The translations under genes were made by a program, and so were the position numbers. Source: a virus. From it: DNA of 64,000 nt. Below the pieces are notes generated by a model. The model saw only the letters and a list, made by a program, of their open reading frames with translations, was not told the DNA's origin and made no database searches. The stretch is from positions 124,001 to 188,000 of IMG/VR virus record IMGVR_UViG_3300047322_001237. One strand, written 5' to 3'. Shown here one piece after another: positions 1 to 64,000 of the stretch. Each line of letters starts with the position of its first letter. Within the stretch, counting starts at the first letter, position 1.

Positions 1-40
1 CTCGAGCGATGCGTATGCGATAGACGAAGGCCTCATTCAT
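1..40 (-). CDS. Partial CDS, N-terminus only, runs off the left edge
   Basis: An ATG at 38-40 opens a frame that reads MNEAFVYRIRIAR to the left edge. A good Shine-Dalgarno sequence (AAGGAG, 7 nt before the ATG) lies inside the end of the preceding gene, so the two genes overlap and are probably translationally coupled. A second ATG at 34-36 in another frame overlaps the upstream stop but is badly spaced from the ribosome site. Too little is visible to assign a function. Confidence 0.6.
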   Translation of the reverse strand, partial: MNEAFVYRIRIAR

Positions 41-326
41 GGACGAGCTCCTTCTCAGTATCACGGAGCTTTGCGTTCGGATCCTCTTCAAGCGGCTCCA
101 GCCAGTCTTCCGCGCAATCCACCTCCATCCCGATTCCGCCGTGCTCGGAGATGAACTCCCCGCCATCGGCTGACACCACACGCCAGATCTCGCCCCACAG
201 GGAATGCGGCGGGCGATCCGTATAAAGGAACTTCGCGCGGCAGATACGGCCGACCGAAACTCCCTTGGGTCCGTTGGCCGAGCCAATGATCCGGCACAAC
301 GCGCCGGGCGTTACTCGCTTAGACAT
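33..326 (-). CDS. Hypothetical protein, 97 aa
   Basis: No family recognised. The start chosen is the ATG of MSKRVTPGALC, because GAGGA lies 7 nt upstream; the frame stays open further upstream but crosses a terminator hairpin, so a longer start is unlikely. The protein is acidic towards the C-terminus and has one early segment, RVTPGALCRIIGS, that reads like a small beta-barrel strand pair. It overlaps the next gene downstream and follows a terminator, so it begins a new short operon. Confidence 0.75.
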   Translation of the reverse strand: MSKRVTPGALCRIIGSANGPKGVSVGRICRAKFLYTDRPPHSLWGEIWRVVSADGGEFISEHGGIGMEVDCAEDWLEPLEEDPNAKLRDTEKELVHE

Positions 327-350
327 CGTTGTCCTCGTAGTTTGGAAATG

Positions 351-374
351 AAAAGGGGCGCTTGTCGGCGCCCC
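351..374 (-). terminator. Rho-independent terminator
   Basis: On the minus strand a GGGGCGC/GCGCCCC stem is followed at once by TTTTCATTT. It sits 10 nt after the stop of the 160-aa gene and ahead of the 97-aa gene. Confidence 0.85.
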
Positions 375-384
375 TGTTGATGGG

Positions 385-867
385 TTAATCGTCTTCGTCG
401 TCTGGAGCGGATTCGTCCTTCTCTTTCGGCGTTCGCTCGTCACGCCACATCCACATGGTCATCGACGGTTCTTCTCGTCGGCGAAACACGGCAGCTTTGT
501 CGCTTGCCCAGCCGGCGAAGTAGAAGTCGAACCGAGCATCGTTCGGATCGTAGAGACCGAAGTCGTTGAGCTGCTTCACCATCGCCGTGCCCAGCTTCAT
601 CGCGGCGTCAGTAAAGCAGTTCGAGACATTCGGCGGAACACCCGCGTCTTCCATGTTGAATTGGATCTCGGCGACCGCGTCATACAGTTCGGTTTCGTCG
701 TAATCTTTGGAAGAGATGTGGTCCGTGATGTAGTTGACCATGTGGCTGACATCGGTCTGAACCTTGTTCCCGATCGGCTTCACCTGCTTTTCGTAGGCTG
801 CCACCGGTTCACCGAGATCCAAGATGAACGAGTCAGGGATGCGGAGCTTGTCTTTTTCGTCGGGCAT
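385..867 (-). CDS. ILDL-family phage protein, 160 aa
   Basis: Function unknown. It shares a layout with the products at 3262-3654 and 5573-5956: an N-terminal beta strand with the ILDLG signature (residues 15-19), a helical middle, and a C-terminal block of the type FGLYDPNDARFDFYF. That makes it one of a small paralogous set. The last 25 residues are very acidic (ending PDDEDD). Start ATG has GGAGGAAG 5 nt upstream. A possible 25-codon gene ends 11 nt upstream. A terminator follows. Confidence 0.8.
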   Translation of the reverse strand: MPDEKDKLRIPDSFILDLGEPVAAYEKQVKPIGNKVQTDVSHMVNYITDHISSKDYDETELYDAVAEIQFNMEDAGVPPNVSNCFTDAAMKLGTAMVKQLNDFGLYDPNDARFDFYFAGWASDKAAVFRRREEPSMTMWMWRDERTPKEKDESAPDDEDD

Positions 868-878
868 GACTTCCTCCG

Positions 879-956
879 TTAGTCAATGAGCCGTTGACGA
901 TCCTCCGTTGTCCATGTACGTGATATGTAATCGAGATCCAGTTGAATCGAGTTCAT
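879..956 (-). CDS. Possible 25-aa small protein
   Basis: The gap before the 160-aa gene contains ATG...TAA encoding MNSIQLDLDYISRTWTTEDR plus five residues. AAGGAG lies 6 nt before the ATG, and the stop lies next to the ribosome site of the following gene, a layout typical of a leader peptide or coupled small gene. No homologue is recognised. Short length makes chance possible. Confidence 0.4.
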   Translation of the reverse strand: MNSIQLDLDYISRTWTTEDRQRLID

Positions 957-1024
957 GCTGCGCTCCTTCTGTTCAGTAAGAATCAAGCAGCCTCGTATTG
1001 GCCTGTATGTGTGCTTTGACGCGT

Positions 1025-1546
1025 CTAGTGCGCGTTCACCACGTTCTGACCTGACTCGAACGAAAACTCGGGGATATGCAGCACGTCACGCGCGAACACG
1101 CGCAGCACATCTGCGTAGGAAGGATCCTCGACCACCTCCGGGTAGAACTTGTTGAACTTGTTCAAGCTCCAGCCGGTGAGGTCCAGCTCGTCCAGTTGCT
1201 TGTTGATGAACTGGGTTGCAAAGAAAGAAAGGAGGGCGGTCTGATTTGCCGGAACCACGATGCGACCGAAGATGCGAGCGGGACCGTACTGACGACCACC
1301 GACACCGAATTGCAACTCCAGCATTCCCGCTTCAACATCGATGCGATGCAGGATCATGCGCGCGTAACGATCGTAGACAGCCAGTGCGTAGGCTGAGCCG
1401 GGATCGGTCGCACTGGGGACGGTCACAGTAGGCGCGAAGTAGGGGATGTTTCGGTTCTTGATGTCTTCGAGGATTGCTGCGAGGATCGGGGATAGCTCCA
1501 AGTACTGAGATCCCGGGAACGGCTCCGGGGTCTGGATGTCTGACAT
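1025..1546 (-). CDS. Hypothetical protein, 173 aa
   Basis: No recognised family. Start is MSDIQTPEPF, preceded by AAGGAGAG. The longer open frame upstream crosses a terminator and is rejected. The protein looks globular and soluble with alternating hydrophobic stretches (for example ILAAILEDIKNR near residue 22 and TALLSFFATQFI near residue 105). It lies alone between a terminator upstream and about 70 nt of non-coding DNA downstream. Confidence 0.75.
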   Translation of the reverse strand: MSDIQTPEPFPGSQYLELSPILAAILEDIKNRNIPYFAPTVTVPSATDPGSAYALAVYDRYARMILHRIDVEAGMLELQFGVGGRQYGPARIFGRIVVPANQTALLSFFATQFINKQLDELDLTGWSLNKFNKFYPEVVEDPSYADVLRVFARDVLHIPEFSFESGQNVVNAH

Positions 1547-1620
1547 TTTCTCTCCTTGTTGGGTGACAACCAGACGATTACTGGGGAGCGTAAGAACTTC
1601 CCTGAACCTGTGGACGGAAC

Positions 1621-1654
1621 AAAAAAAAGAGTCAGACTTGCGCTCTGACTCTCT
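1621..1654 (-). terminator. Rho-independent terminator
   Basis: Minus strand: AGAGTCAGA stem, 7-nt loop, TCTGACTCT, then a run of eight T. It closes the gene for the secreted Pro-rich protein. Confidence 0.9.
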
Positions 1655-1659
1655 TGATT

Positions 1660-2187
1660 TCACCAGCCACGATCTTGTCGATGCGGCCACACGGGATGGT
1701 AGCCTCGCGGCCACTGACCGGTTGGCAACGCTCGATAGAAGGGGATGCCCACACTCACGACAATGCGCGGTGCCGGCGGCGGGGCGTAGACGTATTGTTG
1801 GGGAGGCGGCGGCGCATAGATCGGCTGAGGCTGCTGCACATATTGAACGGGCGGCTGCGGGTATGCTGGAAGCGGCGGATTCGCTTGCACATAGTCCGTG
1901 GTTGCATCGTTACGTGCGTTTTGTTCGGCGATGATGCGCCGTTGGCGCTCGACTTCCTGCTGCCGTCCTACGATGAGTCCGTTGCGATAGGCACGAGCCA
2001 CGTCGCTCATCCGGTGGTCGGGATCCTCCTGGGCTCCGTCCGCATTGATCACATACTCGTTGGGCGAGAGCGTGCGAGCGATGGCAGGCGGAGCACCGTC
2101 GTCATAGCCGTCCAGCGGACCATCGGCACGCGCCGAGAACGACACGCTCATTAGCAGCATCGTAATAGCAAAAGCAAGCGCTTTCAT
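1660..2187 (-). CDS. Secreted/periplasmic Pro- and Gln-rich protein, 175 aa
   Basis: Residues 1-22 form a classic Sec signal peptide (MK, hydrophobic core LAFAITMLLMSVSF, then SARA before D), so the mature protein should be exported. The middle (about 105-145) is a low-complexity run rich in Pro, Gln and Tyr, including PPPPQQYVYAPPPAP; the end is aromatic and basic. No enzyme domain is seen. Ribosome site AAGGATGACG precedes the ATG. A TATGCCG motif lies 36 nt upstream and a strong terminator follows, so this is a single-gene unit. Phage proteins with signal peptides often act in the envelope at lysis or exclusion; that role here is inference. Confidence 0.8.
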   Translation of the reverse strand: MKALAFAITMLLMSVSFSARADGPLDGYDDGAPPAIARTLSPNEYVINADGAQEDPDHRMSDVARAYRNGLIVGRQQEVERQRRIIAEQNARNDATTDYVQANPPLPAYPQPPVQYVQQPQPIYAPPPPQQYVYAPPPAPRIVVSVGIPFYRALPTGQWPRGYHPVWPHRQDRGW

Positions 2188-2215
2188 TTTTCGTCATCCT
2201 TATTGTTGTCGATAC

Positions 2216-2230
2216 GGAACGGCATAAAGC
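2216..2230 (-). promoter_or_regulatory. TATGCCG motif upstream of the secreted protein gene
   Basis: Minus strand reads GCTTTATGCCGTTCC, matching the TATGCCGYC-type motif found at operon boundaries elsewhere in the window. It is 36 nt before the ATG. Confidence 0.4.
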
Positions 2231-2266
2231 GGACAGGACAAACCTATCCGCAGAAGCTAGGGAAAT

Positions 2267-2512
2267 TTACAGAGCACGGAGATCAGAGCCGCGGATTCGA
2301 TAGCGAACGTGTCCGATTCGCTGATACAGCCCCGCATCATGCTTGAGACGTTCCTGGAGTGCGGCCAAGAACTGTTGACGTCCATCGGTGAGTACAGCCC
2401 CACGCTCGAAGTACTCCGAGTTGAACTGAAAATCCTCGCGGAGCAATTCACGCATGCCGGTCGAGAGCGTAACCGACACTCGCATGTTGTAAGGGTAGGT
2501 CAGAAGAGCCAT
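2267..2512 (-). CDS. Hypothetical protein, 81 aa
   Basis: No family recognised. The C-terminal block GLYQRIGHVRYRIRG resembles the FGIYRNDRLRYVFSG block of the ILDL family nearby, so it may be a reduced relative; this is a weak visual match. No clear ribosome site is seen before the first ATG, where a hairpin lies within the leader, so the start is uncertain. Confidence 0.55.
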   Translation of the reverse strand: MALLTYPYNMRVSVTLSTGMRELLREDFQFNSEYFERGAVLTDGRQQFLAALQERLKHDAGLYQRIGHVRYRIRGSDLRAL

Positions 2513-2522
2513 TTGTTATATG

Positions 2523-2543
2523 GGCGAGTTTCTTCGACTCGCC
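2523..2543 (-). other. Stem-loop in the leader of the 81-aa gene
   Basis: Perfect 6-bp stem GGCGAG/CTCGCC with a 9-nt loop, 11 nt before the ATG. No T-run follows on either strand, so it is not a standard terminator; it may modulate translation. Confidence 0.45.
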
Positions 2544-2564
2544 TCTCCTGTAGTTATATTTGAC

Positions 2565-2660
2565 TTACTTCGCTGGCTTGTAGTGATGGAACGGGCAGCG
2601 GTCTTTCCCGGGCATTGCCCAACCGCAGCAGTCAGCACATTCCTTACGCTCTGCGCTCAT
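2565..2660 (-). CDS. Tiny Cys/His-rich (zinc-finger-like) protein, 31 aa
   Basis: The frame MSAERKECADCCGWAMPGKD continues RCPFHHYKPAK and then stops. It contains a CADCC cluster and a CPFHH cluster spaced like a small metal-binding knuckle. Its ATG overlaps the stop of the preceding 116-aa Cys-rich gene in an ATGA arrangement, strong evidence for coupled translation. It is a genuine small gene by context; zinc binding is inferred from residue pattern. Confidence 0.75.
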   Translation of the reverse strand: MSAERKECADCCGWAMPGKDRCPFHHYKPAK

Positions 2661-3007
2661 GCCTGCTCCTGAGAGTCGTCGTCCATGCGATCGAGGATGT
2701 TGCTCGTGAGTTCGTCCTGCATCTCTTCCTCGCATTCGTCGTCGTCCTGCGTGACCGACGTGATCGGAGCGGTGCCCATGCGGTGCGCGTGGTTCTCGGC
2801 GAACTCTTCCGGATCCGAGAGTCCCGACATCAGAGCAGCCTGGGTGCGGGAGTGACCTTCCTTCATGAGCTGATGAAACTTCTCGTGGTCTTCCGCGATC
2901 GTCGGGTACCAGCAGTTTCCGCAGAAGCCGGAGTTTTCAACGCCGCCATCCGTCACGATTTCCTGGCAGCCGTGCTTGCCGCGATTGGCTTTGCAGGGTG
3001 TATCCAT
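2657..3007 (-). CDS. Putative zinc-binding protein, 116 aa
   Basis: Start MDTPCKANRGKHGCQ has GGAGA 8 nt upstream; longer frames upstream are shadows of the next gene. The N-terminal 40 residues carry Cys at positions 5, 14 and a CGNC knuckle near 34-37, suggesting a zinc ribbon. The C-terminus is very acidic (QDDDECEEEMQDE). Function unknown. It overlaps the 31-aa gene downstream by 4 nt and follows the 83-aa gene closely, forming an operon of small proteins. Confidence 0.7.
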   Translation of the reverse strand: MDTPCKANRGKHGCQEIVTDGGVENSGFCGNCWYPTIAEDHEKFHQLMKEGHSRTQAALMSGLSDPEEFAENHAHRMGTAPITSVTQDDDECEEEMQDELTSNILDRMDDDSQEQA

Positions 3008-3023
3008 CTTGTTCTCCAACGTG

Positions 3024-3275
3024 TTACTGGTAGGGGTAGGTGGGCCTGCTAAACGTGCGCGGATTTTCCGCGAGTTTCGCTTCCCATTGACCGATGCTTT
3101 CAGGCGAGACGCCGATGCCCTTGTAGATGCATTTGCCGTCGACGAAGAACGCGCGACCGGGCCGGCAATCCTGATACTGGATGTGAGCTTCGAGATCTTC
3201 GGATGCGACCCCATTATGTTTCGTAGAGCCGTCGGGGTAGAGCCCCATGGTGTGGTGAATTTTACCTTGTGCCAT
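3024..3275 (-). CDS. Hypothetical protein, 83 aa
   Basis: Start MAQGKIHHTMG is chosen because the frame further upstream lies inside the neighbouring gene. It overlaps that gene by 14 nt. Contains two Cys (QDCRPG and GKCIYK). No recognised domain and only a weak ribosome site. Confidence 0.6.
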   Translation of the reverse strand: MAQGKIHHTMGLYPDGSTKHNGVASEDLEAHIQYQDCRPGRAFFVDGKCIYKGIGVSPESIGQWEAKLAENPRTFSRPTYPYQ

Positions 3276-3654
3276 TGAGTGCGAGAGGTTCGAGTCTGAT
3301 TGCGACGGATCGTGCTCCAATCCATCGGTCGAATTTGAATTCGTACGGACCGGGGTAGAAGAACAGGTGGTTCCGACACATCTCTTCCGCGAACCAGCGA
3401 GCGACGCTTCCGTACGCATTGACGACATCAAGGATGTGAGAACCGAGATTGTGGTCGGCGTAGTTATCCATCACAGCGGACACCATCTCGTCTATCTGGA
3501 GGTCGGCCGAGTCGTGGTCGTCGATGAAGCACAGCGCGAGCTCCACGGCTTCCTTAAAGTCTGCGTCCAAGTCCAGGTCGCCAATGAACTCGGCGTACCA
3601 CTTCCGAACGTCGCCCAGATCCAAGATCACCAACTTGGGTTGCGGCAGCATCAT
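3262..3654 (-). CDS. ILDL-family phage protein, 130 aa
   Basis: Second member of the family also seen at 385-867 and 5573-5956: the ILDLGDVRK signature near residue 12, a helical middle, and a C-terminal block FYPGPYEFKFDRWIGARSVAI. Function unknown. GAGGGGA directly precedes tandem ATG codons (3654 and 3651); spacing favours the second, the first is given. A terminator lies just upstream, so this starts an operon running to the 31-aa gene. Confidence 0.7.
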   Translation of the reverse strand: MMLPQPKLVILDLGDVRKWYAEFIGDLDLDADFKEAVELALCFIDDHDSADLQIDEMVSAVMDNYADHNLGSHILDVVNAYGSVARWFAEEMCRNHLFFYPGPYEFKFDRWIGARSVAIRLEPLALNGTR

Positions 3655-3663
3655 TCCCCTCAA

Positions 3664-3697
3664 GAAAAAAAGAGTGGGGAAGCGTCCTGCCTCCCCG
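3664..3697 (-). terminator. Rho-independent terminator
   Basis: Minus strand GGGGAGGC/GCTTCCCC stem, then ACTCTTTTTTTC. It closes the gene at 3707-4432. Confidence 0.85.
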
Positions 3698-3706
3698 CCC
3701 TAATCA

Positions 3707-4432
3707 TTACTTCACAGCGACGTTTTGCGCCGCGCTCAACTGTTGAGCCGTCTGCTCGATGGACTCAATGCGAGCCATCTTCGCAAGCTGCGACTTCTGT
3801 TCGGTCGAGAGCTTGTCGAGCAGCTTCTTCTGCTGTTCGTCAGTCAGCGGACCGACCGTGTCAGGTGCTGCCACGACACGAACCGGCGGGTTCAATTCTT
3901 CGTCCGAAATCGGGGTTCCCGAAATCGGGTCGAGGAGCGGCTCGCCAGCTTTCTTCCATTCCTCCGGACGCATCGGGCAAGCGCGATGCACCGTCACCCC
4001 GTCCTTACGCTGATACGCGATACCACCGGTCGTCGCGATTGCGTAACGGATGACTTCACGCGAGCACAGGACACCGATTGCTGCTCCGCGCTGACCCTGA
4101 TTCCACAGAAGCTGACCGAAGTTGCCGGCCTGGCAGTCCTCGTCCTTCCAGGTCGAACCGAAGGACAGGCTAATCATCCGGCCCGAACCGCCGATGGAGC
4201 TGGAGCCCGAGCAGGTTTGCAGGCCTGCGACGAGACCAGCCGGAATCGCGCTGCTTGCCGAATATTGCACGCCACCGGAGCTGCTCACCGGCGCGAAGAC
4301 AACCGTGCCGCCTTGCGCTGCGGCTTGAGTTGATGCATTGGCTGCCGAAGTACCGCTCGTGTTCTGCGCATACGCTGCGCAACCGAAGAACATCAACGAC
4401 AGAATCGAAAGGGTGGCCAGAATCTTTTTCAT
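3707..4432 (-). CDS. Secreted/periplasmic protein, 241 aa
   Basis: N-terminal signal peptide: MKK, hydrophobic ILATLSILSLMFFGCAAYA, then Q. A Cys at 18 follows FFG, so a lipoprotein is possible, but AYA-Q fits signal peptidase I better. After an Ala/Ser/Thr-rich linker comes a Cys-containing globular region (Cys at about 74, 100, 122 and 151), then a charged helical C-terminus (PLTDEQQKKLLDKLSTEQ) that looks like coiled coil. No enzyme family recognised. Terminators bracket it, so it is probably a single-gene unit. Confidence 0.75.
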   Translation of the reverse strand: MKKILATLSILSLMFFGCAAYAQNTSGTSAANASTQAAAQGGTVVFAPVSSSGGVQYSASSAIPAGLVAGLQTCSGSSSIGGSGRMISLSFGSTWKDEDCQAGNFGQLLWNQGQRGAAIGVLCSREVIRYAIATTGGIAYQRKDGVTVHRACPMRPEEWKKAGEPLLDPISGTPISDEELNPPVRVVAAPDTVGPLTDEQQKKLLDKLSTEQKSQLAKMARIESIEQTAQQLSAAQNVAVK

Positions 4433-4463
4433 TGCTTGGTTTCTATGTTATTTGTCGAGGGAA

Positions 4464-4523
4464 TAAAAAAAGAAAAGAGAGGAATGCAGGTCGCCGAAGC
4501 GCACCCGCATTTCCTCTCTTTTC
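4464..4523 (-). terminator. Long Rho-independent terminator
   Basis: Minus strand AAAAGAGAGGAAATGC pairs with GCATTCCTCTCTTTT around a CTTCGG loop, followed by CTTTTTTTA. Strong signal after the 294-aa secreted protein gene. Confidence 0.9.
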
Positions 4524-4546
4524 AAATTACTTCTGGATGTTGTTGC

Positions 4547-5431
4547 TTACAGGTTCGCGCCCAGCGTCGAAATCGCGTCCGACTTGATGACCTGTGCTGC
4601 TGCCGGGTTGATGGCCTGAACGATGCCGTTGACCGTGCCGCCGACCGTAGCCACCGCAGCGCCGCCCGAAGCGGATGCGCTGAAGTTGCCGTTGCCGTTG
4701 GTGTTGGTCGTCGCATTGCCGAGCGTCGTCGTGATGGCCTTGCCGTCGGCGTCCACGCCGGTGTTCAGGTTCACGGCGCCCGTTGCGCCCGACACCGACA
4801 GGTCAGCCGTATGGCTCGACGTGAGCGTCACGCCATTGACCACGTTGCTGTTGTCGTTGAGGCCGGTGGTGATGCCGCCACCAACCGTCGATGCGCCGAG
4901 CGTCACTTGCAGCGAACCCGACGAGGACGTTGCCGACACGCCGCCCTGATTGGTCGATGCGTTGATGGCGTCTTGCGTCTTGACCGACAGAGCGCCCGCG
5001 CCAGCGAGGTCACCCGGAACGCCAGCTTGCGCCTGACCCGGAACGCCGACGATGCCGATGTTCGCGATGTTCGCTGCGCCAGCGACGCCCGCAGCCGAGA
5101 GGCCGTTGGAGTTCGCCGTGCCCGCGCCCGAGCCCGTGGAGTAGTTCCATGCCTGGCCAGCGCCGGTCGTCTGGGTGGTGCCGGTGAAGCCTGCGGCAGC
5201 GGCGTTCACGTTGGTCGACGTGACGGCGTTCAGGCCTGCCGTTGCGGTCTGCGTGTTGATGGCCTTCGATTCGCTGCTTCCGCCGTTCACCATGCTGACC
5301 GAGCCGCTGATGCTGTTGCCGACTTGCACCACGCCGAGCGCACCCGCAGCCGGGTTCGATTGAGCGTGAGCAACCGTCGATGCGAGCAGAGCAGCGGCCA
5401 GAGCGGAGATAGCGATGAAGTTCTTTTTCAT
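4547..5431 (-). CDS. Exported low-complexity Ala/Gly/Ser/Thr/Asn-rich protein, 294 aa
   Basis: Signal peptide MKKNFIAISALAAALLASTVAHA then Q. The mature part is almost free of charge and aromatic residues and is built from Gly, Ala, Ser, Thr, Asn and Val (for example GNATTNTNGNGNFSASASGG), a composition seen in beta-solenoid adhesins and amyloid-like surface proteins. No family is recognised. Start MKKNF is chosen over an ATG three codons earlier because AAGGA is correctly spaced only for MKKNF. The 107-nt leader contains competing inverted repeats and an AT-rich motif shared with another leader. A long terminator follows. Confidence 0.75.
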   Translation of the reverse strand: MKKNFIAISALAAALLASTVAHAQSNPAAGALGVVQVGNSISGSVSMVNGGSSESKAINTQTATAGLNAVTSTNVNAAAAGFTGTTQTTGAGQAWNYSTGSGAGTANSNGLSAAGVAGAANIANIGIVGVPGQAQAGVPGDLAGAGALSVKTQDAINASTNQGGVSATSSSGSLQVTLGASTVGGGITTGLNDNSNVVNGVTLTSSHTADLSVSGATGAVNLNTGVDADGKAITTTLGNATTNTNGNGNFSASASGGAAVATVGGTVNGIVQAINPAAAQVIKSDAISTLGANL

Positions 5432-5450
5432 TTGTGACATTCCTTGATTT

Positions 5451-5507
5451 AAGGGGTTTTCGATGAAGTGACGAGCGCCCCTTTAATCACTCAGTCACTA
5501 GAAGGGG
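5451..5507 (-). promoter_or_regulatory. Leader with mutually exclusive hairpins
   Basis: In the 5' leader of the exported-protein gene the segment at 5478-5483 (AAGGGG in the transcript) can pair with either 5502-5507 or 5451-5456 (both CCCCTT in the transcript), and 5467-5472 can pair with 5494-5499. The last segment lies next to the ribosome site. This is the layout of an attenuator or riboregulator; function is inferred. Confidence 0.4.
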
Positions 5508-5537
5508 ATTTGTTTCAGAGATTTCATTGACTCAATC

Positions 5538-5559
5538 TCACTGTTGGAATATATGGTTG
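5538..5559 (-). promoter_or_regulatory. AT-rich promoter-like motif shared with 58874-58895
   Basis: Minus strand CAACCATATATTCC, then 4 nt, then GTGA. A copy with 17 of 22 identical bases lies in the leader of the gene at 58559-58816. Conservation in two unrelated leaders suggests a phage promoter or operator. Confidence 0.45.
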
Positions 5560-5572
5560 AAATTTTCTAGGA

Positions 5573-5956
5573 TCAGTACAACTCATTAGCCGGGACGTAC
5601 GTAAGCATCACGTTGTGCGTTCTGCACCGGCCGCTGAACACATAGCGGAGCCGGTCATTGCGGTAGATGCCAAACGTCACCAGCTGCTCGTACAGGTCGC
5701 GGCCGAATTCGACAATGTCCCACGCGATCATCTCTGCGCTGGAATTCCTTGCTCGATCTACTTGTTGATGTCGCTGTGCCTCTGCGTAAGTCATGAGGCT
5801 GGACATGGCACTGCTCTTATTCCACAGGCAGTCAACGACGTCCTCGATGATCTTGTTCACGTAACCGTCACCGTCACCGCTTGCGCGGTCGATGCGTTGC
5901 TGCAGGGCGCGGACCGACTTGTTCAGGTCCAGGATGATGGTGTCAGGCGTGCTCAT
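5573..5956 (-). CDS. ILDL-family phage protein, 127 aa
   Basis: Third member of the family at 385-867 and 3262-3654: IILDLNKSVRAL near the N-terminus, helical middle, and C-terminal block FGIYRNDRLRYVFSG with two Cys-free strands to the end. Function unknown. A terminator lies 15 nt before the start codon and no strong ribosome site is visible, so expression signals are unclear. Confidence 0.7.
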   Translation of the reverse strand: MSTPDTIILDLNKSVRALQQRIDRASGDGDGYVNKIIEDVVDCLWNKSSAMSSLMTYAEAQRHQQVDRARNSSAEMIAWDIVEFGRDLYEQLVTFGIYRNDRLRYVFSGRCRTHNVMLTYVPANELY

Positions 5957-5970
5957 TTTTGAGTTAACGG

Positions 5971-6001
5971 AAAAAAGGCTCGCACCCGTGAGGATGCGAG
6001 C
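5971..6001 (-). terminator. Rho-independent terminator
   Basis: Minus strand GCTCGCA stem, loop, TGCGAGC, then CTTTTTT. It marks the downstream end of the first adhesin transcription unit. Confidence 0.9.
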
Positions 6002-6082
6002 TTAAACGCTGTTGCTACGGGGTAAGGATCATGGAACTGATCTGGTCCAGAACATGAAGCGGGGCGGTAAAAAACATCCCGC

Positions 6083-6748
6083 TTAGGAAGACCACCACAC
6101 TTCCGTGTGACCCGGCACAGGTACATCGACCGTCGATCCGCCGATTACTTCGAGATAGACTTCCTTCACTGGGGCCGTGATGAAGCCGGCACCGATGACT
6201 TCCATCTGGACCGCTTTCACGGGCGCCGTGATGAAACCCTCGCCGATCACCTCCATGTGGATCTTCGCGGCCGGAAGCTTGGGTGGCGCAGCACCAATGA
6301 CTTCTAATGCAACACCTGCGGCCGGAATGTCCTGCGCCGCCACGAGCAGGATCTGTCCGTTCATGGCCTGCATCTGGACCGCGCCGGGTGCTGTCACGAG
6401 AATCTGGCCGCCAACCCCTCGAGCGGTCATCCCGCCGGGCGCACGTAACATGACCTGCGCACTCAACGCCTGCGCCAGAATTCCGGTCGGCGGCTGAATC
6501 AAGATCTGACCGTTCACTGCCAGCGCCTGATTGGCCGCCGGCGCTTTAATCAGAATCTGAGAACTGACCCCCTGGGCCTGAATGCCAGTGGGCGGAATGA
6601 TCAACACTTGCCCGTTGACCCCCTGACTCTGAATCGCTCTGATCTGCCGGATCAGAATCTGAGCGCTGACCCCTTTTGCCTGGATGCCGGGTGGAGGCGT
6701 GGCGAGCACCTGTCCGTTGAGAGCCTGGGCTTGGATTCCAGTAGCCAT
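6083..6748 (-). CDS. Beta-repeat virion protein (about 11 short repeats), 221 aa
   Basis: The whole protein is made of repeats of 16-18 residues. The first eight follow GIQAQGVxxQILIxxPP and the last three switch to VxMEVIGxGFITAPV. Repeats of the form VYLEVIGG occur widely in phage structural proteins, here also in the 145-aa protein at 35208-35645. Each repeat probably forms a strand pair in a trimeric tail or baseplate component; that is inference. The start has AAGGAGG at ideal spacing. It is the last gene of the unit that begins at 15835. Confidence 0.75.
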   Translation of the reverse strand: MATGIQAQALNGQVLATPPPGIQAKGVSAQILIRQIRAIQSQGVNGQVLIIPPTGIQAQGVSSQILIKAPAANQALAVNGQILIQPPTGILAQALSAQVMLRAPGGMTARGVGGQILVTAPGAVQMQAMNGQILLVAAQDIPAAGVALEVIGAAPPKLPAAKIHMEVIGEGFITAPVKAVQMEVIGAGFITAPVKEVYLEVIGGSTVDVPVPGHTEVWWSS

Positions 6749-6757
6749 GGCACCTCC

Positions 6758-9037
6758 TTAGGTCTTCTTCGTCACCGCGAGCTTCAAAGCCTGCGCCGCC
6801 GCGATTGTCCAGGGTTGGTTGGTATTGGGATCCAGCTCCAGCATCATGGACGTGTAGACCGGCGTTGAGGTGATCGCTGAGACTGCCAGAGCATCCACTT
6901 CTGTCTGGCCACTGATCACACCCATCGCTGCATTGCCCCCAACGATCCCGTACTTCGAAAAGAAGGCTTCGGCTTGAATCGCCTGCACCCGATAGTTCGA
7001 AGGAACCGGCTGGTTGGAGGAATAGATGTCTTTGGCGTTCTGGGTAAATGCCCCCACACCACCGCTCGAAGAGGACAACGCACCAGCGACTTGAACTGCG
7101 TGATTCGCTGCGGACCCGACTTGCGTCATCTGCGCCTGGACGTCAGTTGTGGGCATATGCGGAACAATACTCACGATGCCCAGCTGTCCGACGTTCCCTG
7201 CGAGGTCATCATTGAAATCCGTGAAGTAGATGTCGTCGATCATCGTCCAGTTTCCGGCTCGAGGCAAATTCAAAAGAAGCTGCGATGTGCCTGCCGTATC
7301 GGTGGACAGTCCGAGCGCGATCGACATCGAGCCAGGACAGATCACGCCATCGATCGCCATCTGAATGACGAAGACGTTGACGGTGTTCGGGTCGCTGGTT
7401 CCGATGATCTCGTAATAGTGCGTCAGCGGATTGATTGGCACGTTCTGCGCAGTGCCGCCCGTCGTGATGGTCGTCGCGGTCCCGTTCCATCCAATCCAAG
7501 CAAGGCTGAGTGACCGGGTAGTTCCGGATACGGGTCCAGGGACCAGCCCGACACCCATGCCTTTGCCTGTTCCACTCTGGTAGGCAGAGTAGCCGGTCCC
7601 GGTCTGCACGCCTCCATACAAACCCAACTGACTGCCTGATGTCGCTGCAGCTACTTCGTTGTAGTCGGGATAGTAGAGTGGCGTCCAGGAGAAACCGTCA
7701 GGCGAGGTCGCGATGACGTTGTTGTTTCCCCCGCCCACCACGACAAACTGCTTGCCGTCCCATATCACGTTGTTGAACGAGTTCGTGTTGAGCGATGCGT
7801 TCACCGTCGTGGAGCCAATAAAGCGGTTCTGCTTTACCCAGTTGTTCCCGTCGGTGCTCGTCCAAATCGCGGGTGTGTTGGGGGCCACCGGATCTTGTCC
7901 GACCGCGACACACACGGAGTTGTTGCAAGCGATCGCCCAAACTGGAACGGTGCCGGTGTTCAGCGCTGTCTGCCAGAACGCCCCCGGATAGGAGATGAGC
8001 GGAAGCGTCGACGTGTTGGGCGTTGTGTGGATGCCCCCATACCCGACGCTGATCCATTGGTTGTTGAAAAAGACAACCGCCATCTGCTGTCCGCCCGGGA
8101 CATTGGTCGAAACCCAGTTTGCCGGCACGGTCATGTCTGCCGTCACCGGACAGCACACCCACGTGACGACCGAGGAGGACGGTGCATTAATCGACGTCGT
8201 TCCTGTGTTGAGCGCACTGAGAAACGCATAGCCGCCCGCCAAACAGGAAGTCCCATAGTCGAAGTTGTACGTCGTGTTCGTCACGCCGAGTTGGATCGTC
8301 CCTACTCGAGCGGGGGGCGCGTTGATAGCAGTGTAATAGATCACGCTGATTGCACCGGTCGACGCATTCAATCCGACAGCTACGAGCGGCGTGGCACTGT
8401 TACCCGTAATGACCGGCTGCAATACTTGCCCGTTGATCGTTGCTCCCGCGTTGGCACTTGAAGTCCAACTCAACCCCATGTTCGACGTGTAGATGAACAC
8501 CGAGTAACTACCGGCGATGTGGGACACGATTACAGTTGTCGTCGAGCCGCTGACCATGACAGTGATGGTCGAATATTGACTTAGGCCACTTGGCGACGCC
8601 TGCGTCACAGTCCAGTTGATCAGATCGGACGAATAGGCGACACAATACGTCCCAGCCTTATTGGCGATCGCCCAGTAATATTGCCCATCGAAGGCAAACT
8701 GTTCGGCGCCGATCGAAGCTATCTGTAGCGACGTTGTTGAGTTGAATGTCGCGGCCACACCAACGGCGAATCCCCCGGACTGCCACAAGCTGTAGACGCT
8801 TTTGCCGCAGTTGATCATGCCGAAGTCTGTCCCGCCAGTCCCCTGCATCGGCGGCGACGTTGAAAGGGTGTACGGTCCGCGCAGCATCAGTCCGCGTCCG
8901 TTCATCCCCGTGCGGGAGGGCAGACCAAGGACGGTATTCCCGCTTACGTTTGTGGCAGTCGACGTCAACCATCCACGAGCGGTCAAATCCGATTCATCCG
9001 CCACCGACTCGAACCCTTCCATGTACAGTAATGTCAT
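6758..9037 (-). CDS. Tail-associated Asp-box (BNR-like) protein, 759 aa
   Basis: The N-terminus MTLLYMEGFESV is shared with the next gene and related to the MALLFCDGFD proteins at 35.6-37.9 kb; it probably forms a lectin-like or virion-attachment domain. Four Asp-box-like motifs (S-x-D-G-x-x-W type) are seen at about 136-142, 184-191, 393-400 and 444-451, as in sialidase-type beta-propellers. No catalytic sialidase residues were identified, so a binding role is as likely as hydrolysis. The C-terminal 100 residues (DVQAQMTQ onward) are also shared with the paralogue, suggesting a second conserved module. Confidence 0.75.
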   Translation of the reverse strand: MTLLYMEGFESVADESDLTARGWLTSTATNVSGNTVLGLPSRTGMNGRGLMLRGPYTLSTSPPMQGTGGTDFGMINCGKSVYSLWQSGGFAVGVAATFNSTTSLQIASIGAEQFAFDGQYYWAIANKAGTYCVAYSSDLINWTVTQASPSGLSQYSTITVMVSGSTTTVIVSHIAGSYSVFIYTSNMGLSWTSSANAGATINGQVLQPVITGNSATPLVAVGLNASTGAISVIYYTAINAPPARVGTIQLGVTNTTYNFDYGTSCLAGGYAFLSALNTGTTSINAPSSSVVTWVCCPVTADMTVPANWVSTNVPGGQQMAVVFFNNQWISVGYGGIHTTPNTSTLPLISYPGAFWQTALNTGTVPVWAIACNNSVCVAVGQDPVAPNTPAIWTSTDGNNWVKQNRFIGSTTVNASLNTNSFNNVIWDGKQFVVVGGGNNNVIATSPDGFSWTPLYYPDYNEVAAATSGSQLGLYGGVQTGTGYSAYQSGTGKGMGVGLVPGPVSGTTRSLSLAWIGWNGTATTITTGGTAQNVPINPLTHYYEIIGTSDPNTVNVFVIQMAIDGVICPGSMSIALGLSTDTAGTSQLLLNLPRAGNWTMIDDIYFTDFNDDLAGNVGQLGIVSIVPHMPTTDVQAQMTQVGSAANHAVQVAGALSSSSGGVGAFTQNAKDIYSSNQPVPSNYRVQAIQAEAFFSKYGIVGGNAAMGVISGQTEVDALAVSAITSTPVYTSMMLELDPNTNQPWTIAAAQALKLAVTKKT

Positions 9038-9047
9038 CTTTGTTCTC

Positions 9048-11345
9048 TTAGTTCACTTTGGTCACCGTCATCTCAGCCGCTTTAACGCCATCTGACGTCC
9101 ACGCCGCGTTCGTGTTCGGATCAGTCTCCGCGATCAATGCCGCATACGTCGGAGTGTTTGTGTTCGCCGTAACGACAGCTGAGTCGACCTCGACCGTGCC
9201 GCTGATGATGCCCATCGAGCAATTCGCGCCGCTCGTGCCGTACTTGGTGAAAAACGCTTCGGCTTGCACACCCTTGATCTTGTATCCAGCAGGAATGGTC
9301 GCCGCTGTCTTGTAGACGTCTTGCGCACCCACGGTGTAGCTGTAGACACTTCCCTCCGAATTCGATAACGCACCCGCGACCTGTGCTGCGTTCGATGCTG
9401 CATTCCCGTTCCGCGTCATAGCTGCCTGCACATCGCTCACCGGCGTCCACGGGAGAATGTTGACGGGCCCCAATTGTCCAACGTTGCTCGAGCCGTTCAT
9501 CGTGGTGACGTAGATGTCGTCGATCACCGTCCATTGCCCGGAGCGCCCCAGGTTCAGCAATAGGTGAGCTGCCGTGTCGTTCGCCACCGCGAAGGCACCA
9601 TTCTGCAATGTCAAGGCAAGGGTGCCGACGATAACTCCGTCAACCGCCCATTGGAAGGTGAAGGCGTTGCTCGTGCCCGGAATGGCGGTCGCGATGATCT
9701 CGTAGAAATGCGTCAGCTGGGCCGTGGAAACGGCAGAGGCTAAAGCTTGCAAACCTACAGCGCCCGAGCCGGTCACATTGCCCACCTGCACCTGACGCGT
9801 CGTGCCACTCTGCGTAGTAACAGGCGCGGCCGCATAAAGTCCCACGCCCACGTGATAGGTGGCCGTGCTCGTATACGGCACGTACGTCCCAGGAGCACCA
9901 GAGTTACCGCCGGCATTCACGCCGGCGACGAGCGTACCGCTATAAATCCCGAGGAGCGACGCTGGAGTACCCGAATACTCGGTGTAGTCCGGGTAGTAGA
10001 CGGGCGTCCAGTTCAAGCCGTCCGCCGAGGTCAGCACCATGTTGTTGTTGAGACCGCCCGTCACCACGAACTGCTTTCCGTCCCAAATGACGTTCGTGAA
10101 CACACCGTTGTTGCCGCCCGCACCTTCCAGAATAAAGCGGTTCACCTTGCTCCAGGTGACGCCATCGGTGGAGGTGTAGATAGCGCCAACCGTGCTGGTC
10201 GTCGTGTCTGCACCGACCGCCACACAAATCGAACCGTTGTGGTCGACGCTGAATACTCCAGGCGCCAAAGAGGCAACTTGCCTTGTCCATGCCCCAGTCG
10301 GGCCAAGGGGCGAGCCGACCGTTCCGCTGTTCGGCGCTGTGAAAATCCCGGAGTACCCGACGGAGATCCAAACATTGTTGAAGAACGTAATGTCCAGCGC
10401 CTGGCCGATATGCGTAGGACTCGACGTGTAGTTGGTCGACTTGGTCATGTCGGCCGAAGTTGGACAGCAATACCAGTTTGCCGCGTAGTTCCCAGGGTTG
10501 GTTAGGTTGCCCCCCGCCACCGAGGAGAAACAGGCGACACCGCTTACGACTTTCGCTGCGCCTGTTGTGTACTGTCCCGTCGCCAACGTGATGCCAGCGA
10601 TCGCTACTGGGGTCCCGCCCATCGCGGTCAGATAGTACAGTTGTGCCGTCGCGGAAGTTGTAGATCCATTCTGCGTGATGCCAACCAGCGGCGTTGCGGG
10701 ATTGCCGGTCGCAATAAGGTTATGTCCGAAGCTCTGACCGGAGGTCTGTTGGCTCCATGTCAGACCCATGTTCGTGGTGTAGTACGAGTACGTGTTGTAC
10801 GCCTGGAGCTGACGTCCTACGATCACGGTGGCATTAGGACCACTGCCGACGACCTCGATGAAGGCGTCCAAACCCGCCACCGCAGGTTTGTTCGTCGTAA
10901 GAGTCCAGTTCATCAAGTCCGTGGAATAGGCAGTGGCGTAGCCCCCCGAGGTCGTGTTGTCATTAACGATCGCCCAGTAATACTGACTGCCGTCGTAGAC
11001 GATTTGACTCGGCATTCCCATCGCGACTTCGGTCTGCTGGCGCTTATTGAACGTCGCATTAAAGCCAACCGCAAATCCTCCTGCCTTCCACAGATCGTTA
11101 ATGCTCTTTCCCGTATCGATCATGCCGAAGTCGTAAGCTGACGAGTTGATGAGCGGCAAGTACGTGGCGCTCGGGTAATACGGTCCACGCAACATCAAAC
11201 CCCGACCCGCCACCCCTGTTCGAGACGGAAGGGTCAGTGCATTCTGTCCGCCCGAACCTAACGATCCTCCCATCTTCCAGCCGCGGCTGATCATGTCCGG
11301 CGTATCAATGACGGACTCGAAGCCTTCCATGTAAACCAACGTCAT
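9048..11345 (-). CDS. Tail-associated Asp-box (BNR-like) protein, 765 aa, paralogue of the neighbour
   Basis: Collinear with the 759-aa product: same MTLVYMEGFESV start, same LPSRTGxxGRGLMLRGPY block, Asp-box-like motifs (YSTDLMNW, YTTNMGLTW, TSTDGVTW, TSADGLNW) and same C-terminal layout ending in DPNTNAAWT. The middles diverge, as expected for receptor-binding surfaces. Start is at MTLVYME with GAGAGAAC upstream; about 59 extra codons upstream in frame overlap the neighbouring gene and are rejected. It lies in the unit beginning at 15835. Confidence 0.75.
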   Translation of the reverse strand: MTLVYMEGFESVIDTPDMISRGWKMGGSLGSGGQNALTLPSRTGVAGRGLMLRGPYYPSATYLPLINSSAYDFGMIDTGKSINDLWKAGGFAVGFNATFNKRQQTEVAMGMPSQIVYDGSQYYWAIVNDNTTSGGYATAYSTDLMNWTLTTNKPAVAGLDAFIEVVGSGPNATVIVGRQLQAYNTYSYYTTNMGLTWSQQTSGQSFGHNLIATGNPATPLVGITQNGSTTSATAQLYYLTAMGGTPVAIAGITLATGQYTTGAAKVVSGVACFSSVAGGNLTNPGNYAANWYCCPTSADMTKSTNYTSSPTHIGQALDITFFNNVWISVGYSGIFTAPNSGTVGSPLGPTGAWTRQVASLAPGVFSVDHNGSICVAVGADTTTSTVGAIYTSTDGVTWSKVNRFILEGAGGNNGVFTNVIWDGKQFVVTGGLNNNMVLTSADGLNWTPVYYPDYTEYSGTPASLLGIYSGTLVAGVNAGGNSGAPGTYVPYTSTATYHVGVGLYAAAPVTTQSGTTRQVQVGNVTGSGAVGLQALASAVSTAQLTHFYEIIATAIPGTSNAFTFQWAVDGVIVGTLALTLQNGAFAVANDTAAHLLLNLGRSGQWTVIDDIYVTTMNGSSNVGQLGPVNILPWTPVSDVQAAMTRNGNAASNAAQVAGALSNSEGSVYSYTVGAQDVYKTAATIPAGYKIKGVQAEAFFTKYGTSGANCSMGIISGTVEVDSAVVTANTNTPTYAALIAETDPNTNAAWTSDGVKAAEMTVTKVN

Positions 11346-11355
11346 GTTCGTTCTC

Positions 11356-12471
11356 TCAGTTATGCGAGATCTGGCCGAATTCGGCCGAATTGATGGAACT
11401 TGCGGTCCATGGACTCGTGCCATCGTTCTCTGAAAATGCGATAAATTCGCTGGGCCCGGACAACGCCGCGGGCATCCGTGTCTGCTGTCCGTTTGTGAAT
11501 TGCACCGGGCTGATCTGCCCATACCGCGTGCTCTGTCCGCGATAGACCACAGCTTTCACATCGTTCGCTTCGGTGGTCCAGACATAGCGGTCCGTCAAAT
11601 TGATCCCGGTCGCAATCACCGAATTGGCACCCGTCGGATCGGTTGCGGACTGATAGTTCGGCTGCGATCCCGACGCTTCCCATTGATTCAGGGTGCCGTT
11701 GCCCGTCACCGTCGCCAATGAGATCTGTCGCGGCGAAAATTGAGGAATCGTTTCGGGCGTGATCGTCCCGGACGGCCATAGGGCTGTGTCTGCTGAGGAC
11801 ACCGCCTGAATAATCACGTCGTCGATTTGCCAAGGTGCGGTCGTCGCGGCGAAGAACTTCAAACGGTTAGCAATCTGGCCTGCGGTGAATACGTCGGAAG
11901 TCCATGTCAGTGCCACATCCGTGAATACTGGCGTACCCGAGAGACACAGCGTCGCCGTCAATAGACCGTTCGGCTTGTACGCGAAGTACACTCCAATCCA
12001 GTACTGCGTATTCGGCGTGATTGCCAGCAGGTGCGGATTCGTCGTCAGCGAACTGACGCTCGAAGGCAGCACGAGGTTCAATCCGCCGTTGCTCGAATTC
12101 GTGAGTCCGAGCAACGGAATAACCGGCGTGCCGGACATTGAAGTTCCGAGGCCAAGGAGGGTATCCGTTCCGTTTGCAACAGGTGCGCCAACATTGATCC
12201 AACCACACACACCGAACGCACCGGATCCACCCGCCGACGCCAAGTTCTTCATCACTTGCATTGTCGAGCTGAACTGCATCTCCTGTCCCGACGCATTCAG
12301 CGAAGCAGCGGCGAAACTCAGCGCATTGCCGGCGAACGCACCGGCACCCGCCTTGATCGTTCCTTGATACGTGGCGTTGGTTTGATACCAGGGAAACACG
12401 TTGCCAATCGCACCGGCCGGATAGATGTCCAGGCCTTCGGCGCCAGCAATGAACTGCGGAGTACTACTCAT
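11356..12471 (-). CDS. Putative tail protein with lectin-like (concanavalin-type) fold, 371 aa
   Basis: Start MSSTPQFIAGAEGLDIY has AAGG 7 nt upstream. The region to about residue 230 alternates beta strands with the pattern of LamG/ConA-like jelly rolls (GNALSFAAASL, WINVGAP, IDDVIIQAV) also seen in the MALLF-type proteins. The C-terminal third (about 255-371) is a separate beta domain, VWTTEANDVKAVVYRGQS. Likely virion surface protein; exact role unknown. Confidence 0.65.
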   Translation of the reverse strand: MSSTPQFIAGAEGLDIYPAGAIGNVFPWYQTNATYQGTIKAGAGAFAGNALSFAAASLNASGQEMQFSSTMQVMKNLASAGGSGAFGVCGWINVGAPVANGTDTLLGLGTSMSGTPVIPLLGLTNSSNGGLNLVLPSSVSSLTTNPHLLAITPNTQYWIGVYFAYKPNGLLTATLCLSGTPVFTDVALTWTSDVFTAGQIANRLKFFAATTAPWQIDDVIIQAVSSADTALWPSGTITPETIPQFSPRQISLATVTGNGTLNQWEASGSQPNYQSATDPTGANSVIATGINLTDRYVWTTEANDVKAVVYRGQSTRYGQISPVQFTNGQQTRMPAALSGPSEFIAFSENDGTSPWTASSINSAEFGQISHN

Positions 12472-12484
12472 TGCACACCTTCCT

Positions 12485-15400
12485 TTAACTGTAACTGCCG
12501 CGCAAGGCAATCGAGACTTGGGCCAGATTCGTGGTCAAGAACTGGTACGAGAGAACATCGCCTGCGTCGAAGACGACGCTGCTACCAACCGAGCTGAAGG
12601 CACCGGCCGGAGGCGTGCCGTCACCTGCGTCTGTGAACGTGACGGTGCCGACCTGAATGCCAGTCGGATGTGCGGTGTTGTAGGCCATTACCTTCACCAC
12701 AGCCGTGGTACCTGAGACGAACTGGCCCGTCGCAACCGACGATCCGAAGTTGGAGCCAAACGTACAGGTCTCAGTGAACGGGTACTTCACCTCCTGGAAG
12801 AGGTTGGGATTACCCGTCAGGCAACAGACGATCCGTGCATTGGCGAGTGCCGATTCCGCGGCAGCTTGGGCTGAAGCGGCCGATGCCGCCGCATTCGTCG
12901 CTTGCGTCTGTGCGTCAGCGTCGGCTGCCGCCGCATCCGTTGCGGAGGCTTCTGCCGCGGCCGCAGATGACGAGGCATCAGTCGCACTCGAAGCCGCCGC
13001 CGAGGCCGACGCAGAGGCGGCCGTTGCCTGTGTCCTTGCATCGCTGCTCGATGCTGCTGACGAGGCTGCGGATTGTGCTGCCGCAATCGCTTGCGAGGTC
13101 GCGCCACTGACGCCGGAACCGACCTGTTGCACCGCCGCCGCTGCGTTCGCGGCTGATTGTGCAGCGGCCGCTGCACTGGTCGCAGATTGAGTTGCTGATG
13201 TCGACGCAGTAGTCGCAGACGCTGCTGCCTGTTGCGAAAAGTAGTTAGCCGATCCGGACGGACCCGCGACGAGATTTGCAGCGGCCGCCGCGGCCGCCGC
13301 CGCTGCACTTGCACTACTGTCCGCTGCAGTAGCGCTTCCTGCTGCATTCGTGGCACTATCTGCGGCCTGCACCGCGTAGTGAGCTGCCGAGTAGTATTCG
13401 GAGTTGTCAACTACGCCGTCAGGTTGGGACGCCCAGCTCTTCGCAAGATCTGCGCTCGCGACCGCGCTGTCCGCAATGCTGCTAACCGCGCTAGCGCTTG
13501 CCGCTGCAGCCAATGAGCTCGCATCGGCTGCACTGGCGCTATTCGCCGCGGCCGTTGCCGATGCGGCTCCGTTCGAAGCCTGTGACGCGGCAGCATCGCT
13601 GGACGCGGACGCGTTCGCTGCATAGGTCCCCGCTATGTTTGCATTAGTCGTAGCCACTGCTGCACTGGTCGCGGCACTCGATGCGCTGCTTGCCGCAGCA
13701 CCAGCATTGGAGGACGCCTGGCTCGCAGCGAGAATCACGCTTGATGATGCATTCGCATCCGCCTCACTGGGCGTATTCCACTGCGTCCCATCCCAGGTCA
13801 TTACGACTGGCGGCGTCTGCGAGGTATCCTGGTACTGAGCACCGGTTTGGAGTGGCTGCCCATTGTTATCAGTAGCGGGAGGCGCGCTGTGTGGCCCCAG
13901 CCACATGACATTGAATGCTGCGAGCGCCGCTTGGAACGATGCTGCCGCGCTTTGAGCATCAGATGCGGAAGCCGCCGCATCTGTGGCGCTTGCCGCCGCC
14001 GCGGTAGCGCTGCTGGCAGCATTTGTCGCCTGGGTCGCACTTGAGGTTGCCGATGTCGCGGCGCCCACCGCATATTGGTACGCTGAGGCGAAGTTGGTAC
14101 CATCGACGTTGCCGGACGTCTGCGATGCCCATTGCCGAGCGAGGTTGGCCGAAGCGGCGGTGTTCGTGTTACTCGTCGCTGCCTGCGCGGCATATGCTTG
14201 TGCCTGATTCGCGTAGTAGAGCGCGGAATAACCTGCACCGGCGACCAGACCAGTGCCCTGACTCGCCCATGCTTGCGCCAGTGCGGCCGACGCTGCCGCA
14301 TTGCTGGCCTGCGTTCCAATTCCTGTCGCCGATGCTGCCGCCTGGGTTGCCGAAGTCGCAGCCGCGGATGCGCTCACGCCAGCTTGGTTCGAATAGTAGA
14401 GTGCCGAATAGCTGGTGCCGTCCACCGTACCGCTCGGTTGGATAGCCCAGGATTGCGCCAGCGTCGCATAGCTGGATGCGTTGCCGGCGGTGTTGTTGGC
14501 GTTATAGAGCAGCGCTTGCGCTTGGTTTGCATAATCCTGCGCGGCCTGGGCGCTGCTATCCGCCTCCGTCGCGGAAGCCGCTGCGTCGCTTGCGCTGTTG
14601 GAGGCCTCAGTTGCGTAAGTACCAGCCTGTGAGGCCTGCGTGGATGCACTCGCGGATGCATTGAGCGCACTTGTCGCCGACGACGCCGCGGCCGTTGCTG
14701 ACGAAGCGGCAGCACTTGCACTCGCAGCGGCCTTGCTTACGGAGGTGTTCGCCGCAGATGCGGAGTTAGTGGCAGACGTCGCATTGTTGCTTGCACTCGT
14801 GGCGCTCGATGCTGCGCTCGTCGCGCTCGTCGCGGCAGCTACTACGGAGTTGGCAGCTGCCTGCGCTGCGCTCGACGCCTGCTGTGCATAGACCATCGCC
14901 GACGCATAGCCCGAACCATTCACGTTAGCGGAATTCTTCGATGCCCAGTCTTTCGCAAGTGATGCCGCGGATTGCGCGTCAGTGACAGACGCAGCCGCAT
15001 CGGATGCGCTGGCCGCCGACGCTGACGCCGACGTCGCCGCGTTGATCGCCTGGAGGGCAGCGTCTGCGTCAGATGCTTGCGCGGCGAGCTGCGCCTGAAT
15101 CGCCGTTCCCGCTGCGGTCGCCGCGTTGTTGGCGCTGGTGGCTGCTGCCTGTGCGGACGAACTCGCCGACGTCGCCGCGAGTTGTGCGTTCGCACTGGCC
15201 AGCTCTCCGGCCTCATCGAAGTCCTGCCAGACTCCGCCTAGATAGATCCTAATGGTCGGCGGAACTGCCGACGTGTTCATGTACATCGCTCCGTCGACCA
15301 GATCGTTACCCTGCGTGTCGGTCGTGGGGTCTTCCGAGAACTCTCCAAGCCAGACGGCATTGAAGCTCTTCATCATGGCCATCAGCTGCGCCTGCGTGGC

Positions 15401-15835
15401 CTGGATCTGATTGACCGTGTCGCCGAGGTTTCCACCGACGGCGGCAGCACTGGCAGCAGCCGCTTCAGCAGAGGCGGCGGCGGCTGCTGCTGAAGACGCG
15501 GCAGCGTCTGCCTGCGACTGGGCATCCGTATCCGCGGACTGCACGGCGTTCAACAGGTTCGTAGCGGAATCCAGCTGAGATTGAATGCTGCTGATCGCAT
15601 CCGTCACCGATGCTGCAGTCGCTGCCGCAGCGCTCGCGCTATTGGCGGCATCAGTGGCGGAAGACGCCGCGGCAGACGCACTCGTTGTCGCGCCCGCCTC
15701 TGATGAGGCCGCATCCGCTGCATCCGCATCCGCCGCCGCTACGTCCTGCTCAATCTCGTCAAATGCGGTGCCTAGCCCTTCAATGACACCGACGAGAGTT
15801 CCTATCTGCGTATTAAGATCGTCTGCGACGCTCAT
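12485..15835 (-). CDS. Ala/Ser-rich tail fibre, 1116 aa
   Basis: The first 45 residues (MSVADDLNTQIGTLVGVIEG on) match the starts of the fibres at 15931, 21373 and 33813, so they are likely a common virion-anchor. Then come long Ala/Ser repeats of the phage tail-fibre repeat type (coiled coil-like), two conserved insert modules beginning FNAVWLG (about 157) and FNVMWLG (about 640), and five WASQxxGxVDGxxYSAxYYA modules. From about residue 1000 (VCCLTGNPNLFQEV) the sequence is non-repetitive and probably the receptor-binding tip. No S74 chaperone. Starts the unit ending at 6083; a TATGA motif lies 26 nt upstream. Confidence 0.85.
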   Translation of the reverse strand: MSVADDLNTQIGTLVGVIEGLGTAFDEIEQDVAAADADAADAASSEAGATTSASAAASSATDAANSASAAAATAASVTDAISSIQSQLDSATNLLNAVQSADTDAQSQADAAASSAAAAAASAEAAAASAAAVGGNLGDTVNQIQATQAQLMAMMKSFNAVWLGEFSEDPTTDTQGNDLVDGAMYMNTSAVPPTIRIYLGGVWQDFDEAGELASANAQLAATSASSSAQAAATSANNAATAAGTAIQAQLAAQASDADAALQAINAATSASASAASASDAAASVTDAQSAASLAKDWASKNSANVNGSGYASAMVYAQQASSAAQAAANSVVAAATSATSAASSATSASNNATSATNSASAANTSVSKAAASASAAASSATAAASSATSALNASASASTQASQAGTYATEASNSASDAAASATEADSSAQAAQDYANQAQALLYNANNTAGNASSYATLAQSWAIQPSGTVDGTSYSALYYSNQAGVSASAAATSATQAAASATGIGTQASNAAASAALAQAWASQGTGLVAGAGYSALYYANQAQAYAAQAATSNTNTAASANLARQWASQTSGNVDGTNFASAYQYAVGAATSATSSATQATNAASSATAAAASATDAAASASDAQSAAASFQAALAAFNVMWLGPHSAPPATDNNGQPLQTGAQYQDTSQTPPVVMTWDGTQWNTPSEADANASSSVILAASQASSNAGAAASSASSAATSAAVATTNANIAGTYAANASASSDAAASQASNGAASATAAANSASAADASSLAAAASASAVSSIADSAVASADLAKSWASQPDGVVDNSEYYSAAHYAVQAADSATNAAGSATAADSSASAAAAAAAAAANLVAGPSGSANYFSQQAAASATTASTSATQSATSAAAAAQSAANAAAAVQQVGSGVSGATSQAIAAAQSAASSAASSSDARTQATAASASASAAASSATDASSSAAAAEASATDAAAADADAQTQATNAAASAASAQAAAESALANARIVCCLTGNPNLFQEVKYPFTETCTFGSNFGSSVATGQFVSGTTAVVKVMAYNTAHPTGIQVGTVTFTDAGDGTPPAGAFSSVGSSVVFDAGDVLSYQFLTTNLAQVSIALRGSYS

Positions 15836-15856
15836 GGTCGATTCCTATAAAGAGAC

Positions 15857-15871
15857 CCTTCATAGGATTCC
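15857..15871 (-). promoter_or_regulatory. AATCCTATGA motif, putative late promoter
   Basis: Minus strand GGAATCCTATGAAGG, 26 nt before the 1116-aa fibre start. One of about ten AATYKTATGA motifs placed at unit starts. Confidence 0.5.
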
Positions 15872-15885
15872 GACGACCCTCGCGG

Positions 15886-15918
15886 CATAAACCCCCGCCC
15901 GAAGGCAGGGGGCCTATG
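15886..15918 (-). terminator. CATA-stem-loop-TATG element (terminator)
   Basis: Minus strand CATAGG, CCCCC-bulge-GCC stem, TTCG loop, GGCGGGGG, then TTTATGCCG. Ends the single-gene unit at 15931-16464 and carries a TATGCCG motif at its downstream edge. Confidence 0.75.
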
Positions 15919-15930
15919 AGATCAAGTCGC

Positions 15931-16464
15931 TTAGATTTGGTACCAGAGATCGCCGTTATTTCCACCGCTGGGAGTGGCGGTGGAGATGGTCATCTTGGGA
16001 ATCGAGGTCGCGGAATTGCTGGCCGCGGCCGCGCTCGCAGCAGCTGCTGATGCAGAAGTACTCGCATTGGTCGCGCTTCCTGCTGCATTGGACGCGGCGG
16101 TCTGCGCGTCTGAAGCGCTTGCAGCCGCTGCCATGGCCGAGGTATTGGCCGCACCTGCGGACGTCGAGGCGTTCGACGCGCTGGTCGCCGAGTTGTTCGC
16201 ATTGAGGACTGCGGTGCTGGCGGATGAACTCGCCGAGGTTGCGGAGTTGCTTGCTGCGGTGGCGCTATTCGCGGCCGCCGTTGCGCTAGTCGAAGCCGCA
16301 CTCGCGCTACTTGCAGCCGCCGTTGCCGACGCTGCTGCATTCGACGCCTGTTGTTGCGCGTCCAGATCGTCCTGGTGGATGTCGTGCAGTCCGCTTGCAA
16401 TACTGCTGATCTCGCTGGCAAGGGTCGTGACTTGCGAAGCGATTTGCTGCTGGGGAGTAGTCAC
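15931..16464 (-). CDS. Short Ala/Ser-rich tail fibre protein, 177 aa
   Basis: GTG start (GGAGG 4 nt upstream). The N-terminal 40 residues (QQIASQVTTLASEISSIASG) fit the anchor shared by the larger fibres, followed by about 110 residues of Ala/Ser/Thr/Asn repeat and a short tail, ATPSGGNNGDLWYQI. It lacks a tip domain. It could be an adaptor, a decoy of truncated fibre type, or a partner that extends another fibre. It forms its own unit between a TATGA motif and a terminator. Confidence 0.75.
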   Translation of the reverse strand: MTTPQQQIASQVTTLASEISSIASGLHDIHQDDLDAQQQASNAAASATAAASSASAASTSATAAANSATAASNSATSASSSASTAVLNANNSATSASNASTSAGAANTSAMAAAASASDAQTAASNAAGSATNASTSASAAAASAAAASNSATSIPKMTISTATPSGGNNGDLWYQI

Positions 16465-16489
16465 AGCGCCTCCGTTTGGGATAAGGAAA

Positions 16490-16505
16490 ACCGGTCATAC
16501 GATTC
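16490..16505 (-). promoter_or_regulatory. AATCGTATGA motif, putative late promoter
   Basis: Minus strand CCGAATCGTATGACCGG, 32 nt before the GTG start of the 177-aa protein. Confidence 0.5.
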
Positions 16506-16539
16506 GGTTCCTTGATCCAAGCGGACGGCCTATGAACTT

Positions 16540-17907
16540 TCATGCAAATGCTGCTTCGAGGTCTGCGATGCGAGCGCGTGCTCCGTCGAGCTGATCCGCC
16601 AGCTCCTTCACAGCTTCAATCAGTGGCGCGATCAACCCGATGTATGAGACGCCGAGCAGGTCTTTATGCCTTTTCAGGTCGTGTGTCACAGTGACCGCGT
16701 CGGGGAAGTGCGGTAGAACCTCTTGCGCGATCACCCCGTAATGCTTCTCGCCGCTCGCCCGGTAGGTGTAGGACACGCCGCGTATCTGGCGGATTTTCTC
16801 GAGCGATCCCTTGAGTGTCTTGATGTGCTTTTTCAAACGTTTATCAGAGCCATTCGTGCCCACGCCGGAAGCGGAGATCGTGTAGCGGCCGATCTCGGAT
16901 GTATTCGCGTTGTTCACGGTGCGGATGCACCAGCCACCCGTGCCGAGCCCCTGATTGACTGCAAGGTAACCTGCGCCATCACCGCTGCCGTCGTTCCATG
17001 AGAGCGTCACACCCTGCTGTGACAATCCCGCACCCCCGCCTGTGCCGTAACTCGATGTCACACGAAGATGCGGCATGACGATCTCCGAGTTGCTGGTCAC
17101 TGGCGAGTTGAAGACCGCGCTTGAATTGAACGTGACGCCTCCGGAAAAGGTTCCGCCACCGGTCCCAATCTTGCCAGCCAGCGCGTTGGACAGCCAGCCG
17201 CCCCACGCCGTACCGTAAACGTTGCCGTCCGTATTGAGGTAGGCGCCGCCCGTTCCGCCCGCGTACACCACCCCGCCGGAGGCGATCCAGCTCCGCGACG
17301 TAATGGTCCCTGCATCAGCCACTGTCAAATTGACCGCCGTGTTCGCACTGTTGACGAACTCGAGTGAGCTATTTGCGCTGTTCGATCGAATGAACGGCGC
17401 GTAGGATCCCGCCTGCAGCTTCAGATTGCTAAGCGTCGTGCTCGGATTGTAGATGTTGAGCCAGCCAGCCTGAAGGGTCAACGTACCTTGTCCGACGGTT
17501 CCCGAGATCCCTCCCGACGCTATCAAGCGCGCGTCGAAGTCCTGATTCACTCCCGAGCTATGGAAGTCGACGAACGGGGTAGAGACCGCCGTAGTTGAGC
17601 CAAGCTCAAGAGCGCCGCCAGTCGCATTGATTGGAGCGCTGAAGTAGCTTGCTGCATTCACTGTAAGTGTGCTACTCAACGTCGTAGTGCCAGTCACATT
17701 GAGCGTGCTACTTAGCTTAAGAGCGCCCGAGATTGAGCCAGTTCCGATAACCTGGAAGTCGTCGGTCCCGTTATCGGTTGTCGTGCCGATCAGCACGCGT
17801 CCGCCAGGGGACACCATCAGATTTCCAAATAACTTCGTTGGATCTGCGCTCGCTGCGGGTCCGAACAGATCAACGATCCGCGCGAGCATTTGAGGAGTGG
17901 TTGCCAT
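16540..17907 (-). CDS. Tail fibre with peptidase S74 chaperone domain, 455 aa
   Basis: N-terminus MATTPQMLARIVDLFGPAAS to GNLMVSPGGRVLIGTTTDNG is a second anchor type shared with the next two genes. A beta-rich shaft follows. From about residue 352 the C-terminus is an intramolecular chaperone of endosialidase type (peptidase S74): SDKRLKKHIKTL holds the Ser of autocleavage and the conserved Asp/Arg/Lys, then GVIAQEVLPHFPDAV and a terminal coiled coil. The chaperone trimerises the fibre and then cleaves itself off. Its ATG overlaps the previous stop by one base (TAATG). Confidence 0.9.
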   Translation of the reverse strand: MATTPQMLARIVDLFGPAASADPTKLFGNLMVSPGGRVLIGTTTDNGTDDFQVIGTGSISGALKLSSTLNVTGTTTLSSTLTVNAASYFSAPINATGGALELGSTTAVSTPFVDFHSSGVNQDFDARLIASGGISGTVGQGTLTLQAGWLNIYNPSTTLSNLKLQAGSYAPFIRSNSANSSLEFVNSANTAVNLTVADAGTITSRSWIASGGVVYAGGTGGAYLNTDGNVYGTAWGGWLSNALAGKIGTGGGTFSGGVTFNSSAVFNSPVTSNSEIVMPHLRVTSSYGTGGGAGLSQQGVTLSWNDGSGDGAGYLAVNQGLGTGGWCIRTVNNANTSEIGRYTISASGVGTNGSDKRLKKHIKTLKGSLEKIRQIRGVSYTYRASGEKHYGVIAQEVLPHFPDAVTVTHDLKRHKDLLGVSYIGLIAPLIEAVKELADQLDGARARIADLEAAFA

Positions 17908-19022
17908 TATTCGCTCCTGGTATTGCCAGCTTTAATTGCGTCAAGTTCAGTGCGGAGCGATGCGATAATTGCCGATTGCTTCTCCATCATTTCGCTCAGT
18001 TCCTTGATCGCGGCAAGTGCCAAAGGCGTCAGTTCGCTGTATCGGACTGCGAGGTAGCCCGACTCCCCTGTACTGACCGCTTCAGGGAGAACCTTCTGGA
18101 CGTCCTGCGCAATCACCCCAACGTACACCATGGAGTCGTTCGGCAGACCGCGCGCTTCCGAGTGGTCGTCTTCCGCCTTCCAGGTGTAACGAATCGTCCG
18201 AATCGCCTTTACCGAAGCCAACGCATCTGTTAAATCGCCTTGGATGTTCTTCAGTCGCTCGTCGGAATTGGCTGCCCACGCCGTACCCCCATAACTTATA
18301 AAACAGCCGGCTCCGACAGCGTTATAAACACAGAACGAGTCGCTCCCGTCCGGCCCAATGCTCCACGAGCTCGATGTATTGGTGTTGATAAGCGTGATTG
18401 GAAGGACAGTACTCTTGGCAGTGAGTCCACTGTTGAACGTCGAAGCAGCATTGAAAATCGGTGAAGCGCTGAAAGTCAGCACGCCCGCGATGGTCGAAGC
18501 GCCAACAGTATCGAGAAGCTGTCGCCACGCATACCACGTACCGTTGTAATAGGAACGGGTGTAGACGATGCCGCTGCTGTAAAGGGTGTAGCGCTGGTAG
18601 ATCATCACGCTCGACGCATACACTTCGAGCATACCTGCCAACGCTGCTGGGTAATGCGAGCCAGTACCCGCGTTTGCGTTCGACGACTGATGATAGATTC
18701 CCGGCGAAGTGAACGTGTTCAGATCGGTGGAGGCGCCAGTAATCGGAGTCCGCAAAGGGAGCGCGTTGGCGAGTACAAACGCGGTCGTCGCTGCGTTCGT
18801 GCTGTTGTCGTAGAGCGCCGGGGTCGCCGACTTAAGTGCGCCACTGATGTACACGCTGCCGTTGACTTGGAGCGCATCGGTGCCGTTGTCGGTCGTCGTG
18901 TGAATCAGCACGTTCCCTGCGGGCGACACCATCAGGTTCCCGTATAAAGCCGTCGGGCTGGCGAGCGCGACGGGCCCGAACAGATCTACCAATCGCGAAG
19001 ACAATTGAGAAGGAGTTGCCAT
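17907..19022 (-). CDS. Tail fibre with pyocin-knob-like and peptidase S74 domains, 371 aa
   Basis: Anchor type 2 at the N-terminus (LVDLFGPVALASPTALYGNL). Residues about 100-170 (DLNTFTSPGIYHQ to YYNGTWYAWRQL) match the knob domain of pyocin and phage tail fibres. From about 253, SDERLKNIQGDL with GVIAQDVQKVLPEAV is an S74 chaperone; the terminal helix is charged (EKQSAIIASLRTELDAIKAG). Part of the four-gene unit from 21240 to 16540; no strong ribosome site, so coupling to the upstream gene 7 nt away is likely. Confidence 0.9.
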   Translation of the reverse strand: MATPSQLSSRLVDLFGPVALASPTALYGNLMVSPAGNVLIHTTTDNGTDALQVNGSVYISGALKSATPALYDNSTNAATTAFVLANALPLRTPITGASTDLNTFTSPGIYHQSSNANAGTGSHYPAALAGMLEVYASSVMIYQRYTLYSSGIVYTRSYYNGTWYAWRQLLDTVGASTIAGVLTFSASPIFNAASTFNSGLTAKSTVLPITLINTNTSSSWSIGPDGSDSFCVYNAVGAGCFISYGGTAWAANSDERLKNIQGDLTDALASVKAIRTIRYTWKAEDDHSEARGLPNDSMVYVGVIAQDVQKVLPEAVSTGESGYLAVRYSELTPLALAAIKELSEMMEKQSAIIASLRTELDAIKAGNTRSE

Positions 19023-19029
19023 AATGCGC

Positions 19030-20448
19030 TTAATTAAGCAGTTGCTTGAGCCGTGCTATCTCGGTGGTCTGTGCATCGACCTTCTTGTTCAATGCTTGCA
19101 GCGCGGCGGTTAGATAGGCTGTCATGGCCTGGTAGTTCACTGACTGGTAGTCTGGCTCCAGGTGATCGACTTCTTCCGGCGGCGCATAGCCTGCCGGCTC
19201 TTCACCTGGTGCATGTGGCGTGGTATCTCCGACCAACTTCCGCACCTTCCGCATTGCGTCTTTCTCGCCTCGCACAATGAGCGGGAAATGCTCCTGAAGT
19301 TCGTGCGCGATGAACCCGGGCTGACGTGTGTGAAGTTCTGGGTTGTCAGATCGATCGAACTCCGTCGGTCGCACCTTCATCAGACGGGCGAGCACGTCAT
19401 CGGGTTGAAGGCTCTCGATGTTGGTCTTGACGCGGTAGTCCGAGAAGGTGGTGGGGCTGCCCGCGAAGGTGCTGTTCCCGCCGTCGTAGAACATGAAGCT
19501 ATTGGCGTTACTCGGGAACTGGAAGGAGATCTGAGGGGTGCCGGATGTGCTTCCACCTTCGTACGCCGTGATTGCGGCCAGATGACGCGCTCCCCAGTGC
19601 GTCCATCGCACACCCATGTAAGCTGACGCCGGATTCGGACAATCGACCTGCAAAGCGGTCGTTGACGATCCACTCCAATTGGCCCAACTTGTTCCGTTGT
19701 CCCCGTTTGCACGAAACACTCCGGTCCCGATTCCAATCTTTGTGGAAATCACCCCCCCGGTAAGGCTAACCAACGCGTCCGTTCTGGAAATTTGCAACGC
19801 TGTGTCGACCCACGTGCCGGCATCGTTGTAGCGAGCGATGGCAAAGATACTTCCCGCATTGCTTCCTGATTCTGTTGTGCCATCACACATCAATCCCCAT
19901 CGCGCTGCACCAGCCGTTTGAAAGTAAATGACTTTCGGCTGATTAACCGGCCCATTCATGTAGTTGTTCAGGGCGCCCGATGTGATCACCTGGTTGATGT
20001 TGCCATTCAGCGTGGTATTGCCCGTTGCCGAGAGAACACCCGTGACCGCCAACCCTTTGTAGATACTTGTCAGACCGGAAGCGCGATTGATACCGATGAT
20101 TTGCGTCTGAGTCGAGCCGTTGTCGGCCACGGAATTCAAACCAAAGTTCGAACCGGCATTACTGCCTGTCTCAGCCGTGTTTTCCTTGTAGATCGTCCAT
20201 CGCGTCTTGCCGCTGTTGCTGAAGTACAGAGTCGCGTAATTCGACCCGTAATCGATGGTGAACGCCTGAGTCTTCGCGGCGCCAGCGATGTTAAGCGCTA
20301 CGCTGTTATCATCCGTTGTCGTCTTGATCAGCACGTTGCCGTTTGGCGAAACCATCAAGTTGCCGTACAGCTTGGTCGGATCCCATGTAGCCTGTGGACC
20401 AAACAGGCCGACGAGACGCGAAAGCGCGTCTTGTACGCTCATTACCAT
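19030..20448 (-). CDS. Tail fibre with peptidase S74 chaperone domain, 472 aa
   Basis: Anchor type 2 (ALSRLVGLFGPQATWDPTKL). The shaft has repeated strand motifs ending in a tip, then from about residue 335 an S74 domain of the SDYRVKTNIESL / PGFIAHELQEHFPLIV type, with an insertion rich in Pro and Glu before the terminal coiled coil (KKVDAQTTEIARLKQLLN). The S74 subtype matches that of the 3125-aa fibre rather than its two neighbours, which suggests domain swapping. Confidence 0.9.
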   Translation of the reverse strand: MVMSVQDALSRLVGLFGPQATWDPTKLYGNLMVSPNGNVLIKTTTDDNSVALNIAGAAKTQAFTIDYGSNYATLYFSNSGKTRWTIYKENTAETGSNAGSNFGLNSVADNGSTQTQIIGINRASGLTSIYKGLAVTGVLSATGNTTLNGNINQVITSGALNNYMNGPVNQPKVIYFQTAGAARWGLMCDGTTESGSNAGSIFAIARYNDAGTWVDTALQISRTDALVSLTGGVISTKIGIGTGVFRANGDNGTSWANWSGSSTTALQVDCPNPASAYMGVRWTHWGARHLAAITAYEGGSTSGTPQISFQFPSNANSFMFYDGGNSTFAGSPTTFSDYRVKTNIESLQPDDVLARLMKVRPTEFDRSDNPELHTRQPGFIAHELQEHFPLIVRGEKDAMRKVRKLVGDTTPHAPGEEPAGYAPPEEVDHLEPDYQSVNYQAMTAYLTAALQALNKKVDAQTTEIARLKQLLN

Positions 20449-20469
20449 TTCAAACCTGCTCAGGAAGGA

Positions 20470-21240
20470 TTAAGCGAGCCCCGGGACGGATATACCGCCG
20501 GTTTGGCTACCGTTGGTTACGAGGTTGCCCCCCGTGTAGATCGCGGACACGTTGGCGAACTGTCCGTTGTATATGCGGAAGCTGTAGATGAGCGCGCCGT
20601 CTGAGCAGCCATCGTCGCTCTGCGCGCTTGAGGCGCTAGGGTTGGCGACGGAATTGACGAATGTGCCGCAATACTGTTCGATCGCGGGCGCCTGTCTGGC
20701 GACACCCATCGCGAGATACGCGCCTCGATAGGGGACGGAGCCACTGATGACGGAACTCACACCACCAAAGAGGGAGGTCATCGCGCTCGTCAGTTGCGAC
20801 GCATTCGTTTGCGGCTCGTCGTAGGTGCAGACAATGTACGGCGTGCCAGACGCGATCCCATTCAACGCCGCTATCAAGTTCTGCGTCGCACTGCCTGCAT
20901 TCGCGTAGTTGGTGCCGTCGCCGAACACGTCGTAAGTTTGTGTGGTGAGTACGTTGCCCCATTTATCGAACGTGACGAGCGTGTATGAGCGACCACTGGA
21001 CCCACTGACCCGAGGACCGTTCTCCCAAACACCTATGTTTCCGGCATTGCCGCCCGATACTCCTAAGGACTGGTATAGTCCAAGCGAATAGACCTTGTAG
21101 GTGTTGCCGCCGTGGAATTGCTGCCATGTGCCGTTGTTATTGACGAAGGCCCGCTTGACCAGTGACCAGTTGTTACTGTTCTTCGCGTAGATGTTTTTGA
21201 CCTCATCCCAGGTGCCGCTTTGGTTGCTATATGCGCCCAT
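20470..21240 (-). CDS. Tail protein with ILEI-like (PANDER/FAM3) domain, 256 aa
   Basis: The N-terminal 45 residues contain two W-x-x-V-K-x-x-Y/F repeats (TWDEVKNIYAKN, NWSLVKRAFVNN). Residues about 55-225 follow the interleukin-like EMT-inducer pattern: RSYTLVTFDKWGNV, TQTYDVFGD, NLIAALNGIASGTPYIVCTY, then PYRGAYLAMGV. This domain occurs in tail fibres of several Gram-negative phages and probably binds carbohydrate. Start is MGAYSNQSG. First gene of a unit; a TATGA motif lies 28 nt upstream. Confidence 0.75.
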   Translation of the reverse strand: MGAYSNQSGTWDEVKNIYAKNSNNWSLVKRAFVNNNGTWQQFHGGNTYKVYSLGLYQSLGVSGGNAGNIGVWENGPRVSGSSGRSYTLVTFDKWGNVLTTQTYDVFGDGTNYANAGSATQNLIAALNGIASGTPYIVCTYDEPQTNASQLTSAMTSLFGGVSSVISGSVPYRGAYLAMGVARQAPAIEQYCGTFVNSVANPSASSAQSDDGCSDGALIYSFRIYNGQFANVSAIYTGGNLVTNGSQTGGISVPGLA

Positions 21241-21263
21241 GGTTGAACCCCGAAATAAAAGAG

Positions 21264-21278
21264 ACTTCATAAAATTCG
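21264..21278 (-). promoter_or_regulatory. AATTTTATGA motif, putative late promoter
   Basis: Minus strand CCCGAATTTTATGAAG, 28 nt before the ILEI-domain gene. An AAATATTCC stretch just upstream resembles the AT-rich motif at 5538 and 58874. Confidence 0.5.
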
Positions 21279-21296
21279 GGAATATTTGATTGACGA

Positions 21297-21337
21297 CATA
21301 GGCTCCTCACCCGGGTTACCCTGGGTGAGGAGCTATG
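21297..21337 (-). terminator. CATA-stem-loop-TATG element (terminator)
   Basis: Minus strand CATAGCTCCTCACCC, loop, GGGTGAGGAGCCTATGTCGTC. The 10-bp GC-rich stem is bounded by CATA and TATG. It closes the 3125-aa fibre gene. Confidence 0.75.
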
Positions 21338-21372
21338 CCCTAATGGGCAGCCTTAGATTTTTTGTTGACCCA

Positions 21373-24300
21373 TCAGTGACGCTTCAGTGCATCGACTTCC
21401 TTGCGCAGTGCTGCGACTTCAGCGCGCGATGCTCTCAGTTCCACCGTCAATTCCTGCAACGCCGCAGTGAGCACCGGCACCAGCTTCGAGTAGTCCACCT
21501 GCTGGATGAGCATCTCCTCTCGCACATCCAAGACATCTTCCGGCTTGATGTCCGCGGGATCATGTCCTTCCGCCAGCTCGACGTGGTGCCAGACCGCATC
21601 TTTCTCGCCAGTCACCGCATGCGGCACGTGTTCTGCGAGCTCGTGCGCGAGGAAGCCCTCGTGCTCGCGCTGTTCCGGGTCGTGCTTGAAAGCGTACTTC
21701 GATGGCTTGAGGGCCATCACGCGCTCCAATGCACTGTCCAGCCGGACGACCTTATGCTTCAGACGGTAGTCCGATGTCGTGTTGAACGCGGTTGCAGACG
21801 TTGAGACGGTGATACTTCCCGCCGCCGCGTTACTGCTGTTGAGGAAGACGATTGCGCTCGTAGATGCGCCGCCCTCGCTACCATTCACATACACCGTGCC
21901 ATAACCCGTGCCGTTTGCATGGCCCTGGATCAAGTGACGAATGGAGTTAAGCGACGTGGACGTCGTCAACAGTCCCGACCCGTACGAACCAGCAGTGTAT
22001 GCACTGGTCGCTGCAATCAAGATGTGACCGCCAGTGTCGATCCGCATCCGCTCTGCTCCGCCCACCGAAAAGGCGAGGGGCAATGTGGTTCCCGTCCCGA
22101 CGGCACTCGAGCCTAGCGACGCGAGGCTTCCATCCAAAATCGACATCTGAACGATCGAGGCATTGGTAGGGTCCGACTTCGACCATACCGTGAAATTTCC
22201 CGACCCTCCAGAAGCCGTCGGTGCAAGTGCGCCAACGCTCGTACCCGTGCCGCTTCCACTCTGGAACATGACGCGGTTTGCATAAGTCGTATTCGCGAAA
22301 TCACCGGTGATCCGGTTGCCCGTTCCCACAAAGCTCAGATTGCCAGCGATCTGCTGTGAGCCACCTGTGTTCTCCAGAAGGACCCATGCACCCAAGGTCG
22401 AGTTCCACATCACCTCGACAAATCCGCCCGCTACGAATTCGCCGCCCGACAACGCTATGTGACCGTTACCGTAGATCGGCTTTGCTGCGCCACCGTTGAC
22501 CGATAGGGTCGACGCCCCCGTGTTACCGTGAGCGATCTGAAACGACAGCACCATGCCATTGACCAACGTTCCAATCGTCGGCAGGTAACTGACCGCGTAC
22601 GCGTTAGCGACGCCCGTGTCGTTCGCAAAGGACAACGAACAGTTCTGGACCTGCGTTTGCAGCGCTGAGCCGCTAAACGACACCGGCTGAAGCATGATCA
22701 GCGTGTAGACATCTGTCGCCTCTGCTGCTCCAGTCGCGAGTGTCGCCGTGGTTCCACCGTTGAAGGTGAAGTCCACACCCGGCGTTAAAAAGCTCCCGTT
22801 TTCGACGATCCACAGGAACCCGGCTGGTGTCGAAACGGGCAGGGTAAGGCTGGTTGCCCCTGCCGCAATCGTTACGTTCGTCACCGTCGGCTGCACTACG
22901 TTACTGGCCTGGAACAGCACGCCGGACATGACGGAGTAACTGGTCATGCCATCTGCCGCCGTGGCAAGAGTAATGCTGTTGCCCGTCGTCGCCGTGTAGC
23001 TCGCATTCGGATCCAACCACGAACCGTTCGCGAACACCTGCACCTGGTTCAAGCCGTACTGCTGGCAAGCGAAGCTAGTTGCGCCCGCCGGCGGTGTGTA
23101 CGTCATCACCGTCGGATTCGCCGCAAGGTACGCACTGGTCTGGGTCGTGCCATCCGGGAAGGTCAGGCCGTTTCCGGAACCGCTGATGCCGATATTACCG
23201 CCCACCTGTAATTGGTTCACACCGTCATCGACGAGACCAACACCAAGTCCAAAACGGCCGCTCTGCCAGAACCGGCCAGTCGTAGCGTTCAGGAGCTTAA
23301 AGTTGATGGCCACAGAACCGTTCGTCGGCAACGTGCCCGACTCATCCGTCGTCGCATGGATGTAAATCGGTTTGGCCGCCGTAGACGGCGAGTACCCGAC
23401 GATTTTGTGGTCATTCGGTGCGTTCGAATCGAGGCCGGTGTTGGTCCCGATTGCGATGTATTGCAACGCTTGACCGTTCCGAACAACCGACAGGCCGTGA
23501 CCTCCAGTGCTCGGCGTCGCGATTTGCACTTTCCCGTTGGCATAATCGGTCGTGGAACCGATCTGCAGCTGTCCGTTCAGGTAGTTCGACGCCGACCCGT
23601 CCATGTACAGGTTCCACTTGCTCGTCCCGTTCGCCATCTTGCCGCGATAGGCGATGTTCGTGGTCGCTGCACTTGTATCCTGCGCGTCAAACGCCTGATA
23701 GGTGGTGATTGCCGAACCGGTGCCGAGCGTGGGCGCGCTCGCAATGAAGCCGTACAGGTTCGACATGGTGAATGACGCCGCCTGCAGCTTGGGCGCCGAC
23801 ATGAACGTGTAGCCGTTCGACGTCGCAGCGGAGTTGTACTCCTGCGTGAAGTAGAAGCCGTATTGCGAGGTACCCGTACCCGGCGCAGCGCCGTTGGCGT
23901 AATAGGCCACGCTTGACGAGAGCGATGCTCCGTTGCCAACTGCCATGTAGCCATCGCCGTGAAATGCGAGGCCGATTGCACCAAACACACCGGTATTTGT
24001 GCCGGGATCGTTCGCGATGAACAGCCCACCGGCGTTGTGCATCATCCGGGTGTTCTTTGCTCCCGCGCTCAGATCGATGAACTGAATCGTCGGCTGGTAG
24101 CTTTCGATGCTCACTCCGCCACCCGTGCCGCTCTTGTTGTCCATCACGCGCAACGTGGGTGCGTTCAGCACCGGAGCCGACGCCGCCGAAATTCCATTCG
24201 GGTTGATCTGCACTTCCGACGCCCCGTCGTCGATTATCGTGCCAATTAGGACTCGACCACCCCACGGCGCGAGCCCGACCGGATACTTCGATGTGTTGCC

Positions 24301-27300
24301 GCTGTTATAGCTCTCGATGCTCAGGCCCGAGAAGCTGCTGCCGGTAGTCAAGCTTCCGAATATCGTGCCGGCGCTATTGCTCAGCGTCATTCCCTGGGAT
24401 GAGACTGACGTGAATGAGGCAGTCCCATTCACTTGAAGCAAGTGTGAGCCATCGTCCGTGCTCGTGCCGATCAGCACACGACCCGAGTCATGGACCCGCA
24501 TGCGAGAGATCGGTCCAGTGCTGCCCGCCGTAGTGGTGCGGAACTCCAAGTACGCGCCCGCCGCGGTACCGGAGAACGTCTCGACTGCCGTCGCACTGAC
24601 ATACGCAGACTGGGTGATCGACGTGCCGTTCGAGCCATTGAAGGACACGCGACCCAACTCGTCGCCAGCGATGACTGCGCCTTGCGCGCCTACGGTCGTG
24701 CCGCGCGATTTACCGATGCCGATACCCGCGCAGAGCGCGTCTGCACTAAACCGCGCCGTGTTGATGAAGGAGTCGTTACCGACGCCGAAGTTTTGAATGC
24801 CCGCAATGCTCGTGTAGCCGTTCGCAACGTCAACACTGCCGCCTCGGTAAAAGCGACCCGAGATCGCGGCGGTACCCGTCACCTGCAACTGGTTCGCGCC
24901 GTCGTCCGCCGTGCCGACCAAGAAACGACCGGTCTGCGTGATCGATGCGCGCTGCACTCCAAGCGTCGAGAACGTGATACCGACAGCTCCCGCTGTAGGC
25001 GTCGTGTTGCTCGCGTCCGTCGTCGCATTGAAGTTCAGGTTCTTCGCATTGCCCGACGCACTGTACGAATCGATCTTGTTTTGGTTCGTCGCGTCTGGCG
25101 ACGCACCGATTGAGATGTACTGCGTGGTCGAGTTATTGCGGAACACCGAGAGGCCATAGCCAGTTACCGGGCCATTGATCTGCACTTGGCTCGAACCGTC
25201 GTCGGTCGAGGTACCCACGAGCAGGCGCCCCGCGCTGACGAGCCGCATCGCCTCGATACCCGCGGTCCTGAATAGCATCGCGCCCGCGTTGGTCGTGCCG
25301 GATCCGTAGACAGCGAGGGCAGGTCCGTTCGCGTTGCTGAAGCCATACACGCCGGAGTTGCCCGTGGCTGACGTCTGCATGTAGAAGTTGCCTGCAGACA
25401 TCGACCCGCCGATCTGAACCGGCGTGCTGCCGTCGTCCGTGACATTGCCCAGCAAAACCCGACCGCCAGCAGGCATGATCGTCATCTTGTCGAGCGTGTA
25501 GCTGCTGGCCGTGCGATAGACCTGCCACGCATACGTTGATGCCGAGTAAGCATCGTTGATCGACCGGAAGCCTGCGACTCCAGACGCGCCTGTCGTCACC
25601 AATTCCCACATCTTCTGGTCAGCCGCCATCCCCGCTTGATAGAGACTGAGCGATGTCTGACCTGTGCCGCTGCCGTTCGTCGCCTTGAGTGCCGAAGACG
25701 ATCCGGTACCGGTTACCGCTCCGGTGAAGGTCGGGCCGCTCGCGAGCGCGGCGTAGTTGCCCGGTGTGAAGTTGCCCGCGTTCCACACCTGCTGCCCATT
25801 GACGTACAGCTGCCCGTTGGGCATGTTGTACGACGTGCCGTCGAAATAAACGTAGTGCGAGCCGCCACTATCGAGATAGATCACCCCCTTGCTGTTACTA
25901 CCGGCATATCCGTACGAGTAGATAGTGCCGTTCGTCGACGTAAGACCCGGTGCCGAGACCGCGCCGGTGAATGTTGCGCCCGAGAGTGCCGCCTTCCCAG
26001 CGAGGTTGTTCGTCATCGTGGTGGCGAAGTTGGGATCATCGCCCAATGCCGACGCCAGCTCGTTCAACGTATCCAGCGCGCCGGGCGCGCTCGCAATCAG
26101 ATTGCTGACCAACGTCTGCACGAACGCCGTGTTGGCCGCGTTCAGCGAGTTGTCCGTCGCCGCCATCGTGGGTACCGACACGCTGCCCGTGAAGCTGACT
26201 GCGCCGCTAAACTTGCCTCCGCCTGTCACCTGCAGCGCAGTCGAACCATCATCGGTCCCGCCCCCGATCACCGCACGGCTGGTGAACACCCCCAAAGGCG
26301 CCGTCACCGACACGCTGTAGCTGGGAGAGCTTTGATCCGAATACAGGGTGGTGCGCCATGTGCTTCCGCTCCACGTGTACATGGCCTTGTCGTTCACGTT
26401 CATCGTGACCGATGCACCAAAGTCCGCAGTATCCGTTCCGTTGGGCTTAACGGACCAGGTTCCCAACATGACATCCAAGAACACCGCCGCGCCCGCTTGC
26501 AGCGTCGACCCGGCAGGGAGGGTCGTGGTGTTACTCGCGCCGGTCAGATTCAGTGACGTGTATGCACCCGCGTAGGTGCTGTCCATCGTCACGCCCGTCG
26601 TCGTGATCGGCTTGACGCCGTTGAACTGCAGACCGGACACCGACGACACCGTGTAGATGCCGGCACTGCCGTCGCAGAACAACTGCATCGCCTTGCCTTG
26701 CGGCACGGAGACCGATGCGCTTCCGCCAGTCATGCTCACCGTCACCTGATAGGCTCCGGTCGTGGCGTTCTCCAAGATGAACGGGTGAGAAGTGGCCGGA
26801 CAAACCACCGTCGCATTGCTCGAGAGCGCGCCCTTGACGATCACGATGCCGTTCGAATACTGCGTTGCCGTGAGGGTCGTGCTGCCGCCCGTCGTGTTCA
26901 GCGTGTAGATGCCATTCAGGTTGATCTGAACGTTCTGCGCATTCGTTGCCGCAGTTTGGGCAGCCGTGGCTGAGTTCGCCGCGTTCGTTGCACTTGTGCC
27001 CGCGTTCGATGCCGATGTCGAAGCAGCGGAAGCGCTGCTCGAAGCGTTCGAAGCGGAAGTGCTGGCGTCGCTTGCCGATGTGCTGGCCTGGTTCGCATAG
27101 TACTTCGCGGAGTAGCTTGTTCCATCCACCGTACCGGAGGCTTGGGAAGCCCAGTTCTGTGCCGTGGTGACGCTCGTAGCCGCATTGCTTGCACTGGTGC
27201 TCGCGGCGCTGGCGCTGCTGCTCGCGTTCGATGCCGATGTACTGGCATTGCCGGCCGAAGTGCTAGCCTGCTGAGCGTAGTAATAGGCCGAGTAGTAACT

Positions 27301-30300
27301 CGTCCCGTTCACATAGCCGGAAACCTGACTTGCCCAGCTCTGGGCGAGCGTTGCGCTGCTAGAAGCGTTGCTTGCGCTGGTGCTGGCCGCGCTCGCGCTA
27401 TTCGACGCATTCGTGGCGGACGTGCTGGCATTGCCCGCCTGCGTCGTCGCGGTACCGGAGCTCGTGCTCGCACTGGAAGCGGAGGAGCTCGCCTGTGTGG
27501 CATAGTACTTCGCGGAGTAGCTCGTTCCGTCGACCGTTCCGCTTGCCTGGCTGGCCCAGTTCAGTGCGCTGGTCGCGCTCGTTGCTGCATTCGATGCGGA
27601 AGCGCTCGCGGCCGATGCGCTTGACGAAGCGTTACTTGCAGACGTGCTCGCATTACTTGCCGAGGTGCCCGCTTGGTTGGCGTAGTAAAACGCCGAGTAA
27701 TAGCTCGTTCCGTTAACAACGCCCGATGATTGACTCGCCCAGTTTTGAGCAAGAGTGGCGCTGTTCGCCGCATTGGTCGCCGAAGTACTCGCTCCACCGG
27801 CACTGGTCGAAGCGCTGGATGCAGACGTGGATGCCTGTGTCGCGTAGTACTTGGCGGAGTAGCTGACGCCATCCACCATGCCGGACGCCTGACTCGCCCA
27901 GTTTTGAGCCGTCGTCGCCGAAGCACTTGCATTGGATGCCTGTGTCGTCGCCGTACTCGCGCTGGTCGATGCAGAGCTTGCGCTGGTCGATGCCGACGAA
28001 GCCGAACCACTCGCATTCGACGCCGACGTGCTCGCCGCGCTCGCGCTGCTTGCTGCGTTGGTCGCGCTGGTGCTCGCTTGTGCGGCGTAATACTTAGCCG
28101 AATAGCTGGTCCCATCGACTGTGCCAGAGGCCTGCGAAGCCCAGTTCTGCGCAGTCGCAGCCGAAGTACTCGCAGAGCCTGCCTGCGTTGCCGCGGACGA
28201 GGCGTTCGATGCCGCATTGGCTGCCGACGCATCTGCTGCACTCGCCGACGCAGCCGCTTCGCTTGCCGAGTCAGCGGCCGCACTGGCCGAACTTGCCGCG
28301 TCCGACGCCGACCCAGCTGCCTGGGCCGCCGCGAGCTGCGCATTAGAGGACGCGGTGACCGAGCTTCCGTCTTGCGGAACCCACTCCGATCCGTCGTACA
28401 CCATCAGGACGGGCGGCGCTTGCGAGGTATCCTCGTACTCTGCACCCGCTTTCAGAGGGTCGCCGTTGCCGTCGACGGCAGGAGGCGTATCGTGCCCGCC
28501 CAACCACAGCGCATTGAACGAGGCGACAGCGGCTTGAAAGGTGGAAAGACTTGTTGCGGCTTGCGTCGCAGACGATGCTGCGCTCGTCGCGCTCGCACTG
28601 GCCGCATCGGCACTGCTCGCCGCTGCACTGGCAGATCCAGCCGACTCGCCGGCGTACGTATTTGCGACATCGGCAGAACCTGCAGCTGCCGTCGCGCTCG
28701 CTGACGCTGCATCCGCGCTCGACGATGCGTTCGATTCCGCCGTCTCTGCAGAGCTCGCCGAAACTGCCGCGGTATTCGCGTAGTGCTTCGCCGAGAACTC
28801 CGACCCGTCTACCTGACCATCCGTCTTCGTCGCCCAATCCTGAGCGAGCGCCGCTGAGTCTGCCGCCGCTCCTGCGGAAGCGTCAGCAGATGTTGCCGAA
28901 CTGCTCGCATTGCTAGCCTGCGTCTGGGCATCCGAGTCCGCTGCCTGAGCCAGCTGGGCGTAATACTTGGCACCGTAGCTCACGCCATCCACGGTATCGG
29001 TCGTATCGGTCGCCCACTTCTCGGCTGTCGCTTGTGCTGCCTGCGATGCCGTTGCACTCGAAGCGGCGTCACTCGCGTGGGCTGCTGCACCGCTTTCAGA
29101 CGCGGCGGCCTGCTGAGCGTAGTAGAGGGCCGAATAGAAATTCGTGCCCCCAACGGTGCCCGTCAGTTGAGCCGCCCAGGCCTGAGCGAGCGATGCATTG
29201 TTGGCTACCGTGACCGCCTGACCGGACACTGCCGTCGCGGCTGTTTGCGCTTGCGTGGCTGAGTTCGCCGCATTGACTGCGTAATACTTCGCTGAATAAT
29301 CCAGACCATCCACTAGGCCGGAAGTCTGCGACGCCCATTGAGACGCGAGAGTTGCTGCATCTTGCGCGTCGACCACTGATGCAGCTGCTTCGCTTGCCGA
29401 CGTCTCCGCGTTCGTCGCTTGCGTACTGGCGGAGCTGTTTGCGTCCTGCGCCACCTGTGCAGAAACCGCAGCAGCCGATGCGCTGTCATCCGCATCAGTT
29501 GCTGATGCCGCTGCTGCAGCTGCGCTCGTCGAGGCGTTAGATGCGAAAGCAGAGGCCGAAGTGGCGGACTCACTTGCCGTTGCTGCGGATGTGGAAGCGG
29601 CCGATGCCGAGTTCGCGGAATCGTTGGCGCTCAACGCGGAAGCTGCTGCAGAGCTAGCCGAATCGTCAGCGCTTGCGGCTGATGCGGACGCGCTCGCTGA
29701 ACCCTGAGACACCGCGCTCGTCAGTGCCGAAGCACTCGCGGCTGCAGCGCTCGCTGAGCTTGCCGCGTCGTCAGCCGAAGAAGCTGCATTATCGGCGCTC
29801 CGCCCAGCATCGATCGAACTCGTTTCGGCAGCCGATGCGTAGTAGCTCGCCGAATAGTGAGTGCCGTCGACGGTACCCGTGCTTTGACTTGCCCACGCTT
29901 GCGCAAGCGTCGCTGAATCAGCCGCATCGTGAGCTGCAGCAGACACAGCGGCTTCCGAAGCGCTCGCGCTGGTGGCTGAGGACGACGCGGAAGTCGCTGC
30001 GTCTTGAGCGGCTTGCGCCGATGCAGCCGCATTGGTTTCTGAGTTCGACGCGGCACCGGCGTTCGCCAGCGCAGCACCCGCCGAAGTCGCAGCAGCCGTG
30101 GCCGACGCGCCAGCTTGACTCGCCGACAGCTGCGCACTCGAGGAAGCCAGTTCGCTTTCCAGATCCTGATCTTGCCAAGCTCCGTTGGCATAGACACGCA
30201 CGCGAGCCGGGCTATCGCTCGTATTCAGGTACTGTGCGCCGTCAACCAGTGGATCGCCGTTATTATCAGTCGCCGGGTCCGACGGTAATTCGCCGAGCCA

Positions 30301-30750
30301 GATCTTGTTAAACGACGTGAGCTGCCCCTGAACCTGCGCTGCAGTGGACTGCGCTTGCGTGAGCAGTGACTGGGTCGTGCTCAACGTCGACTGGGCGGTC
30401 GAAAGCTGCGTGGTGATGGTGCTCACCGCGTCGGTTGCGGTGGTTGCAGCCGTGCTCGCTGCTGCAGCGGCGCTACTCGCCGTAGTCGCTGCGCTCTCCG
30501 CTTCGGTGGCAGCACTGGTAGCCGTGGAGGCAGCGGTCTGGGCGTCCGATGCTGCCGATCCTACTGAGGCGGCAGACTGCGCCGCTTCGGTCGCACTCTG
30601 CGCGGCGGCTTGCGCGCTAGACGCCGCCTCGTGCGCATCTTCATCGACTGCTGCTACGTTCACACTGGTTTCGTGAAGCGCAGGGCCAAGCTCTTCGATC
30701 TGATTGACGAGCGCCAAGACTTGGCTGTTCAAATCGTCCATGATGCTCAT
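21373..30750 (-). CDS. Giant Ala/Ser-rich tail fibre with peptidase S74 domain, 3125 aa
   Basis: Modules in order: anchor type 1 (MSIMDDLNSQVLALVNQIEE); Ala/Ser repeats to about residue 1270, interrupted by FNKIWLG (about 147) and FNALWLG (about 745) modules and eleven WASQxxGxVDGxxYSAKYYA modules; a beta-rich shaft with about eight GRxLIGTxTDDGxxxxQVNG repeats; a domain near 2560-2900 (LNQVQVFANGSWL; FQIAHGNTGASTLSVNG); and an S74 chaperone from about 2988 (SDYRLKHKVVRL, FLAHELAEHVPHAV, terminal coiled coil). At over 9 kb it is probably a very long fibre. It forms its own unit; TATGA lies 27 nt upstream with AGGGG as ribosome site. Confidence 0.9.
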   Translation of the reverse strand: MSIMDDLNSQVLALVNQIEELGPALHETSVNVAAVDEDAHEAASSAQAAAQSATEAAQSAASVGSAASDAQTAASTATSAATEAESAATTASSAAAAASTAATTATDAVSTITTQLSTAQSTLSTTQSLLTQAQSTAAQVQGQLTSFNKIWLGELPSDPATDNNGDPLVDGAQYLNTSDSPARVRVYANGAWQDQDLESELASSSAQLSASQAGASATAAATSAGAALANAGAASNSETNAAASAQAAQDAATSASSSATSASASEAAVSAAAHDAADSATLAQAWASQSTGTVDGTHYSASYYASAAETSSIDAGRSADNAASSADDAASSASAAAASASALTSAVSQGSASASASAASADDSASSAAASALSANDSANSASAASTSAATASESATSASAFASNASTSAAAAAASATDADDSASAAAVSAQVAQDANSSASTQATNAETSASEAAASVVDAQDAATLASQWASQTSGLVDGLDYSAKYYAVNAANSATQAQTAATAVSGQAVTVANNASLAQAWAAQLTGTVGGTNFYSALYYAQQAAASESGAAAHASDAASSATASQAAQATAEKWATDTTDTVDGVSYGAKYYAQLAQAADSDAQTQASNASSSATSADASAGAAADSAALAQDWATKTDGQVDGSEFSAKHYANTAAVSASSAETAESNASSSADAASASATAAAGSADVANTYAGESAGSASAAASSADAASASATSAASSATQAATSLSTFQAAVASFNALWLGGHDTPPAVDGNGDPLKAGAEYEDTSQAPPVLMVYDGSEWVPQDGSSVTASSNAQLAAAQAAGSASDAASSASAAADSASEAAASASAADASAANAASNASSAATQAGSASTSAATAQNWASQASGTVDGTSYSAKYYAAQASTSATNAASSASAASTSASNASGSASSASTSASSASTSASTATTQASNASASATTAQNWASQASGMVDGVSYSAKYYATQASTSASSASTSAGGASTSATNAANSATLAQNWASQSSGVVNGTSYYSAFYYANQAGTSASNASTSASNASSSASAASASASNAATSATSALNWASQASGTVDGTSYSAKYYATQASSSASSASTSSGTATTQAGNASTSATNASNSASAASTSASNASSSATLAQSWASQVSGYVNGTSYYSAYYYAQQASTSAGNASTSASNASSSASAASTSASNAATSVTTAQNWASQASGTVDGTSYSAKYYANQASTSASDASTSASNASSSASAASTSASNAGTSATNAANSATAAQTAATNAQNVQINLNGIYTLNTTGGSTTLTATQYSNGIVIVKGALSSNATVVCPATSHPFILENATTGAYQVTVSMTGGSASVSVPQGKAMQLFCDGSAGIYTVSSVSGLQFNGVKPITTTGVTMDSTYAGAYTSLNLTGASNTTTLPAGSTLQAGAAVFLDVMLGTWSVKPNGTDTADFGASVTMNVNDKAMYTWSGSTWRTTLYSDQSSPSYSVSVTAPLGVFTSRAVIGGGTDDGSTALQVTGGGKFSGAVSFTGSVSVPTMAATDNSLNAANTAFVQTLVSNLIASAPGALDTLNELASALGDDPNFATTMTNNLAGKAALSGATFTGAVSAPGLTSTNGTIYSYGYAGSNSKGVIYLDSGGSHYVYFDGTSYNMPNGQLYVNGQQVWNAGNFTPGNYAALASGPTFTGAVTGTGSSSALKATNGSGTGQTSLSLYQAGMAADQKMWELVTTGASGVAGFRSINDAYSASTYAWQVYRTASSYTLDKMTIMPAGGRVLLGNVTDDGSTPVQIGGSMSAGNFYMQTSATGNSGVYGFSNANGPALAVYGSGTTNAGAMLFRTAGIEAMRLVSAGRLLVGTSTDDGSSQVQINGPVTGYGLSVFRNNSTTQYISIGASPDATNQNKIDSYSASGNAKNLNFNATTDASNTTPTAGAVGITFSTLGVQRASITQTGRFLVGTADDGANQLQVTGTAAISGRFYRGGSVDVANGYTSIAGIQNFGVGNDSFINTARFSADALCAGIGIGKSRGTTVGAQGAVIAGDELGRVSFNGSNGTSITQSAYVSATAVETFSGTAAGAYLEFRTTTAGSTGPISRMRVHDSGRVLIGTSTDDGSHLLQVNGTASFTSVSSQGMTLSNSAGTIFGSLTTGSSFSGLSIESYNSGNTSKYPVGLAPWGGRVLIGTIIDDGASEVQINPNGISAASAPVLNAPTLRVMDNKSGTGGGVSIESYQPTIQFIDLSAGAKNTRMMHNAGGLFIANDPGTNTGVFGAIGLAFHGDGYMAVGNGASLSSSVAYYANGAAPGTGTSQYGFYFTQEYNSAATSNGYTFMSAPKLQAASFTMSNLYGFIASAPTLGTGSAITTYQAFDAQDTSAATTNIAYRGKMANGTSKWNLYMDGSASNYLNGQLQIGSTTDYANGKVQIATPSTGGHGLSVVRNGQALQYIAIGTNTGLDSNAPNDHKIVGYSPSTAAKPIYIHATTDESGTLPTNGSVAINFKLLNATTGRFWQSGRFGLGVGLVDDGVNQLQVGGNIGISGSGNGLTFPDGTTQTSAYLAANPTVMTYTPPAGATSFACQQYGLNQVQVFANGSWLDPNASYTATTGNSITLATAADGMTSYSVMSGVLFQASNVVQPTVTNVTIAAGATSLTLPVSTPAGFLWIVENGSFLTPGVDFTFNGGTTATLATGAAEATDVYTLIMLQPVSFSGSALQTQVQNCSLSFANDTGVANAYAVSYLPTIGTLVNGMVLSFQIAHGNTGASTLSVNGGAAKPIYGNGHIALSGGEFVAGGFVEVMWNSTLGAWVLLENTGGSQQIAGNLSFVGTGNRITGDFANTTYANRVMFQSGSGTGTSVGALAPTASGGSGNFTVWSKSDPTNASIVQMSILDGSLASLGSSAVGTGTTLPLAFSVGGAERMRIDTGGHILIAATSAYTAGSYGSGLLTTSTSLNSIRHLIQGHANGTGYGTVYVNGSEGGASTSAIVFLNSSNAAAGSITVSTSATAFNTTSDYRLKHKVVRLDSALERVMALKPSKYAFKHDPEQREHEGFLAHELAEHVPHAVTGEKDAVWHHVELAEGHDPADIKPEDVLDVREEMLIQQVDYSKLVPVLTAALQELTVELRASRAEVAALRKEVDALKRH

Positions 30751-30773
30751 CGTGAGCCCCTATTAAAAAGAAC

Positions 30774-30785
30774 GGTCATAAAATG
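30774..30785 (-). promoter_or_regulatory. CATTTTATGA motif, putative late promoter
   Basis: Minus strand GGCATTTTATGACC, 27 nt before the giant fibre gene. Confidence 0.5.
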
Positions 30786-30811
30786 CCGTTCGTTCGGGGC
30801 AGGGCAGGCGG

Positions 30812-30845
30812 CATAACGGCTACCCGGTCCGAAGACCAGGTAGCC
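30812..30845 (-). terminator. Stem-loop terminator followed by TATGCCG
   Basis: Minus strand GGCTACC-TGGTC, TTCG loop, GACC-GGGTAGCC, then GTTATGCCGCC. Ends the unit 33337-30851. Confidence 0.7.
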
Positions 30846-30850
30846 ATCAA

Positions 30851-31291
30851 TCAGGTAGCGAATCTCGCGCAGAAGGCCATGAAGTCATACATGACATTGG
30901 GATCAATGCGCCATGCGCCGTGGTAACCCAACGAGCGCAAACACGCTCGAGAGCAGAAGAACTTCTTGTGGATGATGAAGGTGATAGGCCGCACGATGAA
31001 CCCGAGCAATCCCACGTAGTCGTAGGCCTCGCCAACATGAGCCTCGAACCATGCCCGCACCTGAGCCACGTCTCCTGGGACCGTCACGAAATCCCAGTCG
31101 CTCGCAGCAAGCGATTGGCTTTCCGCGATGCGCACACCAGTGCCGGGAACCGCCGAGGCGATGGTGTAGGTGCCGTCCGTGTTTTCCTGGAGGATCATTT
31201 CGCAGTGGGCGTAGTGACCGACTTCCCACCACCGAATGATCTTGTCCAGAAACGAGCCCGAGCCTTTATAGAACGCGATTTTTACGGCCAT
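30851..31291 (-). CDS. Permuted papain-like (YiiX/NlpC-P60 superfamily) protein, 146 aa
   Basis: Start MAVKIAFYKGSGSFLDKIIR with GGAGG upstream. His29 lies in GHYAHCEM near the N-terminus and a Cys at 113 in FFCSRACLRSLG; this His-before-Cys order is the circularly permuted NlpC/P60 arrangement. Such phage proteins may cleave peptidoglycan cross-links or lipid amides; no signal peptide is present. It overlaps the DUF4376-like gene by 10 nt and is the last gene of a fibre unit, so it may be virion-associated and act on the cell wall or on fibre processing. Confidence 0.7.
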   Translation of the reverse strand: MAVKIAFYKGSGSFLDKIIRWWEVGHYAHCEMILQENTDGTYTIASAVPGTGVRIAESQSLAASDWDFVTVPGDVAQVRAWFEAHVGEAYDYVGLLGFIVRPITFIIHKKFFCSRACLRSLGYHGAWRIDPNVMYDFMAFCARFAT

Positions 31292-31998
31292 TGGATTGCC
31301 TCCACGGCAGCGACGGAAAGTGCCGCCAAGATTTTCTGAGCGAGGTATTGGTTCTCGCCCATGAGGTTGAGGACTGCTCTCTTCGCATCCTTGCCGACCC
31401 GGAAGATCTGCATTGCGCTGTGATCGCGGAACGCCCAGGTCGGTGGATTCGTGGTGGTGTCGGCACACCAGAAGGGCGTAGACCACAGCTCCCACTGCAC
31501 CGAACCGTCCAGGATTGGTGCGTTGACGACCGTGGGCCAAAGGGGAATGTCATTGGATGTCGTCCCGCTTTGCGTCGCCACGTACAGCTGCTTGTTCACC
31601 ACCGTGTATTGATCGACCGCGACCGGGGTATTCGGCGTCCACGGATCCGCGAGCAGGTAACCCAGCACTGCATCCATGAGCGAGGAAAGCAGGTTCATCT
31701 GGTCCGTGGTTTTCGCCGGATACAGGTAGGGCTGACCCGCTGCGATAGACGTGAAGCCTGCAAAGATGGCGGCTGCGCATTCGCCTGATAGCTTCGTGAT
31801 TTGTCCGGCTTGGGCGATTTGCAACGCGCTTGCATCCGAGATCGCCTCGATCGAAGGCGGGCTCGTTGCGTAGTTGATGATGTACTGGTCCGGATTCTCG
31901 TACTGCTCCTTCGTGCAGACGACTGCGGCGGGTGGAATCGTGCCGTCGGGCGATAGACCGACGCCACCATCCATCGTGAAAAAATACGTGAGGTTCAT
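31282..31998 (-). CDS. DUF4376-like tail protein, 238 aa
   Basis: Start MNLTYFFTMDGGVGL with AAGGA 7 nt upstream. The N-terminal 50 residues resemble tail-fibre-assembly proteins. The centre, AIFAGFTSIAAGQPYLYPAKTTDQMN (about 77-102, written in two parts here for reference), and the later RDHSAMQIFRVGKDAK fit DUF4376, a domain common in phage tail loci. An insertion between them (residues 120-175) is unusual. Probably a fibre tip or assembly factor for the 442-aa fibre upstream. Confidence 0.65.
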   Translation of the reverse strand: MNLTYFFTMDGGVGLSPDGTIPPAAVVCTKEQYENPDQYIINYATSPPSIEAISDASALQIAQAGQITKLSGECAAAIFAGFTSIAAGQPYLYPAKTTDQMNLLSSLMDAVLGYLLADPWTPNTPVAVDQYTVVNKQLYVATQSGTTSNDIPLWPTVVNAPILDGSVQWELWSTPFWCADTTTNPPTWAFRDHSAMQIFRVGKDAKRAVLNLMGENQYLAQKILAALSVAAVEAIQWP

Positions 31999-32008
31999 AC
32001 GGACATCC

Positions 32009-33337
32009 TTAGTTCGGCAAGAAGGCGAACAGCGAGGACAGTTGGTTGGTGGTCGTGCCGGCGGGCGCTGTCTGAGTAAGCGTGATCGTCACGGGCGTGC
32101 CGGCCGTCACGCCGAACTGTCCGGAGGTGATGGCGAGATTGGCGCTAGCTGCATTGCTCTGGGAGCCGAGGTTGCTGGCGCCGTCGACGGTCGTGAACTC
32201 CTGGCCGATTGAACCCGTCGCGTAGCCGTAGGCGCCGCCTTGCGCGATCACCGCAATCTTTCCGTCGACCGTCGGCGTGAACGAGAACGTGGTCGAGACC
32301 GTTAACGAGCTCGTGCTGCTGGCCGTCACCAGTTGCGAGAGAAACCCCGCCTGAGGTGCAGCGCCAATGTTGTTGAGTGCTTCCGCTGGATCCACGACAT
32401 CGCTGAGGTTGTTCCCTGCGCTCAGCGTCCCGGTGCGTACGGCGCCTGCCAGGGTCGAGTAGCTCACGCGACCGAAGAGGCCTTCGCGAACCACGGCAAA
32501 ACTGTCGTCGGGCTGCAGGTCGGTAACCGGAAGCTCGGACCCGGTGACGAAACCGCTGACGAGCTGCGCAGACTTCGCGGCGTCGTTGGCCGCGTTGATG
32601 GCAGCGCTCGCGCTGTTGCCTGCGGCGCTTGCGCTATTGCTCGCGTTCGTTGCGTACTTGCTAGCGTTGTTCAGATACGTCTGGGCGTTTGCCGCGTAAT
32701 TGCTCGCTGCTGTCGCGTAGTACTTGGCGGAGTAATCGACACCGCCGATTTCCGTCATCGACGTGGCCCACGCTTGCGCGCTCGCGATGACTGCCGTGCC
32801 CTGGTTCAAGACCTGCTTCGTTTGGTCGAGCGTCTGGGCGGCCGCGACTGCGGAGGCTGCTGCGTTGTCGGATGCCGCCGAAGCCGCCCCTGCGGACTTG
32901 GCAGCAGCTTGCCCCGATGCGTCAGAGTTTGCTGCGGCTTCAGCAGATTCGAGGGCAGCCAATTGGGCCGCGGCCGCGCCATCCTGCTCGGGTTGCCAGC
33001 CACTGCCCGTGTAGACCATAAGCACGGGCGGAGATTGGCTGATGTCGCGGTACTGGGCGCCGATCTTAATCGCTCCGCCGCCGGGTCCCGTCGTGGGTGG
33101 CTCAGTCAGGTCGCCGATCCAGAGGCTGTTAAGCGTAGAGACGACTCCCTGCAAGATCGCCGCCGCATTCGCAGCATCGCGCGCCGAGGCGCTTGCGTTC
33201 GTAGCGTTCAGGTTGGCTGAGGCGGCGGCCGTGGCCGCGGTTTGCGCCGAAGCGGAAGCCGTAGTGGAAGAAGCAGCGGCCGCCGCGGCCGCCGCTTGCG
33301 CAATGGTGGTGTTCGGGTCGGTGCTTTGATCTGCCAT
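32009..33337 (-). CDS. Ala/Ser-rich tail fibre, 442 aa
   Basis: Start MADQSTDPNT, with AGGA 7 nt upstream; a GTG two codons earlier is less well placed. After an Ala-rich run comes the LNSLWIG module at about 69 (with PPVLMVYTGSGW), a single WATSMTEIGGVDYSAKYYA module, and a C-terminal beta domain (about 330-442, SSLTVSTTFSFTPTVDGKI) that is likely the tip. No S74 domain. First gene of a three-gene unit with the DUF4376-like and papain-like genes; TATGA lies 21 nt upstream. Confidence 0.85.
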   Translation of the reverse strand: MADQSTDPNTTIAQAAAAAAAASSTTASASAQTAATAAASANLNATNASASARDAANAAAILQGVVSTLNSLWIGDLTEPPTTGPGGGAIKIGAQYRDISQSPPVLMVYTGSGWQPEQDGAAAAQLAALESAEAAANSDASGQAAAKSAGAASAASDNAAASAVAAAQTLDQTKQVLNQGTAVIASAQAWATSMTEIGGVDYSAKYYATAASNYAANAQTYLNNASKYATNASNSASAAGNSASAAINAANDAAKSAQLVSGFVTGSELPVTDLQPDDSFAVVREGLFGRVSYSTLAGAVRTGTLSAGNNLSDVVDPAEALNNIGAAPQAGFLSQLVTASSTSSLTVSTTFSFTPTVDGKIAVIAQGGAYGYATGSIGQEFTTVDGASNLGSQSNAASANLAITSGQFGVTAGTPVTITLTQTAPAGTTTNQLSSLFAFLPN

Positions 33338-33353
33338 GGTCACGTCCTGAAAA

Positions 33354-33366
33354 GTTTCATACGATT
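33354..33366 (-). promoter_or_regulatory. AATCGTATGA motif, putative late promoter
   Basis: Minus strand CTGAATCGTATGAAAC, 21 nt before the 442-aa fibre gene. Confidence 0.5.
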
Positions 33367-33393
33367 CAGGCGGTACTCACGGCAGAAAGACGG

Positions 33394-33425
33394 CATAAAG
33401 GACCGCACGAAAGCGGCCCTTTATG
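33394..33425 (-). terminator. CATA-stem-loop-TATG element (terminator)
   Basis: Minus strand CATAAAGGGCCGC, TTTCG loop, TGCGGTCCTTTATGCCGTC: an almost perfect 13-bp dyad bounded by CATA and TATG, ending the 93-aa gene. Confidence 0.8.
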
Positions 33426-33455
33426 AAACTCACAGCAAGGCGATCACGCTTCTGC

Positions 33456-33737
33456 TTACGCTGCTTCACCAGCCGGTGCATCTGCCGGCGTTTGCAGTGT
33501 CGAGGGCGCGCCTGCGGGCGGTGCAAGTGGTGCACCGGCTTGCGCCGCTTGCGCCATCTGCTTCTCGACCAAGCCCATAAGCTCTTGCATATGCGCTTCC
33601 TTGAAGGACGCGTCCGCGAACTCACGCCACTTTGCCGCGGTGACGATGGTCGGTTCAAAAACTGCTTCTTGAAGGTGCTCGCCGTCATCGAGGACAACGG
33701 TCGCTTGTACTGCTACTTTGAGAAGACGAATTTTCAT
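33456..33737 (-). CDS. Hypothetical protein, 93 aa
   Basis: Start MKIRLLKVAVQATVVLDDGE with AAGGAAC upstream. N-terminal half is a beta-alpha fold; C-terminal 35 residues are Ala/Pro-rich (AGAPLAPPAGAPSTLQ). No family recognised. It forms its own unit between fibre genes, with a TATGG motif 47 nt upstream and a terminator downstream, suggesting a structural or assembly role. Confidence 0.7.
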   Translation of the reverse strand: MKIRLLKVAVQATVVLDDGEHLQEAVFEPTIVTAAKWREFADASFKEAHMQELMGLVEKQMAQAAQAGAPLAPPAGAPSTLQTPADAPAGEAA

Positions 33738-33779
33738 GATGTTCCTTTGGTTCTTGACGGTCTCTATGCCCGTACGCTT

Positions 33780-33795
33780 GCTCCATACAATGCGC
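33780..33795 (-). promoter_or_regulatory. CATTGTATGG motif, putative late promoter
   Basis: Minus strand GCGCATTGTATGGAGC, 47 nt before the 93-aa gene; a divergent member (G after TATG). Confidence 0.4.
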
Positions 33796-33812
33796 AACGG
33801 ATGATAAGAAGA

Positions 33813-35123
33813 TCACGAAGCGATGATGGCGAGCGTCGTCGAAGGAAGCACAAGGATGTTGTCCTTGTCCTTCATGATGAAAGACTTCCCCGTCTCGTAA
33901 TTGGATAGCAATGCATTGGCGCCCAGACCATTAACGGTGAGGGCGCTGCTTTGCGACCACACGCCGTTGAGGTTCTCGTACACCGTTTGGGTGGCGAGGT
34001 TATAGATCGCGTCCTGCGGATTCGTAAATTGCGTTACGCTCCAAAGGCTGTTCTGTTGTGATTCAGCGCAGAAGCCATACTGGGAGGAACCGCAGAATTT
34101 CGCGAGCAGCGGGTCCGAGGTCAGATCGATCGTGAGCGTCGCGATCAGAGTCTCCGGCGCCGACCAGTCCGATGTCGAGACTGTGATCGTGTTGCCCGTT
34201 CGCACTGCACGGATTCGGATATGCCCGTCCGTACCGTAGGTCGTTGCCTGACCGCTCCAGCCAGTCGTTGAGGTGTTGGTCACGTAGCCCGCCGCGGCAG
34301 CGCTGAGATTGCCGGCTGCGCCGTTACCCCACTTGACCTGCGACGAGCCGTTTACGACGGTCTTCGCGGCGTCGGTTGTCGACGACTGAAAGAAGTTGTA
34401 CGAGATGCCCCACAGCAAGCTCGACCCGCCAGGGCTGCGCAACGCGGACAGCGTATATTCATGACCCGTCGCTGGATCCTTGTACCAAGCGAGCAAGATG
34501 CCGATCACATCATCGTCCGAATTGGTCGACGACACCTTGACGTCGAGGATGTAGTTGTCGTATTTCTCCGTGGAGACGACGCCGATGAACGTGGCGGAGT
34601 TCGTCGTGTTTGAGATCTGTCCAGACGTGGAATCGTAAGCCCACGCCTGCAACTCCGACGAATTCGCCGGAAATGTGTCTGTGCTGTTGTGGCTGAAGCG
34701 ATACCAGCTGTTGAACACAGTCGACTGATCAGGAGCTGCGTTCATCGCTGCGTCCTGCTCTGCCTGCGAGGTCACAAAATTGCCAGAGATGAAACGCGTC
34801 ATGGTCGCGCTCTCGCTGAACAACTGCGAGATAACGCTTTCCGCAGCCGCGGCAGCAGAAGCGCTGCTTTGTGCCTGCTGAGCGTAGGTGGCCGCCGACG
34901 ACGCGGAGTTCGCCGCCTGCGTCGCAGACGTCTGAGCAGTCGTCGCTGCGCTGCTAGCCGTCGTCGCCGACGCACTCGCGCTGGTAGCGGCGGAGGACGC
35001 CGTTGCTGCATCATTATCAGCTTCGGTCACGTCATGACCGAGTTCCGCAAAGGCTGGCGCCATGCCGCTGATTTTCGCAGCCAGCACCGCGGTTGCCGCG
35101 TTGAGTTGATCCGGGATGCCCAT
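33813..35123 (-). CDS. Ala/Ser-rich tail fibre with lectin-like tip, 436 aa
   Basis: Anchor type 1 (MGIPDQLNAATAVLAAKISG), about 60 residues of Ala/Ser/Thr repeat, then from about residue 95 a non-repetitive beta-sandwich: FVTSQAEQDAAMN, TFIGVVSTEKYDNYILDVKV, DDVIGILLAWYKD. The order of strands resembles LamG/ConA-like carbohydrate-binding domains, and the WYKD/DDVIGI block recurs in phage tail tips. AGGA precedes the start and TATGA lies 27 nt upstream. Confidence 0.8.
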   Translation of the reverse strand: MGIPDQLNAATAVLAAKISGMAPAFAELGHDVTEADNDAATASSAATSASASATTASSAATTAQTSATQAANSASSAATYAQQAQSSASAAAAAESVISQLFSESATMTRFISGNFVTSQAEQDAAMNAAPDQSTVFNSWYRFSHNSTDTFPANSSELQAWAYDSTSGQISNTTNSATFIGVVSTEKYDNYILDVKVSSTNSDDDVIGILLAWYKDPATGHEYTLSALRSPGGSSLLWGISYNFFQSSTTDAAKTVVNGSSQVKWGNGAAGNLSAAAAGYVTNTSTTGWSGQATTYGTDGHIRIRAVRTGNTITVSTSDWSAPETLIATLTIDLTSDPLLAKFCGSSQYGFCAESQQNSLWSVTQFTNPQDAIYNLATQTVYENLNGVWSQSSALTVNGLGANALLSNYETGKSFIMKDKDNILVLPSTTLAIIAS

Positions 35124-35145
35124 GGTTATCCTAATCGTCGAAGTC

Positions 35146-35158
35146 TAGTCATAAAATG
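35146..35158 (-). promoter_or_regulatory. CATTTTATGA motif, putative late promoter
   Basis: Minus strand GGCATTTTATGACT, 27 nt before the 436-aa fibre gene; nearly identical to the site at 30774. Confidence 0.5.
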
Positions 35159-35175
35159 CCGAGACCGAACGACGG

Positions 35176-35207
35176 CATACGGCCCGGGGCGAACCCGGGC
35201 ACATATG
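35176..35207 (-). terminator. CATA-stem-loop-TATG element
   Basis: Minus strand CATATGTGCCCGGG, TTCGC loop, CCCGGGCCGTATGCCGTC. GC-rich stem without a real T-run, bounded by CATA and TATG. Follows the last gene of the 40564-35208 unit. Confidence 0.65.
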
Positions 35208-35645
35208 TCAGTAGGACGTTTTCTTGTTGCCGACCGTGGTGTTGGGGAACTGACGTGCGATATGCTGTCCCGTCAGTCGCTGCGGATAGACGCGCGGCTG
35301 AACCTCCCGGGCAAAGTAGCGCTGCAGGGTCTGTGGATCTGCTGGCGTTCCACCACTTGCCACGTGCCGTACCACCTGGACAACCGGAGGGTTGGCGAGG
35401 AAGGGGTTGGCTGCCGCAGGGTTGCTTTCCTGAGGGGCAGGGACGATAGGCGGCGGAATGTTGTTCGCACTGGCGATCACCTCGACGTACGACTTACCCA
35501 CTTGCAGTGAGGCGACAAACACTGGTGGGGTCGTGAGGACTTCACCAAAGACCTTGTTCATCCTCGCGCTGTAGGGAAAGCCCCCACCCCCTCCGGAGAT
35601 GACCTCAGCAAAGACCTTCCTAACTACGGTGGAATCAGTAGCCAT
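35208..35645 (-). CDS. EVI-repeat virion protein, 145 aa
   Basis: Three N-terminal repeats (VRKVFAEVISGGG, MNKVFGEVLTTPP, VGKSYVEVIASAN) match the VYLEVIGG repeats of the 221-aa protein at 6083-6748. The rest is Pro-rich with PPPIVPAPQESN and a final QRYFAREVQPRVYPQR segment. Likely a minor virion protein. Its ATG overlaps the end of the upstream gene by 11 nt. Confidence 0.65.
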   Translation of the reverse strand: MATDSTVVRKVFAEVISGGGGGFPYSARMNKVFGEVLTTPPVFVASLQVGKSYVEVIASANNIPPPIVPAPQESNPAAANPFLANPPVVQVVRHVASGGTPADPQTLQRYFAREVQPRVYPQRLTGQHIARQFPNTTVGNKKTSY

Positions 35646-36744
35646 TCATGGACTCCATACCGAACTGAAGTGCATCGATCGCCGCTTTCGTCCACGGATT
35701 TCCGGCACTGTCTAACAAGAACGTGCTCCGGAAATTTGTCGCCGTGGCTGTTGGCTGAACGGTAGGAGCCGCCCGAAGGACACCGTTATCGCGAAGCATC
35801 GGGGCAAGGAATACAGCTCCGCCGTTTCCAGCATTCTTCGAAAAGGTGTTCACCACCACGGCATCAATATCCACCGGGTTGGTCCCATTGAGAATGCTGG
35901 TGGTGTACATGTCAAGCTTCCCTGGCACCGTCGCCGTGAGCGTCCCGCTACCGGAGTATCCCTGTGCTGCGATGGCGTAGTTGCTACCCGCGCTCGGTGT
36001 GAATTGAGCGGAGGCACCCGCCCCCGTCGGCTTGCCAGTGTAGATGCGTTTCTGACCAATCGGGAACGTGTTGAAGCTGCTACCGGTGTTATCCCAGACG
36101 ATAAAGTCGTCAAAGTAACTGGTCACGTAGCCGCTCGACGAGTTGTTCACAGCACCAAATCCGACGGTACCGTTTGGAAGCACGAACGAGTTGTAGATTG
36201 TGCGAACCCCCGTCACCACCAAGTCGAGCTCGCCGTCCACATAGACCATCGCAGACCCGGTCGTGGCCGTGGTCAACACAACCTGCATTTCAATCCAATG
36301 CCACTGACCATCGCAGACATTGTGCACGCCTGGTGGCCCGAGAGGCGTCAACATTCCAAACCCGGTGAACTGGATGAAGCCGCTGTTGTTCACCGCGAAG
36401 ATGCTGTTGGTGTAACTGGGGCCAATGTTGCCGTAGCCCATGTTCATCAATCCGCCATAGTTACTCGAGTACGCTGGCGAATCCACCGGGGGCGCGGCCT
36501 GTCTGAACATCAATGCTGAATTGAACGTCGCGCCCATCGTGAAAGCCACGGTGAGTACCATCATCACAGTGTAGTTGTGAGACGGACCGATAGCGACTCC
36601 TCCGCCGCCATACACACCGCCCGCCGCATTCCAGTTGATGAGTGCATCTAGCGAGGACAGGCTGTTCCCGGATATCCAGCCTTTACCCATTAGATCCGAC
36701 GCTTGAGTGTAGGCGTCGAAGCCGTCGCAAAACAATAAAGCCAT
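35635..36744 (-). CDS. MALLFCDGFD-type lectin-like tail protein, 369 aa
   Basis: Start at MALLFCDGFDAY (GAGGAG 7 nt upstream; a GTG five codons earlier lies within the ribosome site). Residues to about 235 follow a ConA-like jelly roll: SALMFRQAAPP, DGQWHWIEMQVVL, MVYVDGELDLVVTG, SYFDDFIVWDNTGS. The C-terminal 130 residues form a second domain beginning PIGQKRIYTGKP. The neighbour at 36766 is collinear. Probable receptor-binding virion protein. Confidence 0.75.
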   Translation of the reverse strand: MALLFCDGFDAYTQASDLMGKGWISGNSLSSLDALINWNAAGGVYGGGGVAIGPSHNYTVMMVLTVAFTMGATFNSALMFRQAAPPVDSPAYSSNYGGLMNMGYGNIGPSYTNSIFAVNNSGFIQFTGFGMLTPLGPPGVHNVCDGQWHWIEMQVVLTTATTGSAMVYVDGELDLVVTGVRTIYNSFVLPNGTVGFGAVNNSSSGYVTSYFDDFIVWDNTGSSFNTFPIGQKRIYTGKPTGAGASAQFTPSAGSNYAIAAQGYSGSGTLTATVPGKLDMYTTSILNGTNPVDIDAVVVNTFSKNAGNGGAVFLAPMLRDNGVLRAAPTVQPTATATNFRSTFLLDSAGNPWTKAAIDALQFGMESMNGY

Positions 36745-36765
36745 ATCTTCTCTCCTCACCCAGCA

Positions 36766-37884
36766 TTAGGCCGACGCCGCTCCGATCTGCACGCTGTTGA
36801 TCGACGTCGGCGTCCACGCTCTGCTCGAGCTGTCCTGATAGAAGGGTTGCTGGAACGTCTTGAGCGTGCTAAGAAGCTGGTTCGTTCGACCCGGCACGAC
36901 GATGCCGCCGGAGCTGGCCGCGTTGATCAGGCTTCTCACGCCAGCGCCCGGATTGTTCGCGGATGCATTGACCACGAGTGCATCGATCTGTGACGGCGTT
37001 GCGCCCTTGAGGGCGTTCACCAGATACAAGTCCGTCTGAGATGCCGCGACTGCAGTTAGGCTGTTCGTTCCGGCGCCTGCTGCGTTCCATGACTGGCTGG
37101 CTGCTGCGTAGTTCGAACCGGAAAGCGGAGTAAATTGAGAAGAGTTCCCTGCGCCATTCGGATCGCCCGAGTAGATGCGCTTCTGGCCAATCGGAAACGT
37201 ATTGAACGCCGTCCCGGTGTTGTCCCAGACCATGAAATCATCGTAGTAGGTCGTGCAGTTCAGACTGCCATTGTTCGCGCCAGCGCCGAACCCCACGTGG
37301 CCGAACAGCGGTCGTGAGGAGCTTTTTGTCGGGATGCCGGTCATCTGAATATCGAGGCGTCCGTCGATATATATCGCTACCGCTCCGACGGCCGTTTGTG
37401 CAAACACCACCTGCACTTCCATCCAATGCCAGACGCCGTCACAGACGTTGATCTTGCCGAGCCCTCCAGCCAAGGGGCTCAACATGTGCCCGCAGAACTG
37501 GAGCACGCCCGTCGTTGTCGGCCAAAGGATGGGAGCCGTATCGCAAAGACCGCTGACTGCAGCGTCATATCCTAGATTGATGACGGCGCTGGCATTACCC
37601 GTTGACGACGGGAAGTTCACGCTTGGAACACCGATCTGTTTGAAGAGCATGCCGAAATTGAGCGTCATCCCTTCGGTGTAGGTGAAGATACTTGGCATCT
37701 GAATCGCGGAGTTGTAATCGCCCGGGCCGTACACCACGCACCCCCCACCGTAGGCTCCCGCATTGGCGTTGACACTCACGTAAGAGTTCGGTGTAATACT
37801 TCCGACCGCCCCGACGTAGCCCCGTGTCACCATGTCAGCTACCGCGGAGTAGCTATCAAAGCCATCACAAAATAACAAAGCCAT
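36766..37884 (-). CDS. MALLFCDGFD-type lectin-like tail protein, 372 aa, paralogue of the neighbour
   Basis: Same architecture as the 369-aa product: MALLFCDGFDSYSAVADM, jelly-roll blocks WHWMEVQVVFAQ and AIYIDGRLDIQMTG, TTYYDDFMVWDNTGT, then the PIGQKRIYSGDPNGAG domain. Tandem duplication followed by divergence is the simplest explanation and parallels the 6758/9048 pair. AAGGAAAGG precedes the start. Confidence 0.75.
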   Translation of the reverse strand: MALLFCDGFDSYSAVADMVTRGYVGAVGSITPNSYVSVNANAGAYGGGCVVYGPGDYNSAIQMPSIFTYTEGMTLNFGMLFKQIGVPSVNFPSSTGNASAVINLGYDAAVSGLCDTAPILWPTTTGVLQFCGHMLSPLAGGLGKINVCDGVWHWMEVQVVFAQTAVGAVAIYIDGRLDIQMTGIPTKSSSRPLFGHVGFGAGANNGSLNCTTYYDDFMVWDNTGTAFNTFPIGQKRIYSGDPNGAGNSSQFTPLSGSNYAAASQSWNAAGAGTNSLTAVAASQTDLYLVNALKGATPSQIDALVVNASANNPGAGVRSLINAASSGGIVVPGRTNQLLSTLKTFQQPFYQDSSSRAWTPTSINSVQIGAASA

Positions 37885-37895
37885 GTCCTTTCCTT

Positions 37896-39467
37896 CTAGT
37901 AGCGTTTGAGTCTGGAGCGCTGGAACGTTGTGCCGTTGATCCGTTGATCGAGCGTCGGAATGTTCGTGTTCGCGGGGGGATTGCCGAGGTCCACGGTGGA
38001 CGTCCAGCTCAGATAGCCTTTCTTCCGATCCTCTTCGGCGCAGTACAGACGCAGCGCGTCGCCCGAGGAGTCCGCATTGCAGAAGTTCAGGCTGTAGACA
38101 TCAAACACGTGCTTCATGCGCAGCTGCTGAAGTTGGGCGTTGATCTGATTGCTGACGGCGACAGCAGTTTGATCGACGATCTTCGAATACGTCCCGCTCG
38201 TCTGATTCCAACTGGTGAGCCACGACTGGAACATCACCCCGGCGCAGGACTGAATGAAGCTCGCGATATTGGTGAAGCCTCGGTTCGCAATGAGTCGCGT
38301 CCCTGTGTTGGTCTTCAACGTGTTGATGAGGCTGGCAATCAGGGATCCCATCTGCGGGTAGACGTCCGCATCGTCGATGTTGTCCATGAAGATGCCATCC
38401 ATGTGATGGCCTTTACGGGTATAACTGATGAGAAGTTGCTGGCCCGAGATCACGGAGGCAGCGCCGCCGCTCGTCATGACGAACGCGCCCGTACGCATGT
38501 CAAAGGTGTAGTCCGCGCCCTGGTGATAGACGCCTTTGCCATCGAGTGTGGTCAGTGTGATCGTTGCATCGGGATCGATCGGCGACTGCGCTGTGTCGAA
38601 CGCGAGGGCGTTCCCGGAAGCTATCGTCACCGTCTTCAGCGTGACCGTTTCCTGCGACACGATGACCGGACCATTCAGCACGGTAGGCGCGTAGTAGTTC
38701 ATAATGCGGGTGAGCCACGTCGCGTCACCAGAATCTGCGTAATACGACCCCGCAACGCCGTTCTGATCCGGTGTATTAGGGTTCGCAAGACTGAAATCCT
38801 GCAGATAACCAGGACTCACTGGCGTGTACTTGCCGCACGCGGTTCCGGTCTGGAGTTGGTGCACCGGCTTGTATTTATTGCACTTATTGTTCGTGCAAGC
38901 TGCATTCGCGCTTCGTACCCAGTTGTTGCTTGAAGTGAATCCTCCGCCACACACCCCGCCCTGCGAGTACGTCGCATAACCGCCGACGCTGTCCAGGCTG
39001 CACGCGCCTGAGCAACGTCCTGTGCCCAAGAAATACATCGGCTGTGCCTGCGCGCAGGCCTTCGTGCCATACACAGCCTGTTTGTCGTTGAGGCATTCCT
39101 TGCATTCTCGCGCCTGATACCCTCCCTTGAGATAGTACCCAGCTTTTCCGCCCGGGCCTGTCCCATCTCCCACATACGGTCCCGTTGCTGACGTGAAGTC
39201 GTAGCGGTTCGAGTGAAAGCCTTTTTCTTCTCCTACTGAGACGTAGCCGTACACCATGATTCCGAGCGCTTGCCAGGCCAGCACATCGGCTGTCTTGGCG
39301 GTGAATGGATCCACGATGAGAATGTCGTATTGCGACAGCACGCTCTGATTGCCCGACGCATAGCACACTGCATAGGTCGGGAACCGCTGCAGGACCTCGC
39401 TGTAGGCAATGCTCGCGTTCGGCTGGACGAGCAGGGTGTCGACATCGGTGTAGTTGCCGGTCGTCAT
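37896..39467 (-). CDS. GH114-like glycoside hydrolase (putative virion depolymerase), 523 aa
   Basis: TIM-barrel blocks typical of glycoside hydrolase family 114 (endo-alpha-1,4-polygalactosaminidase): QYDILIVDPF (47-56), MVYGYVSVGEEKG (71-83), SYYADSGDATW (241-251), DGIFMDNIDDADVYP (357-371) and RLIANRGFTN. Acidic residues in the last two and in the GYVSVGEE strand are catalytic candidates. Two insertions are unusual: a Cys-rich segment with nine Cys (122-211) and a beta-sandwich (about 262-350). No signal peptide. Within a fibre operon it is best read as a capsule- or exopolysaccharide-degrading tail protein. Confidence 0.7.
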   Translation of the reverse strand: MTTGNYTDVDTLLVQPNASIAYSEVLQRFPTYAVCYASGNQSVLSQYDILIVDPFTAKTADVLAWQALGIMVYGYVSVGEEKGFHSNRYDFTSATGPYVGDGTGPGGKAGYYLKGGYQARECKECLNDKQAVYGTKACAQAQPMYFLGTGRCSGACSLDSVGGYATYSQGGVCGGGFTSSNNWVRSANAACTNNKCNKYKPVHQLQTGTACGKYTPVSPGYLQDFSLANPNTPDQNGVAGSYYADSGDATWLTRIMNYYAPTVLNGPVIVSQETVTLKTVTIASGNALAFDTAQSPIDPDATITLTTLDGKGVYHQGADYTFDMRTGAFVMTSGGAASVISGQQLLISYTRKGHHMDGIFMDNIDDADVYPQMGSLIASLINTLKTNTGTRLIANRGFTNIASFIQSCAGVMFQSWLTSWNQTSGTYSKIVDQTAVAVSNQINAQLQQLRMKHVFDVYSLNFCNADSSGDALRLYCAEEDRKKGYLSWTSTVDLGNPPANTNIPTLDQRINGTTFQRSRLKRY

Positions 39468-40564
39468 TATTGGATTCCGAGTGTCTTGACCTTCAGTGCA
39501 AGCGTCATCGAGTCAGCGTCGATGTTCGTGACAAGCACGTAAAGATTGCCGGAGGTGAGGGGCGGCACGAAGAAGCAACCGTTGTCAACGAAGCTCTGGT
39601 CGGTAATGCCGCTCGCCGTGTAGATGAGTGCGCCCGAAGCATTGCCGTCGAAGAACTGGATCTCGTAGTTCTGTTGCGCGGCCGGGTCGCTGTTGTTTGC
39701 CGACACCTGGAGCACCAACGTGCCGAGTGTGGTGCCGAGCACAAAGGTGGTGTTCGCCGTGGCCCCGGCTGTCGCAGGCAAGGTAATGGTGGCAGATAAG
39801 GTCTGCGAGGCGACGCCTCTCTGAGCAAGCGCTGCCGATGCCGCGGCTGCGCTTGCGCTATTTGCTGCGTTGGTCGCGCTCGTTGCGGCAGCCGTTGCGC
39901 TGTTTCCGGCGAGCGTGGCGGAGTTTGCTGCGGCGCTCGCCGCGTTCGTTACGACCGAAGTATTGGTCGAGATCGAGCTCGCGCTTGCCGCGGCGGCACT
40001 GGCAGAGGCAGCGGCATTGGTCGCGCTCGTCGAGGCGCTGCTCGCACTCGAAGAGGCGTTACCGGCCTGTGTGGTTGCGGTGCTGGCGGAAGAAGCGGCG
40101 GATTGCGCGGAAGCAGCGGCCGCAGACGCCCAAGACGACGCTTGGGTTGCGGCCAGTTGGGCATTGGCGGATGCGCCGTTCACGTCCAGTGCCACCCAGC
40201 CCGAGGTCGTATACGTCATCACCACCGGCGGCGTCTTGGAGACGTCTTCATATTCCGCGCCGACCGTCAACGCGTTGCCGTTGTTGTCCTTCGTCGGCGG
40301 GGTCGTGTGAGGTCCGAGCCAAAAGGCACCGAACGATTGAATAGCGGTTTGGAGCGAGGCAGCCGCAGCGTTCGCTGCATCGATCGCTGCCTGCAAATCG
40401 GCCGCCGTTTGCGAGGCATCACCCGCGCTGCCACCGGCATTCTTCGCGGCCTGAACCGCTTGTGCAGCTGCTGCGGCAGCGGCCACCGCGGACTCGGCGG
40501 CCCAAGTGGCGGACTGGCTTGCCGACAGAACGTCGGTATCGATCTGACTCGTAGCGTCGGACAT
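39467..40564 (-). CDS. Ala/Ser-rich tail fibre, 365 aa
   Basis: Ala/Ser-rich from the start, with an FGAFWLG module at about 78 (TPPVVMTYTTSGW), a second Ala/Ser repeat stretch, and from about 255 a beta-sandwich tip (SATITLPATAGATANTTFVL). No clear anchor type 1 or 2 and no S74. Its stop overlaps the next ATG by one base (TAATG). First gene of a five-gene unit; the AATCGTATG motif is 27 nt upstream. Confidence 0.8.
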   Translation of the reverse strand: MSDATSQIDTDVLSASQSATWAAESAVAAAAAAAQAVQAAKNAGGSAGDASQTAADLQAAIDAANAAAASLQTAIQSFGAFWLGPHTTPPTKDNNGNALTVGAEYEDVSKTPPVVMTYTTSGWVALDVNGASANAQLAATQASSWASAAAASAQSAASSASTATTQAGNASSSASSASTSATNAAASASAAAASASSISTNTSVVTNAASAAANSATLAGNSATAAATSATNAANSASAAAASAALAQRGVASQTLSATITLPATAGATANTTFVLGTTLGTLVLQVSANNSDPAAQQNYEIQFFDGNASGALIYTASGITDQSFVDNGCFFVPPLTSGNLYVLVTNIDADSMTLALKVKTLGIQ

Positions 40565-40586
40565 GACAGGCTCTCTTCTAGGAAAT

Positions 40587-40601
40587 TGGGCATACGATTC
40601 C
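40587..40601 (-). promoter_or_regulatory. AATCGTATGC motif, putative late promoter
   Basis: Minus strand GGGAATCGTATGCCC, 27 nt before the 365-aa fibre gene. Confidence 0.5.
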
Positions 40602-40659
40602 CAAGGAAGGGATCAGCCCGGAGCCAGAAGGACAGGTGTCGTGTACGATATAAGCGTCG

Positions 40660-40732
40660 GGGGGGATAGCTCAGATGGGAGAGCGCCGCGTTCGCAACGC
40701 GGAGGTCGGGAGTTCGATCCTCCTTCCCTCCA
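40660..40732 (+). tRNA. tRNA-Ala (anticodon CGC)
   Basis: A full cloverleaf folds by eye: 7-bp acceptor GGGGGGA with TCCCTCC (one G-U), D-arm GCTC/GAGC, anticodon arm CCGCG-TTCGCAA-CGCGG with anticodon CGC at 40693-40695, and T-arm GGGAG-TTCGATC-CTCCT. Discriminator is A; CCA is not encoded. CGC reads the GCG alanine codon. It lies on the plus strand, opposite to all fibre genes, followed by its own terminator. Confidence 0.95.
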
Positions 40733-40740
40733 AATAGGAA

Positions 40741-40774
40741 GGACTTGGTCAAGACGGCCAGGTCCTTTTTTTTT
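40741..40774 (+). terminator. Rho-independent terminator of the tRNA
   Basis: Plus strand GGACTTGG, loop, CCAGGTCC, then nine T, 8 nt after the tRNA. Confidence 0.85.
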
Positions 40775-40856
40775 GTCCCATGCCACCCGCGTGGGGCGCT
40801 TTCCTCAAGTAATACAACGTAAACCAATACGAACGCTACGTCGCACGGCGCTGCAT

Positions 40857-40884
40857 TTGACATTATTTTTATAATGTCTATCAA
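40857..40884 (+). promoter_or_regulatory. Putative sigma70-type promoter with palindromic operator
   Basis: Plus strand TTGACA (40857-40862) with a 16-nt spacer to TATCAA (40879-40884). A perfect 20-bp palindrome, GACATTAT-TTTT-ATAATGTC (40859-40878), covers the -35 box and spacer, the place where a repressor would act. It would drive the plus-strand membrane-protein gene at 41047. About 270 nt between tRNA terminator and that gene hold nothing else recognisable but the hairpin at 40890. Confidence 0.45.
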
Positions 40885-40889
40885 GCCGG

Positions 40890-40926
40890 CATAAAGCCCC
40901 CGACCAAAGGGTCAGAGGCTGTGCCA
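40890..40926 (-). terminator. Stem-loop followed by TTTATGCCG
   Basis: Minus strand GCCTCTGACC, CTTT loop, GGTCGGGGGC, then TTTATGCCGG. Same layout as the adhesin-locus punctuation, here upstream of the tRNA cassette and the 365-aa fibre gene. CATA is replaced by CACA on the outer side. Confidence 0.55.
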
Positions 40927-41046
40927 CTCGGCGCGCGGGAAGGAACGGCGAACTTTGAGGTGACTCCGGATGCGGGCCCGGCCACAGAACAAGTGAGCCT
41001 GTACTGTGTAAGCTGTCTCGACTTCCCCAGACCACGAAGACCAAAA

Positions 41047-41268
41047 ATGAACGACCGAGAAGAGTTGTTGAGAGAGAACCATCAGCTTCGTGAGAAAGCC
41101 AAGTGGGCCGAGACGGGCGCGTGGGCGATTCTCTTCATCTGCCTGTGTTTCATCAACGCTGGGCCCGGTCGGGACAGTGGTACGGCAGGTGTCCTCGCTC
41201 TAGTCGAATCGGGAGCAATCTGGTTCATCGGTAAGCTCCTGATCCGCTTGAGCAACCGCAGCCGGTAA
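41047..41268 (+). CDS. Small membrane protein, 73 aa (only plus-strand CDS)
   Basis: Start MNDREELLRENHQLREKAKW gives a short charged helix, followed by two hydrophobic segments (GAWAILFICLCFINA, about 26-40, and GVLALVESGAIWFIGKLLI, about 48-67) separated by a Gly/Asp loop. Predicted inner-membrane hairpin, both ends on the same side. The ribosome site is weak (GAAGACC). A palindrome-bearing promoter candidate lies upstream and a bidirectional terminator downstream. A host-takeover or lysis-timing role is possible but not shown. Confidence 0.6.
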   Translation: MNDREELLRENHQLREKAKWAETGAWAILFICLCFINAGPGRDSGTAGVLALVESGAIWFIGKLLIRLSNRSR

Positions 41269-41280
41269 TGAGCCATCTCG

Positions 41281-41304
41281 AGCCTGACATTGGGATGTCA
41301 GGCT
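41281..41304. terminator. Bidirectional stem-loop between convergent genes
   Basis: AGCCTGACAT-TGGG-ATGTCAGGCT, 10-bp perfect stem, with TTCTTTG on the plus strand. It overlaps the stop of the DUF1289 gene and follows the plus-strand gene by 12 nt. Confidence 0.75.
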
Positions 41305-41486
41305 TCTTTGCTCCCGAATCGCATCGCTGTGCCTTCCTTTGCCGCACGATCGACGGCGGCTTGCCGTTCTTCGTTCGTCATGAAGACCCAGTTATCGACT
41401 TCCTGCTGAGTGCGACCGCAGCCTTTGCAGACCGCATCGAACAGCGTGGAGCAAACACCGATGCATCCGGAGGCGACGTCTTCCAT
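41298..41486 (-). CDS. DUF1289-family Cys-rich protein, 62 aa
   Basis: CIGVCSTLFDAVCKGCGRTQ, then W and NEERQAAV: this is the DUF1289 signature C-x3-C-x6-8-C-x2-C-GRT-x3-E-x3-W, a small metal-binding protein common in proteobacterial genomes. Function of the family is unknown. Start at MEDVASGC is preferred; a GTG three codons earlier is possible. Presence in a phage suggests host acquisition. Follows the 235-aa gene by 5 nt. Confidence 0.8.
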   Translation of the reverse strand: MEDVASGCIGVCSTLFDAVCKGCGRTQQEVDNWVFMTNEERQAAVDRAAKEGTAMRFGSKEA

Positions 41487-41491
41487 GGTTA

Positions 41492-42199
41492 TCACCCAAG
41501 GTAGACGGGCGTCCCGTCTACGTTCGTAGTTGTTACGAGCGCCCCAACGCCTCGCGCAAGTCTTTGCAGGGCCTCATCGCTCATGTACCCGATCGGGTGC
41601 CCCAGCTGCTGCGCAAGTGCCGCTTGGTTCGCGGCATTAGCGCTGGTCGCGACGCCGGTGCCGGTCAGCGGATTGATGAGAGCTGCGCCTCCCGTGCGAC
41701 CTTCCTTGAAGCTGGATAGTGCCGCCAACAGCTCGTCGTATGAGAGCGAAAATTCTTCGCCGGCGAGCTTGAACGCGAAGGCCTCGAACGGGACGCCGTT
41801 CGCTTCCGCTTGACGCCTCTGTTCGTCTGCTTCCTGCTTGTCGAGCGCGATATAGACACCAATCGATCGCGAGACTTTCGTCGCCGGTGCTACAACGCCT
41901 TCCGACGCCACGGGTGCTCCGGAGAAATTCAGAATGCCTTCGACCTTGTCCATGTATCGATCGAGCTCGTCCTTCGCCCAGACGACGAAATGGCCCTTGC
42001 GATCGAAGGTGTTGTCTTCGAAGTCGACTTCCTTGCGACCTGCGCCGCTTACATCGGACAGCGCCGAATAGATGAAGCGGGAGCCCCACGGATATTCGCC
42101 CGTGAGCCACAGCTCACCCAACTCGTTGTTCGCGCTCAGCGTCGAGAAGAACGTGTCCGGAGGCAGCTTGCGCAACTGCTGATAGGTGATAGTTTTCAT
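41492..42199 (-). CDS. Hypothetical protein, 235 aa
   Basis: Start MKTITYQQLRKLPPDTFFST overlaps the stop of the DHH gene (ATGA), so translation is coupled. The N-terminal 85 residues look globular, with RFIYSALSDVSGAGRKEVDFEDN; the C-terminus contains GYMSDEALQRLARGVGAL. No family recognised. Confidence 0.7.
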   Translation of the reverse strand: MKTITYQQLRKLPPDTFFSTLSANNELGELWLTGEYPWGSRFIYSALSDVSGAGRKEVDFEDNTFDRKGHFVVWAKDELDRYMDKVEGILNFSGAPVASEGVVAPATKVSRSIGVYIALDKQEADEQRRQAEANGVPFEAFAFKLAGEEFSLSYDELLAALSSFKEGRTGGAALINPLTGTGVATSANAANQAALAQQLGHPIGYMSDEALQRLARGVGALVTTTNVDGTPVYLG

Positions 42200-43128
42200 G
42201 CTGCATCCAGGTCCAGCTTGAGTTGGGCGTGATTCACGACCGTAAAAGGGAAAGGCTCGTCGAGCGGAAGCGAGAAACCTGAAGCATGGGCGTGACCGCC
42301 GCCGGCCCAAGGTTTCGTCACCGCCTTTACGTCAATGCCCGTTTTCTTGTTCGAGCGCACTGAATACTTTCGAACGCCGTCGCGCCAGACGTCGTCGTAG
42401 GTGACCGAGAACGGATACTTCAAGCTGAGCCAGAAGCCGGCTTCCGAACGCAGTTCGTAGGGAATCGCGCAGACCGGTACTTCGTAGCCGCCGAAGTTCA
42501 CAATGCGCGCGCGCTGCAAGAGCGTCTGGATGAAGTTCTTTTGCTCGCGCAGGATGGCCTGACCCTGAGACATTGTGGTATCTCCCGGTGGACCTTCGAA
42601 CCACGGACGGCTCAATACCTCATCCCCTAGCCAGCTTTCCTCTCGCGGCGTTTCCCTCAGCAGGCCGTGCGAGACGGCGACTGCATGAAACTCTCGCGTG
42701 CCCGGCAGCCGAAAATTGAAGAGATCGCGATCCTGCACCAGTTGCAGCGCCATCGGCATCGGACGATTGCCGCCGAAGAACCAGCGCCAGGTCACACCGA
42801 CACCGGACATGTTTGCCTCGTAGCGGAACGTCCAATGATCGAGCAACGGCACGTCCTTCCAGTTTTCCCACGCGGTCTCGTGGTGGTCAAGCATCACGAG
42901 ACGCTTTGCGCGCGCCATGCTCTTCAGCAGATCGCTCGACACATCCGCAGGGTCGTAGCTGTAGTCGACGATGTAGACTTCGCGACCCGTCAAATCGGGC
43001 AACGGATCGCCGTAGTTTGCCGCCACGAACTCGACGTTCTCGAATCCGCAGGCGAATCCCACCACCCACGCGGATGCATAGCCGTCCATGCAGTCCTTGT
43101 GGTAAATGCACAATACTTTTTGGTTCAT
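42196..43128 (-). CDS. DHH/DHHA1-family phosphoesterase, 310 aa
   Basis: All core motifs are visible: KDCMDGYASA (11-20) with the two metal-binding Asp, VDYSYDP (54-60), LDHHETA (80-86) giving the DHH triad, and GGGHAHASG (276-284), the DHHA1 substrate-binding motif. Length and order fit nano-RNase/oligoribonuclease- or cyclic-dinucleotide phosphodiesterase-like enzymes, cytoplasmic and Mn-dependent. In a phage it could recycle short RNA to nucleotides or remove c-di-nucleotide signals used by CBASS-type defence; neither is demonstrated. Overlaps both neighbours by 4 nt. Confidence 0.85.
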   Translation of the reverse strand: MNQKVLCIYHKDCMDGYASAWVVGFACGFENVEFVAANYGDPLPDLTGREVYIVDYSYDPADVSSDLLKSMARAKRLVMLDHHETAWENWKDVPLLDHWTFRYEANMSGVGVTWRWFFGGNRPMPMALQLVQDRDLFNFRLPGTREFHAVAVSHGLLRETPREESWLGDEVLSRPWFEGPPGDTTMSQGQAILREQKNFIQTLLQRARIVNFGGYEVPVCAIPYELRSEAGFWLSLKYPFSVTYDDVWRDGVRKYSVRSNKKTGIDVKAVTKPWAGGGHAHASGFSLPLDEPFPFTVVNHAQLKLDLDAA

Positions 43129-43358
43129 GTTGCGCGTTCTGGTTCTGTCAACTTCCCCGTTTCCATATCCAGGAACTCGATGAAGTCAGTGTTGTTGAGG
43201 CCGGTAAAGCGCCATTCCTCGATCGCCTGAGGATCAACCGCTACCGGCTTGCCGCAATGGACGAACTCGATGTCCTTCAGATCCACTGCATTGATTCGAC
43301 GAAGCTCGGCCTTGACGGCACGTACCCATTCGACGTTGACTTTTGTTCTATCTGGCAC
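43125..43358 (-). CDS. Hypothetical protein, 77 aa
   Basis: GTG start with AGAGG 5 nt upstream; overlaps the DHH gene by 4 nt (ATGA). Sequence MPDRTKVNVEWVRAVKAELR suggests an N-terminal helix, then a small mixed fold. No family recognised. Lies between serC-like and DHH genes in one operon. Confidence 0.7.
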   Translation of the reverse strand: MPDRTKVNVEWVRAVKAELRRINAVDLKDIEFVHCGKPVAVDPQAIEEWRFTGLNNTDFIEFLDMETGKLTEPERAT

Positions 43359-43366
43359 GAGAACCT

Positions 43367-44485
43367 CTACACGTCTTGCTTGCGTCTGACGAAACGATCG
43401 ATCGCCTCGCAGAGCTGTTCGACAGCAATGTCAGAGACGCCGTTGTAGAGCGAAGCTCTGATCCCGCCGATCGTGCGATGTCCCTCCAGCCCCATGAACC
43501 CTTTAGCCCTCGTTTCAGCCAAAAATTCTTGGTCCCAGCTTTCATGCCAGAAATGAAATGGAACATTCATCGTTGAGCGCGAATCCGAATCGGCAAAAGT
43601 CCGGATAACGCTCGCGTGACGATCCAGCGTCTCGTACAGCATCTGTGCCTTGTGTCGATTGCGCTCGCCGAGCCACTGCAAACCGAAATCGCTCACCCAC
43701 TTGAGCATCCGGTTGAACACGAAGATGCCAAAGACATTGGGCGTGTTGTAAAGGGATCTGCTTTCCGACAGCGTTCGCAGGTTCAACATGTCGGGCAGCT
43801 CATCGGGGCAACGTGCGAGAAGATCATCCCGGATGATTGCCACCGTTACGCCGGCCGGTCCCAGGTTCTTCTGCGCATGCGCGTAGATCATCCCGAACTT
43901 GCACACGTCCACCGGTCGCGAAAGGAAATCGGACGACATGTCGGCGATGATCGGAACGTCCGTCACCGGCACCTCGGTCCCGAACTGCGTTCCTTCCACC
44001 GTCTCGTTACTCACGTAGTGGAGATATGCGCTTCCCTGCCGCGGCACCATTTTCTCCAGCGGAAGGAGAAAGCGGCAGCGCGAGACTTTCTCACCGTCGA
44101 AGAGCACTCGACATTTGGTGACTTTCGACGCCTCCGCAAAGGCCCGCTTGCTCCAATAGCCGCTGACCACGTAGTCGGGCTCGCCCAACTGAACCGGACA
44201 GAAGTTCATCGGGATCATCGAGAAAAGCAGCGAGCTTCCACCCTGCAAGAAGACCACGCGATAGTTGTCCGGGATCGTCGCCAAGTCGCGTATCTTGGAC
44301 TCAGTGTCCTTTAACAGCTCATCGAACCACTCGCTGCGGTGACTGACGCCGAGAACGGAGCTTCCAAGGCCCGGCGCTTCGATAATCGCTGCTTGTGCGT
44401 CACGGAGCACCGTGTAGGGCAGTGCGCCTGGCCCAGCGGAAAAGTTCAGCAGGTTCTGGAAGTATTCTCTTTCGCAACGGTCCAT
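43367..44485 (-). CDS. serC: Phosphoserine aminotransferase, 372 aa
   Basis: PLP enzyme converting 3-phosphohydroxypyruvate and glutamate to phosphoserine, and acting in pyridoxal phosphate synthesis. Complete and apparently intact: NFSAGPGALP (14-23), SHR (48-50), GYW (109-111), SNETVEGT (159-166), Asp182 in ADMSSDFLSRPVDV, the PLP-lysine Lys206 in AQKNLGPAG, YNTP (246-249), MNVPF and GHRTIGGIRASLYN (335-348). Length equals bacterial SerC (about 360). Base composition looks like its neighbours. Highly unusual in a phage; ribosome site AAGG is present and it lies in an operon with the DHH gene. Confidence 0.9.
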   Translation of the reverse strand: MDRCEREYFQNLLNFSAGPGALPYTVLRDAQAAIIEAPGLGSSVLGVSHRSEWFDELLKDTESKIRDLATIPDNYRVVFLQGGSSLLFSMIPMNFCPVQLGEPDYVVSGYWSKRAFAEASKVTKCRVLFDGEKVSRCRFLLPLEKMVPRQGSAYLHYVSNETVEGTQFGTEVPVTDVPIIADMSSDFLSRPVDVCKFGMIYAHAQKNLGPAGVTVAIIRDDLLARCPDELPDMLNLRTLSESRSLYNTPNVFGIFVFNRMLKWVSDFGLQWLGERNRHKAQMLYETLDRHASVIRTFADSDSRSTMNVPFHFWHESWDQEFLAETRAKGFMGLEGHRTIGGIRASLYNGVSDIAVEQLCEAIDRFVRRKQDV

Positions 44486-44489
44486 CGCC

Positions 44490-44966
44490 TTAGTCCTTCG
44501 AATCCGGAAGCATGTTCGTCAGCTTCTCTGCCACCGACGCCATGATCGCGTTTGCGTAGGCCTCAGGGAAGCACTCCTCGACCTTGCGACCAGGGTTGAA
44601 TGCGTCGCGATGCTCAGCGAAGAGTTCACTGGTCACCCTGTTCTTAAGCGACGAGATTTCTTCTGCCGTGAAGAAACCCGGCGCGACCATGTTTTCTACC
44701 TGCGCACGAACGCCCGCCATCGACTCGTTCAGCCTCGCTTCGATGGCCTTGAGTTCCGACTGCAAACCGACGATCGCATTTGCTGCACGAGCGTGGCTTG
44801 CCCACCAGCCGACCAACGCTATGTTGAGCGTCGCAGAGTCGTACCGCTTGCCGTCTTCCGTACGGTCGAATCGGTCCGGCTGAAACTGAAACGCGACGAC
44901 CATATCCTTCTCGAACTGCTCGACGACTGCGGCGTCGAGTTCCCCGACATTCACATACGTGATCAT
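44490..44966 (-). CDS. Hypothetical protein, 158 aa
   Basis: Start MITYVNVGELDAAVVEQFEK with AAGGAAC upstream. N-terminal globular part, then a helical stretch (AIVGLQSELKAIEARLNESM) likely coiled coil. No family recognised. Four bases separate it from the aminotransferase gene. Confidence 0.75.
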   Translation of the reverse strand: MITYVNVGELDAAVVEQFEKDMVVAFQFQPDRFDRTEDGKRYDSATLNIALVGWWASHARAANAIVGLQSELKAIEARLNESMAGVRAQVENMVAPGFFTAEEISSLKNRVTSELFAEHRDAFNPGRKVEECFPEAYANAIMASVAEKLTNMLPDSKD

Positions 44967-44978
44967 TCTTCTTGTTCC

Positions 44979-45944
44979 TTAAACGGGGTGGTAGTCGACT
45001 CCGCCGACCAGATACGGATGCTGATAACCGTCTGCGATGAGCGACGTTGTCTTCTCTACTTCGCGGGTATCTCCGTAAGTGCCAAAGTCACCGGCGATGA
45101 CTTGCGTCGTCGGCCGATCACATCGCGTATCGCAGATAAACGCTGCGCCATCTGCGATCTTCTGTTCTTCCGTCCGCGTGTCGTTGTCACGGCCTTCCAG
45201 GGCCCGGCGTGCTAGTTCCAACGTCTTTGGGCTGTATTCCCTTTTCCCAGCACGGGCACCCAGCGGATGCCCAAGCACAACAGGACTCGCGGGCGCCTTC
45301 GCCGCCGCTTCCTTCGCTTCGGCTTCGCGACGGAACCGCGCCCGATAGGACTTGTTGCTTTCGCGCAGTTCGATGACGGTGTGGTAATTCCCCATCGCCA
45401 ACTTGTTCGTGGGGCGTGTCTCGATCGTCAACACCTGTTTCGTGAGTGCTGCCATCTCAACGGCGCCGCCGACGAGCACTTCGATATACCGCCGAGAGAT
45501 GTCGGGCTCGCCTTCGATCAGCGATGCGACCCGCTTCAGTGCCTTTTCGAGATCAAGCAGAGCCTGACCCGCGGCATCTTCAGTCGCTGGTGCTTCATCT
45601 TCAACGCTAGCCAAATCCGACTCGTCCAGAGGTGGCAAACCCTTCCACTTGAAGGTCCGTCCTTCATGCTGCGGTGCAGCCGGTGCAGCCTGTTCAGCAC
45701 CGGCCGAGGTCGAGACGGTAGGGGTCGTCACCGGAGCCTCGAATGCAGCGTCCATATCGTTCGGCGCGTAGTACTGAGCGCTCTTCAACGGTTTGAAACC
45801 GAAGTGATGCAGCAGCTCGTAGTGCTTCCCAACGATGTCACGGACGCGACGGCCGAGAAAGGTTCGATTGAGGGCCGTCATGACGCTAAGCTTGTGTACG
45901 GCTGCTCCGTTATCCGGACGAGCCGAAGTAGGTGCGAGTGCCAT
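44979..45944 (-). CDS. Hypothetical protein, 321 aa
   Basis: Start MALAPTSARPDNGAAV with GGAGGATG upstream and TGATG overlap with the preceding gene. Layout: N-terminal helical region (VRDIVGKHYELLHHFGF), a Pro/Thr/Ala-rich linker (about 70-95), a helical centre (LLDLEKALKRVASLIEGEPD) and a basic Lys/Arg/Glu stretch (ESNKSYRARFRREAEAKEAA), ending in a globular segment. No family recognised; could be a DNA- or RNA-binding scaffold. Confidence 0.7.
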   Translation of the reverse strand: MALAPTSARPDNGAAVHKLSVMTALNRTFLGRRVRDIVGKHYELLHHFGFKPLKSAQYYAPNDMDAAFEAPVTTPTVSTSAGAEQAAPAAPQHEGRTFKWKGLPPLDESDLASVEDEAPATEDAAGQALLDLEKALKRVASLIEGEPDISRRYIEVLVGGAVEMAALTKQVLTIETRPTNKLAMGNYHTVIELRESNKSYRARFRREAEAKEAAAKAPASPVVLGHPLGARAGKREYSPKTLELARRALEGRDNDTRTEEQKIADGAAFICDTRCDRPTTQVIAGDFGTYGDTREVEKTTSLIADGYQHPYLVGGVDYHPV

Positions 45945-46309
45945 CAGTACATCCTCCCGTTGTTGCTGCGCATCGCGCCGACTGCCATCGACACCATGCC
46001 GGAGATCATGCTGGTGAAGATTTCGCCCATGTTCTCCTTGACCAGCTTCTGGATCGCTTCGCCCGCGACATAGCCGCCGGTATGGGTCCACTGCGTCTGG
46101 TACTCGGGCTTCGCGAATTCGGCCTTCACCGCTTGTTCCGCTTGCTCACGGATGAGACGCTTGACCAAATCCGGCAGCTCGTTACGAACGAAGTGGTTGG
46201 TCTGTGCCTTGACCATTTCGGTCAGCGTTTCGTCGGGGATCAGGCTGCCGATCGTTTCGTTGATCTTCGCCTTGACCGACTGCTCGAGGGTCATGGGTAC
46301 ATTGCTCAT
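45944..46309 (-). CDS. Hypothetical protein with C-terminal hydrophobic segment, 121 aa
   Basis: Start MSNVPMTLEQSVKAKINETI. Mostly amphipathic helices (PDLVKRLIREQAEQAVKAEF) and a C-terminal hydrophobic stretch, IFTSMISGMVSMAVGAM, which could be a tail anchor. Ribosome site is weak. It precedes the 321-aa gene with a one-base overlap and probably works with it. Confidence 0.65.
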   Translation of the reverse strand: MSNVPMTLEQSVKAKINETIGSLIPDETLTEMVKAQTNHFVRNELPDLVKRLIREQAEQAVKAEFAKPEYQTQWTHTGGYVAGEAIQKLVKENMGEIFTSMISGMVSMAVGAMRSNNGRMY

Positions 46310-46343
46310 TGTGTTGTCGTCTTGTCTGGTGAGTTGTTGTCGT

Positions 46344-46586
46344 TTATGCAATCAGGAAAACCGGGCCCTGCACGGACGGGCTGTACTCAATCGCGTCCGA
46401 CTTGAGGCGCTGGCGTCGACTAGCGGAGGGCCGCGCTGCTTTCGGATTCATCTGCTCGACGATGTCTTCACCGCGCGGGGAGTTCATCTCGCTCGCTCGT
46501 GCGCAAGCGCTCGTCACATCCAGAATGAGCAGGACGATTGCTACGCCCACGAGCCCGCTCGCCAAGGTCTTCATTAGTTCTGCCAA
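46344..46586 (-). CDS. Small single-pass membrane protein, 80 aa, TTG start
   Basis: A TTG codon at 46584-46586 has a perfect GGAGG 6 nt upstream; the first ATG in frame is 18 nt from that site, so TTG initiation is favoured. LASGLVGVAIVLLILDVTSA (about 8-27) is a membrane segment or uncleaved signal; the rest is polar and basic. Function unknown. Confidence 0.6.
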   Translation of the reverse strand: MAELMKTLASGLVGVAIVLLILDVTSACARASEMNSPRGEDIVEQMNPKAARPSASRRQRLKSDAIEYSPSVQGPVFLIA

Positions 46587-46605
46587 TTGCTACCTCCGAA
46601 GCCAA

Positions 46606-46642
46606 AAAAAAAACCACCTGCCTAGGCCTTCTTGAGCAGGTG
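46606..46642 (-). terminator. Rho-independent terminator overlapping a coding end
   Basis: Minus strand CCACCTGC, loop, GCAGGTGG, then nine or more T. The 5' arm lies inside the last codons of the NADAR gene. Confidence 0.85.
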
Positions 46643-47152
46643 GGTGAAAACCCCAGGATGGGTTTGTTGCCCCTCCTTCAGTTCCTCGCGGACCTCCATA
46701 ATCGCTCGACCGCAGAGGTTCTCGCCGCGCCAGTTGGCGGGATCGGCGATCGCTGGATCGTCCTTGTGCAACCCGATTCCGTAGATTCGATCGTAGGGGT
46801 TGCCTTCGACAAGGATGTGCGGATCGGTATCGAGCAGGAAACGAGCGAGTCCGGGGTTCTGCTTGTACTTCTCGCGATTGCCCACGAGAATGATCCGGTA
46901 CTTGTACTTATCCCAAAACTCAGGGTTGAAGTTCTTCACCTCGCGCCCGAGCTTCTTGCAGGCCATCGGCGAGTCGGTCTTCAAGATCCGGTCACGGGTC
47001 TCAATGTCCCTGAACATGTTTGCCTTCGCGTACATCATGAATTTCTCGACATGATTGAACGTGAGGCCCATGTAGGTGAACTCGCACCGGTGCCAATGGC
47101 TTAGGATGTCGCTATCGTGGAAGAAAGCGAGGTATTGTCCGTGCTGCTTCAT
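46622..47152 (-). CDS. NADAR-family (YbiA-like) N-glycosidase, 176 aa
   Basis: The NADAR pattern runs through the protein: FTYMGLTFNHVEKFMMYAKA (25-44) with the conserved Glu36, a KLGREVKNF block (67-75), KYKQNPGLARFLLDT (95-109), LVEGNPYDRIYGIGL (114-128) and WRGENLCGRAIMEVRE (141-156). Family members hydrolyse N-glycosidic bonds in riboflavin intermediates, and some remove ADP-ribose from guanine bases modified by DarT-type toxins. In a phage the latter would counter abortive infection; this is inference. GAGGAG precedes the start. Confidence 0.85.
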   Translation of the reverse strand: MKQHGQYLAFFHDSDILSHWHRCEFTYMGLTFNHVEKFMMYAKANMFRDIETRDRILKTDSPMACKKLGREVKNFNPEFWDKYKYRIILVGNREKYKQNPGLARFLLDTDPHILVEGNPYDRIYGIGLHKDDPAIADPANWRGENLCGRAIMEVREELKEGQQTHPGVFTHLLKKA

Positions 47153-47161
47153 CGCTACTCC

Positions 47162-48244
47162 TCAGACGGCTTCGCAGACTTCCGCGGCGCCGATCAGACT
47201 CACGACCTTCTCCAGCTCCGCAAAGACGAACTTGAACATTCGCTGACGCGAGAGCTCGTTGAGGGAAGCGATCGAAGTGCTCTGGAGGATGCCACCCACC
47301 AAGCGCAGGAAGGTCCCGCTGCGGGACGGATACTTGCCGCGCGTGTTCGTGAACATCCACGAGTAGCCCGCGCCTACCGGAATGGTGATGCGCGACCAGT
47401 CATCGTTGCGGGCGTAAACACCGTGTTCCGACGGCTTGATGTGCTCCTCGTTGTCGAAGATGGCGCGCACCATGTCGTGCATCGTCTCCTCGTACACCGC
47501 GAGATTGACAGGCTCCACCGAGAGGCCGAGCGGCTCCAGCAGCTTCGTCAGCTCCTCCTTCAGCTTCTCCACCAGGTTCGGGAACGTGAACGTGAAGTCC
47601 GATGGATACAGAGCGTCTTCCGCCGGGTGGTAGAACATGAGCTTCTCGTCTTGCTCACCATTCGGCAGGATGTAGAGCGCCTCCGGACCGTGCTCCGACA
47701 AACGCGTGCGCAGCAGCATCAGGTGCAGCGGCGTGATACCACGTCGATCCACGTAGAAGCCGGACGCCAGTTCAGTCATGTGCTTGTCCAGGGGCATGTC
47801 CACGAACTCCTGTCCTTCCAGCGCGGCACCGCTCATCAACGGAAAGGTGAACTTGATGAATGCTGCCAGCTCGTCCAGCTGCGCTTCCTCCATCGTCGGA
47901 TGGAAGTTGAAGTGCCGCTCAATTTTCGCTTCGAGCACGTTGAAGTTCGGATGGATGTCGAAGGGTGAATCGACCAACTCAAAGAACCGTTGAGCGTTGA
48001 CATGGTCGCGCAGCTTGCGTGCAATCGGGCCACGGCCGGAGAACACGGCGAGTGGGGTGTCGCAACCCATGTGTCGCAGCGTGTCCAACTGATCCTTCAG
48101 GCGCTTCGAGAGCGCACCGAACACTCCTTTCTTTTCCGGGTGAAGCGTGTCGAGGTGTTGCGCGATGGTCGCAATGGTCGCTGCTACCGATTCAGTGCCC
48201 ATGGCTGCCGACGGCTCTCTCAGCGCTCTGAGAATCTCTTTCAT
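47162..48244 (-). CDS. Hypothetical protein, 360 aa
   Basis: Start MKEILRALREPSAAMG with AAGGATAAGAC upstream. No signal or membrane segment; predicted soluble alpha/beta. Distinct stretches are ALSKRLKDQLDTLRHMG, PTMEEAQLDELAAFIKFTF and a C-terminal region with GAGYSWMFTNTRGKYPSRSG. No family recognised. Ten bases separate it from the NADAR gene, so the two are co-transcribed. Confidence 0.75.
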   Translation of the reverse strand: MKEILRALREPSAAMGTESVAATIATIAQHLDTLHPEKKGVFGALSKRLKDQLDTLRHMGCDTPLAVFSGRGPIARKLRDHVNAQRFFELVDSPFDIHPNFNVLEAKIERHFNFHPTMEEAQLDELAAFIKFTFPLMSGAALEGQEFVDMPLDKHMTELASGFYVDRRGITPLHLMLLRTRLSEHGPEALYILPNGEQDEKLMFYHPAEDALYPSDFTFTFPNLVEKLKEELTKLLEPLGLSVEPVNLAVYEETMHDMVRAIFDNEEHIKPSEHGVYARNDDWSRITIPVGAGYSWMFTNTRGKYPSRSGTFLRLVGGILQSTSIASLNELSRQRMFKFVFAELEKVVSLIGAAEVCEAV

Positions 48245-48328
48245 GTCTTATCCTTATCGCCTACTGCGTGTATGTTTCGTTCATGGCATTGATCGGCGGC
48301 GAAAAAATTATTGCCGTCGCTCCATTGA

Positions 48329-48868
48329 TTACCAGATGTCTTCCGAGAACAACTTGTAGGCCGGTGGTGTCTTGTGTTTGATCTGTTTCGCCAGTTGCGC
48401 AACCGCCAAGCCTTCGAGTCGCGAGACGTAACGGCCATGATTGGTAACGAACCCCTGATCGCGTGTGTTCTCAAGCCCGGCGCGTTTGAGCGAGCTCATG
48501 TAGCGAATCACGTGGTGGTGGCGACCCGGTTCACTGACCGCGTGCACCATGCCGTCCGGGTGCCGGATGGCTGCTCCAATAACCCGCTCCAGCCGATGGC
48601 GACTCCACGCGAAGTGCCGGTAGTAATTGCGGTCCGTGCCCGTGATGAATATCAATTCCTTGTGGTCACTCAGGCGATGTCGCTTTAGCCGCAAGTGGCA
48701 GGCTGCTTTCAGGCGATGGCCGAAGACGCGTTTTATTTCTTCTCCGTCCTCGTCGACCATGCGACGTTGCGGCCAGTAGAGGTAGGCGATGGTCCACAGC
48801 ACGGTAGCCAACAACGTTGCGATCAGGATCCCTCCGATCCACTCCATGGAGTATTGGAATTCAGTCAT
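48329..48868 (-). CDS. Membrane-anchored protein with phage HHxxIR...GFVT domain, 179 aa
   Basis: One membrane segment, IGGILIATLLATVLWTIAYL (about 11-30), then a cytoplasmic or periplasmic domain. The C-terminal half, PGRHHHVIRYM then QGFVTNHGRYVSRLEG, matches a pattern seen in many small phage proteins of unknown function. No ribosome site is obvious; a 9-nt gap to the upstream gene suggests coupling. Confidence 0.65.
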   Translation of the reverse strand: MTEFQYSMEWIGGILIATLLATVLWTIAYLYWPQRRMVDEDGEEIKRVFGHRLKAACHLRLKRHRLSDHKELIFITGTDRNYYRHFAWSRHRLERVIGAAIRHPDGMVHAVSEPGRHHHVIRYMSSLKRAGLENTRDQGFVTNHGRYVSRLEGLAVAQLAKQIKHKTPPAYKLFSEDIW

Positions 48869-48876
48869 AGCGGTAT

Positions 48877-49431
48877 TCAGTTCGTGGCAGTCTCAACAGG
48901 CCGGGTGGCCTTTCGTGCGTAATGCAGCCCGCGGAATACCGGGCGGGGGTCGATTGGTGCTTCGATCTCGTTGACGTTTTCCCAGCTGCGGCCGAGGAGG
49001 GCGGCGGACCACATCGCGACGCTGCCAAAGCCGTAGCGCTCCTGCAGATCCTTGACGAGAAGATGAGGATGTTCCTTCAGCAGTTTGCGGACTTCGATGA
49101 CAAGTTCGGCGGTGAGGCGACAATGCCGCTTGTGTTGGTTCGACGTGATGCGAGTCTGGATTTCGCAGTTCCGGGGATTGAAGCCCTTTGTGACATCCTT
49201 GCGGCCCACCACGAAATTCTCAGCATCCGGTACCTTCTTCAGCTTGGTCTCCAGCCAAACGAGGAAGTTATAGAAACCGTTCGGATTGCCTTCGTGCCAG
49301 CTGTTGCAGATTCGAATGCCGCGACCGCCATAGGTCGCATAGTCTTTGTTATTCGGATTGATGCAACGATTATTCATCTGTTTCCAGCGCGGATAGTACG
49401 GATGTTTGCGCGGAGATTCCCGTGTGGCCAT
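48877..49431 (-). CDS. HNH-like / treble-clef DNA-binding protein, 184 aa
   Basis: The N-terminal 105 residues carry the phage motif RWKQMNNRCINPNN, YGGRGIRICNSW, VGRKDVTKGFNPRNCEIQT, as in HNH-type endonuclease-related proteins that often move as selfish genes. The catalytic His-Asn pair typical of active HNH enzymes is not clear, so it may only bind DNA. The C-terminal part (LTAELVIEVRKLLKEHPHLL) looks like a helix-turn-helix. First gene of a unit that follows a strong terminator. Confidence 0.65.
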   Translation of the reverse strand: MATRESPRKHPYYPRWKQMNNRCINPNNKDYATYGGRGIRICNSWHEGNPNGFYNFLVWLETKLKKVPDAENFVVGRKDVTKGFNPRNCEIQTRITSNQHKRHCRLTAELVIEVRKLLKEHPHLLVKDLQERYGFGSVAMWSAALLGRSWENVNEIEAPIDPRPVFRGLHYARKATRPVETATN

Positions 49432-49463
49432 TTTCTATTTCTCTAAAAAGCGACCGGCAAATA

Positions 49464-49500
49464 AAAACCCCTACCACTGACCTTCGGTGGTAGGGGTTTT
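49464..49500. terminator. Strong bidirectional terminator
   Basis: AAAACCCCTACCAC, 9-nt loop with CTTCGG, GTGGTAGGGGTTTT: 14-bp perfect stem with T-runs on both strands, between the genes at 48877 and 49516. Confidence 0.9.
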
Positions 49501-49515
49501 ATGTCGGTACTGCGT

Positions 49516-49986
49516 TTAAGCGTGCGAAGCTTCTTTCTGCTCGCGTTCCTCGTGCTGCATCTGGGCGCCAATGACCGCAGTTACCAACGATAGGTTGGTT
49601 CGCGCATTCGCCACACGGGTCGCGTGCCGCTGACGCAGATACAGCTCGAAGTCCAGCTCGTTGTAGATGCCCGACGCTTCGGCCGACTCGACACCATGGA
49701 TTTGGATACCGGTCCCCGAAAACCCATCGCTGACGATGTAGAACTCGCCGTCCGGCGTTGCGGGCAGCGCCAGCGCATACGACACGCCCTTCGCGTTTGA
49801 CCAGCTTACGTCTGCAACGACCGCTGCAATGAACGTGGTCTCACCGTCCTCATCGATGCGCAGACGGACTTTCTCACCCATCTTCAGGCGAGTCTGCGTC
49901 GCCGTCACATGCGGCTCGATCAATGACTCAACAACTTTGCGCGGAAGTAGACGACCACGGTACTGCTGCCAACCCAAATAGTTCAC
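49516..49986 (-). CDS. Hypothetical protein, 156 aa
   Basis: GTG start with GAGGAAG 7 nt upstream. Predicted beta-rich N-terminal domain (GEKVRLRIDEDGETTFIAAV, VSYALALPATPDGEFYIV) and a helical, charged C-terminus (ELDFELYLRQRHATRV). No family recognised. Confidence 0.75.
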   Translation of the reverse strand: MNYLGWQQYRGRLLPRKVVESLIEPHVTATQTRLKMGEKVRLRIDEDGETTFIAAVVADVSWSNAKGVSYALALPATPDGEFYIVSDGFSGTGIQIHGVESAEASGIYNELDFELYLRQRHATRVANARTNLSLVTAVIGAQMQHEEREQKEASHA

Positions 49987-50034
49987 AACAATCTTCCTCG
50001 TAATTAACGACTGCTTGTTTCGATTAATTGAACT

Positions 50035-50388
50035 TCAGTTGCCGAGCACGCAAACCGCCACGGTTGCCCAGAGCACTTTGCATACAACGTGTACGAACTG
50101 GTCTTCGAACATCGTGATCTTGTTGTCACACTTCAGTCGATCGGTGATCGCGTGAATCACGGCTTCAGCCAGGCCGAGGCTGACGTGACCAGTGGCGAAC
50201 GCAACAAAGCCCGCATGGATGAGCGCATGGGCGCTCAATGCGTACGGCCAGAAGATCTTGCCGAGGTCCGTGTTGTGGTTCTTTCCCGTTGCCAGGAAGT
50301 CGCCTTGACCGGGATAGTCGGCGTAGACATGGAACACGATCAGCCAGAAAAGCATGGGCCAAAACGTAAGGTGGACGACGACCATCAT
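50035..50388 (-). CDS. DUF3307-like multi-pass membrane protein, 117 aa
   Basis: Three to four membrane segments with buried polar residues: HVYADYPGQGDFLATGK, ALSAHALIHAGFVAFATGH, AVIHAITDRLKCDNK, EDQFVHVVCKVLWATVAV. The order D-Q-x-x-x..K..H-x-x-x-H..H-x-x-x-D-x-x-K..D-Q-x-x-H matches DUF3307. Function of the family is unknown; its conserved His/Asp suggest an intramembrane enzyme or metal site. Tandem ATG codons; overlap of 4 nt with the upstream gene. Confidence 0.75.
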   Translation of the reverse strand: MMVVVHLTFWPMLFWLIVFHVYADYPGQGDFLATGKNHNTDLGKIFWPYALSAHALIHAGFVAFATGHVSLGLAEAVIHAITDRLKCDNKITMFEDQFVHVVCKVLWATVAVCVLGN

Positions 50389-51194
50389 GCGACGGCCGCC
50401 GATTCAAGCAGACGGTCCAAGAGCGCCTGCGCCGAGCTCGGATCTTCCATGAGCTGAACGTTTCCGTTCCAGATGGTGTCCAGCTGCGCGTAATTACGCG
50501 ACCCATTGAGAAAACGGGCTCCCTGGCTCGTTGTCATTGCTGTCGGAAACATCGAGCGGCAATTCCATGCATCAAGCACCGACCGACCAGTCGCATCAGG
50601 TTCGAGCAGCATGAAATCGACCGTCGTGTGCGCGCCTACACCAACCCGTCCGATCTCGCGACCCCACGTTTCGAAAAGTTTGCCGATTGCACGACCGGCA
50701 CGCTCGTCGAAGGTCATCCGCAAGGATGATGCTTTCGGCTCATACGCTGCTTTGGCATCCAGGTTGATCGTGAATCCGCGAGCCGCACCGTCAATGACGT
50801 GCGGAAATAGTTCCAGCGTCAACTTAATCGATGCGTTCAACTCCGGCGACAGGCTAGCCGCCGGTCGCGTTACGACAAGAATCAGATTCTTGGGACGGTA
50901 GGTCTCGTTCGGCACGCTTGCTGATTCGCTGGAACGCTCCGCATCGTGTTCAGACAGCATGTAGCCGGGACCTGGGAGCACACCAGTCTTCAGTTGCTCC
51001 CGGTCGATGCCTGTAGTCACCTCGGACATGTCACGCTCGTTCGAGGTAGCGCTGAATTCTTGTTGAGCGTTCGCGCCAGGCTCCGTCTTGACGCTGTGCG
51101 GTGCCTCTAGCAATTCCTTCATTTCATCCGTAGGCGTCGATCCGTGGGGCTTGTTGTTGCGGCGACGCAGCTCGACGCTGGGCTTTTTGCTCAT
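50385..51194 (-). CDS. Hypothetical protein, 269 aa
   Basis: Start MSKKPSVELRRRNNKPHGST with AAGGAGAAGG upstream. The first 95 residues are polar and probably disordered; residues 100-265 form a globular domain (NLILVVTRPAASLSPELNAS, FTINLDAKAAYEPKAS, RVGVGAHTTVDFMLLEPDAT). No family recognised; the next gene downstream encodes the DUF3307-like protein. Confidence 0.7.
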   Translation of the reverse strand: MSKKPSVELRRRNNKPHGSTPTDEMKELLEAPHSVKTEPGANAQQEFSATSNERDMSEVTTGIDREQLKTGVLPGPGYMLSEHDAERSSESASVPNETYRPKNLILVVTRPAASLSPELNASIKLTLELFPHVIDGAARGFTINLDAKAAYEPKASSLRMTFDERAGRAIGKLFETWGREIGRVGVGAHTTVDFMLLEPDATGRSVLDAWNCRSMFPTAMTTSQGARFLNGSRNYAQLDTIWNGNVQLMEDPSSAQALLDRLLESAAVA

Positions 51195-51264
51195 GCTTGC
51201 CTTCTCCTTGGTAGTAGTAGGGCTCTACTCAATTGTTCTGACCAAATAAAACTTACTGGGGCCC

Positions 51265-51570
51265 TTATTGGTGCTTCGGAAACTGATAAATGCGAGCGCT
51301 GCCGGTGGCCTTAATCTGGGAGACGCGCGCATGGGACATCGCCCATTTCTTCGCCTGCGCAGTGGCCGCGACTTCCGGGTGGCGGATAATGTCCAGATCA
51401 CGAAGGGCGTTCGGTTTCTGCGACAAACGACGCATTCGAACCACGTCCTGCCCGTCGAAGGTCTCCCCGCTCTTCAAAGCGGCTTCGATTGCGATGTACT
51501 CTTCTTCGATGAGCGCGAGGCGTTCTGAAACGCTGAGGGTGTCGGTCTGCATGCGAAATGCTTGGATCAT
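51265..51570 (-). CDS. Hypothetical protein, 101 aa
   Basis: Start MIQAFRMQTDTLSVSERLAL; MQTDTLS six codons later is an alternative. No Shine-Dalgarno is visible, and a TATGCCGTC motif ends only about 10 nt upstream, so the transcript may be nearly leaderless. Helical N-terminus (RLALIEEEYIAIEAALKSGE). No family recognised. Confidence 0.65.
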   Translation of the reverse strand: MIQAFRMQTDTLSVSERLALIEEEYIAIEAALKSGETFDGQDVVRMRRLSQKPNALRDLDIIRHPEVAATAQAKKWAMSHARVSQIKATGSARIYQFPKHQ

Positions 51571-51583
51571 GGGGAATTGACGG

Positions 51584-51624
51584 CATAAAAAAGGCTCCCA
51601 ACCTCAGACGAGGAAGGGAGCCTT
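51584..51624 (-). terminator. Terminator followed by TATGCCGTC motif
   Basis: Minus strand GGCTCCC, loop, GGGAGCC, TTTTTTATGCCGTCAAT. Ends the unit upstream (wHTH gene) and may start the 101-aa gene. Confidence 0.85.
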
Positions 51625-51637
51625 TGGGATGATTGGA

Positions 51638-52093
51638 TTAATCGACTGACCAACTCAGATGCCGCGTCGTTGAGACACTCGGAAGCTCTACTGGCTTCAG
51701 CGTGTGCGTGACGGCAAGCACCATCCTTTTCCAGGGGTCGCTGGTCTTTCTGATTCTCTCGATGGCCTTCTCTTGCTTTTCCTGAACATACTTACGGGTG
51801 TTGTAGCGCGTCCACGATTCCTTTTTGACTTTGACTTCCGGTTTCGGTGCATCGGGAAGTCGCCCTGCGCGAAACACAGGAGTCATCTGTCCGCTGGTTC
51901 CGAGGTTCCGAATCCAGCGGGAGACGTACATGACACGCTTATCACCCTTCAAATACCGCGCCGAGTTCATTGAACCGCGGACGGTATGCTCGTTCATTTC
52001 CAACAGGAGCGCGACCTGACCAACAGTCAAACCGCGCCCCTGACGTCTGAGAAGTTCCACGATACGGTTGCGCGTAACTGGAACTGCAGGCAT
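51638..52093 (-). CDS. Winged helix-turn-helix DNA-binding protein, 151 aa
   Basis: Start MPAVPVTRNRIVELL. Residues 8-65 fit a winged HTH: RNRIVELLRRQGRGLTVGQV, ALLLEMNEHTVRGSM as recognition helix, then RYLKGDKRVMYVSRWIR as wing. The rest is basic (KVKKESWTRYNTRKYVQEKQ). Probable transcriptional regulator or DNA-packaging accessory. Two bases after the thymidylate synthase gene, hence co-expressed. Confidence 0.7.
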   Translation of the reverse strand: MPAVPVTRNRIVELLRRQGRGLTVGQVALLLEMNEHTVRGSMNSARYLKGDKRVMYVSRWIRNLGTSGQMTPVFRAGRLPDAPKPEVKVKKESWTRYNTRKYVQEKQEKAIERIRKTSDPWKRMVLAVTHTLKPVELPSVSTTRHLSWSVD

Positions 52094-52095
52094 TT

Positions 52096-53154
52096 TCAGA
52101 CCGCCATCTCCGCCTTGATCGCTGCGTGGTGCTCGTAGTTCGCCAGCGAGAAGTGATATGGTTCGACCTTCTTCAGCCATTCCACCGCGCGTTCGGCCGC
52201 CACGTCCCGGACGTTGATCAGCTCCTCCGACTTTGCAGCCAGGCCGCTCGTCGCAAGAACGAGACGTTCGTAGGACGGCACGTCTTCGCTGATGACCAGG
52301 CGCGGCGATTGATGAGGTTCTCGCGTGAGCTGTTCCTTCATCTGTTCAAGCGAATTCTCGTAAACGTGCGCGTCGCCCACAAAGTACGTGAACCACTTGG
52401 CCTTGTAGCCTGTCAATCGCGCGACGAGTTCCAGAAGCAGGGCACCTTCAGCGATGTTGAAAGGACTGCCAAGGAACATGTCGTTGCTGCGGATGTAGAG
52501 GCACATCGACAGCTCGCCCGTCGTCACGTTCGGAAGGAACTGATAAAGGAGGTGGCAAGGGGGCAGCGCCATCTCGTCCAGCTTCGCCGGATTCCATGCA
52601 TGAAACAGGATGCGGCGATCGGTCGGTGTCTTGATGATCTTGCGGACGCAATCCCCCAGCATGTCAACCGTCTTGGAGAGAACGATCTTGTCGACGTGTT
52701 CGCGACCGAAGGACATTGCGCCTAAGGCTTCCCATCCGCTACGAAGCAGGTGATTGACGACGACGTCTTGACTCGTATCCAGTACCTTGTAGGCCGGCCA
52801 CTCGCGCCACATCGCACCATAGACGTCGCCGAGGTCATCCTCGCCCTTACGGAAAGGGTTGCTCAACCACGCGTTCGGCGAACCTTCCTTGCCCGGATCG
52901 TTCGCGTTTGCGTCCCACACCTTGCAGCCCAGCTCGCGGAATTCAGCAGCGCTTCGCGCCGCGCGCATGAAGGCGCACAACTCCCCCACGATCGACTTGA
53001 AGGCGAGCTTCTTGGTCGTGACAGCCGGGAACCCCTTCGCCAAGTTGAAGCGCATCGAGACGCCCGGAACCGAGATGGAACGGACGCCCGTGCGATTGTC
53101 CTGCCAGCTACCCTCGTCGAGGATCATGCGGCATGTGTCTTGATATTGTTTCAT
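52096..53154 (-). CDS. thyA: Thymidylate synthase family (or dUMP hydroxymethylase), 352 aa
   Basis: Converts dUMP with methylenetetrahydrofolate to dTMP. Catalytic Cys200 in ALPPCHLLYQF; phosphate-binding Arg21 and DRR (179-181); base-recognition Asn233 in SPFNIAEGALL; GDAHVYENS (260-268). The Asn argues for dUMP rather than dCMP as substrate. The protein is about 90 residues longer than E. coli ThyA; extra sequence includes NAWLSNPFRKGEDDLG (about 94-109) and an insert of about 35 residues before DRR. Hydroxymethyl-dUMP synthases share the same core, so that activity cannot be excluded. Confidence 0.85.
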   Translation of the reverse strand: MKQYQDTCRMILDEGSWQDNRTGVRSISVPGVSMRFNLAKGFPAVTTKKLAFKSIVGELCAFMRAARSAAEFRELGCKVWDANANDPGKEGSPNAWLSNPFRKGEDDLGDVYGAMWREWPAYKVLDTSQDVVVNHLLRSGWEALGAMSFGREHVDKIVLSKTVDMLGDCVRKIIKTPTDRRILFHAWNPAKLDEMALPPCHLLYQFLPNVTTGELSMCLYIRSNDMFLGSPFNIAEGALLLELVARLTGYKAKWFTYFVGDAHVYENSLEQMKEQLTREPHQSPRLVISEDVPSYERLVLATSGLAAKSEELINVRDVAAERAVEWLKKVEPYHFSLANYEHHAAIKAEMAV

Positions 53155-53168
53155 GATTGCTGTCTTTC

Positions 53169-53657
53169 TTAGAGGCGCGCTTGCGAGGCGGGTACGATTT
53201 CTCGGTTGTTCCAGCCGGCTGCGAACCCGAAGGCGTCTTCACGACGAACGAAATGCGTGGCAAGTTCGATGCGACTCACCCACTGTTCTTCACCGACCGA
53301 ATACGAGAGGTACAGGTCAACGCCCTTCTCGCGCACGACATAGGCGTTGCGCAAGTCGTTCTGCACAATGATGCGACGAACGGCTTCGACGAACGTGTGG
53401 GCTGCTTCGTCAACCCGCGACGGATCGGGGATCGTCACCGTCCCGTCCCGATGCCAGACGACGACCTTCTCGCCATCCGGCCCGCCGTAGATCGTGACGA
53501 GTTCCGTCTTCGGATCCAGGCCAAACTTCACCATCATGATCGGCTTGTCTTCGGTTGCCCGGAAGTTCAAGGTCAGTTCCGACGCCAGCTCTTCGGCGGG
53601 CAAATGCAGGGTGCCCGTCGCCTTAGGGCAGATGTTCGACTTTTCATTCTGTTCCAT
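53169..53657 (-). CDS. Hypothetical protein, 162 aa
   Basis: Start MEQNEKSNICPKATG with AGAGGAAG upstream; overlaps the thymidylate kinase gene by 14 nt. Beta-rich: LTLNFRATEDKPIMMVKFGL, VTIYGGPDGEKVVVWHRDGT, AYVVREKGVDLYLSYSV. No family recognised. Its position between thymidylate synthase and kinase suggests, but does not prove, a link to nucleotide metabolism. Confidence 0.7.
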   Translation of the reverse strand: MEQNEKSNICPKATGTLHLPAEELASELTLNFRATEDKPIMMVKFGLDPKTELVTIYGGPDGEKVVVWHRDGTVTIPDPSRVDEAAHTFVEAVRRIIVQNDLRNAYVVREKGVDLYLSYSVGEEQWVSRIELATHFVRREDAFGFAAGWNNREIVPASQARL

Positions 53658-54354
53658 GGTCTTCCTCTTTCTTGTCCGATTCCCGCTGCAGTTCATCCCA
53701 CGTTGCTTTGTGAAGCGCTGCCCAGAGGTAGAACTTGCGTTGCGCGAACGCACGGACTTGATTGCGCACTTCCTCCGGCGTTTGCATCGCGTCGATTCGA
53801 CGCATCCGGTTGTCGCGGTCCGTGTTGAATCGGTGCTGGTAACCGGCCCAGACAGCCTGACGGAACGCGATTTCTTCGGTATCGAAGCGATCCGACTTTC
53901 CAGGTCTCGAGCGAAGACGAGCAAGGCTTTCATCGAGCGACACATCGAAGAACAGGGTGAGGTCCGGCCGGAATCCCTGCAGCACCAACCGCTCGAGCTC
54001 GATCACCTCGTCACGCATGTCGCGACCGTGTCCTTGGTAGGCGTATGTCGAATCCACGAAGCGGTCCGAGATCACGACCTTTCCTTGCCTCATCGCGGGT
54101 TTGATCAGCGTCTCGATGTGATCTGCACGGGCCGCGAACATGACGAGCAGTTCAGCCATCGGCGGCATGTACTTCTCGATCACGATCTTGCGCAGCATCT
54201 CACCGACTTCGGAGCCACCTGGCTCACGTGTCAGGACCACGTCATGCCCGAGTGCACGGATCTGTTCCGCGAGGTAACACACGTTGCTTGTCTTTCCCGA
54301 GCCATCCGGCCCTTCGAGCGTAATGAACGCGCCCGGGAATTGTTCTTTGTTCAT
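53644..54354 (-). CDS. tmk: Thymidylate kinase, 236 aa
   Basis: Phosphorylates dTMP to dTDP. P-loop GPDGSGKT (15-22), TREPGGSEVGE (42-52) for the dTMP site, DRFVDSTYAYQG (97-108) and lid RSRPGKSDRFD. Length fits bacterial Tmk (about 210) plus a charged C-terminal tail (ESDKKEEDHGTE). AAGGATAAGC precedes the start. With the synthase gene 0.5 kb downstream it gives the phage its own dTTP supply. Confidence 0.9.
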   Translation of the reverse strand: MNKEQFPGAFITLEGPDGSGKTSNVCYLAEQIRALGHDVVLTREPGGSEVGEMLRKIVIEKYMPPMAELLVMFAARADHIETLIKPAMRQGKVVISDRFVDSTYAYQGHGRDMRDEVIELERLVLQGFRPDLTLFFDVSLDESLARLRSRPGKSDRFDTEEIAFRQAVWAGYQHRFNTDRDNRMRRIDAMQTPEEVRNQVRAFAQRKFYLWAALHKATWDELQRESDKKEEDHGTE

Positions 54355-54396
54355 GCTTATCCTTTCTTCTTACGTCCATTTCAGACGCTTTTTCTT

Positions 54397-54840
54397 TTAC
54401 GCTGGGGCGGTCGCACTCATCAGTGCGTTCACCCAGCGTTCCATCACCGCAGCGGAGACTTCGCGCTCCCGCTGTTCTTCGGGCGTCGGTACGAGCGAGT
54501 AGTGCTTGATACAGACCCGCACCTTCTTCACGTTGACGAACAGATCGCGAAATGATTTCGACGTGTCGCACAGGAGGGCGATGACGGCGTCTTCGTAGAC
54601 GCAGCCGGGCGCCATCTGAAGGTACAGCTCACGCTCAAAGCGCTTGCCAATCTCAACCACTCGGTCGTCTTCGCACTCCACGAGCGACCACAGGTTCAAC
54701 GAATCGAGTGCGGTGACCTCGACACCGACCATCTGGTCGAAGTCAACATCGGGCAGCGTGCGTCCATTGGTCATGAACTTCTTGTTTTGAAATGCGGTCT
54801 TGATGATTTCTTTAAGACCGGGAACATTCAGTGTCGACAT
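54397..54840 (-). CDS. Hypothetical protein, 147 aa
   Basis: MSTLNVPGLKEIIKTAFQNK start with weak ribosome site. Mixed fold; several Cys (VECEDD, PGCVYED, LLCDTSK, RVCIKHY). C-terminal helix ends in SATAPA. No family recognised. Confidence 0.7.
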   Translation of the reverse strand: MSTLNVPGLKEIIKTAFQNKKFMTNGRTLPDVDFDQMVGVEVTALDSLNLWSLVECEDDRVVEIGKRFERELYLQMAPGCVYEDAVIALLCDTSKSFRDLFVNVKKVRVCIKHYSLVPTPEEQREREVSAAVMERWVNALMSATAPA

Positions 54841-54845
54841 GTGAC

Positions 54846-55277
54846 TTAAATTTGGCTGTAGAAACGATCGGCGTCGAAGTGGGCGCTCGATCCATGATCA
54901 CGCGCATCGAATGCCGAGTCGTCTTCGTCCTCATCGAACAGGGTGGTCTCCCCGACGCAGAACACGTCGATGTCCGAGATGACGAACTGAGGTTGGAGAA
55001 GGCTGCGGATGCCGCTGAGAACGCGTGGCGTGAGTCGAAGGCGACTCGGTAACTGCCAGACCAGCAGAACACACCGGCCCGCGCTATCCCGCTCAAAGTC
55101 CCAGACCAGTTGCACGCCTCGTGAGCGGCGCAAGAGCATCCGAACACGGCGATTGAACTCCCTTCCATGAGGAAGTTCGGAAATTGGAATTACGTTCACG
55201 ACAACTCTCGAGAATGTCTTATTGCGTTTTGCTGCCTCGAAAGACAGCCCCCGGATGATGCATAGCATTCGCAGCAC
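54846..55277 (-). CDS. Hypothetical protein, about 140 aa, start uncertain
   Basis: The frame opens with GTG at 55277 and an ATG three codons later; neither has a good ribosome site. Basic N-terminal half (NRRVRMLLRRSRGVQLVWDF) and a very acidic C-terminal part (DEDEDDSAFDARDH). No family recognised. Codon pattern supports a real gene. Confidence 0.6.
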   Translation of the reverse strand: MLRMLCIIRGLSFEAAKRNKTFSRVVVNVIPISELPHGREFNRRVRMLLRRSRGVQLVWDFERDSAGRCVLLVWQLPSRLRLTPRVLSGIRSLLQPQFVISDIDVFCVGETTLFDEDEDDSAFDARDHGSSAHFDADRFYSQI

Positions 55278-55305
55278 ATCACCCGGTACGCTTCCCGACG
55301 TCGTC

Positions 55306-56172
55306 TTACTGCTGTGCTGCCTCGCCCATCGCGGCCGTGATTGCCGCTTCCTGCGTCTCGATCGCCTTCTGATTGGCGATCGCTACGTCAAGCTCACGGA
55401 GCGTCTCGGCAGCCTCTTTCATGTTTTCGAGGGCGAGTTTCATCGCGTCGTGCAGGGAGCGCACGATGATCTGCGACCAGCTCTCGTACTTCTCGATCTC
55501 TGCGAGCAGGCCCGGCATCGTCAGAACAGGGCCGTCCAGATGGGCGTTCTCCCGCTTCATGACCGTCATGTGCGGCGGCAGGACCAGGAGGTTCACGATC
55601 GCCAGATGGAACTTGCCCACGTTGTTGGACGTGTCGTAAATCATGCCCAGGGGGGCGAATGACGTCTCGCCGATGAAATTCGCGATGTCGACTTCTTCGC
55701 CCGTGACCGAGTCCGTCACGATGATTTCTTCCTGCAGCTCGCGCAGGATGTTGTTCTCGACGGTTTGCGCAAGGTCGATGTCTTTGTCCGACGTGAACGC
55801 GATGTCCTCCATCTCGATGTGGCCGCCCCAGCCGATGCTCGACGCACCATCGAGACGCTCTTCACCGCCGCCTTTCTTGCGGTGGTAGGTCGTGACACGG
55901 ACTTCGCCCTTGTCGTCCCTGAAGCCGACCAGCGTGTAGGGCAGCGGATGGATATACCGCGGATCAGTTTCGAGCCCGTTGCGCTGACGAATAGAGAGCG
56001 CCTGCGAGACAGCCGGGCTGTTCGGCTTCTGATCGCCGGTCTGCCAGTTGAAGCCGCCTTCCTGCAGGTACCAGAACGGCATCGGGTCGAGTACCGATTC
56101 CTTCTTGTACAGACGCTGGACATACTCGGCATCAAGAGCCAAGATGAACTCAGGGTATTTAATTGCGGACAT
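55306..56172 (-). CDS. Nudix-family hydrolase-like protein, 288 aa
   Basis: Start MSAIKYPEFILALDAEYVQR with AAAAGGAAAA upstream. The centre holds GASSIGWGGHIEMEDI (about 132-147) and, after an insertion, LRELQEEIIV (about 167-176): the Gly and RE-x-x-EE parts of a Nudix box, with more than the usual 7 residues between them. The first 110 residues form an extra domain, and the C-terminus is a long helix (DAMKLALENMKEAAETLREL). Possible substrates are modified nucleotides or ADP-ribose derivatives. The split Nudix box makes activity uncertain. Confidence 0.7.
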   Translation of the reverse strand: MSAIKYPEFILALDAEYVQRLYKKESVLDPMPFWYLQEGGFNWQTGDQKPNSPAVSQALSIRQRNGLETDPRYIHPLPYTLVGFRDDKGEVRVTTYHRKKGGGEERLDGASSIGWGGHIEMEDIAFTSDKDIDLAQTVENNILRELQEEIIVTDSVTGEEVDIANFIGETSFAPLGMIYDTSNNVGKFHLAIVNLLVLPPHMTVMKRENAHLDGPVLTMPGLLAEIEKYESWSQIIVRSLHDAMKLALENMKEAAETLRELDVAIANQKAIETQEAAITAAMGEAAQQ

Positions 56173-56206
56173 TGTTTTCCTTTTGCTTCTTGCTTGTGGT
56201 AGTTGA

Positions 56207-56368
56207 TTACTTGTTGAAGCCGCCGAGCGTCGATTGGTCAACCAGAGTGCTAAGCTTCTTCTTTCTGTTTTTCAGGTGGTCGCAGACCGCCTTGGTCGCG
56301 ATCGTGAACAGACCCACCCCGATGGTGGCTCCGGCGATCAAGAACCACGAATGGACGAGGTGGGCCAT
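56207..56368 (-). CDS. Small membrane protein with C-terminal STLGGF motif, 53 aa
   Basis: Found by reading the gap: ATG at 56366-56368, TAA at 56207. MAHLVHSWFLIAGATIGVG then LFTIATKAV is a single membrane segment, followed by a basic stretch (HLKNRKKK) and the end LSTLVDQSTLGGFNK. The last 12 residues closely match the C-terminus of the neighbouring 108-aa protein (LLIDQSTLNGFDSN) and a segment of the 215-aa protein at 59549. Fourteen bases follow the upstream stop; AGGGA is a plausible ribosome site. Confidence 0.75.
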   Translation of the reverse strand: MAHLVHSWFLIAGATIGVGLFTIATKAVCDHLKNRKKKLSTLVDQSTLGGFNK

Positions 56369-56382
56369 GGGTCGCGTGTCCC

Positions 56383-56709
56383 TTAGTTGCTGTCAAAGCC
56401 GTTGAGGGTCGATTGGTCGATCAAGAGCTGAATCGACGTCTCGCGAAACTCGCCCGCTTCCATCGAGAGCTGGGCCTCCAGCATCTGGATGTACTCGACC
56501 AACACGTCGACGGTTGCCTGTTCGTACAGGCACTGGTCGTGAAGGTTGCCGCGCTGCCATGCAAGCATGTGCGTGTGGGATTCGGGGCGCTTGCCTTTGA
56601 CGATCTTGGCGTTACCCAAGACGCGCGCGTAGGCGATCGGATCGATCTTGAGCTTTTGCAGCAGTTCAGCCTTGCTGATCTTCGCGGGGAGCTTGGTGGA
56701 TTCGGACAT
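56383..56709 (-). CDS. Hypothetical protein with C-terminal STLNGF motif, 108 aa
   Basis: Start MSESTKLPAKISKAELLQKL with GAGGAAC upstream. Predicted all-helical (TVDVLVEYIQMLEAQLSMEA), soluble, ending in LLIDQSTLNGFDSN. The ending recurs in two other products of this region. The middle segment RPESHTHMLAWQRGNLHDQ is His-rich. No family recognised. Leader of about 160 nt after a terminator. Confidence 0.75.
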   Translation of the reverse strand: MSESTKLPAKISKAELLQKLKIDPIAYARVLGNAKIVKGKRPESHTHMLAWQRGNLHDQCLYEQATVDVLVEYIQMLEAQLSMEAGEFRETSIQLLIDQSTLNGFDSN

Positions 56710-56870
56710 GACAGTTCCTCAGGATGAAAGACGCACGGATGACTACTGATGGCCGTACACAGCATGTGGACGTGTGTAAAAAAGCCCAGAACAATTCCTG
56801 AGAAGCACAAGTCTCTACTTTGTGATATGTGTCCGAATTCGCTTTCAATCTTTTCGGTCGTGCAAGGGCA
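56710..56870 (-). other. Intergenic leader, no gene seen
   Basis: About 160 nt before the 108-aa gene. Minus strand contains TTGAAA, 15 nt, then TATCAC, a weak sigma70-like pair. No ORF with a ribosome site found. Confidence 0.3.
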
Positions 56871-56906
56871 AAAAAAAAAGGAGCCACCCGCGAGGATGAC
56901 TTCCGA
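56871..56906 (-). terminator. Rho-independent terminator
   Basis: Minus strand AGTCATCC, TCGC loop, GGGTGGCT, then CCTTTTTTTTTT. Eleven bases after the 92-aa gene. Confidence 0.85.
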
Positions 56907-56916
56907 TCGTGCTTGT

Positions 56917-57195
56917 TTAATGCAACGTGTCTGTGCGGTAGATCTGAGCGGTGCGGCCCAGACGCACTTCGATTGCGGCCGGACGGAAACCGAGCTGCTG
57001 GAACTGCTGATACATGTCCGCGATGACTTCCATCGTCGGGCGCTTCAGGATGTTCGGGCGGTCCACCGAGTAGTGCACCACTTCATAGTCGCCGTTGGGT
57101 TGCAGCACGCTGATCGTGCCGTGGCTTTTGGCCGGGTCCATCGCAGGGTTGATGCCGACTTGCACAGCGTTATCGATAAAGCCGAAGTTCATCAT
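56917..57195 (-). CDS. Hypothetical protein, 92 aa
   Basis: MMNFGFIDNAVQVGINPAMD start with AAAAGAAG overlapping; the second ATG is equally possible. Contains TISVLQPNGDYEVVHYSVDR and TMEVIADMYQQFQQLGFRPA, a small alpha/beta fold. No family recognised. Confidence 0.7.
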   Translation of the reverse strand: MMNFGFIDNAVQVGINPAMDPAKSHGTISVLQPNGDYEVVHYSVDRPNILKRPTMEVIADMYQQFQQLGFRPAAIEVRLGRTAQIYRTDTLH

Positions 57196-57234
57196 CTTCT
57201 TTTCCAGATTGGTTTAGTGTTATTGGTGGGACTG

Positions 57235-57252
57235 GGGAGCCGAAGCTCCCCC
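57235..57252 (-). other. UUCG-capped stem-loop after the 251-aa gene
   Basis: Minus strand GGGGAGC-TTCG-GCTCCCC, 4 nt after the stop codon region of the upstream gene. No T-run follows, so it may protect or process the transcript rather than terminate. Confidence 0.55.
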
Positions 57253-57256
57253 GGGT

Positions 57257-58012
57257 TCAGTTCGTGCCGGGCTGCTGCGGAGTCGTGTCTTCGCCGCGAC
57301 CGAACTTCAGTTGCAGAACGCCCTCGCTACCCTCGGCCGCTTTCGTCGCGTCGAGTGCATCGAAACGATCACGCGCCTTCGCGATCTCCGGGAACGTCTT
57401 GCGATACGCTTCGCCGACCTTCTTCACGATCGTTGCGTTGTCATACTTCATCGCGCGACCATTGCTCATGATCTGATCGAGGAGGATTTCGAGCGCCTCC
57501 CGATCCGCCGGTTCCATGTCTTCAACAGCCGCCGCCCACGAAGCATGAATGTCCGAAAGCTCTTTCAGAGCGCCGTTGCCCGTCTGCGGAGCGGTCTGCT
57601 TGCGGACGACTGCAGGCACGGACTGCAGGCGACGGTCAACCGGGTACAGATTGGGGTTGTCCCGGGTCCAAAGCGGCGCAGCTGCTTTCGGCGCTGCGGG
57701 CGCCGGAGCCTGTGCTTCGGGCATCGGCTGGAGCGCGCCGTAGGCTGCGAGGCGGTGCGGGATGAAACCCTGCGACCTGGCGGCTTCAAACAGGTCGACC
57801 ATCAGGCGTAGGTCCAGGTCCGGTGCGTCGGAAAAGTTCGGGAAGGAGAACGCCACCGCACCTTCGCGGATGCCCAGCTGGCGATGGGTCACGATCAGGT
57901 AGCCATGGATCGTGTGGTGGTTGGCTTCCTTGTGGAAGCGCACGTCGATCTCGTTCAGCTCGTTGCGTTCGAGGCGGGGAGCGCGATTCATCAGGCGGTC
58001 AATGATGCTCAT
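57257..58012 (-). CDS. Hypothetical protein, 251 aa
   Basis: Start MSIIDRLMNRAPRLERNELN with AGGA upstream. The N-terminal 95 residues form an alpha/beta domain (ANHHTIHGYLIVTHRQLG, DLDLRLMVDLFEAARSQGF); residues 96-112 are an Ala/Pro linker (EAQAPAPAAPKAAAP); the rest is helical (DIHASWAAAVEDMEPADREA). No family recognised. Confidence 0.75.
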   Translation of the reverse strand: MSIIDRLMNRAPRLERNELNEIDVRFHKEANHHTIHGYLIVTHRQLGIREGAVAFSFPNFSDAPDLDLRLMVDLFEAARSQGFIPHRLAAYGALQPMPEAQAPAPAAPKAAAPLWTRDNPNLYPVDRRLQSVPAVVRKQTAPQTGNGALKELSDIHASWAAAVEDMEPADREALEILLDQIMSNGRAMKYDNATIVKKVGEAYRKTFPEIAKARDRFDALDATKAAEGSEGVLQLKFGRGEDTTPQQPGTN

Positions 58013-58066
58013 GGTCAGGTATCCTTATTTTCTTGGTTAATTGAGATTCGGGATCTGGTGATCGGC

Positions 58067-58372
58067 TTAAACCCAGCCGGGGATGTAATACGAAACGATG
58101 TGGTCGAGTTTGTAGCCGAGATCGGCAAGCTGCTTGGTGATCACCTGCATCACCGGTCCGTCAAGGATGCTCAGGAACTCAGGACGGTTGAGCTTGAACT
58201 CACGCGCGATCTCATGGTTGTCTGCGATCGAGCGAAGAATCACTAGGCCGTGCGAGGCATAGATCGAGTTCGGTTCAAGCAGGGTGATAGCGAGGTCCGG
58301 CTGCTCTTTGCGGCGGCGGTTCAGCGACAGGATGCGACGGAGGGTCGAAACGAAGGGAAGGTTAAGCAGCAT
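58067..58372 (-). CDS. Hypothetical protein, 101 aa
   Basis: Start MLLNLPFVSTLRRILSLN overlaps the end of the 33-aa gene by 11 nt. Basic N-terminal helix, then ASHGLVILRSIADNHEIARE and QVITKQLADLGYKLDHIV. The last part vaguely resembles the C-terminal block of the ILDL family. No family recognised. Confidence 0.65.
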   Translation of the reverse strand: MLLNLPFVSTLRRILSLNRRRKEQPDLAITLLEPNSIYASHGLVILRSIADNHEIAREFKLNRPEFLSILDGPVMQVITKQLADLGYKLDHIVSYYIPGWV

Positions 58373-58463
58373 TCTTGTTCGCTTCCGCAGTGCGTTCGTG
58401 AATCTTGTCGCAGACGATGATGCCGACAACGATGCCGGTGGCGAAGATGAGAATCGACTTCAT
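58362..58463 (-). CDS. Small single-pass membrane protein, 33 aa
   Basis: Found by reading the gap: MKSILIFATGIVVGIIVCDK then IHERTAEANKNAA and TAA. One membrane helix with GxxxG spacing and a charged tail. A TATGG motif lies 9 nt before the ATG, so the leader is very short. It overlaps the next gene by 11 nt. Small phage membrane proteins of this type often act as holin partners or host inhibitors; not shown here. Confidence 0.6.
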   Translation of the reverse strand: MKSILIFATGIVVGIIVCDKIHERTAEANKNAA

Positions 58464-58468
58464 GGTTG

Positions 58469-58481
58469 GTCCATACCTTCA
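58469..58481 (-). promoter_or_regulatory. GGTATGGACC motif
   Basis: Minus strand GAAGGTATGGACC directly before the 33-aa gene. Weak member of the TATG motif set. Confidence 0.3.
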
Positions 58482-58517
58482 AGGGAAGCGGTAAAAAAAG
58501 GATTCAGCGCAAGGTTG

Positions 58518-58548
58518 CATAGGCGCGGGTTTTTCCCGCGCCCCTATG
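58518..58548 (-). terminator. CATA-stem-loop-TATG element
   Basis: Minus strand CATAGGGGCGCGGG, AAAAA loop, CCCGCGCCTATG. Symmetric dyad 10 nt after the stop of the 85-aa gene; a T7 run follows 20 nt later. Confidence 0.65.
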
Positions 58549-58558
58549 CCGTCAGCGA

Positions 58559-58816
58559 TTACTTCTTCGCTTCGTCCGGCTTGGCTTCGTCCTTCTTCGC
58601 TTCGGATGCCTTAGGCGCCTTGTCACGGTTCGTCATGTAATCCACGCCGCGGTAAATGCCGTAGCCCACTGCGCCAGCGAGGGCGACACCGGAGGCAGCG
58701 AGAACCACCTTCGCTACCGTCATCTGCGTCTCAGTAGGCTCCTGAGACTGTTGCGTGTCGACGTTCTCTACGGTGTCTTGAGCTGCGTCGAGTGCCATCT
58801 TCAGAAAGTTCATCAT
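58559..58816 (-). CDS. Small membrane protein with charged tail, 85 aa
   Basis: MMNFLKMALDAAQDTVENVD forms an amphipathic start; TVAKVVLAASGVALAGAVGYGIYRGV (about 33-58, shown here only as landmark ends TVAK and YRGV) is the membrane segment; the last 25 residues alternate Lys, Glu, Asp, Ala and Pro. Function unknown. The leader contains the AT-rich motif shared with the gene at 4547-5431. Confidence 0.65.
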   Translation of the reverse strand: MMNFLKMALDAAQDTVENVDTQQSQEPTETQMTVAKVVLAASGVALAGAVGYGIYRGVDYMTNRDKAPKASEAKKDEAKPDEAKK

Positions 58817-58873
58817 GGTGTTGTTTTCTAGTTGGTTAATTGAGAAAGAATCGAAACCTTTATTGGTCTGGAT

Positions 58874-58895
58874 TCACGCCGGGAATATATGTTTG
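58874..58895 (-). promoter_or_regulatory. AT-rich promoter-like motif shared with 5538-5559
   Basis: Minus strand CAAACATATATTCC, 4 nt, GTGA, preceded by an A-tract. Matches 17 of 22 bases of the site at 5538. It is 58 nt before the 85-aa gene. Confidence 0.45.
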
Positions 58896-58921
58896 AGTTT
58901 TTTTTCAATCCCAATTGACGG

Positions 58922-58954
58922 CATAAAAGCCAGTGCCGAAGCACTGGCCATATG
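58922..58954 (-). terminator. CATA-stem-loop-TATG element (terminator)
   Basis: Minus strand CATATGGCCAGTGC, TTCG loop, GCACTGGCTTTTATGCCGTC. Eight-bp stem with T4 run, bounded by CATA and TATG, after the 161-aa gene. Confidence 0.8.
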
Positions 58955-58966
58955 TCGCATGGCGTC

Positions 58967-59452
58967 TCAGGACCAGCTGAGCGTTACCGTGACGGTGCCC
59001 GGGAGATAGAGGAGCGAGCAGTAGGCGTCGATGTCGACCGTCGCGGGCTGACCGTACATCGGCGTCAACAAGAGGATCTCGTCGGCCACCAATCCGAAGG
59101 CTTCCGCGATTGCCCCGATCACCTCATTCGCAGCAAACGATGCATGCACGGCGACCGTCGGGTTTGCTGGAAGGATCTCAGCGAATCCCTTGCGCTGATA
59201 GATGATCGTCTGGTTGATCCCGTCGTTCGAGACGTCGTCCACATCGGGACGCAGATAGACGATGACTTGTGTATTGCTGTTGGCATCGTCGACGTTCAGT
59301 CCCGGTCCGGTGAAGTCGTTCAGTCTCGAGCGGTCGTAGGGAACCGGTGCCGTGCACGCTCGCAGTTCGGGCATGGTTGGCTGACCCAATGCGGGATTGG
59401 TCACCAATTCGAAGATGTTCTCTTCGGCGGAAAGACGGGGATCGATGTGCAT
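58967..59452 (-). CDS. Virion-type paralogue family member, 161 aa
   Basis: Shares its layout with the products at 59549, 60494 and 60967: a beta-strand region, IIYQRKGFAEIL, a helix ASFAANEVIGAIAEAFGL, and a final strand LPGTVTVTLSWS. Function unknown; the closeness to a baseplate-hub-like gene suggests a structural role. A TATGCCC motif is 20 nt upstream and GGACATC is the ribosome site. Confidence 0.65.
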   Translation of the reverse strand: MHIDPRLSAEENIFELVTNPALGQPTMPELRACTAPVPYDRSRLNDFTGPGLNVDDANSNTQVIVYLRPDVDDVSNDGINQTIIYQRKGFAEILPANPTVAVHASFAANEVIGAIAEAFGLVADEILLLTPMYGQPATVDIDAYCSLLYLPGTVTVTLSWS

Positions 59453-59471
59453 GATGTCCTTTTCTGGCGGG

Positions 59472-59505
59472 CATAAAAAAGAACCCGGAGGAAACCCCGG
59501 GTTCT
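59472..59505 (-). terminator. Terminator followed by TATGCCC
   Basis: Minus strand AGAACCCGGGG, loop, CCGGGTTCTTTTTTATGCCCG. Strong stem and T-run between the genes at 59549 and 58967. Confidence 0.9.
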
Positions 59506-59548
59506 TTCTTACTTACTTCGTGACTAACTCGCGCGCGCGGCGCAGAGA

Positions 59549-60196
59549 TCAGTTGGTAGCGACCGGATCGGTCGACGACGGAGCAGCGTCGGTCGTTGCA
59601 GCAGCGTCGGCAACCGGAGCGACCGGTGCAGCGACGTCAGCGCCTTCGAAGCCGCCCAGCGTGCTGTTGTCGACCAGCGAGGAGATCGACGGCGTCACCG
59701 GTGCGACGGGTGCCGGATCCACTGCGGGTTCCGGGGTCGGAGCCGGTGCCGGGGTCGGCCAGGCCAGCGCGACGACGATCGTGCTCGGCGCGTAAACCAC
59801 CGACGAGGAAGCAGCGACGACAGTCACCGACGAAGCAGCAGCAGCGGCAACAGCGTCGCCGTCGATGAGCGACAGCTCGCTTGCGAGCAGGCCGTACGAT
59901 GCAGCGACGCCAGCGAGCAGGTCAGCAGCTTGTGCGCCGGCGGCCGGTGCGAGCGAGAAGGTCGAAACGCCAGCGGCGTCGGCGAGCGCGACGCGCTTGT
60001 AGGTGAACGACTGCGTGTCGGCGTAGCCGTCGGCCGAAACGACCACGGCGCTGTTGTTGCCAGCTGCGTCGACATCGGTTGCTCCGACCGAGACGACTTT
60101 CAGCGTGTCTTCGGTCACGACCGAGAAACGCGGATTCGATGCGACGATGAGCGCGAGCAGGTTGCCGAGGGCGCTCAGGCCGGTGGAGATCTTCAT
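59549..60196 (-). CDS. Virion-type paralogue with Pro/Ala tail and STLGGF motif, 215 aa
   Basis: Residues 1-150 match the family at 58967/60494/60967: FTYKRVALADAAG, AQAADLLAGVAASYGLLASE, final strand PSTIVVALAW. It then adds a Pro/Ala-rich tail (PTPAPAPTPEPAVDPAPVAP) with the segment SSLVDNSTLGGFEGADV, which matches the C-termini of the 53-aa and 108-aa proteins at 56.2-56.7 kb. GAAGGA precedes the start. Confidence 0.7.
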   Translation of the reverse strand: MKISTGLSALGNLLALIVASNPRFSVVTEDTLKVVSVGATDVDAAGNNSAVVVSADGYADTQSFTYKRVALADAAGVSTFSLAPAAGAQAADLLAGVAASYGLLASELSLIDGDAVAAAAASSVTVVAASSSVVYAPSTIVVALAWPTPAPAPTPEPAVDPAPVAPVTPSISSLVDNSTLGGFEGADVAAPVAPVADAAATTDAAPSSTDPVATN

Positions 60197-60258
60197 GTGC
60201 GATCCTTCAAGAGAGAAGTTTGAACGTAACGGGGGTGGCTACGGAGCGAGGAGGACGA

Positions 60259-60272
60259 TCGCTCATACAATT
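60259..60272 (-). promoter_or_regulatory. AATTGTATGA motif, putative late promoter
   Basis: Minus strand CGCAATTGTATGAGC, 68 nt before the 215-aa gene. Confidence 0.4.
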
Positions 60273-60288
60273 GCGACCCCGTATTTTT

Positions 60289-60480
60289 CTACGCAGCCTC
60301 TCGGCACATGCGGCAGTAGAAGCGATACTTCCCGCCAGTGAACTGCTGTCGGCAGGCCGAGTTCGCACACGTGCTCATGTACATCCCGTTCTCGTGCGAG
60401 AAGTCCTCGGGATAGTCGTGGTCCGGATTCGCCAGTGCGGCACTGAGCACACGCTCGAAGCGGCTCGTTGTTTGAGTCAT
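60289..60480 (-). CDS. Small zinc-ribbon-like protein, 63 aa
   Basis: C-terminal half STCANSACRQQFTGGKYRF followed by YCRMC shows a C-x4-C...C-x2-C arrangement of a zinc ribbon, common in small phage proteins. The N-terminal 30 residues are helical and acidic. Function unknown. Confidence 0.7.
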   Translation of the reverse strand: MTQTTSRFERVLSAALANPDHDYPEDFSHENGMYMSTCANSACRQQFTGGKYRFYCRMCREAA

Positions 60481-60493
60481 GATGGGAGCGGTC

Positions 60494-60958
60494 TCAGTTG
60501 GAGAGCGACAGCGTGACCGAGCCTCGCCACAGCAGGGAATTCGGCGCCATCTGGAGCGTGAACGATACGGTTTGATCCGTCGCAGGAATCGGTAGATCGG
60601 CGTCGACGATGTCGGCTTGCGTCAGGTTCAGCGAGAACCGCGAATTGATCATTCCGATGATGTCGGACACCGTGAGCGCTTGGCTGCGAGAGAACGCCGT
60701 CGAGCGCGTACCGGGCACTGTGCTGATGTCAACCCGGTTGTAGCGGAAGTACTCCTGTCCCTCGAAGCTAGCGCCCTGCAGCGCTGCCACGAAGACGAGC
60801 GTGTTCTTGCCACTCGGGTCATCCGCTGGGAGCGCTGCCACCTGGCCGAATCGAATCTGATCGCCGGTAATGGCCGTCCCGTTGTCGAAGTTGATCTGGG
60901 CGAGCATCACGCTCGCCGCTGGCTGGGTGAAGTCCAGCACGAGGGAGGGCGTGCTCAT
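60494..60958 (-). CDS. Virion-type paralogue family member, 154 aa
   Basis: Family landmarks: QGASFEGQEYFRYNRVDIST, ALTVSDIIGMINSRFSLNL and final strand SLLWRGSVTLSLSN. The closest relative is the next gene at 60967. Probably a structural component near the tail; AAGGTGATCG precedes the start. Confidence 0.65.
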   Translation of the reverse strand: MSTPSLVLDFTQPAASVMLAQINFDNGTAITGDQIRFGQVAALPADDPSGKNTLVFVAALQGASFEGQEYFRYNRVDISTVPGTRSTAFSRSQALTVSDIIGMINSRFSLNLTQADIVDADLPIPATDQTVSFTLQMAPNSLLWRGSVTLSLSN

Positions 60959-60966
60959 CGATCACC

Positions 60967-61521
60967 TTACGCGTGAACGAGGCCGGTCGAAGCGACAGCG
61001 ATCGCCGCGCCGAGATCCTTCGCCGTCGTGGTGAGGGTGAGGATCGCGCTGCCCGTGTAGATCAGCGATGTCGGATCCGCGGTCAGGACGAAGTTGATGC
61101 TTGGCTTCTTCGCGGTCGGTTGCGGCAAAACAATGTCGGTGTAGTCGCCTGCCTGCGCGCGAACGCCTTCCGACGGGTTCGCCACGGTCGGACTCACGAG
61201 CTTGATGCCGAGCGCGGTGTTGATGCGCTCGATCATGTCCGAGAGATTCACGGCCGATTCCACACCGAACGTGCGGTTGCTGTCGTTGACGAGCGACGCC
61301 AGATCGATACGGTTGTATGGATAACGGACCGGGCCCGTGAAGCCTTGGCCAAGGACCGGCGTAATCATGACCGCCGTGTTGTACGTGGCCTTGTCCGCCT
61401 CAAAGTTCTGCCACGGGGTGCCAAAACTGACCATCGCGGTCGAGAGTGCCGCCGTCGGGTTGTCGGCGTTGATCTGATCGACCAGAATCTCCGGGCCGGT
61501 TTTCGTGAAATCCAAAGACAT
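60967..61521 (-). CDS. Virion-type paralogue family member, 184 aa
   Basis: Family landmarks: GQGFTGPVRYPYNRIDLASL, AVNLSDMIERINTALGIKL, SLIYTGSAILTLTTT. N-terminus SLDFTKTGPEILVDQINADN aligns with VLDFTQPAASVMLAQINFDN of the 154-aa product, indicating tandem duplication. AGGAG precedes the start, 12 nt after the hub-like gene. Confidence 0.7.
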   Translation of the reverse strand: MSLDFTKTGPEILVDQINADNPTAALSTAMVSFGTPWQNFEADKATYNTAVMITPVLGQGFTGPVRYPYNRIDLASLVNDSNRTFGVESAVNLSDMIERINTALGIKLVSPTVANPSEGVRAQAGDYTDIVLPQPTAKKPSINFVLTADPTSLIYTGSAILTLTTTAKDLGAAIAVASTGLVHA

Positions 61522-61533
61522 GAGAAGCTCCTA

Positions 61534-62913
61534 TCAGGGCGTGCTATTCGGTTGATTCGAGAGGTCCTGCGGCTGAATGAAGATGTTCAGCACGCTGTTT
61601 GTTACGTGGCGAGTAGCCGTCATGCCGTGACCCTGCAGCTGGGTGTAGTGGTGGGCACTGACGACAACGCCTGTGAGCGTCTTGATCTGATCCTGATCCA
61701 GGTAGAGCACCTGACACGGCAAACCGGGCGTGATCAGGTCCGGATTCGAGTTCTGCCACTCCAGCGACATGGGCGAACCCATTGCGCGAGACAGATGCGA
61801 GTACTGCTCGAGCGAATTGGTGGTGATCGGATTGGGTGCGAGCTGGACGTTGTTGTTTCCGTTCGGACGTTTGGTCGCGATGAACTCGTTGGCGTTGCCG
61901 CCGCGTGAGGCGAGTGCGGTGTTCATCAGCAGCTTTACAAAGCCACCCATGAACTTGGATGCATCGGTGAAACGGATACCGTTGCCGGAGTTCAACTGAA
62001 CGTGGTTGCTCGGATCACGGTATTTCACGTGGCCGGTGGCGAGCACCACCAGGTTCCCCGCCGACTGTCGATACGTCCGTTCGATATGCGGGTACTTGTT
62101 CTTCGGGATGTTGATGATCGTGAGCGTCGATGGCTCGCTGTAGAAGCGGGTCGTATCGAGCGCGGGATAGACGTACCACTGATTACCTTGGACGTAGTAG
62201 CCCATCGCCGAGTTGTACACGCCTCCGCAGTGCTTCTGGATGTACTGAGGCACATCCATCAGTCGTGTCCCGTGCGGGATGACGATATGTTCACGAGGCT
62301 TCGGATTTGCCGACTTCACCATCGTGACGCCCTGGACCTGTCGTTGACCGTTGACGGTCGTCTTTTGCGACGCTGCCGTGAGGATGGTCTTGATCGCGTC
62401 ATCGACGGTCGTGTTCCGGAAGATCTGTCCGACCGACATCATCCGCATCTGCTCGACGCCCTTGTTGACGCACTGGAAATGCACCGTCGCTATGTCGGTC
62501 AAGTCCAGGTTCATGCGGCTCGGCGAGTTGAAACCGTTTTGCTCCAGCAGCGGCGACCCCTTGTCGAGGAGCGTTCCCGTGAACAGTTCCGTCTTGATGA
62601 CGCTTTGCTGATCGGTGGTGTCGCCCATTTCCTTCAGAGGCGTGTACGTCAGCATCACATCGACGGCGTTCTTGTACGGATACACTTCGTGCGCGTACAC
62701 ACCCATCGGGATCTGCATCTCGACGATCAGCTCGTCGCCATAGGAGTCGAGGTAGTTTCGCTTCAGGTCAATACTCGTGACCTTCAAAGGCTGGACATAC
62801 GTGCCCGTGGTCAAGACGAGAAGGTCAGCGCGCACGGTGAAGTGCACCGGCTTTGCGCCACCATTGACGACTTGCTCGACCTCCATCATCAAGGCCGATT
62901 GTTCGAGTTCCAT
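61534..62913 (-). CDS. Baseplate hub-like tail protein, 459 aa
   Basis: Pattern of T4 gp27/phage-D-type hub proteins: beta-rich N-terminal half (VTSIDLKRNYLDSYGDELIV, VDVMLTYTPLKE, LFTGTLLDKG), then RNTTVDDAIKTILTAAS and HIVIPHGTRLMDVPQYIQKH with GGVYNSAMGYYVQGNQWYVY, and a C-terminal domain GLPCQVLYLDQDQIKTLTGV. The hub binds the spike and tail tube. Assignment rests on this overall order, not on a database match. GAGGG precedes the start. Confidence 0.55.
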   Translation of the reverse strand: MELEQSALMMEVEQVVNGGAKPVHFTVRADLLVLTTGTYVQPLKVTSIDLKRNYLDSYGDELIVEMQIPMGVYAHEVYPYKNAVDVMLTYTPLKEMGDTTDQQSVIKTELFTGTLLDKGSPLLEQNGFNSPSRMNLDLTDIATVHFQCVNKGVEQMRMMSVGQIFRNTTVDDAIKTILTAASQKTTVNGQRQVQGVTMVKSANPKPREHIVIPHGTRLMDVPQYIQKHCGGVYNSAMGYYVQGNQWYVYPALDTTRFYSEPSTLTIINIPKNKYPHIERTYRQSAGNLVVLATGHVKYRDPSNHVQLNSGNGIRFTDASKFMGGFVKLLMNTALASRGGNANEFIATKRPNGNNNVQLAPNPITTNSLEQYSHLSRAMGSPMSLEWQNSNPDLITPGLPCQVLYLDQDQIKTLTGVVVSAHHYTQLQGHGMTATRHVTNSVLNIFIQPQDLSNQPNSTP

Positions 62914-62922
62914 GAGACCCTC

Positions 62923-63588
62923 TTATTTCCAGCGGACGCTAGCAGGTCCGTTGAGACGTCCTCGAGTGAAGGCGTCGGCCATGCTGACGCGCTCCGGATA
63001 CTTCTTGTCTTCCGGCTCTTGGGCTTCCGCGTTGATGGTGGTAACGCGAGGCGCCAGTGGCTTGATGAGCTGATCGCGCGCAACGCGCATCGTGCCGGAG
63101 AGCTTGCGGTGCAAGATCGACTCGACGTAATCCTCGGGGAACAGATACTTCGCGTGGCGGTAGACCGTGTTCGCAAACTTGTCCAGCTTCACGAGGTCGT
63201 CGATCGGTGCGTGGCGGATGTTCAGCTCGTATTCGAGCTTGTTCTTCCAGGCATTCAGGTGATCGCTGATCAACTCATAAATCACCTTGGTATCTTTCTG
63301 ATTGGCCACCCCAATGGTCACGCCCGATTCCCAGTACTCGATCATCTGCGAGATGGAAAGCATCCGATCCACACGCTCGTTTTGCATCTGCTTGTCGAAG
63401 TCCGGGTCGCCGGAAGTCGGCGTGCCAAACTCGCGCATCGCCTCGATCGACACTGTCTGAATCGCCTGGACCCGACAAAGAAAGAGCTTGTGAAAGATGT
63501 ACCAGGCTGTGTCGCGTTGCTCCGGCGGCAACCACGTACTGGCCGTGGGTCTTTGCACCGGCTGGGAGCGCGGTACTCGCTGTTTCAT
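62923..63588 (-). CDS. Hypothetical tail/baseplate-region protein, 221 aa
   Basis: Start MKQRVPRSQPVQRPTASTWL with AAGGAG upstream. Helical and charged: RDTAWYIFHKLFLCRVQAIQ, KVIYELISDHLNAWKNKLEY, NTVYRHAKYLFPEDYVESIL. No family recognised. Only 9 nt from the hub-like gene, so probably part of tail assembly. Confidence 0.65.
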   Translation of the reverse strand: MKQRVPRSQPVQRPTASTWLPPEQRDTAWYIFHKLFLCRVQAIQTVSIEAMREFGTPTSGDPDFDKQMQNERVDRMLSISQMIEYWESGVTIGVANQKDTKVIYELISDHLNAWKNKLEYELNIRHAPIDDLVKLDKFANTVYRHAKYLFPEDYVESILHRKLSGTMRVARDQLIKPLAPRVTTINAEAQEPEDKKYPERVSMADAFTRGRLNGPASVRWK

Positions 63589-63611
63589 GTCGGGACTCCT
63601 TGTTCAGATTG

Positions 63612-64000
63612 TCAGATGCGCCGAATCGCTGCCCGAATTAGCAACAGCACGATCGGCGTGTAATAGAAGCGCTCAAGTCCGCCCCAGCCGTGATAGGTGT
63701 CACAGAAGGCGAGGAGCAGATCCTTGTTGATGGCGCGGTCTTCGAGGTAGTCGCGAACGACCAGCTCAAGCTTCGACTGACCCGGCCCGTTCTCGTAGAA
63801 GGCTTGCGAGAATACGTAGTGGTCGTCGATCAGCACCGGATTGATCAAAGGCGCTGTGGTGTAGGGCAGGCCAGCGAGGTCCGTGTTTGCGATCAGATCT
63901 TCGAGGCAGCCATTGCGCGAAGGCACGGCTTTCAAACTTGCCTCGGTGATCGGCGTGATGCCAGAGAATTCCTGGTCGACCGTCAGTTCGACGTTGCTCG
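63612..64000 (-). CDS. Partial CDS, C-terminal part of a structural candidate, runs off the right edge
   Basis: The frame is open to the window edge; the true start lies beyond it (a TTG at 63935 is not a convincing start). Visible sequence begins SNVELTVDQEFSGITPITEA and ends WGGLERFYYTPIVLLLIRAA then IRRI. The end is hydrophobic and could pack in a complex. Position upstream of the 221-aa and hub-like genes suggests a baseplate or tail protein. Confidence 0.65.
   Translation of the reverse strand, partial: SNVELTVDQEFSGITPITEASLKAVPSRNGCLEDLIANTDLAGLPYTTAPLINPVLIDDHYVFSQAFYENGPGQSKLELVVRDYLEDRAINKDLLLAFCDTYHGWGGLERFYYTPIVLLLIRAAIRRI

Follow-up and report, generated by a model that had tools for sequence, protein, structure and literature searches.

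Eight minus-strand sites in the fibre gene cluster of this phage are very probably late promoters of its own non-virion RNA polymerase (nvRNAP), which would recognize a bipartite signal, A-7 T-6 NN T-3 A-2 T-1 R+1. This assignment was made from sequence without any mapped 5′ ends, and transcription starts at these sites are inferred, as no RNA data exist for this phage. AT is located exactly two bases before TATG, i.e., at -7/-6 when G is counted as +1. It is this AT, deduced from genome comparisons, that goes beyond the initial annotation; the phiKZ nvRNAP papers cited below describe only TATG.

All eight sites were found within the window (the entire 64-kb stretch analyzed) at the positions given in the initial annotation, each position being the G of TATG. 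The first predicted promoter, GAATCCTATGA (15860..15870; all features in this paragraph are on the minus strand), has its +1 G at 15861, 25 nt from the ATG of a 1116-aa tail-fibre-like protein (12485..15835), the first gene of its unit. It is followed by GAATCGTATGA (16495..16505, +1 at 16496), 31 nt from the GTG of gene 15931-16464, which belongs to a tail-fibre PHROG; GAATTTTATGA (21267..21277, +1 at 21268), 27 nt from the ATG of an operon extending from 21240 to 16540; and GCATTTTATGA (30776..30786, +1 at 30777), 26 nt from the ATG of a 3125-aa adhesin (21373..30750) with a Peptidase_S74 chaperone domain at its C-terminus. The remaining sites are a second GAATCGTATGA (33357..33367, +1 at 33358; 20 nt to the ATG of operon 33337 to 30851), GCATTGTATGG (33783..33793, +1 at 33784; 46 nt to the ATG of a 93-aa ORF of unknown function, 33456..33737), a second GCATTTTATGA (35149..35159, +1 at 35150; 26 nt to the ATG of gene 33813-35123) and GAATCGTATGC (40590..40600, +1 at 40591; 26 nt to the ATG of operon 40564 to 35208). 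At 8/8 sites, TATG leaves space for a leader and a ribosome site upstream of the gene, 20-46 nt from the start codon. Spacing outliers are 16496, with its GTG start, and 33784, whose 93-aa ORF had not been listed. Placement of six sites 21-28 nt before the start codon was correct as counted in that annotation, and the motif was indeed confined to unit starts: genes internal to the adhesin operons lacked it.

The shared 10-mer proposed earlier, MATYKTATGM, was exact in six of the eight sites, with C at the K position at 15861 and a terminal G at 33784; the eight-site alignment therefore sets the true register as an 11-mer, G[AC]AT[TC]NTATG[AGC]. The 10-mer occurred seven times in the window versus 0.97 expected, a count reached by none of 100 shuffles, and nine times in the whole record versus zero for a reversed control pattern. 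The earlier list of sites proved incomplete, having overlooked a ninth match, CAATTGTATGA (60263..60273, minus strand, +1 at 60264), 67 nt upstream of virion structural gene 59549-60196. When a matrix was built from the eight sites, the same eight ranked as the top eight in the 279-kb phage record, with nothing stronger elsewhere; this matrix was, of course, trained on the very sites that it ranks. Since this 10-mer was not over-represented in any of the nvRNAP relatives, it is, judged by its distribution, a local form of a shorter signal common to nvRNAP phages.

Homologs of all phiKZ nvRNAP subunits were encoded in the record (gp55, gp68, fused gp71/73, gp74 and gp123; Blast E 4e-42 to 6e-110), as were those of the virion RNAP subunits gp80, gp149, gp178 and gp180. 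These complete phiKZ-type non-virion and virion sets lie in the rest of the record, and the two multisubunit RNAPs, together with chimallin and PhuZ, qualify the virus as a nucleus-forming phiKZ-like phage. Upstream of genes, TATG was found genome-wide 43 times in the sense orientation versus 17.3 expected (rank 1 of 256 tetramers) and 18 times in antisense. It was also the top sense upstream tetramer in LucasX and, in narrower intervals, in PA1C, Noxifer and G001. In the last of these, an 87%-identical relative, 20 of 21 upstream TATGs were kept, compared with 70.5% of all tetramers. The initial proposal of a phiKZ-like late promoter with a start near TATG is thus supported by RNAP genes, TATG excess and conservation, albeit at the sequence level, and enrichment over background was evident for both the 10-mer and TATG.

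Virion RNAP is also encoded by this phage, and conservation has been described for the early promoters of jumbo phages (PMC7598289), raising the possibility of early promoters used by the injected virion enzyme. This is highly improbable: genes behind the motif are adhesin, baseplate and other virion genes, no identified nvRNAP, chimallin or PhuZ gene is fronted by it, and this TATG is the known nvRNAP start (PMC4666361). Host sigma-70 promoters are even harder to accept. Although TATGAA, taken as a -10 box, agrees with TATAAT at 4/6 letters, a search for sigma-70-type sites (-35/-10 hexamers) on the minus strand at unit starts found none, positions +2 and +3 are free in the avoidance profile described below, and phiKZ infection is rifampicin-resistant (PMC4666361).

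Evidence for the AT came from a scan of AT-N(k)-TATG spacings upstream of genes: in this phage, and likewise in each of the 11 nvRNAP phages compared, enrichment was confined to k=2. With adhesins of this phage left out, counts at k=2 were 10/38 upstream versus 12/550 elsewhere (p=1.4e-7), and eight relatives gave 83 versus 8.0 (p=3e-50). Two later additions to the genome set showed the enrichment again (pEa54, 22 versus 1.8; Eowyn, 8 versus 0.5). In phiKZ, structural genes accounted for 10/12 of the genes behind upstream AT-NN-TATG (p=5e-6) and for 13/50 behind TATG without AT; by this measure of gene content, AT-NN-TATG, not TATG alone, marks structural genes in phiKZ. As far as the genome counts indicate, AT at -7/-6 belongs to the signal as its second part, rather than being mere local decoration. 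A first estimate of AT enrichment, in which other tetramers of that zone served as the reference, had shown little or nothing in phiKZ; the spacing scan and genic shuffles traced this to depletion of AT-NN-TATG elsewhere.

This depletion inside genes was assessed by comparing observed counts with synonymous shuffles. Observed/expected values for AT-NN-TATG were 40/212 in phiKZ, 11/150 in PA1C, 4/44 in Noxifer, 4/50 in G002, 8/55 in LucasX and 17/80 in SPN3US, and in the added genomes 8/107 (Eowyn) and 27/81 (pEa54). At other AT-TATG spacings, phiKZ genic counts were 0.78-0.97 of expectation. The control phages T4 (140/154) and AR9 (283/281) showed no avoidance, and that in BcepSauron, which is GC-matched and has no RNAP genes, was not spacing-specific (21/31). 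Genic depletion in this GC-rich phage was not spacing-specific (0.14 at N2, 0.20-0.67 at other spacings tested). In the phiKZ profile, any change at -7, -6, -3, -2 or -1, or a pyrimidine at +1, lifted avoidance, and -9, -8, -5, -4, +2 and +3 were free. Taken base by base, the pattern under avoidance is A-7 T-6 NN T-3 A-2 T-1 R+1 and recovers the TATG bases found essential in vitro (PMC4666361). Position -7 was less strict in two phages, as SPN3US tolerates other bases and FLC6 allows A or C.

According to the phiKZ nvRNAP papers, the four-base signal cannot account for specificity, and no consensus beyond it can be seen (PMC4666361, PMC7598289, PMC7618050, PMC12809450). A plain phiKZ-type late promoter consisting of TATG only, with AT and the longer consensus due to chance or local composition, would agree with the absence of a published consensus outside TATG and with over-representation of the long consensus in this phage only. 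In addition, P119L of phiKZ, the best-studied nvRNAP promoter, has T-7 T-6 and thus lacks A-7, and published swaps attributed a large part of its strength to sequence downstream of +1. Many upstream TATGs also lack AT, and therefore either AT is not obligatory or such TATGs are not promoters. However, TATG alone is an improbable explanation: enrichment is limited to spacing 2 in all nvRNAP genomes, the two later additions among them; the same six positions recur in genic avoidance; and it is AT, not TATG alone, that marks phiKZ structural genes. We consider it likely that the bipartite signal is the nvRNAP late promoter across phiKZ-like phages, that AT provides a large share of the specificity lacking in TATG and is probably recognized at the point where DNA is opened by the sigma-like subunit, that stray genic copies are removed by selection, and that promoter rules, with lineage shifts at -7 (SPN3US, FLC6), can be read from avoidance alone.

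In the mechanism that we propose, the sigma-like gp68 homolog would open the duplex near -11 to -8, A-7T-6 would be recognized where the bubble begins on its upstream side, and the gp123 homolog would hold TATG and set the start, with transcription beginning at G (sometimes A) of TATR. Both the reading of A-7T-6 by nvRNAP and the subunit responsible are inferred; in the published nvRNAP structure, the bubble was opened at -8 using engineered mismatches (PMC12809450). Because the sigma-like subunit is a permanent part of this polymerase, stray genic AT-NN-TATR copies would fire and so would have been purged from coding DNA. Within the gp123 pocket, whose residues hold TATG, S144, S334 and Q466 are kept, and four of seven residues differ (N186H, S330D, N398T, S402F); these differences, the non-spacing-specific genic depletion in this phage and the looser -7 of SPN3US and FLC6 were counted as contrary points.

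The sites share the TATG core, orientation and short leader before late structural genes with promoters of the five-subunit phiKZ nvRNAP (TATG, G = +1; PMC4666361, PMC12809450), all of whose subunits have homologs in this genome. The published phiKZ motif, however, is four bases with no conserved neighbor, whereas here a fixed A-7T-6 occurs in the family, including phiKZ, and is avoided in genes. Late promoters of the AR9 nvRNAP (AACA-N6-TR, template-strand uracil; PMC7598289, PMC9209446) are likewise two-part, near the start and used by a jumbo-phage multisubunit polymerase, but differ in sequence, position and strand; AACA six bases before TR is absent from the site sequences, and AT-NN-TATG is neither depleted nor enriched in AR9 DNA. 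The bacterial -10 element is also short, AT-rich and close to the bubble's upstream edge, but the phage signal occupies -7/-6 plus the start itself, has no -35, and four of its six fixed bases overlap or abut +1. Selection of the correct start places by the polymerase may be explained by the additional AT element. Fixed AT at -7/-6 and genic purging in every nvRNAP phage tested offer a precise test of the specificity question, for which enzymes and promoters already exist. Late promoters of phiKZ-like phages, which bioinformatics has failed to predict according to a review (PMC7598289), would become predictable from sequence, and synonymous-shuffle avoidance profiles could be a general route to promoter rules of phage polymerases without RNA data.

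In an unbiased EM motif search of 188 upstream regions, the motifs recovered were for the most part terminator T-tracts and ribosome sites, and hairpin-tail TATGs were therefore separated out. At five junctions, a hairpin is followed by TTTATGCC or a near variant. These minus-strand terminator-like elements have, besides the hairpin, TTTATGCCG (15883..15912, upstream of promoter 15861), CCTATGTCG (21294..21332, upstream of 21268), GTTATGCCG (30809..30845, upstream of 30777), CTTTATGCCG (33391..33422, upstream of 33358) and CGTATGCCG (35173..35200, upstream of 35150), and might suggest that the motif is a terminator tail or else serves translation or mRNA processing. We give this almost no credence, as hairpin copies are separate, 20-45 nt upstream of the stemless promoter copies, and rarely have AT at -7/-6 (1/12 versus 16/38 TATGs without a preceding hairpin); TATGCCG strings directly after hairpins are terminator tails, distinct from promoter TATG. 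Just as little can be said for a recombination seam permitting adhesin module swaps. All eight long-consensus sites do lie in the fibre cluster, where exchange is plausible, but gp130, gp131 and baseplate genes are likewise preceded by the core, as are genes of relatives, and the flanks are unrelated. With the motif masked, 28 pairs of upstream regions had a mean score of 7.9 versus 7.5 when shuffled (top scores 14 and 13 versus a null maximum of 13). Wholesale duplication of upstream regions was ruled out, masked flanks being on average no more alike than shuffled DNA, and a search for relatives of one adhesin found none. With the sites read as nvRNAP promoters, most adhesin operons in this phage may take the form of terminator-promoter cassettes in which the 5′ leader is short.

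The virus record that contains the window is 278,988 bp long, and the named phages that it matches best are Burkholderia phage FLC9, Xanthomonas phage LucasX and Burkholderia phage FLC6. It encodes chimallin, PhuZ and all five components of the phiKZ non-virion RNA polymerase (nvRNAP), with gp71 and gp73 as a single gene, together with the virion RNA polymerase subunits gp80, gp149, gp178 and gp180. Three of seven pocket residues are conserved in its gp123 homologue.

The initial annotation had noticed eight minus-strand sites before adhesin units, whose genes code for tail-fibre-like proteins, several with an S74 chaperone domain at the C-terminal end. These sites are real, each having been placed at the G of TATG, and they align as G[AC]AT[TC]NTATG[AGC]. 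The 10-mer as originally written occurs seven times in the window (0.97 expected) and nine times in the whole record, where a mirror control is absent. A matrix built from the eight sites ranked the same eight best genome-wide; since it was trained on them, this shows solely that nothing stronger exists elsewhere. With the motif masked, mean flank likeness was no greater than in shuffled DNA, so the motif match is not simply copied DNA. Internal operon genes indeed lack the motif. Seven sites are located 20-31 nt ahead of the unit's first codon, and the eighth 46 nt ahead of a previously unlisted 93-aa ORF. This ORF (window 33456-33737, minus strand) has no family match and stands alone between two adhesin units with its own predicted late promoter. 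In addition, a plus-strand tRNA-Ala (CGC) gene, opposite in orientation to the adhesin genes, lies in the interval that precedes the first adhesin operon (40660-40732), and the last gene of an adhesin operon (30851-31291, minus strand) matches an enoyl-CoA hydratase-like phage family.

TATG is a general upstream signal in this phage, as judged from sequence alone, without RNA data. Within noncoding sequence 12-65 nt upstream of genes (called by a simple script, with start codons possibly off in places), sense-strand TATG was the most over-represented of 256 tetramers, with 43 occurrences compared to 17.3 expected and 18 antisense. It ranked first in LucasX, second in G001 and fourth in FLC9. 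G001, an IMG/VR relative with 87% identical DNA and no adhesin region, retains 20 of 21 upstream TATGs, compared to 70.5% of all tetramers there.

A second part of the signal was found at -7/-6 (G of TATG as +1), where AT was enriched among hairpin-free upstream TATGs of the present phage (16/38); when all gaps of 0-10 bases were scanned, only a gap of two gave a peak. In this phage, outside the adhesin region, AT-NN-TATG occurred at 10 of 38 upstream TATGs and 12 of 550 elsewhere (p=1.4e-7). Eight relatives pooled had 83 upstream copies (8.0 expected, p=3e-50), and phiKZ alone 12 (1.9 expected). The open-access literature searched held no previous description of the AT element, which does not prove that none exists.

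TATG also occurs directly 3' of hairpins, as TTTATGCC, where AT at -7/-6 is rare. This context resembles a terminator tail and is present upstream of five of the eight predicted adhesin promoters. The five minus-strand hairpins (window 15883-15912, 21294-21332, 30809-30845, 33391-33422 and 35173-35200), which have TTTATGCC or a slightly different sequence behind them, are probably late terminators. Hairpin-TATG contexts were also seen in LucasX, FLC9, Noxifer and PA1C.

Part of the upstream contrast arises because AT-NN-TATG is rare elsewhere, which prompted a test for genic avoidance. Synonymous codons were shuffled so as to preserve proteins and codon usage, and both strands were counted. 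In nine nvRNAP genomes, AT-NN-TATG was far rarer in real genes than in shuffles: phiKZ (40 vs 212 expected), PA1C (11 vs 150), SPN3US (17 vs 80), LucasX (8 vs 55), G002 (4 vs 50), FLC6 (5 vs 46), Noxifer (4 vs 44), FLC9 (5 vs 41) and the present phage (4 vs 26). For phiKZ genes, the ratio of observed to expected counts was 0.78-0.97 with other spacings, 0.89 for the reversed pattern and 1.00 with C at +1. When approximately 28,000 gapped patterns were compared in phiKZ and PA1C, only homopolymer or A/T tracts and restriction-site-type palindromes were equally avoided. Some restriction palindromes were wholly absent from genes of phiKZ (CTGCAG, 0 vs 131 expected), PA1C, G002 and SPN3US (six different palindromes at zero).

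No genic avoidance of AT-NN-TATG was detected in T4 (140/154 expected) or AR9 (283/281). Two nvRNAP genomes analyzed only once the pattern had been fixed repeated it: Eowyn (genic 8/107 expected; upstream 8 vs 0.5) and pEa54 (27/81; 22 vs 1.8). In BcepSauron, a jumbo phage of Burkholderia that has the same GC content but lacks these polymerases, the genic count (21/31) was no lower than for most other spacings, and upstream copies numbered 3 vs 0.6. Genic avoidance in the present GC-rich genome was not spacing-specific, and thus the argument for avoidance depends mostly on lower-GC relatives.

In phiKZ, a change at A-7, T-6, T-3, A-2 or T-1, or a pyrimidine at +1, returned genic counts to 0.75-1.27 times the expected number; with A at +1 they stayed low (0.36), and no base allowed escape at -9, -8, -5, -4, +2 or +3. 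Mutagenesis had found that all TATG bases are needed, whereas substitutions at -4 and +2 were less harmful or even stimulating (PMC4666361). Genome statistics recover the published TATG result and add A-7/T-6. AT-NN-TATA was also avoided in genes of phiKZ, PA1C and Eowyn (0.22-0.36 of expectation), suggesting that the polymerase is able to initiate with A; in most nvRNAP genomes, upstream copies of this form are outnumbered by those of the G form. Preference at -7 differs, with SPN3US avoiding A, G and T (C least) and FLC6 avoiding A and C, as if it had drifted by lineage.

In published structures, gp68 sits at the upstream fork, the bubble opens at -8 and TATG is held by gp123; the intervening bases were mismatched or poorly ordered (PMC12809450). 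A-7T-6 lies just inside this fork, where a sigma-like subunit would be expected to act, a step that is inferred.

Ten of the 12 phiKZ genes with upstream AT-NN-TATG are annotated as structural or virion genes, compared to 68 of 321 overall (p=5e-6); for upstream TATG without AT the figure was 13 of 50. In the present phage, AT-NN-TATG precedes genes for the adhesins, for homologues of gp130 and gp131, for a baseplate protein and for further virion proteins; it precedes no nvRNAP, chimallin or PhuZ gene among those identified. In phiKZ, the middle promoters P62M and P78M carry TATG but not AT and are inactive in vitro, consistent with a role for AT; this leaves unexplained the model nvRNAP promoter P119L, which has TT at -7/-6.

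Other shared strings were observed. CATATATTCCCGGCGTGAATC- and GATATATCACC-like strings, candidate virion-RNAP promoters, occur before likely early genes (G000:C1 107211 and window 58816, both minus strand) and also ahead of the genes for the homologues of gp68 and chimallin. A longer string, CTSAGACMYATATGAC, is common to three genes, approximately 60 nt upstream (G000:C1 101551, 211333 and 219029, all minus strand).
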